From Owenia fusiformis (taxonomy: Eukaryota; Annelida; Polychaeta; Sabellida; Oweniidae): a stretch of 64,000 nucleotides of DNA. Positions 1-64,000 of the stretch are shown here, piece after piece. A model generated the notes under the pieces. The model was not told the origin of the DNA and made no database searches. It saw nothing but the letters and a program-made list of their open reading frames with translations. The stretch lies in NCBI GenBank assembly GCA_903813345.2, contig CAIIXF020000004.1, positions 846,513 through 910,512 of the forward strand. The letters are read 5' to 3'. The translations under genes were made by a program, and so were the position numbers. The first letter of the stretch is position 1. The number at the start of each line of letters is the position of its first letter.

Positions 1-1280
1 CTACATCAGTCAAGGCTTTTGATTTCCTTGATCTTTTCCTACTTAATTTTCACTAAATTTCATTTTTTTTAAATTTTGCAATTATCAATTTTTGCAGCTT
101 ATTTTTCAAATTTCTTTTATTAATTTTCCACAACTTGTTAATCCGCAAAATATAATACCATGCAAAAATTACCAGGAGTACAGTATTCATAAACCCTTGC
201 TTTTCTAAAATTATAGTGGTTTGTAATTCTTATGATTAACAATTGTAAAGAATATGTGCATATTCTTTTGTCATCATTGACTTGAAACAATATCAGAGGA
301 CGAGGTCTTAGATTTTGTCAATCATAAAAAGTCTGCGAACTAGACTCTTGATTTGAACTATGTTCAATATCAATTTCACTCATCTTTGATCTCGTAGGAG
401 CTGTTAAACAAACATGTAGATAGCTATTTAAGTGCAATTATACTGTAGATACACTTATTTTGATGCTACTCAATTTGACGGATTTGCTCAATTCTAAATA
501 TTGGTGGCTCTTGAATTTTTGTAGATGTTTATGTCATTAGGACAGGTGTTAACAAAAATATTTTCTGTATTTCTTTTGGAATAATGTAGAATTGATGACA
601 TATTGTCAGGAAAAGGGGCCCCTGGAGTTTAATTTCTGAAGTGCATTGGACAAAAATTCCAAACTGAAATTTGATGGATTCTTAATTTGGCGGATTTTCT
701 GAATCTGCCAATCCGTCATATTTAAACGGGAGCCAAAGTAAGTGTATCTACAGTAGCTAGATTCCTACAAGAGTATTTAAGATATTGTATGTAAAAGTTC
801 ACCCTATTATATCGAGATGAGTTTTATATTTGTTATGCAGTTTCATAAATTTTATTCATCAACTCTTATTCATTAAGCCACACTGATTATTTTTTATCTT
901 ACATAGATATATATATATACACCATGTGAACTTGAGAAGATTTATCTATATAATTTATTTCATACTGGCGACAGTTGTGCTGGTGCTTGTACACTGGTTA
1001 AAATTTAAGTATAACTATTCATTGGTGAATGTAAGTGCTTGTTCTTGAACTCTTTTATGTGCATTTTACACTTCTTGGGTGTTTGAAGATGTGCACACTG
1101 CACAGCAAAAAATTAACTTCTTATTGCTGTGGGGACTTTGGTACAACAGCAACAATAAAAATGTCAACGCATTATGAAACAATATTGATTAATTTGTGTG
1201 TCTGTATATTAAAATCCTCAACCCTCCCAAAATAATCCATATTTATGAATATTTGTAAAATAAATGGTGAACAATTTTTC
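1..1280. other. A+T-rich non-coding stretch
   Basis: No coding exon, RNA gene or clear repeat could be supported here. The sequence is A+T-rich with scattered short open frames only; the 66-codon frame at 1035-1235 has no recognisable domain. It may be an intron or intergenic DNA of a gene lying to the left. Confidence 0.5.
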
Positions 1281-1284
1281 CTTG

Positions 1285-3215
1285 GTTGCAAATATGGTGT
1301 CTGATTTTAAGGATACTATAATCCAGTTTGTCTACAATGGAAAAAAACAACTTTAAACAATGGTTGCTATGGTAAAACAAGTTAGTGGTTACCATGGCAA
1401 CGGCAAATCAGTAATATCAAAGTTATTTAATGCCAAAAGTATGGATGTATTATAATTATGCAATGTTTGATGGCTGCTCCTTACCATCTATAGTTTCTGA
1501 ACTTTCTTAAATTTATTGAATTGAGCAATTTGAATGGTTTGTAATTTTCAAACTTCAAACCAACAAGGTAACCAATGACATGTTGTATCTCTTCATGATA
1601 CTATATTAGAACATTTATATTAAAGGTTACCTGCTGAGTCCAAATATAGTGTTAGAATTTTATCATAGCATTATCCAGGGTGTCTAGAAGAGATCAAATC
1701 ACATTGAATAACTCTTGCTATGGTTAACCCAACATCTGGTTTCCATAGTAACAAAAATAGATATGTCATACAGTAATCACATGAAGTTGACTCGGAAATT
1801 TGAGATTTTGGCAGTGTTTAATGACATCTGAAAGACATGTTTTGTTCAATTTTTCGGTTTAAAGTTCATAAATTGTTGTCATTTCCTAGGTTTAAATTTT
1901 CTTAGTAACCATCAATATGCTGTAAAAAGTTAGTATCTTAAAAAATGTTTCCATATTTGAATATTCAATAGGTAAGTTTGATTAACTAATTCCAAATATG
2001 GTGTCAGATTGTTATATTTCTGTAACCTTGTAGTTGCGGCTATACAATGAACAAAATCACCTTTATTCATCGTTGCTATGGCAACACAGTGGACATACAT
2101 GTAGTTGCCATAGCATCAATCAAGCAGAAATATGAAAAGGTAATCACACATCATCAGAAAAAGAATAGATTAAGACCGAACAGTGTTTGATGGTTCTTCT
2201 CACCATCCATTATTTTTTCTCTAAAGTCATTAATGTATTGAAAGAGATCCTTATTTCCTATATACCAACCTGCGTAGTAAACTTTAACATGTAATATAAT
2301 TTTGTAAAATCTAAATATGTTTATAACATCTCAGTTATAGATAAAAATGACATGCTGAATCCAAAAATGGTGTCAGATTTTAGAAAGGACATAATTCAAA
2401 AGGTCTTCAGTTGAGAAAGGCAACTAAATCAGTCGTTGCTATGGCAACCAAGTGGACAAAGTTACCATAGAAATGGCCAAATAAAAATATTAGAATGTTA
2501 TCAAACGTCATTGGTCAAAAAAGTGAATAAAATTGAACAATGTATGATACTGTTGCTCAACTTCTATTTATCAATTAATTAATTTTGTTTTTGTTTTCTA
2601 AAAATCACTTTTGATATTTTTATACGATACCTTAAAAACCTGTATAATAAGAAATAACATGCTGTATCTTTTCCTCAAATGTGAATATTTTTATGAAAAC
2701 TTCAATACAAGGTATAAATGACCTGCTGAGTCCAAAAACAGTGTCAGATTTTAAAGATAACATAATCCGAGAGGTCTACAGTTGACCAAACCAACTGAAA
2801 CTGCTGTTGCTATGGCAACAAGGTGGACATAGTTACCATAGCAACAACCATAAAGAAATGTTTGGAGGTCATCATACATCGTTGTTATGTAAAGTGTTGA
2901 AGAATTGACAATATTTGATACTGTTGCACAACATTTATTTATCTATTTAATTTATTTTAATTTTCAAAAAACTGCTAAATTTGAGTTTTTTATATGGGTC
3001 CTTACAAACCTGCATAGTAAGAAGTAAACTGCTGTATCTTTATATAAAATTTGAATTTTTTCTTGAAAATTTCAATTTCAGGTAATTTTGACCTGCTGAG
3101 TCCAAATATGATGTCAGATTTTAGTAATATGGTAATCTTGGGCGTCTACAGTAGACTCAACCAGCTGAAATTACCGTTGCTATGGCAACAAGAGAGACAT
3201 AGTTACCATAGCAAC
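1285..3215. repeat. Six-copy ~350-370 bp tandem repeat with X-box-like palindromes
   Basis: A marker phrase, CAAATATGGTGTCAGATTTT and variants, recurs at about 1287, 1640, 1991, 2361, 2730 and 3100, so the period is about 350-370 bp. About 75 bp after it each unit carries GTTGCTATGGCAAC or a variant (about 1362, 1719, 2073, 2436, 2806, 3175). This is followed about 10 bp later by a partner such as GTTACCATAGCAAC. Both resemble the RFX-factor X-box (GTNRCC, short spacer, RGYAAC). Units have diverged considerably, so the array is old. Whether RFX proteins bind here is inference; the palindromes could simply be part of an old satellite. Confidence 0.75.
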
Positions 3216-5294
3216 AACAAATAAAATTTGTCACAAATCTTTCATACATCATAAGTATAAAATTTGACCAAGATCCGGTCATGTTTGATAATTTTGGTAA
3301 GCCCCTAAAAAAACCTGAATAACTAATCACAGACCTATAGTATTTGTGTACCATAGTTATCTCAGCTTTTGGGAATCACGGTTATCGTGATTTAAGGGCA
3401 GTTATAAAAATATACAAGGCGGTGGTTCAAAATGGACAATTTTCAAAACTGCTCAACTTCACGTTTTTAAAGAATGCTTGCCCGGCGAGGGGTTTGCTAT
3501 TGCGAGAGAACAAAAACATTGAATTAGGATTTTTCCTAATACGTAATCATTAATACTTAATATTTAATCATTAATCAACAACTTTTTAAACCGTCTCTCT
3601 GATTAAATATCATGCCAATTAATACCACGATTGTGTTGACAGGATTAAATGCGATATCTATGGAATAATAATTTAATGAACTCAATAGTCTAAATGATAA
3701 ATAAGTTCATAATTTAGTCTTGGCTGACTAGTCTTGTATCATCAGAGTTGGATTGCAAATACCTCCCTAAATCAAATATTTATAATTGTTTTTATGTCTC
3801 TGATCCAACCACTAAAGTTTAAAAGGAAGACTATAGTGTCCCGTGAATTCATTATAATTATCTTAGACAATAGTGAGGCGGTACAATCGTGGGAGTGTTA
3901 ATTAATCGGAACGCAAGTTTGATACAAAATCACTCCTTTGGATCAAATATTTAAATTTTACTAGAGTGCGGGGAGTGGAAACGAGTCTCCATTCAAGCAC
4001 TAAATATCAAAAGAAAGATTTCAGTACCCCTTAACTTCGCTCCCGGACTTCACTATTCACCACCTCCCCTCCCCCTTCCCCAATTATCTTTTATGACCCC
4101 AGATTGTTCGTTTCTGTACCCCCCCCCCCCTGTCCATGGCAAGTAAGTAATCTATGTGTATATCGGCTCCCTCCCAATGGTGGGCAAAACCAGATGCAGG
4201 CATAGACATTGACAAGGTGAGGGGATTAAAAATAAAAATAGTTTTGTTTTAGGATCTGACTGAAATATTTTGGCACTGTTCAACGAAGCGGTTTAAGGAA
4301 TTAGACACGTGTACAAATTCTAAGATCATATTAATTACCATTGATTCCTCGTTTTCAATCCCTGGTTTTCAAAGCCCGTTAGATGTTAATGAATGGAGAT
4401 TTTTAAATGTGCTTTCATTAAACAGCCAGGAAAAATAAACTATTTTTCATTTCCCAGGAATCACATAATCCGTCAAAATTCATTTAATTTAAAATGTATC
4501 TAATATATTACATGTATACAATCAGACAGACTGGCTATTCTAATCCGTTATGAAAAGCCATTTGTTTTTTCCTCTACAGGATGTTTCTGCGGAAGTTAAT
4601 TTGTTTATCTTAGTGTTTAGAGGCAATGTCCTTTGACGCTTTCGTGAAATAAATGAACTCTGTGATGGACTACAATTGTATATTTTTACAGGAACAGTTA
4701 CCCGAAGTAGACCACTGTTACATTATTTTCATTTTAGGTCTCTCTAATTAGTTGCATTGCAGAAGTCTAATATTATTCTCTCCTGTGCCGAAGGTACTTA
4801 TACCCGTAACCGGGGGGGGGGGGGATGTTCAAGGAGTCCAACTCAACAGAATTCGAATTGAATACAAAATAAATTAAATATATAAATACATAATGTCTAT
4901 CCAAGTCTCCTTGCATTTTCTGAACTTCAAATGCGCCTTTTGATGTGTGATAACAAAATACTAAATAAATACTTAATGTTACTCCAGCTTGTTTTTATAG
5001 TAATTTGGCAATTAAACATGCGTAAAGAGATAGCAATGTGTGTACTGTGTACAACCCGAATCCTCTCCCGATCAGGTCACGTTTTATATGTCTCTGATGT
5101 AAAAAAGCGAACGCATTCCGTTCGGTCTTTGCACGCGATTGCCGTTTATGTCACACATTTGGTACAAAATATGTGTATATATCACGCATTTGTTTCGAAA
5201 ATATTCACACCTACCTATTTGATTGAAATCATTCAAATCAAAGTTTACATTCGAGAACAACAAGGCATTAACATGACAAAATGTCACCACCTAA
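3216..5294. other. Non-coding stretch with homopolymer runs
   Basis: No gene could be supported. There are C and G runs near 4110-4135 and 4810-4824. A segment near 4590-4680 resembles one near 7760-7830 (GTTTATCTTAGTGTTTAG and a following GACGCTTTCGTGAA-like block), which suggests an old dispersed duplication. The 141-codon frame at 4931-5356 has no domain signature, and its end lies inside the neighbouring tandem repeat. Confidence 0.45.
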
Positions 5295-6262
5295 AACAAT
5301 TTGGTCAATTTAAAGCAAGTTGGAAAATACCTTTTGACCTTAAGAAGAACTTCTGAGAACATGTAGATGATTTTGAAAAAAAATAAGTCAATTTGAAGCA
5401 AGTTGAAAAAAGACCTTTTTTGACCTTGAGAAGGTCACTAAAGGTCAAATGTCAAATCTAAAGTCAGATTTGAATTTCTGAGAACATGTAGATGATTTTG
5501 AAAAAAAAATTAGTCAATTTGAAGCAAGTTGAAAAAAGACCTTTTTGACCTTTTTGACCTTGAGAAGGTCAAATGTCAAATCTAAAGTCATATTTAAATT
5601 TCTGAGAACATGTAGATGATTTTGAAAAAAACATTTAGTCAATTTGAAGCAAGATGAAAAAATACCTTTTTGACCTTTTTTGACATTGAGAAGGTCACTG
5701 AAGGTCAAATGTCAAATCTAAAGTCAGATTTGAATTTCTGAGAACATGTAGATGATTTTGAAAAAAAATTTTAGTCAATCTGAAGCAAGTTGAAAAAAGA
5801 CCTTTTTGACCTTTTTTGACTTTGAGAAGGTCATTGAAGGTCAAATGTCAAATCTTAAGTCAAATCTAAAGTCAGATTTGAATTTCTGAGAACACGTAGA
5901 TGATTTTGAAATTTTTTTTAGTCAATTTGAAGCAAGTTGAAAACAGACCTTTTTGACCTTTTTTGACCTTGAGAAGGTCATTGAAGGTCAAATGTCAAAT
6001 CTAAAGTCAGATTTGAAGGTCAAATGTCAAATCTAAAGTCAGATTTGAAGGTCAAATGTCAAATCTAAAGTCAAATCTAAAGTCAGATTTGAATTTCTGA
6101 GAACATGTAGATGATTTTGAAAAAAAATGTAGTCAATGTGAAGCAAGTTGAAAAAATACCTTTTTGACCTTGAGAAGGTCATTGAAGGTCAAATGTCAAA
6201 TCTAAAGTCAGATTTGAACTTCTGAGAACATGTAGATGATTTAGAAAAAAATTGAAGTCAGT
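5295..6262. repeat. ~125 bp tandem repeat rich in AGGTCA half-sites
   Basis: About seven to eight units share GAACATGTAGATGATTTTG (near 5356, 5481, 5605, 5744, 5889, 6102, 6225), then an A-run, CAATTTGAAGCAAGTTGAAAA, and a block of TGACCT and AGGTCA half-sites followed by GTCAAATCTAAAGTCAGATTT. Spacing varies because the AGGTCAAATGTCAAATCTAAAGTC sub-block has itself been duplicated near 5995-6080. The inverse of TTTTGACCTTGA is TCAAGGTCA, the extended half-site used by ERR and NR5A nuclear receptors. The repeat is directly visible; receptor binding is inference. Confidence 0.8.
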
Positions 6263-6576
6263 CTAAACAGTCTAAACGGGCCTGCCTATAACCTATAATA
6301 CTAATTTATTAAAACAAATATTAATTTATCCGTCTGTCTGATTAGATTTTGTTCCCTGACTCAAACCAGAGACATATAAAACATATATATTTTATATGTC
6401 TCTGCTCAAACAAAGTCAACCCCGATTTCAGTTCTTAATTCTTCACTTGAAACGATATAGCCAACATGATACAACATGAATTTGGATTAATTATACATAT
6501 ATAAAGCCTATTGTTATCAAAACCCATAAATCCTCACCATATAAATATAGTTTTATTGATGACCAAAAACAGATAT

Positions 6577-6782
6577 CAGGGGCGTAGCCAGCTTTCAGTC
6601 AGGGGGAGGGGGTGTGATCGCCAAAAAGATTTCGGTTTTCAGTCAGGAGGGTACGATTTAGGCCTGAGCAGCATTTTAAAGCTCCTTTCTTCTTCTTTCT
6701 CAGGGTTTTATTTTTATTGTTAAGGGGGGGGGGGGTTCGATCGCACCCATCACAGCCCCCCCCCCCCTGGATACGCCCACGG
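6577..6782. mobile_element. Small TIR element, hAT-like or other MITE
   Basis: The segment begins CAGGGGCGTAGCCAG and ends CTGGATACGCCCACG, imperfect inverted termini. It is bounded on both sides by GATAT, a possible 5-bp target duplication. The interior has G and C runs and no coding capacity. A related left half (CAGGGGGCGTAGC, G-run, GCGATTGCCAAAAA) occurs near 8544-8600. The superfamily is uncertain: the ends look hAT-like but hAT elements normally make 8-bp duplications. Confidence 0.5.
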
Positions 6783-9072
6783 ATATTTTGGCAACTTCCA
6801 CGTTTACCTCCCCCCCCCTAATCATTTTTGCGCCCCCTCTAAATATCAGACCAATCAGGCGATGAGGCATGGATCAGGATACCCTGACTCCAAGCTGTGC
6901 GACTTCTGGCAACCGCTACACCTATATTCCCGGGGGAAATGCTTTTTCCTTTGAAAAATTATCAAATATGGTCGTGTGTGGGCAAACACGGAGGAGAAGG
7001 AGAGGGGTGCGTGCATTGCGTGCGATCCCTCATCAGTTGTGTACCTTATTTTTGTATGAATTTCTCCCGAACAGTTATGCTAGAGGGGTTATAATATTTA
7101 TTTCTGTTTTCAAATGAAATAATTTCACCCTTGCCCGATTGGCTATAATGCACGAATCAAATAGCATGGAGATCAGATAATTAGATTGATTCGTTTTTTC
7201 GCAATCAGATGAATTAACTTATTGTTTTCTCTGATTAAAAGGCGGTTTGAAGCTACTTTTATAGGATTTGTAAATTCGCAATCAGACTGGTTTATTTTAA
7301 TATTTAGTCAGTGCAAGAGGAGGGGACTATAATGTAGAAAATCGTTTTGATTTCGACACTAACTGAAATAATTTATCACAATAAATTGTTAAATACGGAA
7401 ACAGAGACCGGTTTAAAAATGAAAAGAGAGGCAAAAAACTCTATTCATACAATGTAATTAAAACCCGGGAACTAAAAGCAATTTTAGACTGTTAGATCTT
7501 CTGTAATCAAGGTGATGTTGGAACACTACCACCGTTAGAAAAACAAAGACTAAGACAAAGACTATATAGCGATTAATCCTTTTGTAATCATAAATGTTTA
7601 ATGTAGATTCTTATTATTTCGTTGGACAATGTTCAGACTTCTGACCAAGATTTATTCATTTATGTTTGTATTTAAAAAAAAGTATTTCAATCAGACAGAC
7701 GTTCTAATGAGTTAGAAAAATACATTTGTCCATCACCTCTCAAGAAGTTTTCAAAAGTAATCAAGTCGATTTGTTTATTTTAGTGTTTAGCATTGTTTTT
7801 CATAACTTGACGCTTCCATGAACAGAATGACTTTGAAATGAGTATTTATAAATTTAGCTTTTATACGACATGCTTATTGTATATTTCTATATGAACGTTG
7901 TAGTTATGTGATGTAACATCGCCCCCCCCCCAAATTACAGGTATACAACTTTTGGTCGGAATACTTTAACTTGCGATTAAAAGCAATTTTAGACTGTTAG
8001 ATGATCTCTTATGTAATCTAGGTGATGTTGGTAGACTTCCGCAGTTAAGAAAACAAAGACTAAGACAAAGAGAACTACGTATATAGCAATTAATTCTTTT
8101 GTTATCACTAAATGTTAGATTCTTTATTGGACAATATTTTGACTTCTGTCTCCGATTGTTATGCAGATATGTGTATATAATCATGTGAACAACATATTAC
8201 GTGGAAATTCCCATATTCATTCTCATAATGTCTTACAGCTATTTCGCAAATGACATGCATGTAAGCCTAAATAACACGTGGACGTAATATTGCAGAACTG
8301 AGCGAAAAGAAAGGTTGAACAAATTAGATTAAGATATTTTATTTTTTAAATGCACAAAGGGCAACAGTTGAAGAGCAAAAATTAAAGGCGTTGTGAAATA
8401 GATCGTGCTTTTGTATGATCCTCTTCTATAGTGCCCTACCCTTTGCATTCGTTCGACTTCACTTCTTAAAAGAGAGTTTCGTCTTCTCGTAGTATATAAC
8501 TAGACTCTGCACGTAGCGTAATAGTGCCCCTATTAGCCATGTACAGGGGGCGTAGCAAACTTGGGGGGGGGGGGTGCGATTGCCAAAAAAACAATATCGG
8601 ATTTCAGTCTGAGACAAATGGTCAAACATGAGTTTCAAAAAACTTCTAGAAATACCTTATGTAAATATTTACGTTAGCTTGTTTAATTAAGGTCTGACGT
8701 TATGAAAACAAAGTGCCATTAATTTCTGAACCGTATAATGCAGTATCATCTGTTTGGTCTCGGTATATTCCAGTTTAATTTGTATTATACAAAAAATGAT
8801 ATGTATAATTTCTATTATACCACTTTGAAACCTGTTATAATAGAAAATGATATGCGTATAATACTGTTTAATCTGATCCTGACTTAAATTATATCAGGTT
8901 AAACTGGAATATATTTTGGTTTAATCGGGTATCATTCTCTAATGATATTAGAGTCCGGATCAGATGTTATAATATTGAATGATACTTTCTGTGATATTGG
9001 ATTAAACAACAAATTAAACATCAATATAAGATGTTATCACAAGTATTAATCATAGGATTTTACGTAGTGTAA
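6783..9072. other. Non-coding region with an internal direct duplication
   Basis: No gene could be supported. Segments at about 7460-7620 and 7975-8130 are diverged direct copies: both contain AGCAATTTTAGACTGTTAGAT, a GTGATGTTGG block, AAAACAAAGACTAAGACAAAG and an ATAGC..ATTAAT..TTTTGT block. A half copy of the 6577 element lies near 8544-8600. At about 9070 the sequence AAACCAACAGATACAG matches the 3' flank found after each collagen gene copy. The left edge of the tandem cluster, or the stump of a lost copy, is therefore here. Confidence 0.45.
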
Positions 9073-9080
9073 ACCAACAG

Positions 9081-10272
9081 ATACAGAATAACTTTTAGAG
9101 AGACCTTATACAGAATACCTTATAGAGAGACCTTATACAGAATACCTTATAGAGAGACCTTATACAGAATACCTTATAGAGAGACATTATACAGAATACC
9201 TTATAGAGAGACCTTATACAGAATACCTTATAGAGAGACCTTATACAGAATACCTTATAGAGAGACCTTATACAGAATACCTTATAGAGAGACCTTATAC
9301 AGAATACCTTATAGAGAGACATTATACAGAATACCTTATAGAGAGACATTATACAGAATACCTTATAGAGAGACCTTATACAGAATACCTTATAGAAACC
9401 TTATACATAATACCTTATAGAGAGACATTATACAGAATACCTTATAGAGAGACCTTATACAGAATACTTATAGAGAGACATTATACAGAATACTTTATAG
9501 AGGGACATTATACAGACTACCTTATAGAGAGACATTATACAGAATACCTTACAGAGAGACCTTATACAGAACACCTTATAGAGATACCTGATACAGAATA
9601 CCTTATAGAGAGACATAATACAGAATACTTTATAGAGGGACATTATACAGAATACCTTATAGAGAGACCTTATACAGAATACCTTATTGAGACCTTATAC
9701 ATAATACCTTATAGAGAGACATTGTACAGAATACTTTATAGAGAGACATCATACAGAATACCTTATAGAGAGACCTTATACAGAATACCTTATAGAGAGA
9801 CCTTATACAGAATACCTTATAGAGAGACCTTATGCAGAATACCTTATAGATAGACATTATACAGAATACTTTATGGAGAGACCTTATACAGAATTCTTTA
9901 TAGAGAGACATTATACAGAATACCTTATAGAGAGACCTTATACAGAATACCTTATAGAGAGACATAATACAGAATACTTTATAGAGGGACATTATACAGA
10001 ATACCTTATATAGAGATCTTATACAGAATACCTTATTGAGACCTTATACATAATACCTTATAGAGAAACATTATACAGAATACCTTATAGAGAGACCTTA
10101 TACAGAATACTTATAGAGAGACATTATACAGAATACCTTATAGAGAGACATTATACAGAATACTTTATAGAGGGACATTATACAGAATACCTTATAGAGA
10201 GACCTTATACAGAATACCTTATAGAGAGACCTTATACAGAATACCTTATAGAGAGACCTTATACAGATACCT
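9081..10272. repeat. 27-bp minisatellite, spacer array 1 (~43 units)
   Basis: The unit is AGAATACCTTAT plus AGAGAGACCTTATAC, 27 bp, with common C/A and C/T variants and a few one- or two-base indels. The array is bordered on the left by AAACCAACAGATACAG and on the right by GGTTCCGCACAACGGGC. Both borders recur at the other spacers, so this array belongs to the amplified unit of the collagen cluster. Because 27 is a multiple of three and the unit has no stop in several frames, long open frames arise without coding meaning. Confidence 0.92.
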
Positions 10273-11952
10273 AAGTGAGAGGTTCCGCACAACGGGCTAT
10301 AGCTGAAACGTATCCGCATCTCATTTTAATTGATCTACTCACTAAAAATCAATAGCTGTTAAAAATGGCATTTTTCATGTTATTGAAAATAGCTGAAACT
10401 TAATGAGGATGGACATCGCAAACTCACATATTTGTGAGATCTATGAAAAATTGTAAAGTTTTCCTTTCAATAGAAAAATATTTTTGGACCACTCTGTATA
10501 TTACATTTAAATGAGGATAAAAATGTTTACGTTTCTTGACCCCTTGTTATGGCAGGCAAAATTCGGAAAGCTTGAAGTTTCCCAAGCTGCAAGTATTTAA
10601 AAGTTCAAGACATATGCAACTCCATAAAATGACGTATCTGCCTTTAATTTGGTTGAGTTAAGTTTTCTTCATCTAAACTTTCTTATTAAATTGCAGATTT
10701 TGATTTTGTCCACTTTGAGAGAATTAGTTTAAGAATATATTTACGCGTTTGGGAATTTGGTTTTAGATGCAGCCGTAATTAATACATTTTGTTCCTCGCT
10801 GACTTTGAGGTGATGTAAAAGTAACTAGTTAGGGAACAGTGCTTATTACAAAGTCGTCTAAATACACGAAAGACCTCGTTAAGCGAGATTATTAGACTCT
10901 AACAAAAAGTAGGAAAAGTATGACAGTTGACATTTAGCGAAATTGATTGATACGGGTCTCGGAAGAAGGATAGGATAATAATGTATAATGTGTGATTCAA
11001 TTGATTCTTGAGATGGGAATGTATTTCAACTAAGAATACAACCTAGTTCACTGAGTTCAAATCTTAAATGATGGCAGCCCACGTGAAATGAGCCCTGCAT
11101 TTTAAATGATCAATTTTGATCATTCCAAAACATTTTTCCACATTTCGCTTAATATCGATAGTTTAAAACTAGTTACAGCTGGCATATCAAGAGAGAAATT
11201 AGAACCTCCAGAGTCGGACTACTTATAATGCTAGATTATGAAAATGCATTTCTTATGAAATTCGTTTCAAGTAAAAACAAGCGTTACAATAACAACGTAC
11301 CGTGTGCTTTCATAACATCTGTTATATTTAAAGTACAGGGGCTCAAATATTATTCTATTGAATATGTGCATGCCACTGTAACGTCTAAAATGTTAGATTA
11401 GATAAAGGAAAGATGAATAACAAAGTCATGGACCAAAAAGCAACTTAAAAAACTCTTGGTTTAGATGAAAGTTTGTCTGACATTACGAATATAATTATTT
11501 CAAATATATTTATGGACACAATATTTCATTTTGGAAGTCACGGTGGAGAAGTTCAAAGTCACACGTACAGGGTGTCAAGAAAAACTGTCAATGGAATAGT
11601 AAATTCTGTAACGTATTATAAACTTTACAAAGTGGTGATTATTCACCCACATGCCAACTAATAAAACCTACAATCTAGTTATGTAATAGCACCGTGGTCG
11701 AAGAACATTTAAATGGGAATAGTAAATAAACATATAAGTGCAATCTTGAATATTTCATTTAGATGCATATATTTCTGGTCTGTGTCATTTTGTGACGTGC
11801 AGTAAGCATAATCAAATGTTTTCAGAGTTAATGGGTCGACACCTATTCAAATAGTTGTTTACAATGTTGGTAAAATTGAGAATCGTATGTTAAGACTCAA
11901 GTTTTGTTGTAAACAAAGTATTTAATTTAAGATCTGAACGCATCTGATCAAC
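10273..11952 (+). promoter_or_regulatory. 5' flank shared by all collagen copies (copy 1)
   Basis: This ~1.65 kb block recurs upstream of copies 2 (15789-17447), 3 (partial, 29239-29715), 4 (34061-35752) and 5 (49308-50256), and again as a gene-less tail at 55591-56340. It therefore defines the amplified unit and must contain the promoter, but no TATA box or initiator could be fixed. The last ~35 bases before the start codon (TTAATTTAAGATCTGAACGC...CTGATCAACATG) are almost identical in all copies that keep exon A. Confidence 0.5.
11473..11661 (+). other. Recurrent short ORF upstream of copy 1
   Basis: This 62-codon open frame (from MSDITNI to IIHPHAN) recurs without indels at 16967-17152, 35268-35456 and 49772-49960, about 290 bases before each exon A. 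Its stop overlaps a TAATAAA string. It has no recognisable domain. Conservation alone is weak evidence because the flanks are also recent copies. It could be a small gene, a 5' exon or chance. Confidence 0.2.
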
Positions 11953-14579
11953 ATGGAAAAGAAGAATAACTTCACTGTGCAAACCATTGCAATAGTCTTT
12001 GCTCTGGTGATTGCTGTCTTGTCTTTTGTATGCTCAATTGTACTATACAACGAAACACAAAAACAAAATGGTAGGCCAGTCGAACTGGATGCTAAAATAG
12101 CCAAATTGAATAACGAACTGTACCAAGTGAAATATGATCTCGTTCAAGTAACCGGTGAGCTTATTCAGGTCAAACATGAACTTGGCAAAGTCAAAGATGA
12201 GTTACTTAAACAACAAAACGAATCTCGAAATGAAGTTTTTAACGTGAATGTCGAATGTCTGAAAGTAAAGAATGAACAAAAAGAGGCGCAGTTACGTATT
12301 GGTGAACTTGAAATACAAATACAGGTATGTTCTTTAAAAACAGCTCGAAATCCCCAATTCATGTCAGACATTGTACGATTTTTTACGAAAGGATTTCATA
12401 CCTCAACATATACTTGAATATCAGGAAACTATCAACTATAATTGTCCAATCACAATAACAAGATAGAGCATTTCATTCAAAGGTCCGGTTTACAAAGATA
12501 ACAAAGTACGACATGTCACACTTTCCAAATGAAACATCGATGGGACATTTAGTTTTTTTTATCAGAAAAAAGAATGATTCGTGATAATTTGATGCACTTC
12601 ATTGTGTTTTCTGGACGTTTATCCTATCTTATTTTATCTTATCTTGTTTGACATTTTTAGTATTTGACGAGCGCCAAAGATCAGAATGATGAAAAAACGT
12701 ATTTTAACACAACACTGAACAGAATAAAACGACAAACGTCAGCAGCAGTTGCAGGTCTGTAAAATATTCCCTTTAAACTTTTTAAAAATTCATGGAGATT
12801 TTTTTATTTGCATAGCACTCACTTTAAATATAGAACAATCATGATTATATCTAAGCTGAACAATCATTTTCATAAACATTTTGTATTCAAGGCTGCAATT
12901 GCAATGGGCGTGATGGTAGAGATGGATTAGTTGGACCACAAGGGCCACCCGGCCCAGAAGGCAAACCAGGTCCCCAAGGTACCCCGGGGGCACAAGGCCC
13001 ACCAGGGGCACAAGGTACACCGGGGGCACAAGGCACACCGGGGGCACAAGGCACACCAGGGGCACAAGGCAAACCAGGTCCCCAAGGTACACCGGGGGCA
13101 CAAGGCACACCAGGGGCACAAGGCACACCTGGAGTGCAGGGAGCAAATGGCAGAGATGGTAGGGATGTAAGTGCAGTTTTTATTATACACAATGCAATGA
13201 ATTCCTGATGGTGGTGACATCACCAGTCATTAATAATCAAACCAGGCTTAAATCAACAAGTTTAATTCATATTGGGCAACGAAGCTTTTAAAGAAACGTT
13301 GAAGCATTAACTTAGTTTTTCCAGATTAATTTTGGTCGATACATTCATGAATACGATAGTTTTGAATAAATAGAGAATATATTTTGATTCAGGCGTGATA
13401 TTATTTTTATACACGAATGGATTGGATAATCGAAAGGAAGGATCGTAGCGTAGGGAGCTGTTTCTTTTCTATACTTGGTTTTTGATAGATGAAATTATGG
13501 GATTTTTTAATTAAAGAATAATACTAAATGTTGTTTCATATTTAGGGTGTAATTGGACAGGGCTTATCTATTAGTGATATGAGTACCTTACTTGAACAGC
13601 TACATATTGCTGCACCATATAGTAACACATCCACTGGTGCTCATGGTCCAACAGGCCCAAGAGGTCTAGCAGGTGGCGCTGTTTATACAAGATGGGGGAG
13701 AACAACATGCCCCAGTGGTGTTGAGAAAGTGTATTCAGGTGTGTAAATCGAGTCTTTGAACCCCAAATGATACTAATTTAAATCTTAGTATATAGTTTTT
13801 GGTAGATCAATTGTTTATTTGATAGTTTAAAATAGGCATTTGTTTTTAAGAAAGGTATATATTAATAGTTGAAGACTGTGTTTATTTGTTGTAAACAAAT
13901 ACATATAGGGTCATGTACAAATTGACAATCAATAAATTGATACATTATTTGACACATCATTGTGTATGAATTTTTACCTTTACGGTCGACCCAGTAAGTT
14001 TATCAATGTAGATGTTTTACTTTAATTATGCTATTGACAAATTTAGATACACCTTAATGTTTTGTTGAAGGTATCATCGGAAATTCACATTATACTAGCA
14101 CGGGATCAGGAGGTAACTATCTGTGTCTACCCAAGGAACCTGAGTGGGGATACACTATGGCTGGTACACAATCAGGCACTTATATCTATGGAGTAGAGTA
14201 TGAGGTTGGCTCTGCAAACAATCCGTTTCTTACTGACAACTTCCCCGATCCTACACAACCGGCTCGTTGGCTTCATCAACACGATGCAGTATGTGCTGTT
14301 TGTAGAGTCCCCGAGAGGAGCAGCCATTTTATGCTACCTGCAATGAAATCATGCCCCGATTCTTGGATTAAGGAATACAATGGGTATTTAATGAGTATGC
14401 TTAACACTCACCATAAAACAGAGTTCATATGTGTAGACGAATCTCCCGAAGCTGATGAAGGAGGTCATGAAAACAAGAATGGGGGTCTTCTGTATGTGGT
14501 AGAAGCCATTTGTGGTGCTCTCCCTTGTCCAAAATATATCAATGGATATGAACTCACGTGTGCTGTATGCACGAAGTAA
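11953..14579 (+). CDS. Type II membrane collagen with short-chain collagen C4-like domain, copy 1
   Basis: Exons 11953-12324, 12661-12754, 12892-13166, 13546-13738 and 14071-14579 join in frame with GT/AG ends to give 480 residues. Exon A encodes a short tail, one hydrophobic helix (about residues 10-32) and a heptad-like coiled coil to about residue 124. Exon B encodes YLTSAKD and a furin-type site, RIKR|Q. Exon C starts with CNCN and then 29 uninterrupted Gly-X-Y triplets. Exon D carries GVIGQGLS, a few more triplets and [15 protein letters not shown]. Exon E is a cysteine-rich domain (LCLP, CAVCRVP, CPDSW, LPCP, LTCAVC) like that of invertebrate short-chain collagen C4 proteins. Inferred role: trimeric membrane collagen, shed at the furin site, with the globular domain outside the cell. 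If the exon A donor is not used, translation continues to 12417. Confidence 0.88.
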
Positions 14580-14673
14580 ATTCGACTGATATCTGATATG
14601 AACTCACTAATTTGTATTGCACATGAACTGACAATGAAAATATTGTGTTATTAAATTACAGTTAAACCAACAG

Positions 14674-15788
14674 GTACAGAATACCTTATAGAGAGACCTT
14701 ATACAGAATACCTTATTGAGATACCTTATACAGAATACCTTATAGATAGACCTTATACAGAATACCTTATAGAGAGACATCGTACAGAATACCCTATAGA
14801 GAGACCTTATGAAGCATACTTTATAGAGAGACCTTATACAGAATACCTTACAGAGAAACCTTATACAGAATACCTTATAGAGAGACCTTTTACAGAATAC
14901 TTTATAGAGAGACATTATACAGAATACCTTATTGAGATACCTTATACAGAATGCTTTATAGAAAGACATTATACAGAATACCTTATAGAGAGACATTATA
15001 CAGAATACCTTATAGAGAGACCTTATACAGAATACCTTATTGAGATACCTTATACAGAATACTTTATAGAGAGACATTATACAGAATACCTTATTGAGAT
15101 ACCTTATATAGAATACTTTATAAAGAGACATTATACAGAATACCTTATAGAGAGACATTATACAGAATACCTTATTGAGATACCTTATACAGAATACTTT
15201 ATAGAGAGACATTATACAGAATACCTTATAGAGAGACATTATACAGAATACCTTATAGACAGACCTTATACAGAATACCTTATTGAGATACCTTATACAG
15301 ACTACCTTATAGAGAGACATTATACAGAATACTTTATAGAGAGACATTATACAGAATACCTTATAGAGAGACATTATACAAAACTTTATAGAGAGACATT
15401 ATACAGGATACCTTATAGAGAATCCTTATACAGAATACCTTATAGAGAGACATTATACAGAATACCTTATAGAGAGACCTTTACAGTATACTTTATAGAG
15501 AGACATTATACAGAATACCTTATAGAGAGACATTATACAGAATACTTTATAGAGAGACATTATACAGAATACCTTATAGAGAATCCTTATACAGAATACC
15601 TTATAGAGAGACATTATACAGAATACCTTCTAGAGAGACCTTTTACAGTATACTTTATAGAGAGACATTATACAGAATACCTTATAGAGAGACATTATAC
15701 AGAATACTTTATAGAGAGACATTATACAGAATGCCTTATAGAGAAACCTTATACAGAGACATTATACAGAATACCTTATAGAGAGATC
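14674..15788. repeat. 27-bp minisatellite, spacer array 2 (~41 units)
   Basis: This is the same 27-bp unit as at 9081, beginning about 95 bp after the copy 1 stop codon and just after an ATTAAATTACAG string (possible poly(A) signal variant). It contains more TTGAGATACC-type variants than array 1, so the arrays have diverged. The right border lacks the usual GGTTCCGCACAACGGGC and goes straight into TCTAATTTTAATTGATC. Confidence 0.92.
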
Positions 15789-17447
15789 TAATTTTAATTG
15801 ATCTACTCACTAAAAACCAATAGCTGTTAAAATGGCATTTTTCATGTTATTGAAAATAGCTTAAACTAAATGAGGATGGTCATTGCAAACTCACATATTT
15901 GTGAGATCTATGAAAAATTGTAAAGTTTTCCTTCCAATGGAAAAATATTTTTGGACCACTCTGTATATTACATTTACATGAGGATAAAAATGTTTACGTT
16001 TCTTGACCCCTTATTATGGCAGGCCAAATTCTGAAAGCTTGAAGTTTCCCAAGATGCAAGTATTTAAAAATTCAAGACATATGCAACTCCATAAAATGAC
16101 GTATCTGCTTTTAATTTGGTTGAGTTTAGTAAGACTTTGTTTTCTCCATTTAAACTTTCTTGTAAGTCAAATTGAAGACTTTGATTGAATCCACTTTGAG
16201 AGAATTAGTTTAAGAATATATTTACACGGTTGGAAATTTGGTTTTAAATGCAGCCGCAATTTATAGATTTGGTTCTTGCGGACTTTGAGGTGATGTAAAA
16301 GTAACTAGTTAAGGGACAGTGCTTTTTACAAAGTCGTCTAAATACACGAAAGACCTCGTTGAGCGAGATTATTAGACTCTAACAAAAAGTAGGAAAAGTA
16401 TGACAGTTGACATTTAGCGAAATTGATTGATACGGGTCTCGGATGAAGGATAGGATAATAATGTATAATGTGTGATTCAATTGATTCTTGAGATGGAAAT
16501 GTATTTCAACTAAGAATACAACCTAGTTCACTGAGTTTAAATCTTAAATGATGGCAGCCCACGTAAAATGAGCACTGCATTTTAAATGATCAATTTTGAT
16601 CATTCCAAAACATTTTTACATGTTTCGCTTAATATTGATAGTATAAAAATAGTAAATACAGCTTGCATATCAAGAGAGAAATTGGAACCTCCAGAGTCAG
16701 ACTACTTATAATGCTAGATAATCAAAGTGCATGTATTATGAAATTCGTTTCAAATAGAAACAAGTGTTGCAATAACTGAATAAATACGTCTCATGTGCTT
16801 TCATAACATCTGTTATATTTAAAGTGCATGGGCCCAGATATTATTCTACTGAATATGTGCATGCCACTGTAACGTCTAACATGTTAGATTAGATAAAGGA
16901 AAGATGAATAACAAAGTCATGGCCAAAAACACAACTTCAAAACCTCTTGGTTTAAATGAAGGTTTGTCTGACATTACGAATATAATTTTTTCAAATATGT
17001 TTATGGACACAATATTTCATTTTGGAAGTCACGGTGGAGACGTTCAAAGTCACACGTACAGGGTGTCAAGAGAAATTGTCAATGGAATAGTAAATTCTGT
17101 AACGTATTATAAACTTTACAAAGTGGTGATTATTCACCCACATGCCAACTAATAAAGCTACAATCTAGTTAAGTAATAGCACTGTGGTCGAAGAACATTT
17201 AAATGGCACTGAATAGTAAATAAACATATAAGTGCAATCTTGAATAGTTCATTTAGATGCATATATTTCCGGTCTTTGTCATTTTGTGACGTGCAGTAAG
17301 CATATTCCAAATGTTTTCAGAGTTAATGGGTCGACACCTATTCAAATAGTTGTTTACAATGTTGGTAAAATTGAGAATCGTATGTTATGACTCAAGTTTT
17401 GTTGTAAACAACGCATTTAATTTAAGATCTGAACGCAACTGATCAAC
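15789..17447 (+). promoter_or_regulatory. 5' flank of collagen copy 2
   Basis: The block is collinear with 10321-11952, with scattered substitutions and small indels. It contains the recurrent short ORF, here open from an upstream ATG at 16904 to 17152 (82 codons) because the stop seen in copy 1 is absent. Confidence 0.5.
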
Positions 17448-20400
17448 ATGGAAAAGAAGAATAACTTGTGTATGCACACCATTGCAATTGCCTTTGCTCT
17501 GGTGATTGCTGTCTTGTCTTTTGTATGCTCAATTGTACTATACAACGAAACACAAAAACAAAATGGTGGGCCAGTCGAACTGGATGCTAAAATAGTCAAA
17601 TTGAATAACGAACTGTACCAAATGAAATACGATCTCGTTCAAGTAACCGGTGAGCTTATTCAGGTCAAACATGAACTTGGCAAAGTCAAAGATGAGTTGC
17701 TTCAACAACAAAACGAATCTCGAAATGAAGTTTTTAACGTGAATGTCGAATGTCTGAAAGTAAAGAATGAACAAAAAGAGGCGCAGTTACGTATTGGTGA
17801 ACTTGAAACACGAATACAGGTATGTTCTTTAAAAACAGCTCGAAATCCCCAATTCATATCAGACATTGTTTGAATACACGTTTTCATACTTGAATGTGTA
17901 ATATACAAAAATAGAAAACAAATAAAACTAGAGTATCCCATTCACTAACGAGATATATCAATGTAAGACGTATCCCTCTTTCCTTCCCATCTCTATCTCA
18001 TCCAACCATTAACACGATAGAAACGATAGAAACCAAAAATCCACGGGGTATTTAGATACAGTTTAGATTATTGGAATATTTTGTAGTCCGAAATCCTCAA
18101 TTCATGTCAGACATTGTACGATTTTTTACGAAAGGTTTTCATACCTCAACATATACTTGAATCTATACAAACATTTTTTATCAAGAAACCAACTATGAAT
18201 GTAATTATCTAACCACAATAACAAACCAGAGCATTTCATTCACTCGCCCGGTTTACAAAGATAACAAAGTACGACATGTCACACTTTCCAAATGAAACAT
18301 CGATGGGACATTTAGTTTTTTTATCCAAAAAAAGAATGATTCGTGATAATATGATGCACTTCATTGTGTTTTCTGGACGTTTATCCTATCTTATTTTATA
18401 TTGTTTGACATTTTTTAGCATTTGATCAGCGCCAAAGATCAGAATGATGAAAAAACGTATTTTAACACAACATTGAATAGAATAAAACGACAAACGACAG
18501 CAGCAGTCGCAGGTCTGTAAAACATTCAATTTAAACTTTTAAAAAATCATGGAGATTAATTTTTTATTTGCATAGCATTTACTTAATAACAATCATAATC
18601 ATATTAAAGCTGAACAATCATTTTCATTAACATTATGTATTCAAGGCTGCGATTGCAATGGGCGAGATGGTAGAGATGGATTAGTTGGACCACAAGGGCC
18701 ACCCGGCCCAGAAGGCAAACCTGGTCCCCAAGGTATCCCGGGGGCACAAGGTACACCAGGGGCACAAGGCACACCAGGGGCACAAGGCACACCAGGGGCA
18801 CAAGGCACACCTGGAGTGCAGGGAGCAAGTGGCAGAGATGGTAGGGATGTACGTGCACTTTTTATTCTACACAATGCAATGAATTCCTGATGGTGGTGAC
18901 ATCACCAGTCATTAATAATCAAACCAGGCTTAAATCAACAAGTTTAACTCATATTGGGCAACGAAGCTTCAAAAGAAACGTGAAAACATTATCTTAGTTT
19001 TTCCAGATTAATTTTGGTCGATGTGTTCATGAATACGACAATTTTGAATAAATAGAGAATATATTTTGATTCAGGCGTGATATTATTTTTACACACGAAT
19101 GGATAGGGCAATTGAAAGGAGGGATCGTAGCGTAGGGAGCTGTTTTGTATGCTTCATTTTTTGATAGATGAAAATATTGGAATTTTTAATTAAAGAATAA
19201 TACTAAATGTTAATAATAACAAGTTCATTTACTTCAGAGTAATATGTTTTATTTTCGACGTTTCACCAGTAATCCAACTAGCTTTTTCAAGATGAAAAAG
19301 AAAAAGCTTGAAAAATCTAGTTTGATTACTGGTGAAACGTCGAAAATAAAACATATTACTCTGAAGTAAATGAACTTGTTATTATTAATATATCACCAGA
19401 GTGATGAATCTACACAGAAATACTAAATGTTGTTTCATATTTAGGTTGTAATTGGACAGGGCTTATCCATTAGTGATATGAGTAACTTACTTGAACAGCT
19501 ACATATTGCTGCACCATACAGTAACAAATCCACTGATGCGCAGGGTCCCCCTGGTCCACGAGGCCCAAGAGGTTTAGCAGGTGGCGCTGTTTATACAAGA
19601 TGGGGGAGAACCACATGCCCAAGTGGTGTTGAGAAAGTGTATTCAGGTGTGTAAATCGAGTCTTTGAACCCCGAATGATACTAATTTAAATTATAGTATA
19701 TAGTTTTTGGTAGATCAATTATTTATTTGATAGTTTGAAATAGGCATTTAAGTTTTTTTTAAGAAAGGTATGTATCAATAGTTGAAGACTGTGTTTATTT
19801 GTTGTACACAAATAGTCACATACATATAGGGCCATGTACAAATTGACAATAGGCATTGAAATTGAAATTCACAATAAATTGATACATTATTTAACAGATA
19901 ATTGTGTATGAATTTCCACCTTTATTCAGCCTGTCGGTAACACCCCAGTCACATTTGTCACACGGCGGCCGCAGGTCGACCGCAGATCAATTAAATCGGT
20001 GAATTTCTGCGGCGAGCGTAGAAAAACTACGCTCGCCTTGCGGCCTCCGTACGGCGTATGCAGATTTTTACAGGCCGCAGGGAAGGCGTAGAAATTATAA
20101 CTCGGAGTTATTCATTTCTGAGGTCGCTGTAGAAATCAACTGGCTCAACAAGATTAAATCATTATTTGTCAATGTTTCACGATCACTTTTCATTTGATAT
20201 TACATCCTAGCACTATGAATAACATTTATAAGTTGTCCCAATGTAAATAAAATGAAAAAAAGTATTATTTATCAACAGAAATTTAAAATTCACCGTGCGG
20301 CTGCCGTGGGAAATGTGACTGCAAAAGTATGAGAGCGCAGAAATTCCACGGCGAGCGTAGAAATGTTACTGGCCGCAGAAATGATAGACCGCAAGGTCGC

Positions 20401-22688
20401 CGTAGGAAATGTGACTGGGGTGTTACACCCCAGTCACATTTGTCGCACGGCGGCCGCAAGTCGACCGCAGAACAATTAAATCTGTGAATTTCTGCGGCGA
20501 GCGTAGAAAAACTACGCTCGCCTTGCGGCCTCCGTACGGCGTATGCAGATTTTTACAGGCCGCAGGGAAGGCGTAGAAATTATAACCCGGAGTTATAATA
20601 TTTGTTCATTTCTGAGGTCCCCGTAGAAATCAACTGGCTCAACAAGATTGAATCATTATTTGTCAATGTTTCACGATCACTTTTCATTTGATATTACATC
20701 CTAGCACTTTGAATAACATTTATAAATTGCCCTGATGTAAATAAAATAAAAAAAACTATTATTTATCAATATAAATTTAAAATTCACCGTGCGGCTGCCG
20801 TGGGAAATGTGACTGCAAAAGTATGAGAGCGCAGAAATTCTGCGGCGAGCGTAGAAAAGCTACTGGCCGCAGAAATGATAGACCGCAAGGTCGCCGTAGG
20901 AAATGTGACTGGGGTGTTACGGTCGACCCAGTAACACCCCAGTCACATTTCCTACGGCGACCTTGCGGTCTATCATTTCTGCGGCCAGTAGCTTTTCTAC
21001 GCTCGCCGCAGAATTTCTGCGCTCTCATACTTTTGCAGTCACATTTCCCACGGCAGCCGCACGGTGAATTTTAAATTTATATTGATAAATAATAGTTTTT
21101 TTCATTTTACTTACATCAGGAGAATTTATAAATGTTATTCAAAGTGCTAGGATGTGATATCAAATGAAAAGTGATCGTGAAACATTGACAAATAATGATT
21201 CAATCTTGTTGAGCCAGTTGATTTCTACGGGGACCTCAGAAATGAACAAATATTATAACTCCGAGTTATAATTTCTACGCCTTCCCTGCGGCCTGTAAAA
21301 ATCTGCATACGCCGTACGGAGGCCGCAAGGCGAGCGTAGTTTTTCTACGCTCGCCGCAGAAATTCACCGATTTAATTGTTCTGCGGTCGACTTGCGGCCG
21401 CCGTGCGACAAATGTGACTGGGGTGTAAGTTTATCAGTGTAGATATTTACTTTAATTACGCTATTAACAAAGGATAGGTATCGATATGGTGAACTGAATT
21501 CAACAATGTTTTTCTCCTAAACCAATTATTGAAAACATTCTGTAAAGAAACACGATCCTTTATGTAATGTTGACTGATTTACAACAGTTTAATGCGAAAA
21601 TTATTTATAAATACTTTATATAACTGTTTTTGTTAAGATTTTTTGTTTTTTAGTGCAATTGTTTATTGTTCCTTTCTACCAATTTTTGAGAATGAAATAA
21701 AATGTTTTTCCGAACCTTGTTGGAACAAAATAGTATATACAACATATTATTCTTAGACCTCTCAATATTATAGTTATACAAAGGAAATTTTGGTTGATTT
21801 AACAAAAAGTAAAAAAAAAAAGTATTTTATTTCATTAAAAGATACTAAAAATCAACCAAAATTTCCTTTGTACAATTATAATATTGAGAGACCTAAACAC
21901 GTTGTGTTTATGTCGTTTTTTCCAATCAAGTTCGGAAAGATGTTTCATTTCATTCCGAACATATGATACCAAGAACAAAAGAAGTGTCTTCTAAAACAAT
22001 GTAGAGAAAAGTATATATATTTTTTCAAAATTATATTGTTACCATTCAAAAGATGACCATTAAATTGACGATGTGTAAAATTTTTAGATTTTTTTATGAC
22101 TGGTTTAAGAGAAACGTGTGTTCAAAAAGTTCACCATATCGATAACAATCCTTTAGATACAATTAGTGTTTTGTTGAAGGTATCATCGGAAAATCACATT
22201 ATACTACCATGGGATCAGGAGGTAACTATCTGTGTCTACCCAAGGTACCTGAATGGGGATACACTATGGCTGGTACACAGTCAAATAGTTATATCTATGG
22301 AGTAGAGTATGAGCTTCGCTATGCAAACAATCCATTTCTTACTGACAACTTTCCCGACCCTACACAACCGGCTAGTTGGCTCCATGAACATGATGCAGTA
22401 TGTGCTGTTTGTAGAGTCCCCGAGAGGAGCAGCCATTTTATGCTACCTGCAATGAAATCATGCCCTGATTCTTGGACTAAGGAATACAGTGGATACTTAA
22501 TGAGTGCACATAACTCCCATCAAAAGTCTGAGTTTATTTGCGTTGATGAAGCTCCCGAAGCTGATGGAGGAGGTCATGAAAACAAGAATGGGGGTCTTCT
22601 GTATGTGGTAGAAGCCATTTGTGGTTCTCTTCCTTGTCCAAAATATATCAATGGATATGAACTCACGTGTGCTGTATGCACGAAGTAA
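17448..22688 (+). CDS. Type II membrane collagen with short-chain collagen C4-like domain, copy 2
   Basis: Exons 17448-17819, 18419-18512, 18646-18848, 19445-19646 and 22180-22688 join in frame to give 459 residues. The layout is as in copy 1: membrane helix, coiled coil, RIKR|Q site, CNCN plus 21 Gly-X-Y triplets, linker and C4-like domain. Differences include HLISA for YLTSA in exon B, a first exon D codon GTT (Val) in place of GGT (Gly), STDAQG for STGAHG, and three more residues in the exon D collagen stretch. The D-E intron has swollen to 2.5 kb by three MITEs and a foldback element, and the C-D intron holds another foldback insertion. The A-B intron has an extra ~250 bp that repeats part of its own 5' end. 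All splice sites are kept, so the gene looks intact. Confidence 0.85.
19212..19418. mobile_element. Foldback insertion with 13-bp target duplication
   Basis: Two ~78-bp inverted arms (AATAACAAGTTCATTTAC... and ...GTAAATGAACTTGTTATT) flank a short loop, followed by a single-copy tail ATATCACCAGAGTGATGAATC. The 13-bp string AATACTAAATGTT lies on both sides (19199-19211 and 19419-19431) and occurs once at the same intron position in the other copies. Each arm carries ACTGGTGAAACGTCGAAAATA, a phrase type found at ends of Penelope-like and some LINE elements. An inverted pair of 3' ends is a plausible origin, but the family is inferred. Confidence 0.7.
19941..20422. mobile_element. Harbinger-type MITE, copy 2 element 1
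   Basis: The element starts CACCCCAGTCACATTT and ends AAATGTGACTGGGGTG, about 485 bp, with no coding capacity. It has an internal hairpin, GGCGAGCGTAG/CTACGCTCGCC, separated by five A. It is flanked by TAA on the left and TTA on the right. Copy 1 has no element at this intron position. A 3-bp TWA target site is the hallmark of PIF/Harbinger transposons. Confidence 0.8.
20426..20916. mobile_element. Harbinger-type MITE, copy 2 element 2
   Basis: The element is in the same orientation as element 1 and separated from it by a shared TTA. Its right flank TTACGGTCGACCC matches the unoccupied site in copy 1 (CTTTACGGTCGACCC). The CACCCCAG...CTGGGGTG ends are intact. Confidence 0.8.
20935..21425. 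mobile_element. Harbinger-type MITE, copy 2 element 3 (inverted)
   Basis: The element is inverted relative to elements 1 and 2. It sits between CCCAGTAA and TAAGTTTATC, and copy 1 reads CCCAGTAAGTTTATC at the empty site. The duplication is therefore exactly TAA. With element 2 it forms a large palindrome, which explains two identical mirror-image 83-codon open frames at 20777-21074. Confidence 0.85.
21690..21960. mobile_element. Foldback element in D-E intron, copy 2
   Basis: This is a nested palindrome. The outer arms are GAATGAAATAAAATGTTTTTCC and its near complement before CATTCCGAAC. The inner arms are AGACCTCTCAATATTATA...TTGGTTGATTT and its complement. The central loop is A/T-rich. It occurs at the same place in copies 3 (about 31693-31935, with part of the right inner arm deleted) and 5 (about 54458-54730), so it predates those duplications. 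It is absent from copy 1. Family unknown. Confidence 0.65.
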
Positions 22689-22789
22689 ATTCGACTGATA
22701 TCTGATATGAACGTACTACTTTGTATTGCACATGAACTGACAATGAAAATATTGTGTTATTAAATTACAGTTAAACCAACAGATACAGC

Positions 22790-22815
22790 TTACCTTATAG
22801 AGAGACCTTATACCT
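22790..22815. repeat. Collapsed 27-bp spacer array after copy 2
   Basis: Only about one unit (CTTATAGAGAGACCTTATAC) remains between the usual left border AAACCAACAGATACAG and the right border TTCCGCACAACGGGC. The same collapsed state follows copy 5 at 55560-55590. Confidence 0.7.
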
Positions 22816-22973
22816 GATATAGAGATTCCGCACAACGGGCCATAGCTTAAACGTATCCGCATCTCATTTTAATTGATCTACTCACTGAAAACCAATAGCT
22901 GTTAAAAATGGCATTTTCATGCTATTGAAAATAGCTGAAACTAAATGAAGATGGACAATGAGAATGGACATCG

Positions 22974-23025
22974 TATTGTATTGTATTGTATTGTATTGTA
23001 TTGTATTGTATTGTATTGTATTGTA
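22974..23025. repeat. (ATTGT)n tail of the LINE
   Basis: About ten pentamers, TATTG repeated on the plus strand, form the 3' terminus of the minus-strand LINE. Short tandem tails of this kind are typical for several LINE clades that lack poly(A). Confidence 0.9.
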
Positions 23026-23144
23026 TATTCTTTATTTCCTCCATTAAATGAAGATTACAATTTATCATTTTAACTTAACTCAAAATTAAGGAAAAATAAA
23101 ATAATAATAATAAAATGTACATTATTTACAAATATTCCAGGTAT

Positions 23145-25304
23145 TTACATATTTAAATGTAGTACAGCGTGGTTTAGAATATAATCTATTTTTACCGCAG
23201 ATACTATTAAAAATTGTTGCCATATGCAATCATCACAATCAAATAACATATCTGTTCTGCTACCTAAAATAGTTTCAAGAAATATCTCATCATCAGTATT
23301 AAATAACGCCACAGAGTCATCAACTCCTAATGTATCAACAACAGCATTAAATAGATTATCTCTTTCTTGAAATAGTACTTGACACTGTAATAATATATGT
23401 TTTGTGATGTCATTCGTCACACTATTGCAAAGAGGACAGCATCTATCAGTTTCTGAGTACAGTATTAATAAGGATAAAAGCTGTCCCAATTTCCAAGTGT
23501 GAGATGGATAAATAATTCCCAATTTCCAATGTATTATTGGTTCGTACACTGTATGACTATTTCTAAAGCGATATAGAGAGGCATCCTGATTCAGCATGTG
23601 GTGCCATAATTGCTGTTGTTTTGAAAAGATTTGTGCGTTAACTATCATTTTCCATTTGGATTTATGCATTACAACAGTAGTTTTAATATAACGTTCAAAC
23701 TCAGTATATAAAATAGGATAAGAATCTTTAAGTTGCAGAATATCAGCCAAAAAGCCCATTTGTTTGAGGTGTAAAAAGTTTCTAACCAGCAAGCTAGATA
23801 TTCTAATTAGTAAAATCTGTTTTTGAACATATAGATTATCAGTTCTCAGTAATCTGCCAAGAAACAGGAATTTCATTTTATTGATGTAACTCTCAACGGA
23901 CAATAGACCAAGCGTGCTCAAGACTATAGCACTAGGTGTTCTTATAGGGAAACCTTGGATTCTTTTGGCAACCTGTCTTTGAGCACGCTCGAGCTTTTCC
24001 ATTTCATTTCGTTTAATATTGAACCAAAGTTCACACCCATAAAATGCAGACGGCATTATAATATTTTTCCATATTTTGGCACTAGTTAGAGGGTTGAGAC
24101 CATTACGGTACATACCAATAAAACACAAAGAGTTAAAAGTACGTGTTGCTTTAAGACAAGCTTCCGTTATAGCTGCCTTAGAGCTTACATGAGTATTAGA
24201 GTCAATGATATTGCCCACGTATATTTGTTGGTGTCTAGTTGGAAGGGATTCACGTCCAAGGTGGCAACGTGTTTCATCATGTCGTTTTAAATGCAAATCA
24301 TATATTAATATGGTACTTTTACATTTATCTAAGGGAAATCCTGCATGGTATACTAGACGCCAGCGACAACTGTAATTATATACGATATCTAATAATTTTT
24401 GTAGTTCATTAGGCGTAGTTCCTAACACGGTAGTATCATCCGCTACTAGGATACATGGTATTATTAAGTCATCGCTAAGTGCAACTCCAAGGCCAGAATC
24501 ACATAATTCTTTTATAAGGTCATCAATATATACCATGAACCAGAGCGATGAGCAAATTCTACCTTGACCACAGCCCTGATTAATAGTAATTTCACGGGAG
24601 TATGACCCATCATATAGAATTCTAGCTTTCGTGTCGCTATACGATTTGACAAAGAGTCTCCAAGCTTTTGAGTTAATTCCAAGTTTATATACTTTTACAA
24701 AAAGTCCATTTCTGTACAATAAATCAAAAGCTTGGAGATTATCAAGCATGGCTGTGAAAATGGGAGAGTTTCTCTCTTGGAAATGAGCTACTATTTCTTT
24801 AAAAACGAATGTGGCCATTTGACTCCCGCCATTATGGGCAAATTGCAATTTGTGCGGAACATTTGCACATTTTAAGATATGCATATTCCTTTCCAAGAGA
24901 ATAGTATCCCAAAGTTTGTTAATAACAGAGGTGAGTGTAAGTCCTCTATAGTTTGTCCTGATTAATTTATCTTTTTTCTTGCCCTTGTACAATGAAATAA
25001 TGACGCCAATTTTTTGGTTTTCCGGGACATATTCTAGCCTAATCATTGCATTGAATAGGTCAGTGATCACCTTAACTTACATGCTACCACCGTTTTTAAG
25101 ATGTTCATTAGTTACCATATCTAAACCAGGAGCTTTGTTATTAGGACTCTGTACAATAATATCATGTATTTCCTGAGTAACGAAAGGATTAATTAAAGTA
25201 GTATCATGGTTTGAAAATGATTCTTTGTAATTGCGTTGGAACTCAGTTTCAATATTTCGCATAAAGTCATTATCAAAATGTGGAAACTGTTTGGGAGTCC
25301 CTAA
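23145..25304 (-). pseudogene. LINE ORF2, reverse transcriptase half
   Basis: The frame reads from LGTPKQFPHF through APGLDMV and a TAA stop (25077-25079) into a 641-codon open stretch. Reverse-transcriptase blocks are clear: IISLYKGKKKD with NYRGLTLTSV, LDNLQAFD (motif A), NQGCGQGRICSS (motif B), and VADDTTVLG for the catalytic FADD box, then the thumb region. Near the C terminus is CPLCN...TKHILLQC, a CCHC-type zinc motif found at the end of many LINE ORF2 proteins. The single stop and the upstream nested insertion make it a pseudogene, though most of the frame is still open, suggesting fairly recent decay. Confidence 0.9.
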
Positions 25305-25631
25305 TTGATTTAACCGTGTTTGGTCAACTCAGACAGCAAGACAGGGTAAATTATTTGTTATACGGTGATTGCTCATTACCATATCTGACAAATCAGAAAA
25401 TTGTTGAAATGACTGCAGGTTTTCTGCAGTTAATTATTACTATTTTAAACGAGTAAGTTTTTATTTTTATATACTGTTCTGCATAACTGAGTTGATCCAT
25501 AAATCTCATTGCAACTTCACTTTACATTATATAAATTCTTGACTACCAGGGCCAATAATGCATTGCTTCGGCCCTTGCTGTGTTTGTAATTTGTTTTGTT
25601 TAAATGATAATAAAAAAACTTTAAACCTAAA
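25305..25631. mobile_element. 327-bp insertion nested inside LINE ORF2
   Basis: The 9-bp string AGTCCCTAA occurs on both sides (25296-25304 and 25632-25640). The ORF2 frame before it (HFEMLGT) rejoins the frame after it (LGTPKQF) when one duplicate and the insert are removed. The insert has no clear inverted termini or poly(A), and I do not recognise it. A short SINE or DNA-transposon derivative are both possible. Confidence 0.7.
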
Positions 25632-25640
25632 AGTCCCTAA

Positions 25641-27026
25641 CATCTCAAAATGATCTGCCCATGCGTCCCTAATTAGACATGGATCTCTAATTATTGTTCC
25701 ATCAACCAGTAATTCGTGCGAATTTGTTTTAAGTTTTCTGGATTTCCTAACCAGACGATAGAAATCATTTATGTTGAGCTCAGCAGCTTTGTCAAATTTA
25801 GAATCAAGATTACGTTCATAATTTATTTTAGCCTTCCGCAGTTCTGCACGAAAGAGACGTTTTGCATTTTTATATTGTGTTAGAGCTACATTGTTATGAT
25901 TTCTAGGTCGTCCTGCGGAGATCCAAATGCGTCTAAACTGTCGCATTGATACATGAAGATTTTTAACTGCACCATATTTCCAAAAAGGATTCAAAAAGTG
26001 GTGAAATTGAGATTTAGGTATCGCAAGGTCTGCTGCATCATTTAAACAATCGACAATTTCATGTGTCAACTTTTCCAAATCAGAATGATTATGTGCATTC
26101 GAAACGTTAATTTCTTTTAGTTTACTCTTAACAATATTACGATATCTAGTGAGCTGGTCTTCGTTAGCATTATTCCATCTTAGAACACTTTTATAGCTAG
26201 TTTCGAAACACCTACTTTCTAATTCAAATTGCATACATATCGGATTATGATTGGATAAAATCAAGTCATGATCATTAAGGACTGCACATTGTTTCACAAA
26301 ATCCAGTTTAGAAGCAGGTATTATGATAAAGTCAATGCATGATTGATGTTCAAAATCAGAGCTACAATACGTATACACAGGGCCTGTCGTCAGGTTTTGT
26401 GCATTAGCACATACCAGATTAGAATCAAAAATAAAATTCTCGATACATTTTCCTCTATCGTTAATAGTACCGATAGAGCGTGGCCCTATATTAGAGGATA
26501 GGTGGGCATTAAAGTCCCCTGCAATTATAACAGTACCCTTACTATTATACATATCAAAAATATCCATCAAATTTTGAACATACTCACGGTACTCAAAAAT
26601 CGACGTATTACTACAGGGTAAATAAACCCCTATTATATACAATGGTGCAGTTTCTAGACCTATCTTTATTCCACAGATTCTGTCATTTTCAATGTCTAAT
26701 TCCGAAACATTTTTAATTGAATTTCTGTATAATATCCCGACGCCACCTTGGCCGCGTCGTTTATCTACTATATCGATAGGAAGTGATTTATCACAGACAG
26801 CAACACTAGAGAAATGCGAATCAATGGAATTAAGATAATTAACATTGCAAGGATAAAGCCAATGCTCTTGTATAACACAAACATCAATGTCAGATAACTT
26901 CTGACATAAATATGGCGTACTGTACATGACGCCTTGTACATTCCATGACATTAAGTTAAGTTTAGTAGTCATAGAAAGAATGACAAATATATATACAATA
27001 ACACTTGAACTAATCAAAGTCTTCAT
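25641..27026 (-). pseudogene. LINE ORF2, endonuclease half
   Basis: The likely start is the Met at 26972 (MTTKLNLMSWNVQG). Exonuclease-endonuclease-phosphatase motifs appear in order: SWNVQG, IQEHW, GVYLP, GDFNAH, CIDFII and LSNHNPI. The last is normally SDH, so the catalytic Asp appears as Asn here. After GDFNAH the protein continues to the linker HFEMLG, where the nested insertion interrupts it. The function of the intact family is nicking target DNA for target-primed reverse transcription. Confidence 0.9.
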
Positions 27027-28741
27027 ATACAGTTTTGTTCTTATTAATCCACTCTTTCGAAATTATACCTTTAGGCCAAAAGGCAGGATCATCAATTATA
27101 TATTGAAAGTGTTTTGCTACAACATTTAGCCTCAAGGAATAAGCTGTGGTGATAGGAAAGTGATATTCCTTCAGGAGTCGAACAAAGGTAACAGTGACAC
27201 CTTTGTTTCGTGCATAAAGTTTCAGTTTGTTGCTCAATTCTTCAAAAGGGAGTTGAGATCTAACACGTGATATGAATAGGCGTTCAATATTTTGTCATGT
27301 ACGCCTGTGAATCCAATATCGTCCGGGTTGTTAAAGGTGGATACACTATCAGAGTTAGATGATCTCGAAGAAATAGGAACGGTAGGAATAGGTAGTGAAG
27401 CACTGGGGGCACTGTTACTGTTAACAGGTGTTGTAACATTAGCTGCAGCAATCTTGTTTGATTTAACAGTTGATTTGTTAATCGCTTGTGGAGATCTAGT
27501 ACAGGTTGTTTTGGGCGGTGTAATTGCTGCTTTTAGACAGAAAGTATGGGCACAATCACTAGAATTAGTTGCTGATGTTAAGTGAGAAAAAGTAGTAACA
27601 TCAGAGAGTACATTAGTTGCCATCGCAGCACTATTTGTCGTGACACTGTTGTCTTCAGCATCTTGATCAGCAGTTGTAGTTATGGTGGACTTGGCTATGT
27701 CGGTAGCATTATGTTCAGGTAGGTCAGTACTCTGGAGCGGTGAGGAGGAACAGTGTTGCATTATTGGTGATGGATCAGTGACGACAGGTGAATTCCTATT
27801 TGCAGTATCTGAGTGGTTGCTCCTTGGGGAGTTATCAGAAGATGTCATCACCAATTTACTAGTTTCATTAACTCGATTTAAGGTGATGTTCGTGTTGACA
27901 CAATTTTTATGGACAGTAGCTAATTTGCCCTCAATTATGTTCAGTTTTGTTTTCAATTCATTTTCGCATAAAGACAATTTTGATTTCAAAAGAAGAATCT
28001 CATTGTTCTTATCTTTGATTGTAAAGTTTATTTGTTTTAAGTCATTTTTTGCTCTAAATTCCGAATCTCTCAATTGTTGTTCATTGCGTTTCAACGCTTC
28101 ATTTTCATTTTGAATTTGTTTTATTTGAAGTTTCTGTTCATCTAGTGTTTGAGAGATGTTTGCACATGTCTCTTTAATAGATAATAGATGATTCATCATC
28201 GATTCTAACACAGGTGATGGGACTAATGTCGTATTCTCTGTTGGATCAACAGGTTTTGCCTGTTTAGTAGTAATTGAGCGGACTTTCCGTGGGTTACCAT
28301 AGCTTTAATATCGCTGATATTTCCAGCTCCCTCGATGAAAAGAAATAAGTGATAAATATCAGTAGCGAGTTTTTCATTCGCACTGGAACTGGCTTTTTTC
28401 TTTCTACTTGGGAGACGGCGCACAAGAGCACCTTTAGGCATCACATCTTTCTTGTGGATTCTTGCGTAGTCGAATAATGCTTCGCGTGTAGCTACCAAGC
28501 CATCTGTATCTTGGTTATCACAAAGTTTTAGAACGAAGACAGGCTTAGTTTGGGAGCCACAGAGATCACGAATTTCCTGAATGAGATCTTTCTCAGTCTG
28601 TGTTGCACAGGGAGATGGAGGTTCAGACTGTGAATAGAAAGTGCTTTCTGTATCATCTTCAGTAATAGCACTGCTATCAGAAAAATCGAATTCAACGTCA
28701 TTTGGTACGTTTAAGGAAACTGGCGGTTCAGGGGAGGCCAT
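27010..28741 (-). pseudogene. LINE ORF1, coiled coil plus RRM-like domain, frameshifted
   Basis: Three pieces lie in different frames. 28741-28223 is an acidic N-terminal part from MASPEPP. 28211-27234 is a long coiled coil (MNHLLSIKETC onward) and a Ser/Thr-rich linker. 27237-27010 continues FEELSNKLKLYARNKG to DPAFWPKG. If the frames are followed across the shifts, the last piece is preceded by IERLFISRV, giving an RRM-like fold with the FWP motif common in LINE ORF1 proteins. Frameshifts lie near 28290 and near 27260. The inferred role was RNA binding in the retrotransposition particle. Confidence 0.8.
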
Positions 28742-29909
28742 GATTCATATCAGCAAACTATACCAGAGCGCAGTTGTCCAGAAGTAGGCAAGCGTAGCTT
28801 GAATCGAACACAATAGACCAGTGTGGCATAAAGCCAACAGTAGAGGCCCGGAACATGTATATTCAAAATATTTTGTAGCGTAACGTGTAGAAAAGTTCAA
28901 AATCAGGTTTTATCCATGGGTAGGGTCCGCAAAATGGACGACTTCAGAAAGACGAGAATGGAAAAAACAGAAATGTTTATGTCAATAACGTAGACACACT
29001 TACGATATAACGTCCGAAATATGTATCACTATAATCCTATGTAGTTTATATATCCAAATTTATCCATATGTAGTATATCCTATAAGTATGCTAGTCGTAA
29101 AGACGAATAAGTTGGAGACGGTATAAAACACGTCTTTTATGTTTCCAAAATAAAATATGAAAATTTTAATAAGAATGGTTGTTCTATTGCAAATATAGAG
29201 TAAAAAACGACTGCATTATACAACCTGTCCGGGGTACTAATGTCTGATTCCATTGATTTTTGAGATGGGAATGTATTTCAACTAAGAATACAACCTAGTT
29301 TACTGAGTTCAAATCTTAAATGATGGCAGCCCACGTGAAATGAGCCCTGCATTTTAAATGATCAATTTTGATCATTCCAAAACATTTTTCCATATTTCGC
29401 TTAATATTGATAGTATAAAAATGGCTAAAGCTTGCATATCAAGAGAGAAATTGGAACCTCCAGAGTCAGACTACTTATAATGCTAGATAATCAAATTGCA
29501 TTTCTTATGAAATTCGTTTCAAGTAAAAACAAGTACTGTGTTGCAAAAAATACGTCTCATGTGCTTTCATAACATCAATTATATTTAAAGTACATGGGCC
29601 CAGATATTATTCTACTGAATATGTGCATGCCACGGTAACGTCTAAAATGTAAGATTAGATAAAGGGAAGATGAATTGCAAAGTCATGGCCAAAAAGCAAC
29701 TTCAAAAACTCTTGGTAGGAGTTTTTTTTATACAAAGCCAACATTATCTTAGTTTTTCCAGATTAATTTTGGTCGATGCATTCATGAATACGATAGTTTT
29801 GAATAAATAGAGAATATATTTTGATTCAGGCGTGATATTATTTTTACACACGAATGGATAGGACATTGGAAAGGAGGGATCGTAGCGTAGGGAGCTTTTT
29901 CTTTTTTTA

Positions 29910-30385
29910 TACCTGGTTAGCTCACATGGTGAGCTTTTGCAATCAATCACTTGTCCATCTGTCTGTCTGTGCGTGCGTGCGTCCGTTTTAAAACCTCTGT
30001 CGATAGGATTCCTGTTTTAAGTTATTTCTGCTCAACATCTATACAGAAAACTCCCCTATGACTCCTTGTTCAAAAGCTCGCCTATTTTCAAAATGGTTGC
30101 CAATTTTGTCTCGTGAAATTTACTTTTGACCCATTTCCTAGCTTTACAAATAATTTCAAGTGTCCTACATTGTAAAAACCATGTCAATGTAAAGAGTAGA
30201 TATATGAAATAATTTTGTTACAAAAAATCAGCAAAAAATCATATCCATTTTTTTATTTTCAGCCATTTTAGTTAACATTGATTTGTCCATCTGACTCGCG
30301 AAATCCACTTTTCCGTCAACAACAGTGGTACGTTTTAAAACCTCTGTCGATAGGATTCCTGATGAAAATATGGGAATTTTTAATA
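29910..30385. mobile_element. Palindrome-headed repeat insertion in copy 3
   Basis: The insertion begins with the palindrome AGCTCACATGGTGAGCT, then a (GTCT/GCGT/GTCC)n stretch and an A/T-rich body. GTTTTAAAACCTCTGTCGATA occurs near both ends (29987 and 30331). The other copies have no insertion in this intron. Head palindrome plus GTCC-like microsatellite is shared in style with 32849 and 44170. Such non-coding repeats are common in bivalve genomes, but the class is not certain. Confidence 0.6.
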
Positions 30386-30915
30386 AAAGAATAAAAACTA
30401 AATGTTGTTTCATATTTAGGGTGTCATTGGACAGGGGTTATCCATTAGCGATATGAGTAACTTACTTGAACAGCTACATATTGCTGCACCATACAGTAAC
30501 AAATCCACTGGTGCGCAGGGTCCCCCTGGGCCCCGAGGCCCAAGAGGTTTAGCAGGTGGCGCTGTTTATACAAGATGGGGGAGAACCACATGCCCAAGTG
30601 GTGTTGAGAAAGTGTATTCAGGTGTGTAAATCGAGTCTTTGAACCCCGAATGATACTAATTTGAATTATATTATATAGTTTTTGGTAGATCAATTATTTA
30701 TTTGATAGTTTAAAATAGGCATTTAAGTTTTTTTAAAGAAAGGTATGTATCAATAGTTGAAGACTGTGTTTATTTGTTGTAAACAAATAGTCACATACAT
30801 ATAGGGCCATGTACAAATTGACAATAGGCATTGAAATTGAAATTCACAATAAATTGATACATTATTTAACAGATAATTGTGTATGAATTTCCACCTTTAT
30901 TCAGCCTGTCGGTAA

Positions 30916-31407
30916 CACCCCAGTCACATTTGTCACACGGCGGCCGCAGGTCGACCGCAGATCAATTAAATCGGTGAATTTCTGCGGCGAGCGTAGAAAA
31001 ACTACGCTCGCCTTGCGGCCTCCGTACGGCGTATGCAGATTTTTACAGGCCGCAGGGAAGGCGTAGAAATTATAACTCGGAGTTATAATTTTTGTTCATT
31101 TCTGAGGTCGCCGTAGAAATCAACTGGCTCAACAAGATTAAATCATTATTTGTCAATGTTTCACGATCACCTTTCATTTGATATTACATCCTAGCACTAT
31201 GAATAACATTTATAAGCTGTTCCAATGTAAATAAAATGAAAAAAAAGTATTATTTATCAACAGAAATTTAAAATTCACCGTGCGGCTGCCGTGGGAAATG
31301 TGACTGCAAAAGTATGAGAGCGCAGAAATTCCACGGCGAGCGTAGAAATGTTACTGGCCGCAGAAATGATAGACCGCAAGGTTGCCGTAGGAAATGTGAC
31401 TGGGGTG
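30916..31407. mobile_element. Harbinger-type MITE, copy 3
   Basis: A single element with CACCCCAG...CTGGGGTG ends, flanked by TAA on the left and TTA on the right. It lies at the same intron site as element 1 of copies 2 and 5. The adjacent GGTCGACCCAGTAAGTTTATC is intact here, so the inverted third element of copy 2 is not present. Confidence 0.8.
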
Positions 31408-32848
31408 TTACGGTCGACCCAGTAAGTTTATCAGTGTAGATATTTACTTTAATTACGCTATTAACAAAGGATAGGTATCGATATGGTGAACTGAATTCAA
31501 CAATGTTTTTCTCCTAAACCAATTATTGAAAACATTGTGTAAAGAAACACGATCCTTTATGTAATGTTGACTGATTTACAACAATTTAATGCGAAAATTA
31601 TTTATAAATACTTTATATAACTGTTTTTGTTAAGATTTTTTTGTTTTTTAGTGCAATTGTTTATTGTTCCTTTCTACCAATTTTTGAGAATGAAATAAAA
31701 TGTTTTTTCCGAACCTTGTTGGAACAAAATAGTATATACAACATATTCTTAGACCTCTCAATATTATAGTTATACAAAGGAAATTTTGGTTGATTTAACA
31801 AAAAGTAAAAAAAGTATTTTATTTTATTAAAAGATACTAAAAATCAACCAAAATATTGAGAGACCTAAACACGTTGTGTTTATGTCGTTTTTTCCAATCA
31901 GGTTCGGAAAGATGTTTCATTTCATTCCGAACATATGATACCAAGAACAAAAGAAGTGTCTTCTACAACAATGTAGAGAAAAGTATATATATTTTTTCAA
32001 AATTATATTGTTACCATTCAAAAGATGACCATTAAATTGACGATGTGTAAAATTTTTAGATTTTTTTATGACTGGTTTAAGAGAAACGTGTGTTCAAAAA
32101 GTTCACCATATCGATAACAATCCTTTAGATACAGCTTAGTGTTTTGTTGAAGGTATCATCGGAAAATCACATTATACTACCACGGGATCAGGAGGTAACT
32201 ATCTGTGTCTACCTAAGGAACCTGAATGGGGATACACTATGGCTGGTACACAGTCAAATAGTTATATCTATGGAGTAGAGTATGAGGTTCACCCTGCAAA
32301 CAATCCATTTCTAACTGATAACTTCCCTGATCCTACACAACCGGCTCGTTGGCTCCATGAACATGATGCAGTATGTGCTGTTTGTAGAATTCCCGAGAGG
32401 AGCAGCCACTTTATGCTCCCTGCAATGAAATCATGCCCTGATTCTTGGACTAAGGAATACAGTGGATACTTAATGAGTGAACATAACTCCCATCAAAAGT
32501 CTGAGTTTATTTGCGTTGATGAAGCTCCCGAAGCTGATGGGGGAGGTCATGAAAACAAGAATGGGGGTCTTCTGTATGTGGTAGAAGCCGTTTGTGGTTC
32601 TCTTCCTTGTCCAAAATATATCAATGGATATGAACTCACGTGTGCTGTATGTACGAAGTAAATTCGACTGATATCTGATATTAACGTACTACTTTGTATT
32701 GCACATGAAGTGACAATGAAAATATTGTGTTATTAAATTACAGTTAAACCAACAGATACAGCTTACCTTATTGAAACATATCTGCATCTCTTTATAATTG
32801 AACTACCCACTGGAAACCAATAGCTGTTAAAAATGGCATTTTTATCCC

Positions 32849-32990
32849 ATCGAACGAAGTTCGGAGGGATATAGGGAACGCCTCCGTCCGTCTGTCCGTC
32901 CGGGCAATAACTCAAATACCATTGGCCCGATTTTGTTCATATTTTTACACATATACCCAATGGAGGTAGAAGTTCTGCTCGAAAACCGAT
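32849..32990. mobile_element. Palindrome-headed (GTCC)n repeat before spacer array 3
   Basis: The segment begins CCCATCGAACGAAGTTCGGAGGG, a near palindrome, then CGCCTCCGTCCGTCTGTCCGTCC and CAATAACTCAAATACCATTG. It interrupts the shared spacer after AATGGCATTTTT. The spacer block (AACCAATAGCTGTTA) is found again on the far side of the 27-bp array at 34130. A duplicated spacer therefore brackets this element and the array. Confidence 0.6.
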
Positions 32991-34060
32991 TAGAGAGACC
33001 TTATACAGAATACCTTATAGAGAGACATTATACAGAATACCTTATAGAGAGACCTTATACAGAATACCTTATAGAGAGACATTATACAGAATACCTTATA
33101 GAGAGACATTATACAGAATACTTTATATAGAGACCTTATACAGAATACCTTATAGAGAGACCTTATAAGAATACCTTATAGAGAGACATTATACAGAATA
33201 CCTTATAGAGAGACTTTATACAGAATACCTTATAGAGATACCTGATACAGAATACCTTATAGAGAGACATAATACAGAATACTTTATAGAGAGACATTAT
33301 ACAGAATACTTTATAGAGAGACCTTATACAGAATACTTTATAGAGAGACATTATACAGAATACCTTATAGAGAGACATTATACAGAATACTTTATAGAGA
33401 GACATTATACAGAATACTTTATAGAGAGACATTATACAGAATACTTTATGGAGAGACATTATACAGAATGCCTTATAGAGAGACGTTATACAGAATACCT
33501 TATAGAGAATCCTTATACAGAATACCTTATAGAGAGACATTATACAGAATACCTTAGAGAGAGACATTATACAGAATACTTTATAGAGAGACATTATACA
33601 GAATGCCTTATAGAGAGACATTATACATAATACTTTATAGAGAGACATTATACAGAATACCTTATAGAGAGACCTTTTACAGTATACTTTATAGAGAGAC
33701 ATTATACAGAATACCTTATAGAGAGACATTATACAGAATACCTTATAGAGAGACCTTTTACAGTATACTTTATAGAGAGACATTATACAGAATACCTTAT
33801 TGAGAGACATTATACAGAATACCTTATAGAGAGACCTTTTACAGTATACTTTATAGAGAGACATTATACAGAATACCTTATAGAGAGACCTTTTACAGTA
33901 TACTTTATAGAGAGACATTATACAGAATACCTTATAGAGAGACATTATACAGAATACTTTATAGAGAGACATTATACAGAATACCTTATAGAGAGACCTT
34001 ATACAGAATACCTTATAGAGAGACCTTATACAGAATACCTTATAGAGAGACCTTATACCT
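32991..34060. repeat. 27-bp minisatellite, spacer array 3 (~40 units)
   Basis: Same unit as at 9081 and 14674, here abutting the preceding repeat element. It contains an alternating variant, ACCTTTTACAGTATACTTTAT, next to normal units, which recurs about every 54-110 bp near 33660-33900. This indicates local block duplication. The right border is GAGGTTCCGCACAACGGGC. Confidence 0.92.
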
Positions 34061-35752
34061 AGTAGAGAGGTTCCGCACAACGGGCTATAGCTGAAACATA
34101 TCAGCATCTAATTTAATTGAACTACTCACTGAAAACCAATAGCTGTTATGGCAAATGGCATTTTCATGTTATTGAAAATAGCTGAAACTAAATGAGGATG
34201 GACAATGAGAATGGACATCGCAAACTGACATATTTGTCAGATCTATGAAAAAGTTAAATTGAAAAAAAAATCTATTGAAAAAAGTTTTCTTTTCAATAGA
34301 AAAATATTTTTGGACCACGCTGTATATTACATTTAAATGAGGATAAAAAAAATTCCGCTTCTTGACCCCTTGTTATGGCAGGCCAAATCCGGAAAATGTG
34401 CAACTCCATAAAATGACGTATCTGCTTTTAATTTGATTGACTTTAGTAAGACTTTGTTTTCTCCATTTAAACTTTCTTATAAGTCAAATTGCAGATTTTG
34501 ATTTTGTCCACTTTGAGAGAATTAGTTTAAGAATATATACACGCGGTTGGGAATTTGGTTTTAAATGCAGCCGTAATTTAAACATTTGGTTCTTGCGGAC
34601 TTTGAGGTGATGTAAAAGAGCTAGTTAAGGGACAGTGCTTTTTACAAAGTCATCTAAATACACAAAAGACATCCTTAAGCGAGATTATTAGACTCTAAGA
34701 AAAAGTAGGAAAAGTATGACAGTTGACATTTAGCGAAATTTATTGATACGAGTCTCGGAAGAAGGATAGGATAATAATTTATAATGTGTGATTCAATTGA
34801 TTTTTGAGATGGGAATGTATTTCAACTAAGAATACAACCTAGTTCACTGAGTTCAAATCTTAAATGATGGCAGCCCACGTGAAATGAGCCCTGCATTTTA
34901 AATGATCAATTTAGATCATTCCAAAACATTTTTCCATGTTTCGCTTAATATTGATAGTATAAAAATGCATACAGCTTGCATATCAAGAGAGAAATTGGAA
35001 CCTCCAGAGTCAGACTACTTATAATGCAAGATAATCAAAGTGCATTTCTTATGAAATTCGTTTCAAGTAAAAACAAGTGTTGCAATAAACACATCTCGTG
35101 TGCTTTCATAACATCTGTTATATTTAAAGTACAGGGGCTCAGATATTATTCTACTGAATATGTGCATGCCACTGTAACGTCTAACATGTTAGATTAGATA
35201 AAGGAAAGATGAATAACAAAGTCATGGCCAAAAAGCATTTACAAAAACTTTTGGTTTAGATGAAGGTTTGTCTGACATTACGAATAGACTTTTTTCAAAT
35301 ATATTTATGGACACAATATTTCATTTTGGAAGTCACGGTGGAGACGTTCAAAGTCACACGTACAGGGTGTCAAGAGAAACTGTCAATGGAATAGTAAATT
35401 CTGTAACGTATTATAAACTTTACAAAGTGGTGATTATCCACCCACATGCCAACTAATAAGAGCTACAATCTAGTTATGTAATAGCACTGTGGTCGAAGAA
35501 CATTTAAATGGGATTGAATAGTAAATAAACATTTAAGTGCAATCTTGAATATTTCATTTAGATGCATAGATATCTGGTCTATGGCATTTTGTGACGTGCA
35601 GTAAGTATAATCAAATGTTTTCAGAGTTAATGGGTTGACACCTATTCAAATAGTTGTTTACAATTTTTGGTAAAATTGAGAATCGTATGTTACGACTCAA
35701 GTTTTGTTGTAAACAAAGTATTTAATTTAATATCTGAACGCAACTGATCAAC
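34061..35752 (+). promoter_or_regulatory. 5' flank of collagen copy 4
   Basis: Collinear with the flank of copy 1, with an internal deletion near 34390 and an A-rich expansion near 34260. It contains the recurrent short ORF at 35268-35456, and the final segment before the start codon is conserved. Confidence 0.5.
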
Positions 35753-37474
35753 ATGGAAAAGAAGAATAACTTCACTCTGCAAACCATTGCAATAGCCTTT
35801 GCTCTGGTGATTGCTGTCTTGTCATTTGTATGCTCAATTGTACTATACAACGAAACACAAAAACAAAATGGTGGGCCAGTCGAACTGGATGCTAAAATAG
35901 CCAAATTGAATAACGAACTGTACCAAGTGAAATATGATCTCGTTCAATTAACCGGTGAGCTTATTCAGGTCAAACATGAACTTGGCAAAGTCAAAAAAGA
36001 GTTCTTTCAACAACAAAACGAATCTCGAAATGAAGTTTTTAACGTGAATGTCGAATGTCTGAAAGTAAAGAATGAACAAAAAGAGGCGCAGTTACGTATT
36101 GGTGAACTTGAAACACGAATACAGGTATGTTCTTTAAAAACAGCTCGAAATCCCCAATTCATGTCAGACATTGTACGATTTTTTACGAAAGGTTTTCATA
36201 CCTCAACATAAACTTGAATCTATACAAACATTTTTTATCAAGAAACCATCAACTATGAATGTAATTGTCTAACCACAATAACAAACCAGAGCATTTCATT
36301 CACTGGCCAGGTTTACAAAGATAACAAAGTACGACATGTCACACTTTCCAAAATGAAAAATCGATGGGATATTTAGTCACAGTTAAGTCTAAATCTAAAT
36401 TGGGTTTTTTTACAGAAAAAAGAATGATTCGTGATAATCTGATGCACTTCATTGTGTTTTCTGGACGTTTATCCTATCTTATTTTATATTGTTTGACATT
36501 TTTTAGCATTTGATCAGCGCCAAAGATCAGAATGATGAAAAAACGTATTTTAACACAACATTGAATAGAATAAAACGACAAACGACAGCAGCAGTCGCAG
36601 GTCTGTAAAACATTCAATTTAAACTTTTAAAAAATCATGGAGATTAATTTTTTATTTGCATAGCATTTACTTAATAACAATCATAATCATATTAAAGCTG
36701 AACAATCATTTTCATTAACATTATGTATTCAAGGCTGCGATTGCAATGGGCGTGATGGTAGAGATGGATTAGTTGGACCACAAGGGCCACCCGGCCCAGA
36801 AGGCAAACCTGGTCCCCAAGGTATCCCGGGGGCACAAGGTACACCGGGGGCGCAAGGCACACCTGGAGTGCAGGGAGCAAGTGGCAGAGATGGTAGGGAT
36901 GTACGTGCACTTTTTATTCTACACAATGCAATGAATTCCTGATGGTGGTGACATCACCAGTCATTAATAATCAAACCAGGCTTAAATCAACAAGTTTAAC
37001 TCATATTGGGCAACGAAGCTTCAAAAGAAACGTAAAAACATTATCTTAGTTTTTCCAGATTAATTTTGGTCGATGCGTTCATGAATACGACAATTTTGAA
37101 TAAATTGAGAATATATTTTGATTCAGGCGTGATATTATTTTTACACACGAATGGATAGGGCACTGGAAAGGAGGGATCGTAGCGTAGGGAGCTGTTTTGT
37201 ATGCTTCATTTTTTGATAGATGAAAATATGGGAATTTTTAATTAAAGAATAATACTAAATGTTGTTTCATATTTAGGTTGTAATTGGACAGGGCTTATCC
37301 ATTAGTGATATGAGTAACTTACTTGAACAGCTACATATTGCTGCACCATACAGTAACAAATCCACTGGTGCGCAGGGTCCCCCTGGTCCCCGAGGCCAAA
37401 GAGGTTTAGCAGGTGGCGCTGTTTATACAAGATGGGGGAGAACCACATGCCCAAGTGGTGTTGAGAAAGTGTAT
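35753..37474 (+). pseudogene. Collagen gene copy 4, truncated in exon D
   Basis: Exons A (35753-36124), B (36507-36600) and C (36734-36900, CNCN plus 17 Gly-X-Y triplets) are intact, with the RIKR|Q site present. Exon D starts at 37277 and reads normally to GVEKVY. At 37474/37475 it runs into the 63-bp minisatellite, where all other copies have TCAG|GTGTGT. The donor is lost and the frame stops after VDGSAL. No exon E follows; the next gene is on the other strand. A transcript could still make a membrane-anchored or shed collagen without its globular domain, or splice exon C to a distant acceptor. Confidence 0.85.
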
Positions 37475-40400
37475 GTTGATGGATCAGCCCTTTGAAGTGG
37501 GTAATTTGTGGCTAATCAGATGTGACAATTGTCATATGTTGGTGGATCAGCCCTTTGAAGTGGGTAATATGCGGTTAATCATATGTGGCAATTGTCTTAT
37601 GTTGATGGATCAGCCCTTTGAAGTGGGTAATATGCAGTTAATCAGAGGTGACAATTGTCTTATGTTGGTGGATCAGCCCTTTAAAGTGGGTAATATGCAG
37701 TTAATCAGAGGTGACAATTGTCTTATGTTGGTGGATCAGCCCTTTAAAGTGGGTAATATGCAGTTAATCAAATGTGACAATTGTCGTATGTTGGTGGATC
37801 TGCCCTTTGAAGTGGGTAATATGCAGTTAATCAGATGTGACAATTGTCGTATGTTGGTGGATCAGTCCTTTGAAGTTGGTAATATGCAGGTAATCAGATG
37901 TGACAATTGTCTTATGTTGGTGGATCAGCCCTTTGAAGTGGGTAATATGTGGTTAATCATATGTGACAATTGTCTTATGTTGGTGGATCAGCCCTTTGAA
38001 GTGGGTAATATGCAGTTAATCAGATGTGACAATTGTCTTATGTTGGTGGATCAGCCCTTTGAAGTGGGTAATATGCGGTTAATCAGATGTGACAATTGTC
38101 TTATGTTGGTGGATCAGCCCTTTGAAGTGGGTAATATGCGGTTAATCAGATGTGACAATTGTCTTATGTTGGTGGATCTGCCCTTTGAAGTGGGTAATAT
38201 GCGGTTAATCAGATGTGACAATTGTCTTATGTTGGAGGATCAGCCCTTTGAAGTGGGTAATATGCAGTTAATCAGATGTGACAATTGTCATATGTTGGTG
38301 GATCAGCCCTTTGAAGTGGGTAATATGCGGTTAATCAGAGGTGACAATTGTCGTATGTTGGTGGATCTGCCCTTTGAAGTGGGTAATATGCGGTTAATCA
38401 GATGTGACAATTGTTGTATGTTGGTGGATCAGCCCTTTGAAGTGGGTAATATGCAGTTAATCAGATGTGACAATTGTCTTATGTTGGTGGATCAGCCCTT
38501 TAAAGTGGGTAATATGCAGTTAATCAGATGTGACAATTGTCATATGTTGGTGGATCAGCCCTTTGAAGTGGGTAATATGCAGTTAATCAGATGTGACAAT
38601 TGTTGTATGTTGGTGGATCAGCCCTTTGAAGTGGGTAATATGCAGTTAATCAGAGGTGACAATTGTCATATGTTGATGGATCAGCCCTTTGAAGTGGGTA
38701 ATATGCAGTTAATCATATGTGACAATTGTCATATGTTGGTGGATCAGCCCTTTGAAGTGGGTAATATGCGGTTAATCATATGTGGCAATTGTCTTATGTT
38801 GATGGATCAGCCCTTTGAAGTGGGTAATATGCAGTTAATCAGATGTGACAATTGTCTTATGTTGGTGGATCAGCCCTTTGAAGTGGGTAATATGCAGTTA
38901 ATCAGATGTGACAATTGTCTTATGTTGGTGGATCTGCCCTTTGAAGTGGGTAATATGCAGTTAATCAGATGTGACAATTGTCGTATGTTGGTGGATCAGC
39001 CCTTTAAAGTGGGTAATATGCAGTTAATCAGAGGTGACAATTGTCTTATGTTGGTGGATCTGCCCTTTGAAGTGGGCAGTATGCAGTTAATCAGTTGTGA
39101 CAATTGTCTTATATTGGTGGATCTGCCCTTTGAAGTTGGTAATTTGTGGTTAATCAGATGTGACAATTGTCTTATGTTGGTGGATCAGACCTTTGAAGCG
39201 GGTAATATGCGGTTAATCATATGTGGCAATTGTCTTATGTTGGTGGATCAGACCTTTGAAGTTGGTAATATGCGGTTAATCAGATGTGACAATTGTCATA
39301 TGTTGGAGGATCAGCCCTTTGAAGTGGGTAATATGTGGTTAACCAGATGTGGCAATTGTCGTATGTTGATGGATCAGCCCTTTGAAGTGGGTAATATGCA
39401 GTTAATCAGAGGTGACAATTGTCGTATGTTGATGGATCAGCCCTTTGAAGTGGGTAATATGCAGTTAATCAAATGTGACAATTGTCGTATGTTGGTGGAT
39501 CAGCCCTTTGAAGTGGGTAATATGCTGTTAATCAGATGTGACAATTGTCGTATGTTGGTGGATCAGCCCTTTGAAGTGGGGAATATGCAGTTAATCAGAT
39601 GTGACAATTGTCATATGTTGGTGGATCAGCCCTTTGAAGTGGGTAATATGCAGTTAATCAGATGTGACAATTGTCTTATGTTGGTGGATCAGCCCTTTGA
39701 AGTGGGTAATATGCAGTTAATCAGATGTGACAATTGTCGTAGTTTGGTGGATCAGCCCTTTGAAGTGGGTAATATGCAGTTAATCAGATGTGACAATTGT
39801 CTTATGTTGGTGGATCAGCCCTTTGAAGTGGGTAATATGCAGTTAATCAGATGTGACAATTGTCATATGTTGGTGGATCAGCCCTTTGAAGTGGGTAATA
39901 TGCTGTTAATCAGATGTGACAATTGTCTTATGTTGGTGGATCAGCCCTTTGAAGTGGGTAATATGCAGTTAATCAGATATGACAATTGTCTTATGTTGGT
40001 GGATCAGCCCTTTGAAGTGGGTAATATGCTGTTAATCAGATGTGACAATTGTCTTATGTTGGTGGATCAGCCCTTTGAAGTGGGTAATATGCAGTTAATC
40101 AGATGTGACAATTGTCGTAGTTTGGTGGATCAGCCCTTTGAAGTGGGTAATATGCAGTTAATCAGATGTGACAATTGTCTTATGTTGGTGGATCAGCCCT
40201 TTGAAGTGGGTAATATGCAGTTAATCAGATGTGACAATTGTCATATGTTGGTGGATCAGCCCTTTGAAGTGGGTAATATGCTGTTAATCAGATGTGACAA
40301 TTGTCTTATGTTGGTGGATCAGCCCTTTGAAGTGGGTAATATGCAGTTAATCAGATATGACAATTGTCTTATGTTGGTGGATCAGCCCTTTGAAGTGGGT

Positions 40401-42553
40401 AATATGCTGTTAATCAGATGTGACAATTGTCTTATGTTGGTGGATCAGCCCTTTGAAGTGGGTAATATGCAGTTAATCAGATGTGACAATTGTCGTAGTT
40501 TGGTGGATCAGCCCTTTGAAGTGGGTAATATGCAGTTAATCAGATGTGACAATTGTCTTATGTTGGTGGATCAGCCCTTTGAAGTGGGTAATATGCAGTT
40601 AATCAGATGTGACAATTGTCTTATGTTGGTGGATCAGCCCTTTGAAGTGGGTAATATGCTGTTAATCAGATGTGACAATTGTCTTATGTTGGTGGATCTG
40701 CCCTTTGAAGTGGGTAATATGCAGTTAATCAGATGTGACAATTGTCTTATGTTGGTGGATCAGCCCTTTGAAGTGGGTAATATGCAGTTAATCAGATGTG
40801 ACAATTGTCGTATGTTGGTGGATCAGCCCTTTGAAGTGGGTAATATGCTGTTAATCAGATGTGACAATTGTCGTATGTTGGTGGATCAGCCCTTTGAAGT
40901 GGGTAATATGCAGTTAATCAGATGTGACAATTGTCATATGTTGGTGGATCAGCCCTTTGAAGTGGGTAATATGTGGTTAACCAGATGTGGCAATTGTCGT
41001 ATGTTGATGGATCAGCCCTTTGAAGTGGGTAATATGCAGTTAATCAGAGGTGACAATTGTCTTATGTTGGTGGATCAGCCAATTGAAGTTGGTAATATGC
41101 AGTTAATCAGAGGTGACAATTGTCTTATGTTGGTGGATCATCCCTTTGAAGTGGGTAATATGCAGTAAATCAGATGTGACAATTGTCTTATGTTGGTGGA
41201 TCAGCCCTTTGAAGTGGGTAATATGCAGTAAATCAGAGGTGACAATTGTCATATGTTGATGGATCAGCCCTTTGAAGTGGGTAATATGCAGTTAATCATA
41301 TGTGACAATTGTCATATGTTGGTGGATCAGCCCTTTGAAGTGGGTAATATGCGGTTAATCATATGTGGCAATTGTCATATGTTGGTGGATCAGCCCTTTG
41401 AAGTGGGTAATATGCAGTTAATCAGATGTGACAATTGTCATATGTTGGTGGATCAGACCTTTGAAGTGGGTAATATGCGGTTAATCATATGTGACAATTG
41501 TCATATGTTGGTGGATCAGCCCTTTGAAGTGGGTAATATGCAGTTAATCAGATGTGACAATTGTCTTATGTTGGTGGATCAGCCCTTTGAAGTGGGTAAT
41601 ATGCAGTAAATCAGAGGTGACAATTGTCATATGTTGATGGATCAGCCCTTTGAAGTGGGTAATATGCGGTTAATCATATGTGACAATTGTCATATGTTGG
41701 TGGATCAGCCCTTTGAAGTGGGTAATATGCAGTTAATCATATGTGACAATTGTCATATGTTGGTGGATCAGCCCTTTGAAGTGGGTAATATGCGGTTAAT
41801 CATATGTGACAATTGTCATATGTTGGTGGATCAGCCCTTTGAAGTGGGTAATATGCAGTTAATCAGATGTGACAATTGTCATATGTTGGTGGATCAGACC
41901 TTTGAAGTGGGTAATATGCAGTTAATCAGATGTGACAATTGTCTTATGTTGGTGGATCAGCCCTTTGAAGTGGGTAATATGCAGTTAATCAGATGTGACA
42001 ATTGTCGTATGTTGGTGGATCAGCCCTTTGAAGTGGGTAATATGCAGTTAATCAGATGTGACAATTGTCATATGTTGGTGGATCAGACCTTTGAAGTTGG
42101 TAATATGCAGTTAATCAGATGTGACAATTGTCATATGTTGGTGGATCAGCCCTTTGAAGTGGGTAATATGCAGTTAATCAGATGTGACAATTGTCGTAGT
42201 TTGGTGGATCAGCCCTTTGAAGTGGGTAATATGCTGTTAATCAGATGTGACAATTGTCGTAGTTTGGTGGATCAGCCCTTTGAAGTGGGTAATATGCAGT
42301 TAATCAGATGTGACAATTGTCTTATGTTGGACGATCAGTCCTTTGAAGTTGGTAATATGCAGTTAATCAGATGTGACAATTGTCTTATGTTGGTGGATCA
42401 GCCCTTTGAAGTTGGTAATATGCAGTTAATCAGATATGACAATTGTCTTATGTTGGTGGATCAGCCCTTTGAAGTGGGTAATATGCGGTTAATCAGATGT
42501 GACAATTGTCATATGTTGGTGTTTCAGCCCTTTGAAGTGGGTAATATGCAGGG
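37475..42553. repeat. 63-bp minisatellite, ~80 units, derived from the PPxY gene tail
   Basis: The unit is ATGTTGGTGGATCAGCCC, TTTGAAGTGGGTAATATG, CAGTTAATCAGATG and TGACAATTGTCNT, 63 bp in total, with single-base variants. Being a multiple of three, it leaves a 1251-codon plus-strand frame. That frame is out of phase with exon D of copy 4 and is broken by CAGTAAATC units at about 41166, 41228 and 41606, so it is probably not a protein gene. On the minus strand the last unit reads directly out of the PPxY gene, encoding its final ~18 codons and stop. Identical six-unit blocks (378 bp) start at about 39738, 40116 and 40494. Confidence 0.93.
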
Positions 42554-43182
42554 GGTGAAGCATCACATCCAGTAGATTGAGCCAGTTCTACTATTCGATA
42601 TTCCAAGCCCCTCATATCAGTCTGTGTAATTGATGGGTTAATAGTGTCTGTATGTGTAGTCACATTATCTCTAAAAGCAGGGTTATCACTGTCGTATTGC
42701 GGTGGTGGTCCATATATAAATGATAAGGCATTGTAGTCAGGGGGCTGTGGCAAAGCTCTTGTATCATAACCCAAGCCCCTCCTTTCAATCGGTGGTGCTG
42801 ACTGAATGTTTGTATGTGTAGCTGGATGAGCAGTAGAAATGTTATATGGCGGTGGTACAAATTGACCATTAACATTTAAATCATTTGTGCTTTCAACGAC
42901 AGCATCATTTGGATTCTCAACTGGGATTTGTGTCTGTCTTTCTGTCTGTCTTTCGCAAATATTCTCAGGTGTGGCAACAGTTTTAGGATGATTGCAACCA
43001 GCAAAGCAGGAACACATCAATATAACTATGCCAATAATCAAGATAATACTCATTATAATATTCTCCCTGAATAATATTTTCCAAATAATGCCCGCTGTGA
43101 ACACATATAGCCCTAGTATTACACAGACGATAGCGCAAATCTTCCAACCCCCTGATTTCCATAAAAACTGTTTGCAGCACAT
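42493..43182 (-). CDS. Two-helix membrane protein with PPxY-rich cytoplasmic tail
   Basis: A 229-codon intronless frame begins MCCKQFLWKSGGWK (cysteines that could be lipid-modified). Two hydrophobic segments follow at about residues 15-36 and 43-62, the second ending CSCFAGC. The rest is a hydrophilic tail with PPPY, QPPDY, PPPQY and SPPAY. PPxY motifs are ligands of WW domains, as in NEDD4-family ubiquitin ligases and their adaptors. The two-helix hairpin would put both ends in the cytosol. The last codons (YYPLQRAETPTYDNC) and the stop lie in the first unit of the 63-bp minisatellite; most units there encode DPPTY, another PPxY. I do not recognise the family; function beyond WW binding is not known. 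Confidence 0.7.
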   Translation of the reverse strand: MCCKQFLWKSGGWKICAIVCVILGLYVFTAGIIWKILFRENIIMSIILIIGIVILMCSCFAGCNHPKTVATPENICERQTERQTQIPVENPNDAVVESTNDLNVNGQFVPPPYNISTAHPATHTNIQSAPPIERRGLGYDTRALPQPPDYNALSFIYGPPPQYDSDNPAFRDNVTTHTDTINPSITQTDMRGLEYRIVELAQSTGCDASPPAYYPLQRAETPTYDNCHI

Positions 43183-43650
43183 TTTACCGATACAATGTTG
43201 GCTATTTTTCCTCGTAAACTACATGTTTACTTAGTTGTTTGCGAACTTAAACCTCTCACATTACCTGTTTCAAACATTGAATTTTTAGTTGTTATTCATT
43301 TCTACATATTACGCTTAAATAACCTTATATCAGTTACTCTTTATATGCCCTAACTTAATGCCCTAACTCTCCCATTCATAGTTATTTAGGTTTTAGGTCA
43401 ACTTAACTGTAATGCATAAGTAACTTTTCTTTTTATATCTTTAATGTTATACTAATAACCACCACTGTAATATCATTCAACTCATAAACAACTCACAAAA
43501 TGCAAAAAGACACTTTTTAAACGCATATAAAATCATTCTTATAGATTTCTCACTATTCTACACAAGTCTTGTAGTTTATGGCTTATTAGTTGATGCAAAA
43601 AATCTTTCAAATACTTTCTAAGAGTTTCTTGGCCTTTGACTTATATAAAT
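43183..43650. other. Non-coding stretch upstream of the PPxY gene
   Basis: It must hold the promoter of the minus-strand PPxY gene, but no core promoter element could be assigned. A+T-rich, with no other feature seen. Confidence 0.35.
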
Positions 43651-43654
43651 CCTA

Positions 43655-44125
43655 AAGTGTGCTAAAGCCTTAAGTGTGGCAAAGCCTAAAGTATGCTAAG
43701 GTCTAAAGTGTGCCAAAGCCTAAAGTGTGCCAAAGCCTAAAGTGTCCTAAATTCTTAAGTGTGCCAAAGCCTAAAGTGTCCTAAATTCTTAATTGTGCCA
43801 AATCCTAAAGTGTGCTAAAGCTAAGAAGTGTGCTAAAGCCTAAAGTGTGCCAAAGCCTAAAGTGTGCCAAAGCCTAAAGTGTCCCTAAAGCCTAAAGTGT
43901 CCTAAACCCTAAAGTGTTTCAAAGCCTAAAGTGTCCTAAAGCCAAACGTGTGCTAAAGCCTAAAGTGTACTGAAGCCTAAAGTGTGCTAAAGCTATAAAG
44001 TGTGCTGAAGCCTAAAGTGTACTGAAGCCTAAAGTGTGCTAAAGCTATAAAGTGTGCTAAAGCCTAAAGTGTACTGAAGCCTAGTGTCCTAAAGCCAAAA
44101 ATGTGCCAAAGCCTAACATTGAAAG
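43655..44125. repeat. ~17-bp minisatellite (AAAGCCTAAAGTGTGCC)
   Basis: About 26 irregular units of AAAGCCTAAAGTGTGCC and variants with CT, TCC or ATTC substitutions. The unit length varies from 16 to 21 bp. No coding potential. Confidence 0.85.
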
Positions 44126-44164
44126 TGCAACAGGTATTGCCCGAACATAGAATGAAATATTTGT

Positions 44165-44790
44165 TTTATTATGTCCCCACCACATAGTGTGGGGCCATAT
44201 TGTCGGCCTAGGCGCGTCCGTCCGTCCGTCTGTCTGTTTGTCTGTCTGTCCGTCCGTACGTCCGGCAGTTTTCTCCTAAACCGCTACAGATATCACCTTC
44301 AAATTTTCAGGGATAACTTATGAGTGCAAACAGATGTGGACGAAAAAGTTTCAACTCGATACCTACTTCCTGTCGGCCATTTTGAAGTCAAATGCTAAAA
44401 TCCTTGTCTGCAAACTTTAAGAAAAATGGCTTCACTGTTGCTTTTAAAACTTTAACATCCTGTTCAACTCACTTGATTCTAGATCTGATTAGGTTTTGGA
44501 CATGTTAGCCCAGTCATGGCAGCCATTTTGAATGTCTTAAGAAAAGTTAGCGTGCGATAATACTTTGTATCATATTGAATGGTGTTTTTGAGTTTTCATA
44601 CTTAGACTATTTAGTAGCTTTATAAAAAAGTTCAGGTGTACTTTATTGTAAAAGCCTATGTTATTGTTAACAGTAGTTATATGTGCTAATTTTGTAAAAA
44701 GAAATCAGCAAAAACTTATAATCACTTTTTTATTGTCGGCCATTTTGGATTTTTCCATCCTAAAATCTTGTCTGTAAAGTCTTGTCTATG
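44165..44790. mobile_element. Palindrome-headed (GTCC/GTCT)n repeat
   Basis: The element begins ATGTCCCCACCACATAGTGTGGGGCCATA, whose core CCCCACNNNNNNGTGTGGGG is palindromic. It is followed by CGTCCGTCCGTCTGTCTG and GTTTTCTCCTAAACCGCTACAG. Phrases such as GGCCATTTTGAA recur inside, and a diverged second copy of the body runs toward 44900. Non-coding; similar in style to 29910 and 32849. Confidence 0.6.
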
Positions 44791-44893
44791 CGTTTTCAGG
44801 CGAACCATTTGGTAGATCATTTCCAAATTTTCAGGGATGTTTCTTAGTATGAAAATCTAGATCTGATTAGTTTTTTGGCATTCTGGGTAAATG

Positions 44894-45221
44894 TCAAGGC
44901 AGCCATTTTGGATTTTCCGTCCTAAAATCTTGTCTGTGAAGTCTTGTTTTATCATTGCTAGACATTCGCTTACTTTGCAGACTGGCACTCTTGTAATATT
45001 CTCCATCCTTCGTTCGCAGTTCAAGAAAACTGAAATCCTCTAAAATTCCATCCAGAACGATTTTATCGATAGATTTAATGTCTATTTCGATATTTTTTTC
45101 GTCCACATAACACTTGAAAATGTTCCAAGACTTTAATTGTGTTTTTAGAATGCACATCCCTCAAGATGTCGTTCTTTTCATCGGAATTCAGACTTTTAAA
45201 TCTTTTTCTGTCTTTTTCCAT
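44894..45221 (-). pseudogene. Fragment of Crypton/ZMYM2-QRICH1-type core-binding domain
   Basis: Starting at the ATG ending at 45221, the minus strand reads MEKDRKRFKSLNSDEKND through VHSKNT, then shifts frame into SWNIFKCYVDEKNIEID, LDGILEDFSF and LRTKDGEYYKSASLQSKR. The order (SKNT, W-x-x-F, EKNI, L-x-x-F, KDGE-Y-x-x-SL) is that of the N-terminal SAM-like core-binding part of Crypton-derived tyrosine recombinase proteins such as ZMYM2 and QRICH1. The frameshift near 45145 and the missing catalytic part make it a relic. Recognition is from motif order only. Confidence 0.5.
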
Positions 45222-45476
45222 TTTAATGCATGTCACAACTGTACTGGATGAAACAGGACGATTCAGAATTCCCGGGCGGGCAATATGCCGGGCAATTCGT
45301 CTTTAAAAATTCATAAATTAAGGGAGCTGTGAAATACACTTTGGTATTTTTGATCACATGGTACTGAATCAGCCAATCATTAGGACTCAAATTCTAGCAA
45401 TGATATAATAAAACATTTATTCTTAAATGAATCCTGAAAGAGAACTTCATTCTTCAGTAAACTGTTGAATCACATG

Positions 45477-45735
45477 ATTAAAATTACATGAATAATATCA
45501 CATGAGTAAAATTACATGAGTAATATCATGTGAGTAAAATTACATGAGTAATATCATGAAAATCACATGAGTAATATCATAAAAATCACATGAGTAATAT
45601 CACATGAGTAATATCACACAAGTAATATCACATGAGTAAAATTATGTAGGAAAAAAATAGCACATGAGTAATATTATTTGATTAAAATCAAATGAGTAAA
45701 ATCCCACGAGTAATATCATAATATAATATGAGTAA
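45477..45735. repeat. Short irregular repeat (CATGAGTAATATCA)
   Basis: Around fifteen units of about 14-18 bp based on ACATGAGTAATATC and ACATGAGTAAAATT, with deletions. Non-coding. Confidence 0.8.
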
Positions 45736-46207
45736 TACCCTGGTCTAGATGCATGTTAGAGACAATGGAATGACAACAGCTGATTTATATTTTAAATACT
45801 GCACAAGTACTCTGAGTTATAATGAACAGTAGAGCAATTTGATTGGTTAGGAGTATTTTGATATGGTTCAATCCAAAACTCCAAACTCACTATAGACATC
45901 CTCATAGAGGGGGAAAATGGAATATCCTGATGGGGAAACATTAAAACATGATTCTCTACTGCTTGTCTATTTTGTTATGATGCAGGTAAAGCGTTACATG
46001 TTTTAAGATAACTTGTCCATTTTGCCTCATTGAGTGCAAAGGTATAAGGAAATTAGTTGGAGTTAGGTCCCTGGAAAAACAAATGAATGGGGAAATGGGG
46101 AACAGTATTATCATAATATGATACAATCACCTACAAGCTCTCTTAAAATTGTTAGCTTAACCAACTTATCAATTCACAATAATTCACAAAAAGGCTTCAT
46201 ATTCCAG

Positions 46208-47251
46208 ATCATAGTATTGGTAACAAAGCGGGGGATTTGGACACTAATGGAGGAAGAAAAGAGGAGAATGTTGGTGGTGGGAAGAAGGAACCACAAGGAG
46301 AGAGTGAACAGAATAAAGGAAGACAGAGGCATAGGAAGAAAAGAAAGAAAACAAAGAATGACCACTCCACCACAAACAATGTACAGCATCAGAAAAGTAC
46401 ACTTTTACAGAAAGTATGTGATCATTTATTTACTGGCCGGGTAACTAGATAACTGTATGCATTTGACAATCAAAATTGTTCTGCAAACCTTGATCCCAAT
46501 GCTGTTTTGTTAATCAAAAGAAAATAAGGCAAACCGAAATTGAAATTGAAATTCATGAAAGGTGGTCAACTTTACCTGTTGCAGCGTCTTGCCTCATTAT
46601 TTACATGTATTATATGATGTGAAATCACTTCCAAACATTAACTGGCAATGAATTATGATATTTAACATTTTTTTCGTGGATAGGTATTCTGGCATATCCA
46701 CCTCATGGTCATCCAGTACCTCCCTTGAGAAATACTTTATTTTAAAGAATGGGTCTACTAAAACAGAAGCCGAGCCTAGTATTTTTATTAATCAGATTTG
46801 AGTATTTCAATGAGGTGCATTATAACAAAAAATATTGACTGCTCTTTGATCAATCAGATTATTTCTTGTTGTAATGCCAGAATGATTTTTGTTGTTATAC
46901 CAAATTGTTGTAAATGTTGTCATTCCAAACTTTTGTAGATGCTGATAAACCAGATTTGGTATACGTAGTAATGCCAGATTTCTGTATATAAATGTTGTAA
47001 AACTCGATTTTTGTGTTGTAGTACCAGATTGATGTACTTGCTGTAATGCTTGAATGTTGTAAAACCAGACTACTGTATATTTTCAGCTACTAGCCAGAGA
47101 GATAAGACATGAGAGGAATGTCCTACTTCAGTGCATCAGATATCTCGTGAAGAAACAACTTGTCAAAAGACAAAACAAAGACACTCAAATTAAAACAATG
47201 AACAGTCAAAATATAATTGATGATGAAATATGGGAAAATAATAAACTGTGA
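46208..47251 (+). CDS. 3' end of an unidentified gene, two exons
   Basis: An exon after ATTCCAG runs 46208-46440 and encodes a highly charged stretch: NGGRKEENVGGGKK, a basic RHRKKRKKTK block, then LLQKVCDHLFTGR. Its donor GTAACT is in phase 0 with an acceptor at 47086 (ATTTTCAG). The following exon, 47087-47251, reads LLAREIRHERNVLLQCIRYL...VKKQL and ends in TGA. AATAAA follows at 47341. Phase agreement and the poly(A) signal are the support. Upstream exons were not located (a GCAG|GTAAAG donor at 45985 does not fit the phase). I do not recognise the protein; the basic block could be a nuclear localisation signal. Confidence 0.4.
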
Positions 47252-47340
47252 ATTAATTGAAATGAGTCATAAGAATAGAGTCGTGCTTATGGTTTGTAAG
47301 TATAAAACAAATATATGTGTACATTGTATATGTAAACTGA

Positions 47341-47346
47341 AATAAA
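47341..47346 (+). terminator. Candidate poly(A) signal
   Basis: AATAAA 90 bases after the TGA of the unidentified gene. No GU-rich element was fixed downstream. Confidence 0.4.
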
Positions 47347-47349
47347 ACC

Positions 47350-48930
47350 ACATCAAAATATCTCATTGTCATGTTAAAGTAAAAGTACAACAGATTCGAT
47401 CAGAAATGTCAAAGTAAGAGGAATTTAGTGAAAAATTCAATGACAACATATTTCATCGTTTTATGTGCCAGATTCAAATCTTATTTAATAAGAGAAACCT
47501 AGACACTCTACATACTTCTGACTGTTTCTAACTACTTCTAACTGCTTCTAACTACTTATAACTGCTTTAAAGAATTTAGTTGGGATCTGACCTCTTCACA
47601 GACTTGAAAGAAAATAAGTGATGATTAATTAAAGAGAAAATTCTGTGATCGATTATGACATTTATACTTATGGGTCTTAGGGCCACTTTAATTATGACAA
47701 GAGAAATTTCAACACTCTCGGTAGTCAATTAATTAAGACAGATTTGCATATAGTGCCTACTCTAGCAATATATACCATGTACCATATTCTGTCTAGGTAG
47801 CACATATCCCCTAAACACATACGGTAGTACCTCTGGCTCTACTGAAATTTTACTCCTTTTCCAGCAGGGCTTTGAGGTTTATGATATCTTTTTGATTATA
47901 TTTCATGCAAAGAAAGTATGAGAGACATAGAGCATTTATAGTCTAGGGGTAACAACTAAAGAAGTTGAGACATCGTTTGTATTGATTTCACCTATTGCCA
48001 GCTTTATTTGTTGTCTAAAATTCTTATATATACATCTTGGAGATTCTAAATATTTCCATTTTCCATGTTACTTTTTGGAGCACACTGTGTACTTATTAGA
48101 GAGAATGTGGTTGTGGAAAAGTAGTAAAATGAACTAAAGGTGTAAGTGCACATAATTGATATTGATCTACAATTGTAATATGTAATATAGGTCAATGTCA
48201 ATATTTGAACAGTTGGTTAAGAAAGAAATACATTCTATTGCATTGTCATATTAGCTGCTGTGAAATAGGAGGGGAGGGGTGCAATAACAGGTACTTTCTG
48301 GGCTCCATATTTCTAAGAAAATGAAATCGCTGATAAAACTATATTTTTATCGCACCTTTTAAAATGTTTCTGATGTAAGAAGAGATTGTATTGATAATGA
48401 CAATATTCTCTTGAAATCATTTATCGTGAGAACCCCAGAATAAAACACCTATAAGAAGCATCTTTATGGCATATGAAAATTTATGTATTATATGTTGCTC
48501 TGAAATTAACTAAAGAATAAGGACAAAATCACTCGCTGAATGTGGGACTTGAGGCATCCTCCCTCTTACCTTCTTCCAAGGCTGATGAGATAAAGAATTG
48601 TTACATTACATTTACAGTATTTTGAGAAAAGTATAAATTGAAAAAATCGTTAACTTTACAAAATTCTGTTTTGGTCACAAACAGCTGGCAGTAAGAAAAT
48701 CAGCCATAATTAATAATGCAAGTATTTATTAATGCAAATAAAAGTATTTCCAACAAGTAGCTCTTACATATTTGTGCTTATCCATTCAAGTGGGATGTCA
48801 GTAAAATACTGGGAAATTTAGAATACACGCCTATACATAGTTCAGAATACAGTAATAACATTTAAACCTCTGTATTAGAATGATTATTATAGTACTAGAT
48901 TATACTGTAGTACTGATTATAGTACTACAG
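47350..48930. other. Non-coding A+T-rich stretch
   Basis: No exon, RNA gene or clear repeat could be supported. It includes small redundancies such as CTGTTTCTAACTACTTCTAACTGC near 47521, nothing more. Confidence 0.45.
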
Positions 48931-48959
48931 TAAAACCTGTGTAAGTGAAATACCATTGG

Positions 48960-49070
48960 TTGAGCAAAAAGTGTTCCACTTAAGAGGTGTTCCATACGTA
49001 GGTGTTCCTCTTAGGAGATGTTCCACTTAGGAGGTGTTCCACTTAGGAGGTATTCCACTTCGGAGGTCAA
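48960..49070. repeat. Short ~15-bp repeat (GGTGTTCCACTTAGGA)
   Basis: Six to seven units of GGTGTTCCACTTAGGA-like sequence, each slightly different. Non-coding; it lies just left of the point where the collagen copy 5 unit begins. Confidence 0.75.
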
Positions 49071-49307
49071 ATGTTATGTTATATTATGTCAAATATATGA
49101 CCTCAAATTTTATTATGGCCATTGCCAAAGACCTCAGTCGCTACACGATTTCGGTCTTTTAACAATGAACAGAATAAAATATTCGGTCATATATTTCGCC
49201 ATAAATCATAAAATCTCGGTCTTTATTCCCACGGCGATTCCTTAAATATTTGACTTGATTATTTGACATGATTCAATTACCTGTCTACTCTATGATGGCT
49301 TCACAAA

Positions 49308-50256
49308 CTGAGATGGGAGTGTATTTCAACTAAGAATGCAACCTAGTTCACTGAGTTCAAATCTTAAAAGATGGCAGCCCACGTGAAATGATTCCTGCAT
49401 TTTAAATGATCAATTTTGATCATTCCAAAACATTTTTCCACATTTCGCTAATATCGATAGTTTAAAACTAGTAACAGCTGGCATATCAAGAGAGAAATTA
49501 GAACCTCCAGAGTCGGACTACTTATAATGCTAGATTATCAAAGTGCATTTCTTATGAAATTCGTTTCAAGTAAAAACAAGTGTTACACTAACAACGTACC
49601 GTGTGCTTTCATAACATCTGTTATATTTAAAGTACAGGGGCTCAAATATTATTCTATTGAATATGTGCATGCCACTGTAACGTCTAAAATGTTAGATTAG
49701 ATAAAGGAAAGATGAATAACAAAGTCATGGACCAAAAAGCAACTTAAAAAACCCTTGGTTTAGATGAAAGTTTGTCTGACATTACGAATATAATTATTTC
49801 AAATATCTCTATGGACACAATATTTCATTTTGGAAGTCACGGTGGAGAAGTTCAAAGTCACACGTACAGGGTGTCAAGAAAAACTGTCAATGGAATAGTA
49901 AATTCTGTAACGTATTATAAACTTTACAAAGTGGTGATTATTCACCCACATGCCAAATAATAAAAGCTACAATCTAGTTATGTAATAGCACTGTGGTCGA
50001 AGAACATTTAAATGGAAATAGTAAATAAACATTTAAGTGCAATCTTGAATATTTCATTTAGATGCATAGATATCTGGTCTATGTCATTTTGTGACGTGCA
50101 GTAAGCATATTCCAAATGTTTTCAGAGTTAATGGGTCGACACCTATTCAAATAGTTGTTTACATGCAATGTTGCTAAAATTGAGAATCGTATGTTACGAC
50201 TCATGTTTTGTTGTAAACAACGTATTTAATTTAAGATCTGGACGCAACTGATCAAC
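49308..50256 (+). promoter_or_regulatory. 5' flank of collagen copy 5
   Basis: Homology to the shared flank starts abruptly at GAGATGGGAGTGTATTTCAAC, so only the proximal ~950 bp are present. The first part matches copy 1 more closely than copies 2 and 4 (TTTAAAACTAGT, GGCATATCAAG). The recurrent short ORF is at 49772-49960. Confidence 0.5.
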
Positions 50257-53200
50257 ATGGAAAAGAAGAATAACTTCACTGTGCAAACCATTGCAATAGC
50301 CTTTGCTTTGGTGGTTGCTGTCTTGTCTTTTGTATGCTCAATTGTAGTATACTACGAAACACAAAAACAAAATGGTGGGCCAGTCGAACTGGATGCTAAA
50401 ATAGCCAAATTGAATAACGAACTGTACCAAGTGAAATATGATCTCGTTCAAGTAACCGGTGAGCTTATTCAGGTCAAACATGAACTTGGCAAAGTCAAAG
50501 AAGAGTTCTTTCAACAACAAAACGAATCTAGAAATGAAGTTTTTAACGTGAATGTCGAATGTCTGAAAGTAAAGAATGATCAAAAAGAGGCGCAGTTACG
50601 TATTGGTGAACTGGAAACACAAATGCAGGTATGTTCTTTAAAAACATCTCGAAATCCCCAATTCATGTCAGACATTGCACGATTCTTTACATAAGGTTTT
50701 CATACCTCAGCATATATTTGAATCGATACAAACATTTTTTATCAAGGAACTATCAACTATGAATGTAATTGTCTCACCACAATAACAAACCAGAGCATTT
50801 CATTCACTCGCCCGGTTTACAAAGATAACAAAGTACGACATGTCACACTTTCCAAAATGAAAAATCGATGGGATATTTAGTCACAGTTAAGTCTATCTAA
50901 ATTGTTTTTTTTTACAGAAAAAAGAATGATTCGTGATAATCTGATGCACTTCATTGTGTTTTCTGGACGTTTATCCTATCTTATTTTATCTTATCTTGTT
51001 TGACATTTTTAGTATTTGACAAGCGCCAAAGATCAGAATGATGAAAACACGTATTTTAACGCAACACTGCTGAACAGAATAAAACGACAAACGTCAGCAG
51101 CAGTTGCAGGTATGTAAAATATTCCCTTTAAACTTATAAAAATTCATGGAGATTTTTTTTATTTGCATAGCACTCACTTAAAATATAGAACAATCATGAT
51201 CATATCTAAGTTGAACAATCATTTTCATAAACATTTTGTATTCAAGGCTGCAATTGCAATGGGCGTGATGGTAGAGATGGATTAGTTGGACCACAAGGGC
51301 CACCCGGCCCAGAAGGCAAACCAGGTCCCCAGGGTATATGTATATTTCTTCATGTTTAGGTTGCAATTGTAATGGCCGTGATGGTAGAGATGGATTAGTT
51401 GGACCACAAGGGCCACCCGGCCCAGAAGGCAAACCAGATCCCCAGGGTATATGTATATTTCTTCATGTTTAGGTTGCAATTGTAATGGCCGTGATGGTAG
51501 AGATGGATTAGTTGGACCACAAGGGCCACCCGGCCCAGAAGGCAAACCAGGTCCCCAGGGTATATGTATATTTCTTCATGTTTAGGTTGCAATTGTAATG
51601 GCCGTGATGGTAGAGATGGATTAGTTGGACCACAAGGGCCACCCGGCCCAGAAGGCAAACCAGATCCCCAGGGTATATGTATATTTCTTCATGTTTAGGT
51701 TGCAATTGTAATGGTCGTGATGGTAGAGATGGATTAGTTGGACCACAAGGGCCACCCGGCCCAGAAGGCAAACCAGGTCCCCAAGGTACCCCGGGGGCAA
51801 AAGGTACACCTGGAGTTCAGGGAGCTGCTGGCAGAGATGGTAGGGATGTAAGTGCACTTTTTATTCTACACAATGCAATGGATTCCTGATGGTGGTGACA
51901 TCACCAGTCATTAATAATCAAACCAGACTTAAATCAACAAGTTTAATTCATATTGGACAACGAAGCTTTAAAAGAAATGTGAAAACATTATCTTACTTTT
52001 CCAGATTAATTTTGGTCGATGCATTCATGAATACGATAGTTTTGAATAAATAGAGAATATATTTTGATTTAGGGCCCCTTTAGGCGTTATATTATTTTTA
52101 CACACGAATGGATAGGACATTGGAAAGAAGGGATGTAGCGTAGGGAGCTGTGTCTTTTTTATCCTTCGTTTTTGATTGATGAAAATATGGGAATTTTAAA
52201 TAAAAGAATAATACTAAATGTTGTTTCATATTTAGGGTGTAATTGGACAGGGCTTATCCATTAGTGATATGAGTAACTTACTTGAACAGCTACATATTGC
52301 TGCACCATACAGTAACAAATCCACTGGTGCGCAGGGTCCCCCTGGTCCCCGAGGCCCAAGAGGTTTAGCAGGTGGCGCTGTTTATACAAGATGGGGGAGA
52401 ACCACATGCCCAAGTGGTGTTGAGAAAGTGTATTCAGGTGTGTAAGTCGAGTCTTTGAACCCCGAATGATACTAATTTAAATTATAGTATATAGTTTTTG
52501 GTAGATCAATTATTTATTTGATAGTTTGAAATAGGCATTTAAGTTTTTTTTAAGAAAGGTATGTATCAATAGTTGAAGACTGTGTTTATTTGTTGTAAAC
52601 AAATAGTCACATACATATAGGGCCATGTACAAATTGACAATAGGCATTGAAATTGAAATTCACAATAAATTGATACATTATTTAACAGATAATTGTGTAT
52701 GAATTTCCACCTTTATTCAGCCTGTCGGTAACACCCCAGTCACATTTGTCACACGGCGGCCGCAGGTCGACCGCAGATCAATTAAATCGGTGAATTTCTG
52801 CGGCGAGCGTAGAAAAACTACGCTCGCCTTGCGGCCTCCGTACGGCGTATGCAGATTTTTACAGGCCGCAGGGAAGGCGTAGAAATCATAACTCGGAGTT
52901 ATAAATTTTTGTTCATTTCTGAGGTCGCTGTAGAAATCAACTGGCTCAACAAGATCAAATCATTATTTGTCAATGTTTCACGATCACTTTTCATTTGATA
53001 TTACATCCTAGCACTATGAATAACATTTATAAGTTGTCCCAATGTAAATAAAATGAAAAAAAGTATTATTTATCAACAGAAATTTAAAATTCACCGTGCG
53101 GCTGCCGTGGGAAATGTGACTGCAAAAGTATGAGAGCGCAGAAATTCCACGGCGAGCGTAGAAATGTTACTGGCCGCAGAAATGATAGACCGCAAGGTCG

Positions 53201-55458
53201 CCGTAGGAAATGTGACTGGGGTGTTACACCCCAGTCACATTTCTCGCACGGCGGCCGCAAGTCGACCGCAGAACAATTAAATCTGTGAATTTCTGCGGCG
53301 AGCGTAGAAAAACTACGCTCGCCTTGCGGCCTCCGTACGGCGTATGCAGATTTTTACAGGCCGCAGGGAAGGCGTAGAAATTATAACCCGGAGTTATAAT
53401 ATTTGTTCATTTCTGAGGTCCCCGTAGAAATCAACTGGCTCAACAAGATTGAATCATTATTTGTCAATGTTTCACGATCACTTTTCATTTGATATTACAT
53501 CCTAGCACTTTGAATAACATTTATAAATTGCCCTGATGTAACACCCCAGTCACATTTCCTACGGCGACCTTGCGGTCTATCATTTCTGCGGCCAGTAGCT
53601 TTTCTACGCTCGCCGCAGAATTTCTGCGCTCTCATACTTTTGCAGTCACATTTTCCACGGCAGCCGCACGGTGAATTTTAAATTTCTATTGATAAATAAT
53701 AGTTTTTTTCATTTTATTTACATCAGAACAATTTATAAATGTTATTCAAAGAGCTAGGATGTAATATCAAATGAAAAGTGATCGTGAAACATTGACAAAT
53801 AATGATTCAATCTTGTTGAGCCAGTTGATATCTACGGGGACCTCAGAAATGAACAAATATTATAACTCCGAGTTATAATTTCTACGCCTTCCCTGCGGCC
53901 TGTAAAAATCTGCATACGCCGTACGGAGGCCGCAAGGCGAGCGTAGTTTTTCTACGCTCGCCGCAGAAATTCACCGATTTAATTGATCTGCGGTCGACTT
54001 GGGGCCACCGTGCGACAAATGTGACTGGGGTGTTAATAAAATGAAAAAAATCTATTATTTATCAATATAAATTTAAAATTCACCGTGCGGCTGCCGTGGG
54101 AAATGTGACTGCAAAAGTATGAGAGCGCAGAAATTCTGCGGCGAGCGTAGAAAAGCTACTGGCCGCAGAAATGATAGACCGCAAGGTCGCCGTAGGAAAT
54201 GTGACTGGGGTGTTACGGTCGACCCAGTAAGTTTATTAACAAAGGATAGGTATCGATATGGTGAACTGAATTCAACAATGTTTTTCTCCTAAACCAATTA
54301 TTGAAAACATTCTGTAAAGAAACACGATCCTTTATGTAATGTTGACTGATTTACAACAGTTTAATGCGAAAATTATTTATAAATACTTTATATAACTGTT
54401 TTTGTTAAAATTTTTTGTTTTTTAGTGCAATTGTTTATTGTTCCTTTCTACCAATTTTTGAGAATGAAATAAAATGTTTTTCCGAACCTTGTTGGAACAA
54501 AATAGTATATACAACATATTCTTAGACCTCTCAATATTATAGTTATACAAAGGAAATTTTGGTTGATTTAACAAAAAGTAAAAAAAAAGTATTTTATTTC
54601 ATTAACAAGATACTAAAAATCAACCGAAATTTCCTTTGTACAATTACAATATTGAGAGACCTAAACACGTTGTGTTTATGTCGTTTTTTCCAATGAGGAT
54701 CGGAAAGATGTTTCATTTCATTCCGAACATATGATACCAAGAACAAAAGAAGTGTCTTCTAAAACAATGTAGAGAAAAGTATATATATTTTTTCAAAATT
54801 ATATTGTTACCATTCAAAAGATGACCATTAAATTGACGATGTGTAATTTTTTTAGATTTTTTTAATGACTGGTTTAAGAGAAACGTGTGTTCAAAAAGTT
54901 CACCATATCGATAACAATTCTTTAGATACAGCTTAGTGTTTTGTTGAAGGTATCATCGGAAAATCACATTATACTTCCACGGGATCAGGAGGTAACTATC
55001 TGTGTCTACCTAAGGAACCTGAATGGGGATACACTATGGCTGGTGCACAGTCAAATACTCATATCTATGGAGTAGAGTATGAGCTTCCCTATGCAAACAA
55101 TCCGTTTCTTACTGACAACTTCCCCGACCCTACACAACCGGCTAGTTGGCTTCATAACCATGATGCAGTATGTGCTGTTTGTAGAGTCCCCGAGAGGAGC
55201 AGCCATTTTATGCTCCCTGCAATGAAATCGTGCCCTGATTCTTGGACTAAGGAATACAGTGGATACTTAATGAGTGAACGTAACTCCCATCAAAAGTCTG
55301 AATTTATTTGCGTTGATGAAGCTCCCGAAGCTGATGAAGGAGGTCATGAAAACAAAGATGGGGGTCTTCTGTATGTGGTAGAAGCCATTTGCGGTGCTCT
55401 CCCTTGTCCGAAATATATCAATGGATATGAACTCACGTGTGCTGTATGCACGAAGTAA
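50257..55458 (+). CDS. Type II membrane collagen with short-chain collagen C4-like domain, copy 5
   Basis: Exons 50257-50628, 51013-51109, 51699-51847, 52236-52437 and 54950-55458 join in frame to give 442 residues. The organisation matches copies 1 and 2: membrane helix (about 10-32), coiled coil, RIKR|Q, CNCN with 15 Gly-X-Y triplets, linker and C4-like domain (LPYANNP, MSERNSH variants). Exon B has one extra codon (TLLNR). The first part of exon C is present five times in tandem, 113 bp apart, each with its own acceptor; only the last leads directly into a full collagen exon. The D-E intron holds nested MITEs and the foldback element. All frames are open, so this copy also looks functional. 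Confidence 0.85.
51247..51698 (+). repeat. Tandem mini-exon array (four extra exon C heads, 113-bp period)
   Basis: Units start at 51247, 51360, 51473 and 51586, with the fifth at 51699 being the productive exon C. Each contains [20 protein letters not shown] and PEGKP, then CCCAGG|GTATATG (possible donor) and 26 bases ending CATGTTTAG (acceptor). If spliced, each is an 87-nt exon with phase 1 at both ends. Reading straight through meets TAG. Units 2 and 4 share GAT for GGT (Gly to Asp in one triplet) while 1, 3 and 5 have GGT, so a 226-bp pair was duplicated. Confidence 0.9.
52732..53223. mobile_element. Harbinger-type MITE, copy 5 element 1
   Basis: CACCCCAG...CTGGGGTG ends with TAA on the left and a TTA shared with the next element. 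Same intron site as in copies 2 and 3, so the insertion predates the duplication. Confidence 0.8.
53227..54212. mobile_element. Harbinger-type MITE, copy 5 element 2, interrupted
   Basis: This is the counterpart of element 2 in copy 2, split after CCCTGATGTAA by an inverted element (53542-54032). It resumes with ATAAAATG at 54036 and ends in TTACGGTCGACCC as in copy 2. Confidence 0.8.
53542..54032. mobile_element. Harbinger-type MITE, copy 5 element 3, nested and inverted
   Basis: Inserted into the TAA of CTGATGTAAATAAAAT inside element 2, bounded by TAA and TTA. It is a different insertion site from the inverted element of copy 2, so the family moved after the copies separated. Confidence 0.8.
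54458..54730. mobile_element. Foldback element in D-E intron, copy 5
   Basis: Counterpart of 21690-21960, with both inner arms complete (TAGACCTCTCAATATTATAG and its complement before GAGAGACCTAAAC). Confidence 0.65.
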
Positions 55459-55559
55459 ATTCGACTGATATCTGATATGAACGTACTACTTTGTATTGCA
55501 CATGAACTGACAATGAAAATATTGTGTTATTAAATTACAGTTAAACCAACAGATACAGC

Positions 55560-55590
55560 TTACCTTATAGAGAGACCTTATACCTGATAT
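55560..55590. repeat. Collapsed 27-bp spacer array after copy 5
   Basis: One unit (CTTATAGAGAGACCTTATAC) between AAACCAACAGATACAG and TTCCGCACAACGGGC, nearly identical to the state after copy 2. Confidence 0.7.
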
Positions 55591-56350
55591 AGAGATTCCG
55601 CACAACGGGCCATAGCTGAAACGTATCCGCATCTCATTTTAATTGATCTACTCACTGAAAACCAATAGCTGTTAAAAATGGCATTTTCATGCTATTGAAA
55701 ATAGCTGAAACTAAATGAAGATGGACAATGAGAATGGACATCGCAAACTCACATTTTTGTCAGATCTATGAAAAATTTGTAAAGTTTTCCTTTCAAAAGA
55801 AAACGATTTTTGGACCACTCTGTACATTACATTTAAATGAGGATAAAAAAATTTCCGCTTCTTGACCCCTTGTTATGGCAGGCCAAATCCGGAAAACTTG
55901 AAGTTTCCCAAGCTGCAAGTATTTAAAAATTCAAGACATATGCAACTCCATAAAATGACGTATCTGCTTTTAATTTGGTTGAGTTTAGTAAGACTTTGTT
56001 TTCTCCATTTAAACTTTCTTATAAGTCAAATTGCAGATTTTGATTTTGTCCACTTTGAGAGAATTAGTTTAAGAATATATTTACGCGTTTGGGAATTTGG
56101 TTTTAGATGCAGCCGTAATTTAAACATTTGGTTCTTGCGGACTTTGAGGTGATGTAAAAGTAATTAGTTAAGGGACAGTGCTTATTACAAAGTCATCTAA
56201 ATACACGAAAGACCTCGTTGAGCGAGATTATTAGACGCTAACAAAAAGTAGGAAAAGTATGACAGTTGACATTTAGCGAAATTGATTGATACCGGGTCTC
56301 GGAAGAAGGATCAGATAATGATGTATTATGTCCGATTCAATTGATTTTTC
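55591..56350. other. Orphan start of a sixth collagen unit
   Basis: The spacer and distal 5' flank of the collagen unit continue for ~750 bp, then stop matching after CGATTCAATTGATTTTT at about 56350. No exon A follows. It marks the right edge of the tandem cluster. Confidence 0.7.
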
Positions 56351-57282
56351 TAACAATTTTCGATATCCCAACTCATTTCCTATATTACCCTTTGTGTGAG
56401 AATAAGTGAAATCAATTTTCAGTGGCGTTGTTTATGAATTAACAATAGAAAAAGCTTTAAAAGTTTACTACACTCAGACTAAAAAAGCTTAGAAGTCAAT
56501 TGCATTGTCTTAATAGTTTTTTCTTTACAAATCAACGGAGTCATCAAGTTGGTTGGGCCTACATGACTACAGATTAAAATCTGGTCATGTTTTTGGCCAG
56601 TTTTTTGGCCCAACTTGCATAACATGTACAATGTGTTTTCTTTGCACATATATAAAGTGCTAATAAATTAACCGCAACAAACATATCTATTTTGTTACCA
56701 TTTGTTATGCAACAAGCAAGTAACTTATAGCTAAATGAGCATATGAATCATAAAAAACTTATGTCTATGTAAAAGAAGAAACTTAACAAATGAAAGCATC
56801 GTGTGTTACAGTCGGGAAAACTTACTAGAATAGTACTGATTTGTGTAAAGTGACAAATCTGAATCCAATATATATGAGTAACAGTGTATACTTGTACCAA
56901 ACACATGATCACTAGCCCAAGCTAAATAAATTGTACAAGTACAAATTTCATTAAATATTTATAAAATCGTTCCTGAAATGTGTATAGAAACAAAAGTGCC
57001 AACATTATGTTATTCCAGGCGTGACATACTAGATTCATACGACCAGGCTTATAAAACTACCACTGTTCTTTTTTATCAATTAACGTGATGGGATAGATGG
57101 TTACCAAACTACTTAATTGATTATATTAATGTATTCGTAACTAATGGAATTATGTTTGATGGATCAACAGTTTTTTCTCCATTTGAAGCTGTTATGTTCG
57201 TCTGATTCACCTGTGCCCGTGTGGATTATGGAGCAAACGTCGTTCATTGGAATTTGATGAAAGCAACAAAAGTAAAATCGAA
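56351..57282. other. Non-coding stretch upstream of the channel gene
   Basis: No exon or repeat could be supported. It probably contains the promoter or 5' exons of the DEG/ENaC gene, but none was identified. Confidence 0.35.
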
Positions 57283-57445
57283 ATATATTTGGAAATAAAA
57301 TAGAGAGACATTTGGAAATAAAATCGAAAGACATTTTGAAATAAAATCGAAGACATTTTGAAATAAAATCGAAAGACATTTTGAAATAAAATCGAAAGAC
57401 ATTTTGACATAAAATCGACTGAATAAAATAGAAGGATATTTGGAA
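57283..57445. repeat. ~23-bp minisatellite (GACATTTTGAAATAAAATCGAAA)
   Basis: Six to seven units of GACATTTTGAAATAAAATCGAAA and TATTTGGAAATAAAAT variants, 90-250 bp before the channel start codon. The phenylalanine-rich minus-strand open frames here are by-products. Confidence 0.85.
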
Positions 57446-57534
57446 ACAAAATCGAGAGATATTTCGAATCAAAGTCGAAAATTATTTGAAATACAAAGGC
57501 TTTTAAAGGCCTGTCTATTTTAGAAATATCAAAT

Positions 57535-60500
57535 ATGTCTGAGAAAAATGTCGAGCCCCATGATGCATCTGTGAAAGATTTAACCCAGGGCTTTGCCGAC
57601 GCAACATCTCTACACGGACTACCTAGGGTAAATATTTTCAATAAAACTGGTCTGATTTCTAATTGTCCAAAACATCGTGAAAATATTATAATATTCTTGA
57701 AGTTAGTTTGCCACACAGATATTAAAGAAATTAAATTGATATCACGCTTAGGCCATAAGAAGTAGATTCTTTGTTTTGCGTCCTGGCAAAATCCAAATCA
57801 TGCAAGGGTACAAGGAAAACAAACACAAACTCAAGAAAAAACACAAACTTGTTTGCTGAGAAATGTATACATTTTATGGGCATAAAAAGGGATGGCATAC
57901 CAATTTGCAGTGATTACAAACACATATCTATACATTTTATACAATATATTTATTATTCAAGGGTAAAAAATAAGAAATTACACAATGTATGCCAAACTAA
58001 TTAATAATAACACTGTCAATTTTGACGCATGTCAAATTATCCGCCATTTCGTCAGATTCTGATTGAACGAAATGTGATGGTACTTTCAGACCCTTGTAAT
58101 TACTATTAGAATGTGTTACTGTATACTTGTAGTATAAAAGCTATTTCACATAATTCTGGGCCCAATTTTTGAGGTCACCAAATACTGCAAGAAATAACGA
58201 GAATGGTGGAACTGGCGTTTTTCAACTGTTTCGTAGGTCCACACGAACTAGGATTCCCAGTTGATATATCTTCCTCTTTCAGGTATATTCCAGCAAATCG
58301 TTGACGAGAAAGATTATTTGGGGGCTAGTTTTCTTTGGTTGTTTCGTAGGATTCTGTTGGCAGGTAACCGCACTGACACTCAACTACTTCGAATATCCAA
58401 TCAGTGTCACAACTGAAGTGAAAACACGGTAAGACTGAATTCACTATTATTATACTTAGAGGAGAATGAACATATAGAGGACATAAATAATAAGATATAA
58501 TGAATGATATTGTCACGCCTCGTGATCGAAAGATTTTAATACTTTTGAATTTCAAAGGAGGGGGAAAGTATCGCAACAGATTTCGGACAGTCATATGTTG
58601 GATTTTGGCTATTTTTGAGGATTTAAACAGGTGCCAATGCATTATCTCTAAGAAAAGCACTCACAGAGATTTAAAAATAATTTCGAGACAGGGGAGATGC
58701 AAACAACCCACCCACATGTTTTTTTCTGAAATGTTATCCAGGCCTGATTTTCAACCCCTTCCACACCTGCTTTTCAATTTTTGTTGCATCAACAAGTTGC
58801 GTTTTAAGACATGCGATCCATTGCTTTCAGCGAACTTTGGTCACCCATAATGGATCTCTTTAAAGCCCCTGAAGGAATTACTTAAAAAATATATTTCATG
58901 AATGCAAAAATTAATACCATGGATACCATGTTATTTCCTAATTCCCATTCAAATATTATTTCGAAAACATGTTTTTTTGATTTGCTCCATCAATTAGATT
59001 AATACATTTTCATTGAAATGTACAGCAGAACTTAATGTAATTCAACTTTAGGTTGAAGGTGGACTTCCCTGCAGTCACAGTTTGCAACATGAACATGCTG
59101 AAGAAAAGTCTTCTGATGGGAACACGGTTTGAGAATCTCACCAAAGTAGACAAGAGACTCTCAGATATATACGGGACTAGTGCAACTTCCAACTCACAAA
59201 CAACTCCCCCTGCTGAAATGCCTCAAGATCCCGAAAATGAAGATCCCCTTTCTGGTGCAGGTATGCAGCTTCACAGTGATTTAATATAAAAAGTTGTATT
59301 TTAATATAGTTGTATTTTGTTTATTCACCATTTTAGTGTGATTTACAAAGTCACTGCTAAGTTACATAAAGATTAACGTTAAAGTATAATACCTTGTGTG
59401 TGACACAAACAGTAACAAGTAGCCTATTACAAAAGTTAAGTAAAAATTAGCATCATTCTATTTTTAAGTTTCATTTAATGTTCAGATTTCATCGCTTAGT
59501 AGATTCACTTGCAATCACTATTACAATTTTCTTGTTTATGTGCTGTGATTGTTTGGCCTCTTTTTCAATCGGTGTTTAAAACACATTGTTACCTTTTTAC
59601 TATTGTTAACATATCAGGTGGTGATATTTCATTTTGTTAATGGCTTGTTTTACTATCGCAGACTTTAATGAAGGATCCACAACAGAAATGGACACAGAAG
59701 ATGATGGTACATCTACTATTGAAGCTGAAGATACAACTGATGGCATAACGTATGTTACAACTGAGGATCCCTATGATGAAACAATAGATACGACGCAAGA
59801 AGACATAGCCACAGAATTCATTACCACTGAAGCGTCTGCAGGTGATGCAACCACAGATTATGATTACCTAACAACCGAAACCTCACGGAAGAAAAGATCA
59901 GTAGGCAAAAGACGGCCCAAGGAAAATGAACACAAGCTCCCCGAACAACTACACAAACAAATGAAGCCATTGGATGGAAGCGCACATAAGCACGCACATC
60001 CATATTCCAATAATGCTAAAGGTGAATCAAGGAGAAGGAAACGACAAGCGGATAGTTATTATGATGACAACTATGAAGACGATGGGGATGAGTATGATTC
60101 TGATCCCTATGATGATTATTATGACAATTATTATGACAATGGCGATGATTATTACCCAGAGGAAAGATTTGAATTTGAAGACACTGGATTTTCGGAAATT
60201 GGTATGTGTTCATGATATCTATGACACCGCTTGGAAATAGTGGCAAATTGTTTTAGGTATTATTTTTGTGACCGATGTTGGTGTTTGGAGTCTTGAACCA
60301 ACTCTAATCAAGTGGTGACATTTTGTCACATTAATACCTTACTTCACATTAAAATGTTTTTTTTCCCGTCTGCTGGTATTTAAATTTTAAAAGTATGTAA
60401 ATGGCTTTACGTTGTTGTCCCACTGTGCTTACCTTAAAATAACGTTCATTTACTTTCTTTCAGAACCTAATGATTACTTCGGCTTCCTGCAGAATTCTCA

Positions 60501-63500
60501 GACTCAAGATCTAAGTGACCTTGTGGGTATCGTCGTCCCAACAACAGATGAGATGGACAGCTATGGACACACTTTTGAGGACTTTGTTCTTCAGTGCAGC
60601 TTTGATAAGAAAAATTGTAGTAATAGGTACGTGGGCCACTTCATGTTAGTCACTGTATATGGGTCACTGTTTGTGTGTCAATGTATGTGTGTCATTGTAT
60701 GTGGGCCTCTATATATGGGCCACTTCATGTTAGTCACTGTATATGGGTCACTGTTTATGTGTCAATATATGGCATTGTATGTGCATCATTGTATGTGGGT
60801 CTCTATATATGGGTTATTGCATGTGGTTTACTGTATGTGAATGACTGGGTCATTGTATGTGTGTCGCTGTATGTATGTCATAGCATTAGGCTCACTGTTT
60901 GTGGATCACTATATGTCGTTGTATGGGGGTCACTGACTGGGTCCATGTACGTGTGGCATTGTATGTGTGTCGCTGTATGTCATAGCATTAGGCTCACTGT
61001 TTGTGGATCACTGTATGTATATGTCGTTGTATGGGGGTCACTGACTGGGTCCATGTACGTGTGGCATTGTATGTGTGTCGCTGTATGTATGTCATAGCAT
61101 TAGGCTCACTGTTTGTGGGTCACTGTATGTATATCATTGTATAGGGGATCTGTGTATGTAGGTCAATGTATGTATGTATCTGTATGTTGGTCACTGTATG
61201 TGAGTTACTAATTGAAATTTCTATTTATTAATAGAGAGTAAACTGTTACTACTACTTGTAGATTATTCAGCTTGCAGGGAAACAAGCAATTAATTGATTC
61301 TGTTAATATTTTATCACTGTGTACACTTTGGTGAATGTAATAATATGTTATTGATATGACAGACAGATATGACTTCAGAGTTATTATTGATGCAAACATT
61401 CGATTAACGTGAGCATAATGGATTATTGTATCACTCTCAGGAGAATGTAAACACTTTGAAATATTAATAGAAGTGCCAAAAGAGGAAAAATTACCTTGCA
61501 AAAATTGCAGAACCAGAAAACAAAACTCCATTGTATGACATCCCTCCACCACTTTGGCATTTCATTTGTACGCTCTCTCACGATTATACCCTATATAAAG
61601 GGTGTTTATGCAAAGTAAGAGAGATTTCGCAACTCCCATAGCACGTTTATTATCTCCGTTTGATTACGTCATCATTTATTGCGCAGCTCTATACGTCAAT
61701 AAGTGTGATATTCTTATAAATCGTCGTCTATACGTACGAATATCACACTTATAGACGTATGTCATATGCTATATATGAAGAAGTATGTACGATTTTAGAT
61801 ATGCATTTTACTGTACTTAAATAGAGTAACTAAGGTCAAACTTTTGTGCTTCACCTTTGACTACAATCGTAAAACTGTGTCATTTAGTTATTTTTGAATT
61901 CATCGAGCTAGTTTATTGATAATTACATTAATTGACTTCTTCTTTGGTGATGTAAAGTTGCAAACTAGACAATAAGTTATTCCATTGCCGAAAAAAGCCT
62001 CGTTACCAAATGTTCCTTTTATACTGTTATGACTACCCAAGAAGAAGTGAGTAGTTTCCATAATACCATCATAGTCTATCGTATTCGGGGATTCCCCTTA
62101 GCCATCCCTACAAGCCTAATATGGATCTATCACGATATTCAAAATGGCGGACAACGGTCAGTTGGATTAATCCTTTATAGTCAATGAGTACAAAATAGTT
62201 GGAATTAATTAAAATTCTCTGGTCGTTCGTTACAATGTATATGAATGTGTAAGTGCCAATGGAAAGTACCAAGAATCGTCACAGAAAACAGCAAGAAAAA
62301 TGTATTGTATTGTATGTAAAATGGGCGAATTTACTGAAAATGTCCCAGCCGGTCGTTCAGTAGCAATGTACTATCAATATGCTGCTTATAAGTGATATGT
62401 GACATGAATATCATTCAGCTTTTTATATTGTAATAAAAAGTTACCATTATATATTTTTAGGACTACCAAGGTTATTTCGTACTCTTGCATTTTGTAATTT
62501 CCCTGTAGTGTTTCTCTCTGTTTCCTTCTTTGGTTATTTTTCATAATACATTTAATCTATGTTAGTTTGCTCATTTAGTCGATTTTAGTGGGAAAATTTA
62601 ATTGAGAATTGCTTCATGTTCAAAATAAACATTCCTGCTTTTTTCACACTTGTTAAGACTATAACCATAAAGTCCAATTTATAGATTTTTTGAAATATGG
62701 CAGTGACATACTATCCCTAGCACAAAATAATGAACTTTTTGCTCTTGTTGCCAACTTTTCGATAAAGAACACATAACATTATAGTTATATTTCTCTATGG
62801 GACCCTCCATGCAAGTATTACCTATTCCCACTACTCCCTCACTGAGACCATGACACATGAACCCAAGCCTGTCCAATTTCCCACCTTTTTACATATCTTG
62901 CCCTTATGCTTCCCTGTTGCATACATTTACATTTGTACTTAATATGTTGTTCAGCTTAGCCTATAATGCCAGTAAGGCGATTGGCAAGCTACTATGTATG
63001 AAAATATTTATATGATGAAATAAATGGTTAATCTATAAAAAACAAAAAACATCCCTGCGATTCTTTCGAGTTCAGGTTCTGTTTTGTTCTCAGGGGCATC
63101 GACATGACCTTTATATCCTAATTTTTCTGTACTTTATCCTGTATATTTCAGCGACTGGAAGAAATTGTATAATAGTCAATATGGCAATTGTTATACGTGG
63201 AATTTTGGATATAATAACACCATAAAGTCAACAAGCAGATTCGGATCACGATATGGTAATTATGATTTTCGCTATTTAATATGTTCATGCGGTATCCGTC
63301 AATCGTATAATTACTAACGTCATCATACCATTATATTTTTGATTTGACATTCGGTTGTATGGGTATTTTATGCGAAAAAGCAAAGACACGTTTGATTTGT
63401 CCTACAGTGACTCCTTAGCACGTGCGTGAGCCATTGTCGATTCATCTTGATAGTAACGACGGCGACGTATTGAGGCTTGCAGGATCTGTCATTTGTGGGG

Positions 63501-63989
63501 GTTTTCACATAAACTTACCCCACACAGTCATTCTATACTAACAAACAGACAAATTATGAGTCAAAATGGGGTCAAAAACACAACACAATCTTCACAGATA
63601 TTTTTTGTCCATCTACCAGACAAATCATTAGGAATTTGTTATTACCAATTTTACACTACCCCCTTGGCCACGTGATGGTGTTAGCCCCAAAACGTCAACA
63701 ATTTTTCATAGTGTGTCTAAAATACTTATGAGCCATGTCATAACGTCTTTTTCGTTAGTGCTGACATTTTTTAGGACCCTCATATCCTCATTTCATTAAC
63801 TTTGAGATCTAACATTTGCCACGTTTGTTGTTTTGTGCTTTATAATGTTGCCATTTGTGATAATCAATAGGATTGAGACTGACACTGAATGCCCAGGCGG
63901 ATGAATACATAGGATTACTTTCACACACTGTGGGTGCACGGGTGACTGTTCACTCCCATAACGTCATGCCTTTTCCCGAAGACCAGGGC
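57535..63989 (+). CDS. DEG/ENaC (amiloride-sensitive type) sodium channel, 5' seven exons
   Basis: Exons 57535-57627, 58283-58428, 59052-59260, 59662-60201, 60464-60626, 63152-63255 and 63871-63989 join in frame for 458 codons; the rest lies beyond the window. The cytosolic N terminus has the gating motif TSLHGLPR (His27-Gly28). TM1 is about residues 42-62, followed by LNYFEYPISV. Then come the family signatures FPAVTVCN (85-92), FEDFVLQCSFDKKNCS, YGNCYTWNFG, and LRLTLNAQADEYIGLL...VTVHSHNVMPFPEDQG. TM2 is not reached. Exon 4 (residues 150-329) is a Thr/acidic insert with furin-type sites RKKR|S (225-228) and RRKR|Q (274-277), then a Tyr/Asp-rich stretch. It lies in the finger region, where ENaC subunits are cut. 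Expected role: Na+-permeable channel in the plasma membrane; the ligand or stimulus is unknown. Confidence 0.92.
60630..61205. repeat. Intronic ~14-bp repeat (TCACTGTATGTGGG) with ~115-bp blocks
   Basis: GTCACTGTATGTGGG-like units begin immediately after the exon 5 donor. A larger block containing CATAGCATTAGGCTCACTG recurs near 60878, 60980 and 61092, so blocks of short units were themselves duplicated. Long open frames here are by-products. Confidence 0.85.
61206..63151. other. Remainder of channel intron 5
   Basis: No coding exon could be supported. It includes a foldback near 61693-61758 and A+T-rich unique sequence. Confidence 0.5.
61693..61758. repeat. Inverted repeat, ~21-bp arms
   Basis: TACGTCAATAAGTGTGATATTC and GAATATCACACTTATAGACGT form near-perfect arms around a ~23-bp loop that contains TCGTCGTCTATACGTAC. 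It could be a small foldback element relic; no target duplication was found. Confidence 0.6.
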
Positions 63990-64000
63990 GTAAGTGCGTC

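What the first reader, a model, noticed from the sequence alone, without database searches (positions are those of the whole stretch)
11953..55458. Tandem family of furin-cleavable type II membrane collagens with a short-chain C4-like head
Seen: in copies 1, 2, 4 and 5, exon A encodes a membrane helix and coiled coil, exon B a strict RIKR|Q site, exon C Gly-X-Y repeats; in copies 1, 2, 3 and 5, exon E encodes a ten-cysteine globular region together with exon D. Known: membrane collagens such as type XIII, XVII and XXV combine a membrane helix, coiled coil and furin site. Short-chain collagen C4-like domains are known from sponges and other invertebrates. Inference: pairing the two makes a sheddable soluble collagen with a lectin- or C1q-like layout, locally amplified. 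I am not aware of this architecture being described.
Basis: partly seen in the sequence, partly recalled or inferred. Interest (0 to 1): 0.75.

Follow-up and report, generated by a model that had tools for sequence, protein, structure and literature searches.

The report
Sheddable membrane collagens with NC1-like heads
An annelid-like genome carries a family of small collagens that appear to be made anchored in the membrane, cut free by a furin-type protease and released with a collagen-IV-related head, a combination of two known collagen designs.

Summary
Copies 1, 2 and 5 give intact five-exon genes (480, 459, 442 aa; GT-AG introns, phases 0-1-0-1). Copy 4 has exons A-D, then runs into a minisatellite; copy 3 keeps only D and E after a deletion of A-C. 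The family is genome-wide: 11 further intact models, five chromosomes in all. RxKR is present in 18 of 20 exon-B regions seen; the exceptions are L006 (HRKR) and a decayed copy (RIIR). The head has ten cysteines and is a spongin-type (short-chain collagen) NC1 domain related to collagen IV NC1, not a lectin or C1q domain. Eleven distant heads sampled showed no collagen in the stretches held. Best reading: a type II membrane pro-collagen, trimerised by coil and head, cut by a furin-type convertase and released as a short rod with a trimeric head. It works like MACITs and nematode cuticle collagens, but its NC1-type head sets it apart. There was no transcript, protein or cleavage evidence, and the founding spongin-family paper could not be read, so novelty is provisional: a new variant of known kinds.

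The parts
11953..12324 (+). copy 1 exon A: N-terminus, 22-residue uncharged helix, 92-residue helical/coiled stretch
12661..12754 (+). copy 1 exon B with RIKR|QT at 12721-12732
12892..13166 (+). copy 1 exon C: Gly-X-Y block (30 triplets), GRDGRDG at its start and GRDGRD at its end
13546..13738 (+). copy 1 exon D: linker with N-glycosylation sequon, short Gly-X-Y, start of head (RWG..C)
14071..14579 (+). copy 1 exon E: rest of ten-cysteine NC1-like head, stop
17448..17819 (+). copy 2 exon A
18419..18512 (+). copy 2 exon B (RIKR at 18479-18490)
18646..18848 (+). copy 2 exon C
19445..19646 (+). copy 2 exon D
22180..22688 (+). copy 2 exon E
30420..30621 (+). copy 3 exon D (exons A-C deleted: junction between 29716 and 29740)
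32153..32661 (+). copy 3 exon E
35753..36124 (+). copy 4 exon A
36507..36600 (+). copy 4 exon B (RIKR at 36567-36578)
36734..36900 (+). copy 4 exon C
37277..37476 (+). copy 4 exon D, running into a minisatellite; no exon E, so truncated (right end approximate)
50257..50628 (+). copy 5 exon A
51013..51109 (+). copy 5 exon B (RIKR at 51076-51087)
51245..51788 (+). 113-bp tandem array (4.8 units) of partial exon C with its acceptor
51699..51847 (+). copy 5 exon C, last unit of the array, used in the intact model
52236..52437 (+). copy 5 exon D
54950..55458 (+). copy 5 exon E

Best explanation
A family of type II membrane pro-collagens of an annelid-like animal. Shown in the sequence: five exons in one frame encode a short N-terminus, a 22-27-residue uncharged helix, a helical stretch of variable length, an RxKR site, a short Gly-X-Y block, a linker that usually holds an N-glycosylation sequon, and a ten-cysteine NC1-type head. 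Inferred: the chain inserts as a signal anchor with its C-terminus in the lumen. Three chains associate through the coil and the NC1 head, which would let even a 7-15-triplet helix fold. A furin-type convertase cuts after RxKR in the late secretory pathway, leaving the anchor-coil stub behind and releasing a soluble short collagen with a trimeric NC1-like head into the extracellular or apical matrix.
For: Intact models with GT-AG borders in 14 of 14 genes attempted: 4 in the C4 array and 10 on C1, C3, C9 and C12. RxKR in 15 of 15 models that reach exon B, and in 18 of 20 exon-B regions seen when unfinished and decayed copies are added; in the 14 aligned models R, K and R are the only invariant columns among 34 of exon B. 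Hydropathy maxima 2.37-3.08 in 15 of 15 models. Heptad periodicity reached by at most 3 of 1000 shuffles in 10 of 14 models tested. Exon E dN/dS 0.08-0.33 in 12 of 12 pairs; exon A 0.10-0.63 in the 8 pairs that are not both within the C4 array. Head against collagen IV NC1: profile score 37.5, best of 200 shuffles 23.4. Proprotein-convertase P-domain exons exist in the genome. Precedent: furin-type cleavage releases MACITs (PMC4678570, PMC7848082, passages) and convertase cleavage promotes secretion of nematode cuticle collagens (PMC10538796, passages).
Against: No transcript or protein data. Topology, coil and cleavage were not predicted with dedicated programs. Heptad signal is absent in four of 14 models tested, all on C3 (362-788 of 1000 shuffles reach it), and L010 was too short to test. 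L006 reads HRKR and has a shortened hydrophobic stretch; a decayed copy reads RIIR. Within the C4 array exon A shows dN/dS 0.68-1.06 at very low dS, so no sign of constraint there, and exon B outside the site is poorly constrained (0.25-0.87 where finite). The hhalign probability is 78.7% over 64 columns only. The head structure could not be predicted.
Confidence: 0.72

Rival explanations
1. The N-terminal hydrophobic stretch is a cleaved signal peptide, not an anchor. Exons A-B form a soluble coiled-coil N-propeptide that the convertase removes, so the protein is never a membrane collagen.
For: Some other heads in the genome follow a short hydrophobic leader and a coil in one frame (L021, L027). 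56 of 173 nematode cuticle collagens are predicted to have secretion signals rather than membrane segments (passage in PMC10538796).
Against: The uncharged segment is 22-27 residues in 15 of 15 models, longer than a usual signal-peptide core (recalled), after a charged N-terminus. No SignalP-type program was available.
Confidence: 0.2
2. They mainly act uncut, as cell-surface adhesion or recognition receptors like class A scavenger receptors; cleavage is minor.
For: The domain order resembles membrane collagen receptors (named in PMC7848082, passages).
Against: R, K and R are the only invariant columns of exon B. Pfam finds no ligand-binding domain of that kind in the two full proteins scanned.
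Confidence: 0.12
3. A decaying repeat array: the copies are mostly pseudogenes spread by duplication and have no protein role.
For: Copies 3 and 4 are truncated; exon C of copy 5 is scrambled by a 113-bp tandem array; a further copy near C4:990 kb is decayed, with about ten such units; exon A is near neutral within the array.
Against: Three of five window copies and 11 genes elsewhere are intact, and exon E shows dN/dS 0.08-0.33 in 12 of 12 pairs.
Confidence: 0.05

Closest known systems
[quoted passage not shown] 'short-chain collagen C4')
   Same: Short collagen block joined to an NC1-type head related to collagen IV; ten cysteines; invertebrates (PMC5395295, passages).
   Different: The passages I saw describe only a collagen part plus NC1; the words furin and transmembrane have 0 hits in that paper's main text.
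MACITs (collagens XIII, XXIII, XXV, COL-99)
   Same: Type II membrane layout, juxtamembrane coil, furin site just before the collagen part, shed ectodomain (PMC4678570 and PMC7848082, passages).
   Different: MACITs have three collagenous domains (seven in COL-99) and a conserved C-terminus around a Trp motif, no NC1-IV-type head described; not identified in the Lophotrochozoa available in 2015 (abstract of PMC4678570).
Nematode cuticle collagens (SQT-3, DPY-17)
   Same: N-terminal signal or membrane segment, RxxR convertase site, collagen, large multigene family (PMC10538796, passages).
   Different: No NC1-type head is described in the passages I saw.
Colmedins (gliomedin, UNC-122) and ectodysplasin A
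   Same: Type II membrane protein, short collagen, released ectodomain, globular C-terminal domain (PMC7848082, passages).
   Different: Their heads are olfactomedin or TNF domains; Pfam finds neither here.
Collagen IV
   Same: Head related over the CxxC...CP..W....GY region.
   Different: PF01413 does not match the four proteins scanned; PF01413 matches sit elsewhere in the genome.

Membership tests
[quoted passage not shown]
   PF01391 match plus head in two joined proteins; 11-34 Gly-X-Y triplets in 15 models
Spongin short-chain collagen-related | NC1 head homologous to collagen IV NC1 | tested here: met
   hhalign score 37.5, P 1.7e-5, probability 78.7%, 64 columns; best of 200 shuffles 23.4, reversed 16.1
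Spongin short-chain collagen-related | seven cysteines shared with collagen IV plus three spongin-specific ones | tested here: inconclusive
   17 of 18 heads have exactly ten cysteines, one has eleven; the positions could not be matched to the published figure
MACIT | type II membrane helix with juxtamembrane coil and furin site before the first collagen block | tested here: met
   (from sequence only; coil supported in 10 of 14 models tested)
MACIT | conserved C-terminal end with a W-containing motif, several collagenous domains | tested here: not met
   the 14 collagen-family heads listed end in C-T/S-K; one main collagen block, at most a few short further ones
Collagen IV | PF01413 (C4) domain | tested here: not met
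   no PF01413 match at E<=10 in 4 proteins scanned; the genome-wide PF01413 search lists 11 matches, none at these heads
C1q / collectin | C1q or C-type lectin head | tested here: not met
   no such Pfam match in 4 proteins scanned
Colmedin | olfactomedin head | tested here: not met
   no such Pfam match in 4 proteins scanned
Furin-shed collagens | cleavage observed after the site | not testable with these tools
   needs protein work

The most novel reading that the evidence does not exclude
In a lineage where MACIT collagens were not found, the membrane anchor, coil and convertase site were joined to a spongin-type NC1 head. This made an independent, expanded class of released membrane collagens, and it would mean the shed-membrane-collagen design evolved more than once.
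Probability: 0.35. Interest if true: 0.68.

Novelty: new variant of a known kind. Interest (0 to 1): 0.5.

Why it matters
Spongin-type short-chain collagens are reported across invertebrates, yet how they are made and what they do is largely open (my reading of the passages seen). A membrane-anchored, convertase-cut precursor gives a concrete and testable biosynthetic route, would explain how very short triple helices could assemble, and links this family to MACITs and nematode cuticle collagens. The apparently collagen-free relatives in the same genome suggest that the NC1 head, rather than the collagen, is the constant part.

Tried and rejected
Lectin or C1q head: rejected, no Pfam match. 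Collagen IV proper: rejected, PF01413 does not match. Solved relatives of the head: none by sequence. Structure prediction of exon E: tool switched off, so there was no fold search. Search for an intronless (processed) copy that would prove the splices: the five strong exon A matches run only 4-9 residues past the exon A end, and the five C4 exon B matches start 1-8 residues before exon B, as introns predict. One weak match (C4:992664-992804, E 0.056) seemed to cross the B-C border; fetched and read, it lies inside an exon C array of a decayed copy, so it is no processed copy. Splicing the tandem exon C units of copy 5 one after another would need 26-bp introns (my reading), so I rate it unlikely. 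Exon borders were off by one or two bases; those of L013 were off, and those of copy 0; corrected. Exon B donors of L009, L010, L014 and L016 were moved; both choices leave the frame open. In one search my D and E queries were in a wrong frame, so only its A and B matches count; D and E come. The alignment contains a wrong copy 0 model; one search replaces it. In one search the '0/1000' for L010 means not tested (too short). Several dS values exceed 1 and are unreliable as numbers. Paper search with spongin+furin: the 20 listed of 28 looked unrelated. Not tested: MACIT absence in this genome, expression, other animals' genomes (none held).
Full report
WHERE. The window is G000:C4:846513-910512 of a 498,259,871-base genome in 525 contigs. 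C1-C12 are 31.9-62.2 Mb each and together about 477.6 Mb; C13 is 0.66 Mb and C14 0.19 Mb, so there are twelve chromosome-size contigs. This fits Owenia fusiformis (505.8 Mb, 12 chromosome-scale scaffolds; passage in PMC9977687). So do one pair of collagen IV NC1 loci on opposite strands about 115 kb apart plus one on a separate contig (a passage in PMC12141075, gives Owenia a COL4 gene pair and a single gene) and three matches to an erythrocruorin-linker family (that the family is annelid-specific is recalled). The species is a probable guess, not a result.

OBSERVATION. Copies 1, 2 and 5 give intact proteins of 480, 459 and 442 aa with GT-AG introns and phases 0,1,0,1. Copy 4 keeps A-D and then turns into a minisatellite that gives a 1252-codon open stretch. 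Copy 3 lost A-C by deletion: bases 29234-29716 match the region upstream of exon A in the other copies, and 29740-29918 match the C-D intron. Copy 5 has a 113-bp tandem array of partial exon C units. The array goes on upstream: L001 holds an intact 441-aa gene and a further D-E pair. About 80 kb downstream of the window (C4:987800-994800) lies a decayed copy whose exon C has grown to about ten such units.

GENOME-WIDE FAMILY. A protein search with exon E gave 64 matches in G000, a lower bound by the tool's own note; 22 of these are close, near-full-length heads (68-100% identity) on C1, C3, C4, C9 and C12. I fetched 28 stretches for this. For 14 of the 22 close heads I completed a gene model, and all 14 are intact: c0, c1, c2, c5, L003a, L003b, L005, L007, L008, L009, L010, L013, L014, L016. 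Borders were fitted by hand; for the ten genes outside C4 the script asked for the expected phases at exons A and B, so equal phases are partly built in, whereas GT/AG and open frames were checked afterwards. The other eight: c3 and the second L001 head have only D-E; L017 showed only D-E in the piece fetched; L002 showed D-E in its piece, and an exon A match lies about 9 kb upstream; L006, L011, L012 and L015 show pieces of all five exons, but I did not finish these models. Of the more distant heads I fetched 11; none of the 11 has a run of five or more Gly-X-Y triplets on the coding strand in the stretch held. This is firm for L020, L021, L027 and L028, where leader and head lie in one open frame. 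For the others an exon could lie outside: the close head L002 also shows no run in its piece. In a midpoint-rooted FastTree of 33 heads (22 close, 11 distant; branch supports not printed) the 22 close heads form one clade.

CONVERTASE SITE. R-x-K-R occurs in 15 of 15 models that reach exon B: the 14 intact ones and copy 4. Adding unfinished and decayed copies, 20 exon-B regions were seen: L011, L012 and L015 also have RGKR, L006 has HRKR, and the decayed copy L036 has RIIR, so 18 of 20 carry the motif. Among 34 alignment columns of exon B in the 14 intact models only R, K and R are invariant, against 73 of 172 columns in exon E. The motif variants in the 15 models are RIKR, RRKR and RGKR, followed by Q or E. 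Eight exon matches to the proprotein-convertase P domain show that such proteases are encoded.

ANCHOR AND COIL. The uncharged segment is 22-27 residues with a hydropathy maximum of 2.37-3.08 in 15 of 15 models. The following stretch is 15-92 residues. Its heptad score is reached by 0-3 of 1000 shuffles in 10 of 14 models tested, but by 362-788 in the four C3 models (L003a, L003b, L005, L007), so a coil is not supported there; L010 is too short and was not tested (my own simple score, not a standard predictor). L006, an unfinished model, has a visibly shortened hydrophobic stretch.

COLLAGEN AND HEAD. The 15 models hold 11-34 Gly-X-Y triplets. In the 14 aligned models R-D-G-R-D-G at the start of the block is invariant. 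An N-glycosylation sequon lies between site and head in 14 of 15 models, not in L003b. Pfam recognises only the collagen repeat above its curated cut-off in the two full proteins scanned. The head has exactly ten cysteines in 17 of 18 sequences and eleven in L020. No solved structure matches by sequence at E up to 10. Its profile aligns with a collagen IV NC1 exon of the same genome over 64 columns (score 37.5, P 1.7e-5, probability 78.7%); the best of 200 shuffles scored 23.4 and the reversed sequence 16.1. This supports the published view that spongin NC1 is a collagen IV NC1 variant (PMC5395295, passages).

SELECTION. Twelve pairs were compared. Exon E dN/dS is 0.08-0.33 in 12 of 12. Exon A is 0.10-0.63 in the 8 pairs that are not both within the C4 array, and 0.68-1.06 in the 4 pairs within it, where dS is only 0.04-0.13. 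Exon B is 0.25-0.87 in the 11 pairs with a finite value. Several dS values exceed 1 and are only indicative. Between copies 1 and 5, exon A dS is 0.04 while exon E dS is 0.27. That suggests the 5' half was homogenised recently (gene conversion or partial duplication; inference).

MECHANISM. By analogy with MACITs, whose helix forms from the N-terminus after coil association and whose ectodomain is released by furin-like convertases (PMC7848082, passages), and with nematode cuticle collagens, where N-terminal cleavage by BLI-4 promotes secretion (PMC10538796, passages), I propose: membrane insertion, trimer formation at both ends, convertase cleavage, release. Exon order, frame, site conservation and head homology are shown; topology, trimerisation, cleavage and destination are inferred. 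Tissue hints come from other animals only and differ. Of four sea anemone spongin-like genes, all but one are mostly expressed in neuroglandular cells (PMC12549020, passages). Two genes annotated short-chain collagen C4 are raised in the Exaiptasia pedal disc (PMC6626399, passages). Oyster papers tie the name to shell formation (PMC12040131, passages) and to growth-associated variants (PMC11270918, passage). A gland- or epidermis-made extracellular matrix component is therefore my first guess for destination (about 0.5).

NOVELTY. Library searches for spongin short-chain collagen, short-chain collagen C4 with transmembrane, spongin with furin, short-chain collagen with annelid, gliomedin with furin, spongin with collagen IV and NC1, short-chain collagen C4-like, Owenia with collagen, short-chain collagen with coiled-coil, and type II transmembrane collagen with convertase showed no paper describing this pairing in the listings and passages that I saw; no paper was read whole. 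Aouacheria et al. 2006, the family's founding paper, is not held and may describe such N-termini. MACITs were reported as not identified in the Lophotrochozoa available in 2015 (abstract of PMC4678570); I did not test that in this genome.

Noticed in passing
window 51245-51788; also L036 (C4:987800-994800): 113-bp tandem array in which units carry a splice acceptor, the 5' part of exon C and a possible donor in the same phase; a decayed copy downstream has about ten units.
   Followed up: partly
window 23148-28744, minus strand: Non-LTR retrotransposon-like frames (endonuclease PF03372, reverse transcriptase PF00078) upstream of the truncated copy 3.
   Followed up: partly
window 20423-21428: About 1-kb near-perfect inverted repeat (98% over 1008 bases) in the D-E intron of copy 2, with related elements in the D-E introns of copies 3 and 5.
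   Followed up: partly
window 9073-10043, 14655-15791, 32831-34107: Minisatellite (open in several frames, LIERPYTEY-type); two of the three blocks lie just downstream of exon E (copies 1 and 3), and a similar block follows exon E in L001, so it may be part of the duplicated unit.
   Followed up: no
window 37410-42575: Minisatellite open over 1252 codons (LVDQPFEVGNMQLIRCDNC-type) whose open frame starts inside exon D of copy 4.
   Followed up: no
G000 C5:6418774-6562844 and L018-L028: Many spongin-type NC1 heads apparently without collagen, some with a leader and coil in a single frame; the C5 cluster alone has more than ten matches.
   Followed up: partly
window 42496-43218, minus strand: About 240-aa open frame with hydrophobic segments and a proline-rich tail; no Pfam match at E<=0.01.
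   Followed up: partly
window 59625-60837: Acidic open frame with RKKR/RRKR motifs followed by a frame that looks like part of a DEG/ENaC-type channel (recalled resemblance; no Pfam match at E<=0.01).
   Followed up: partly
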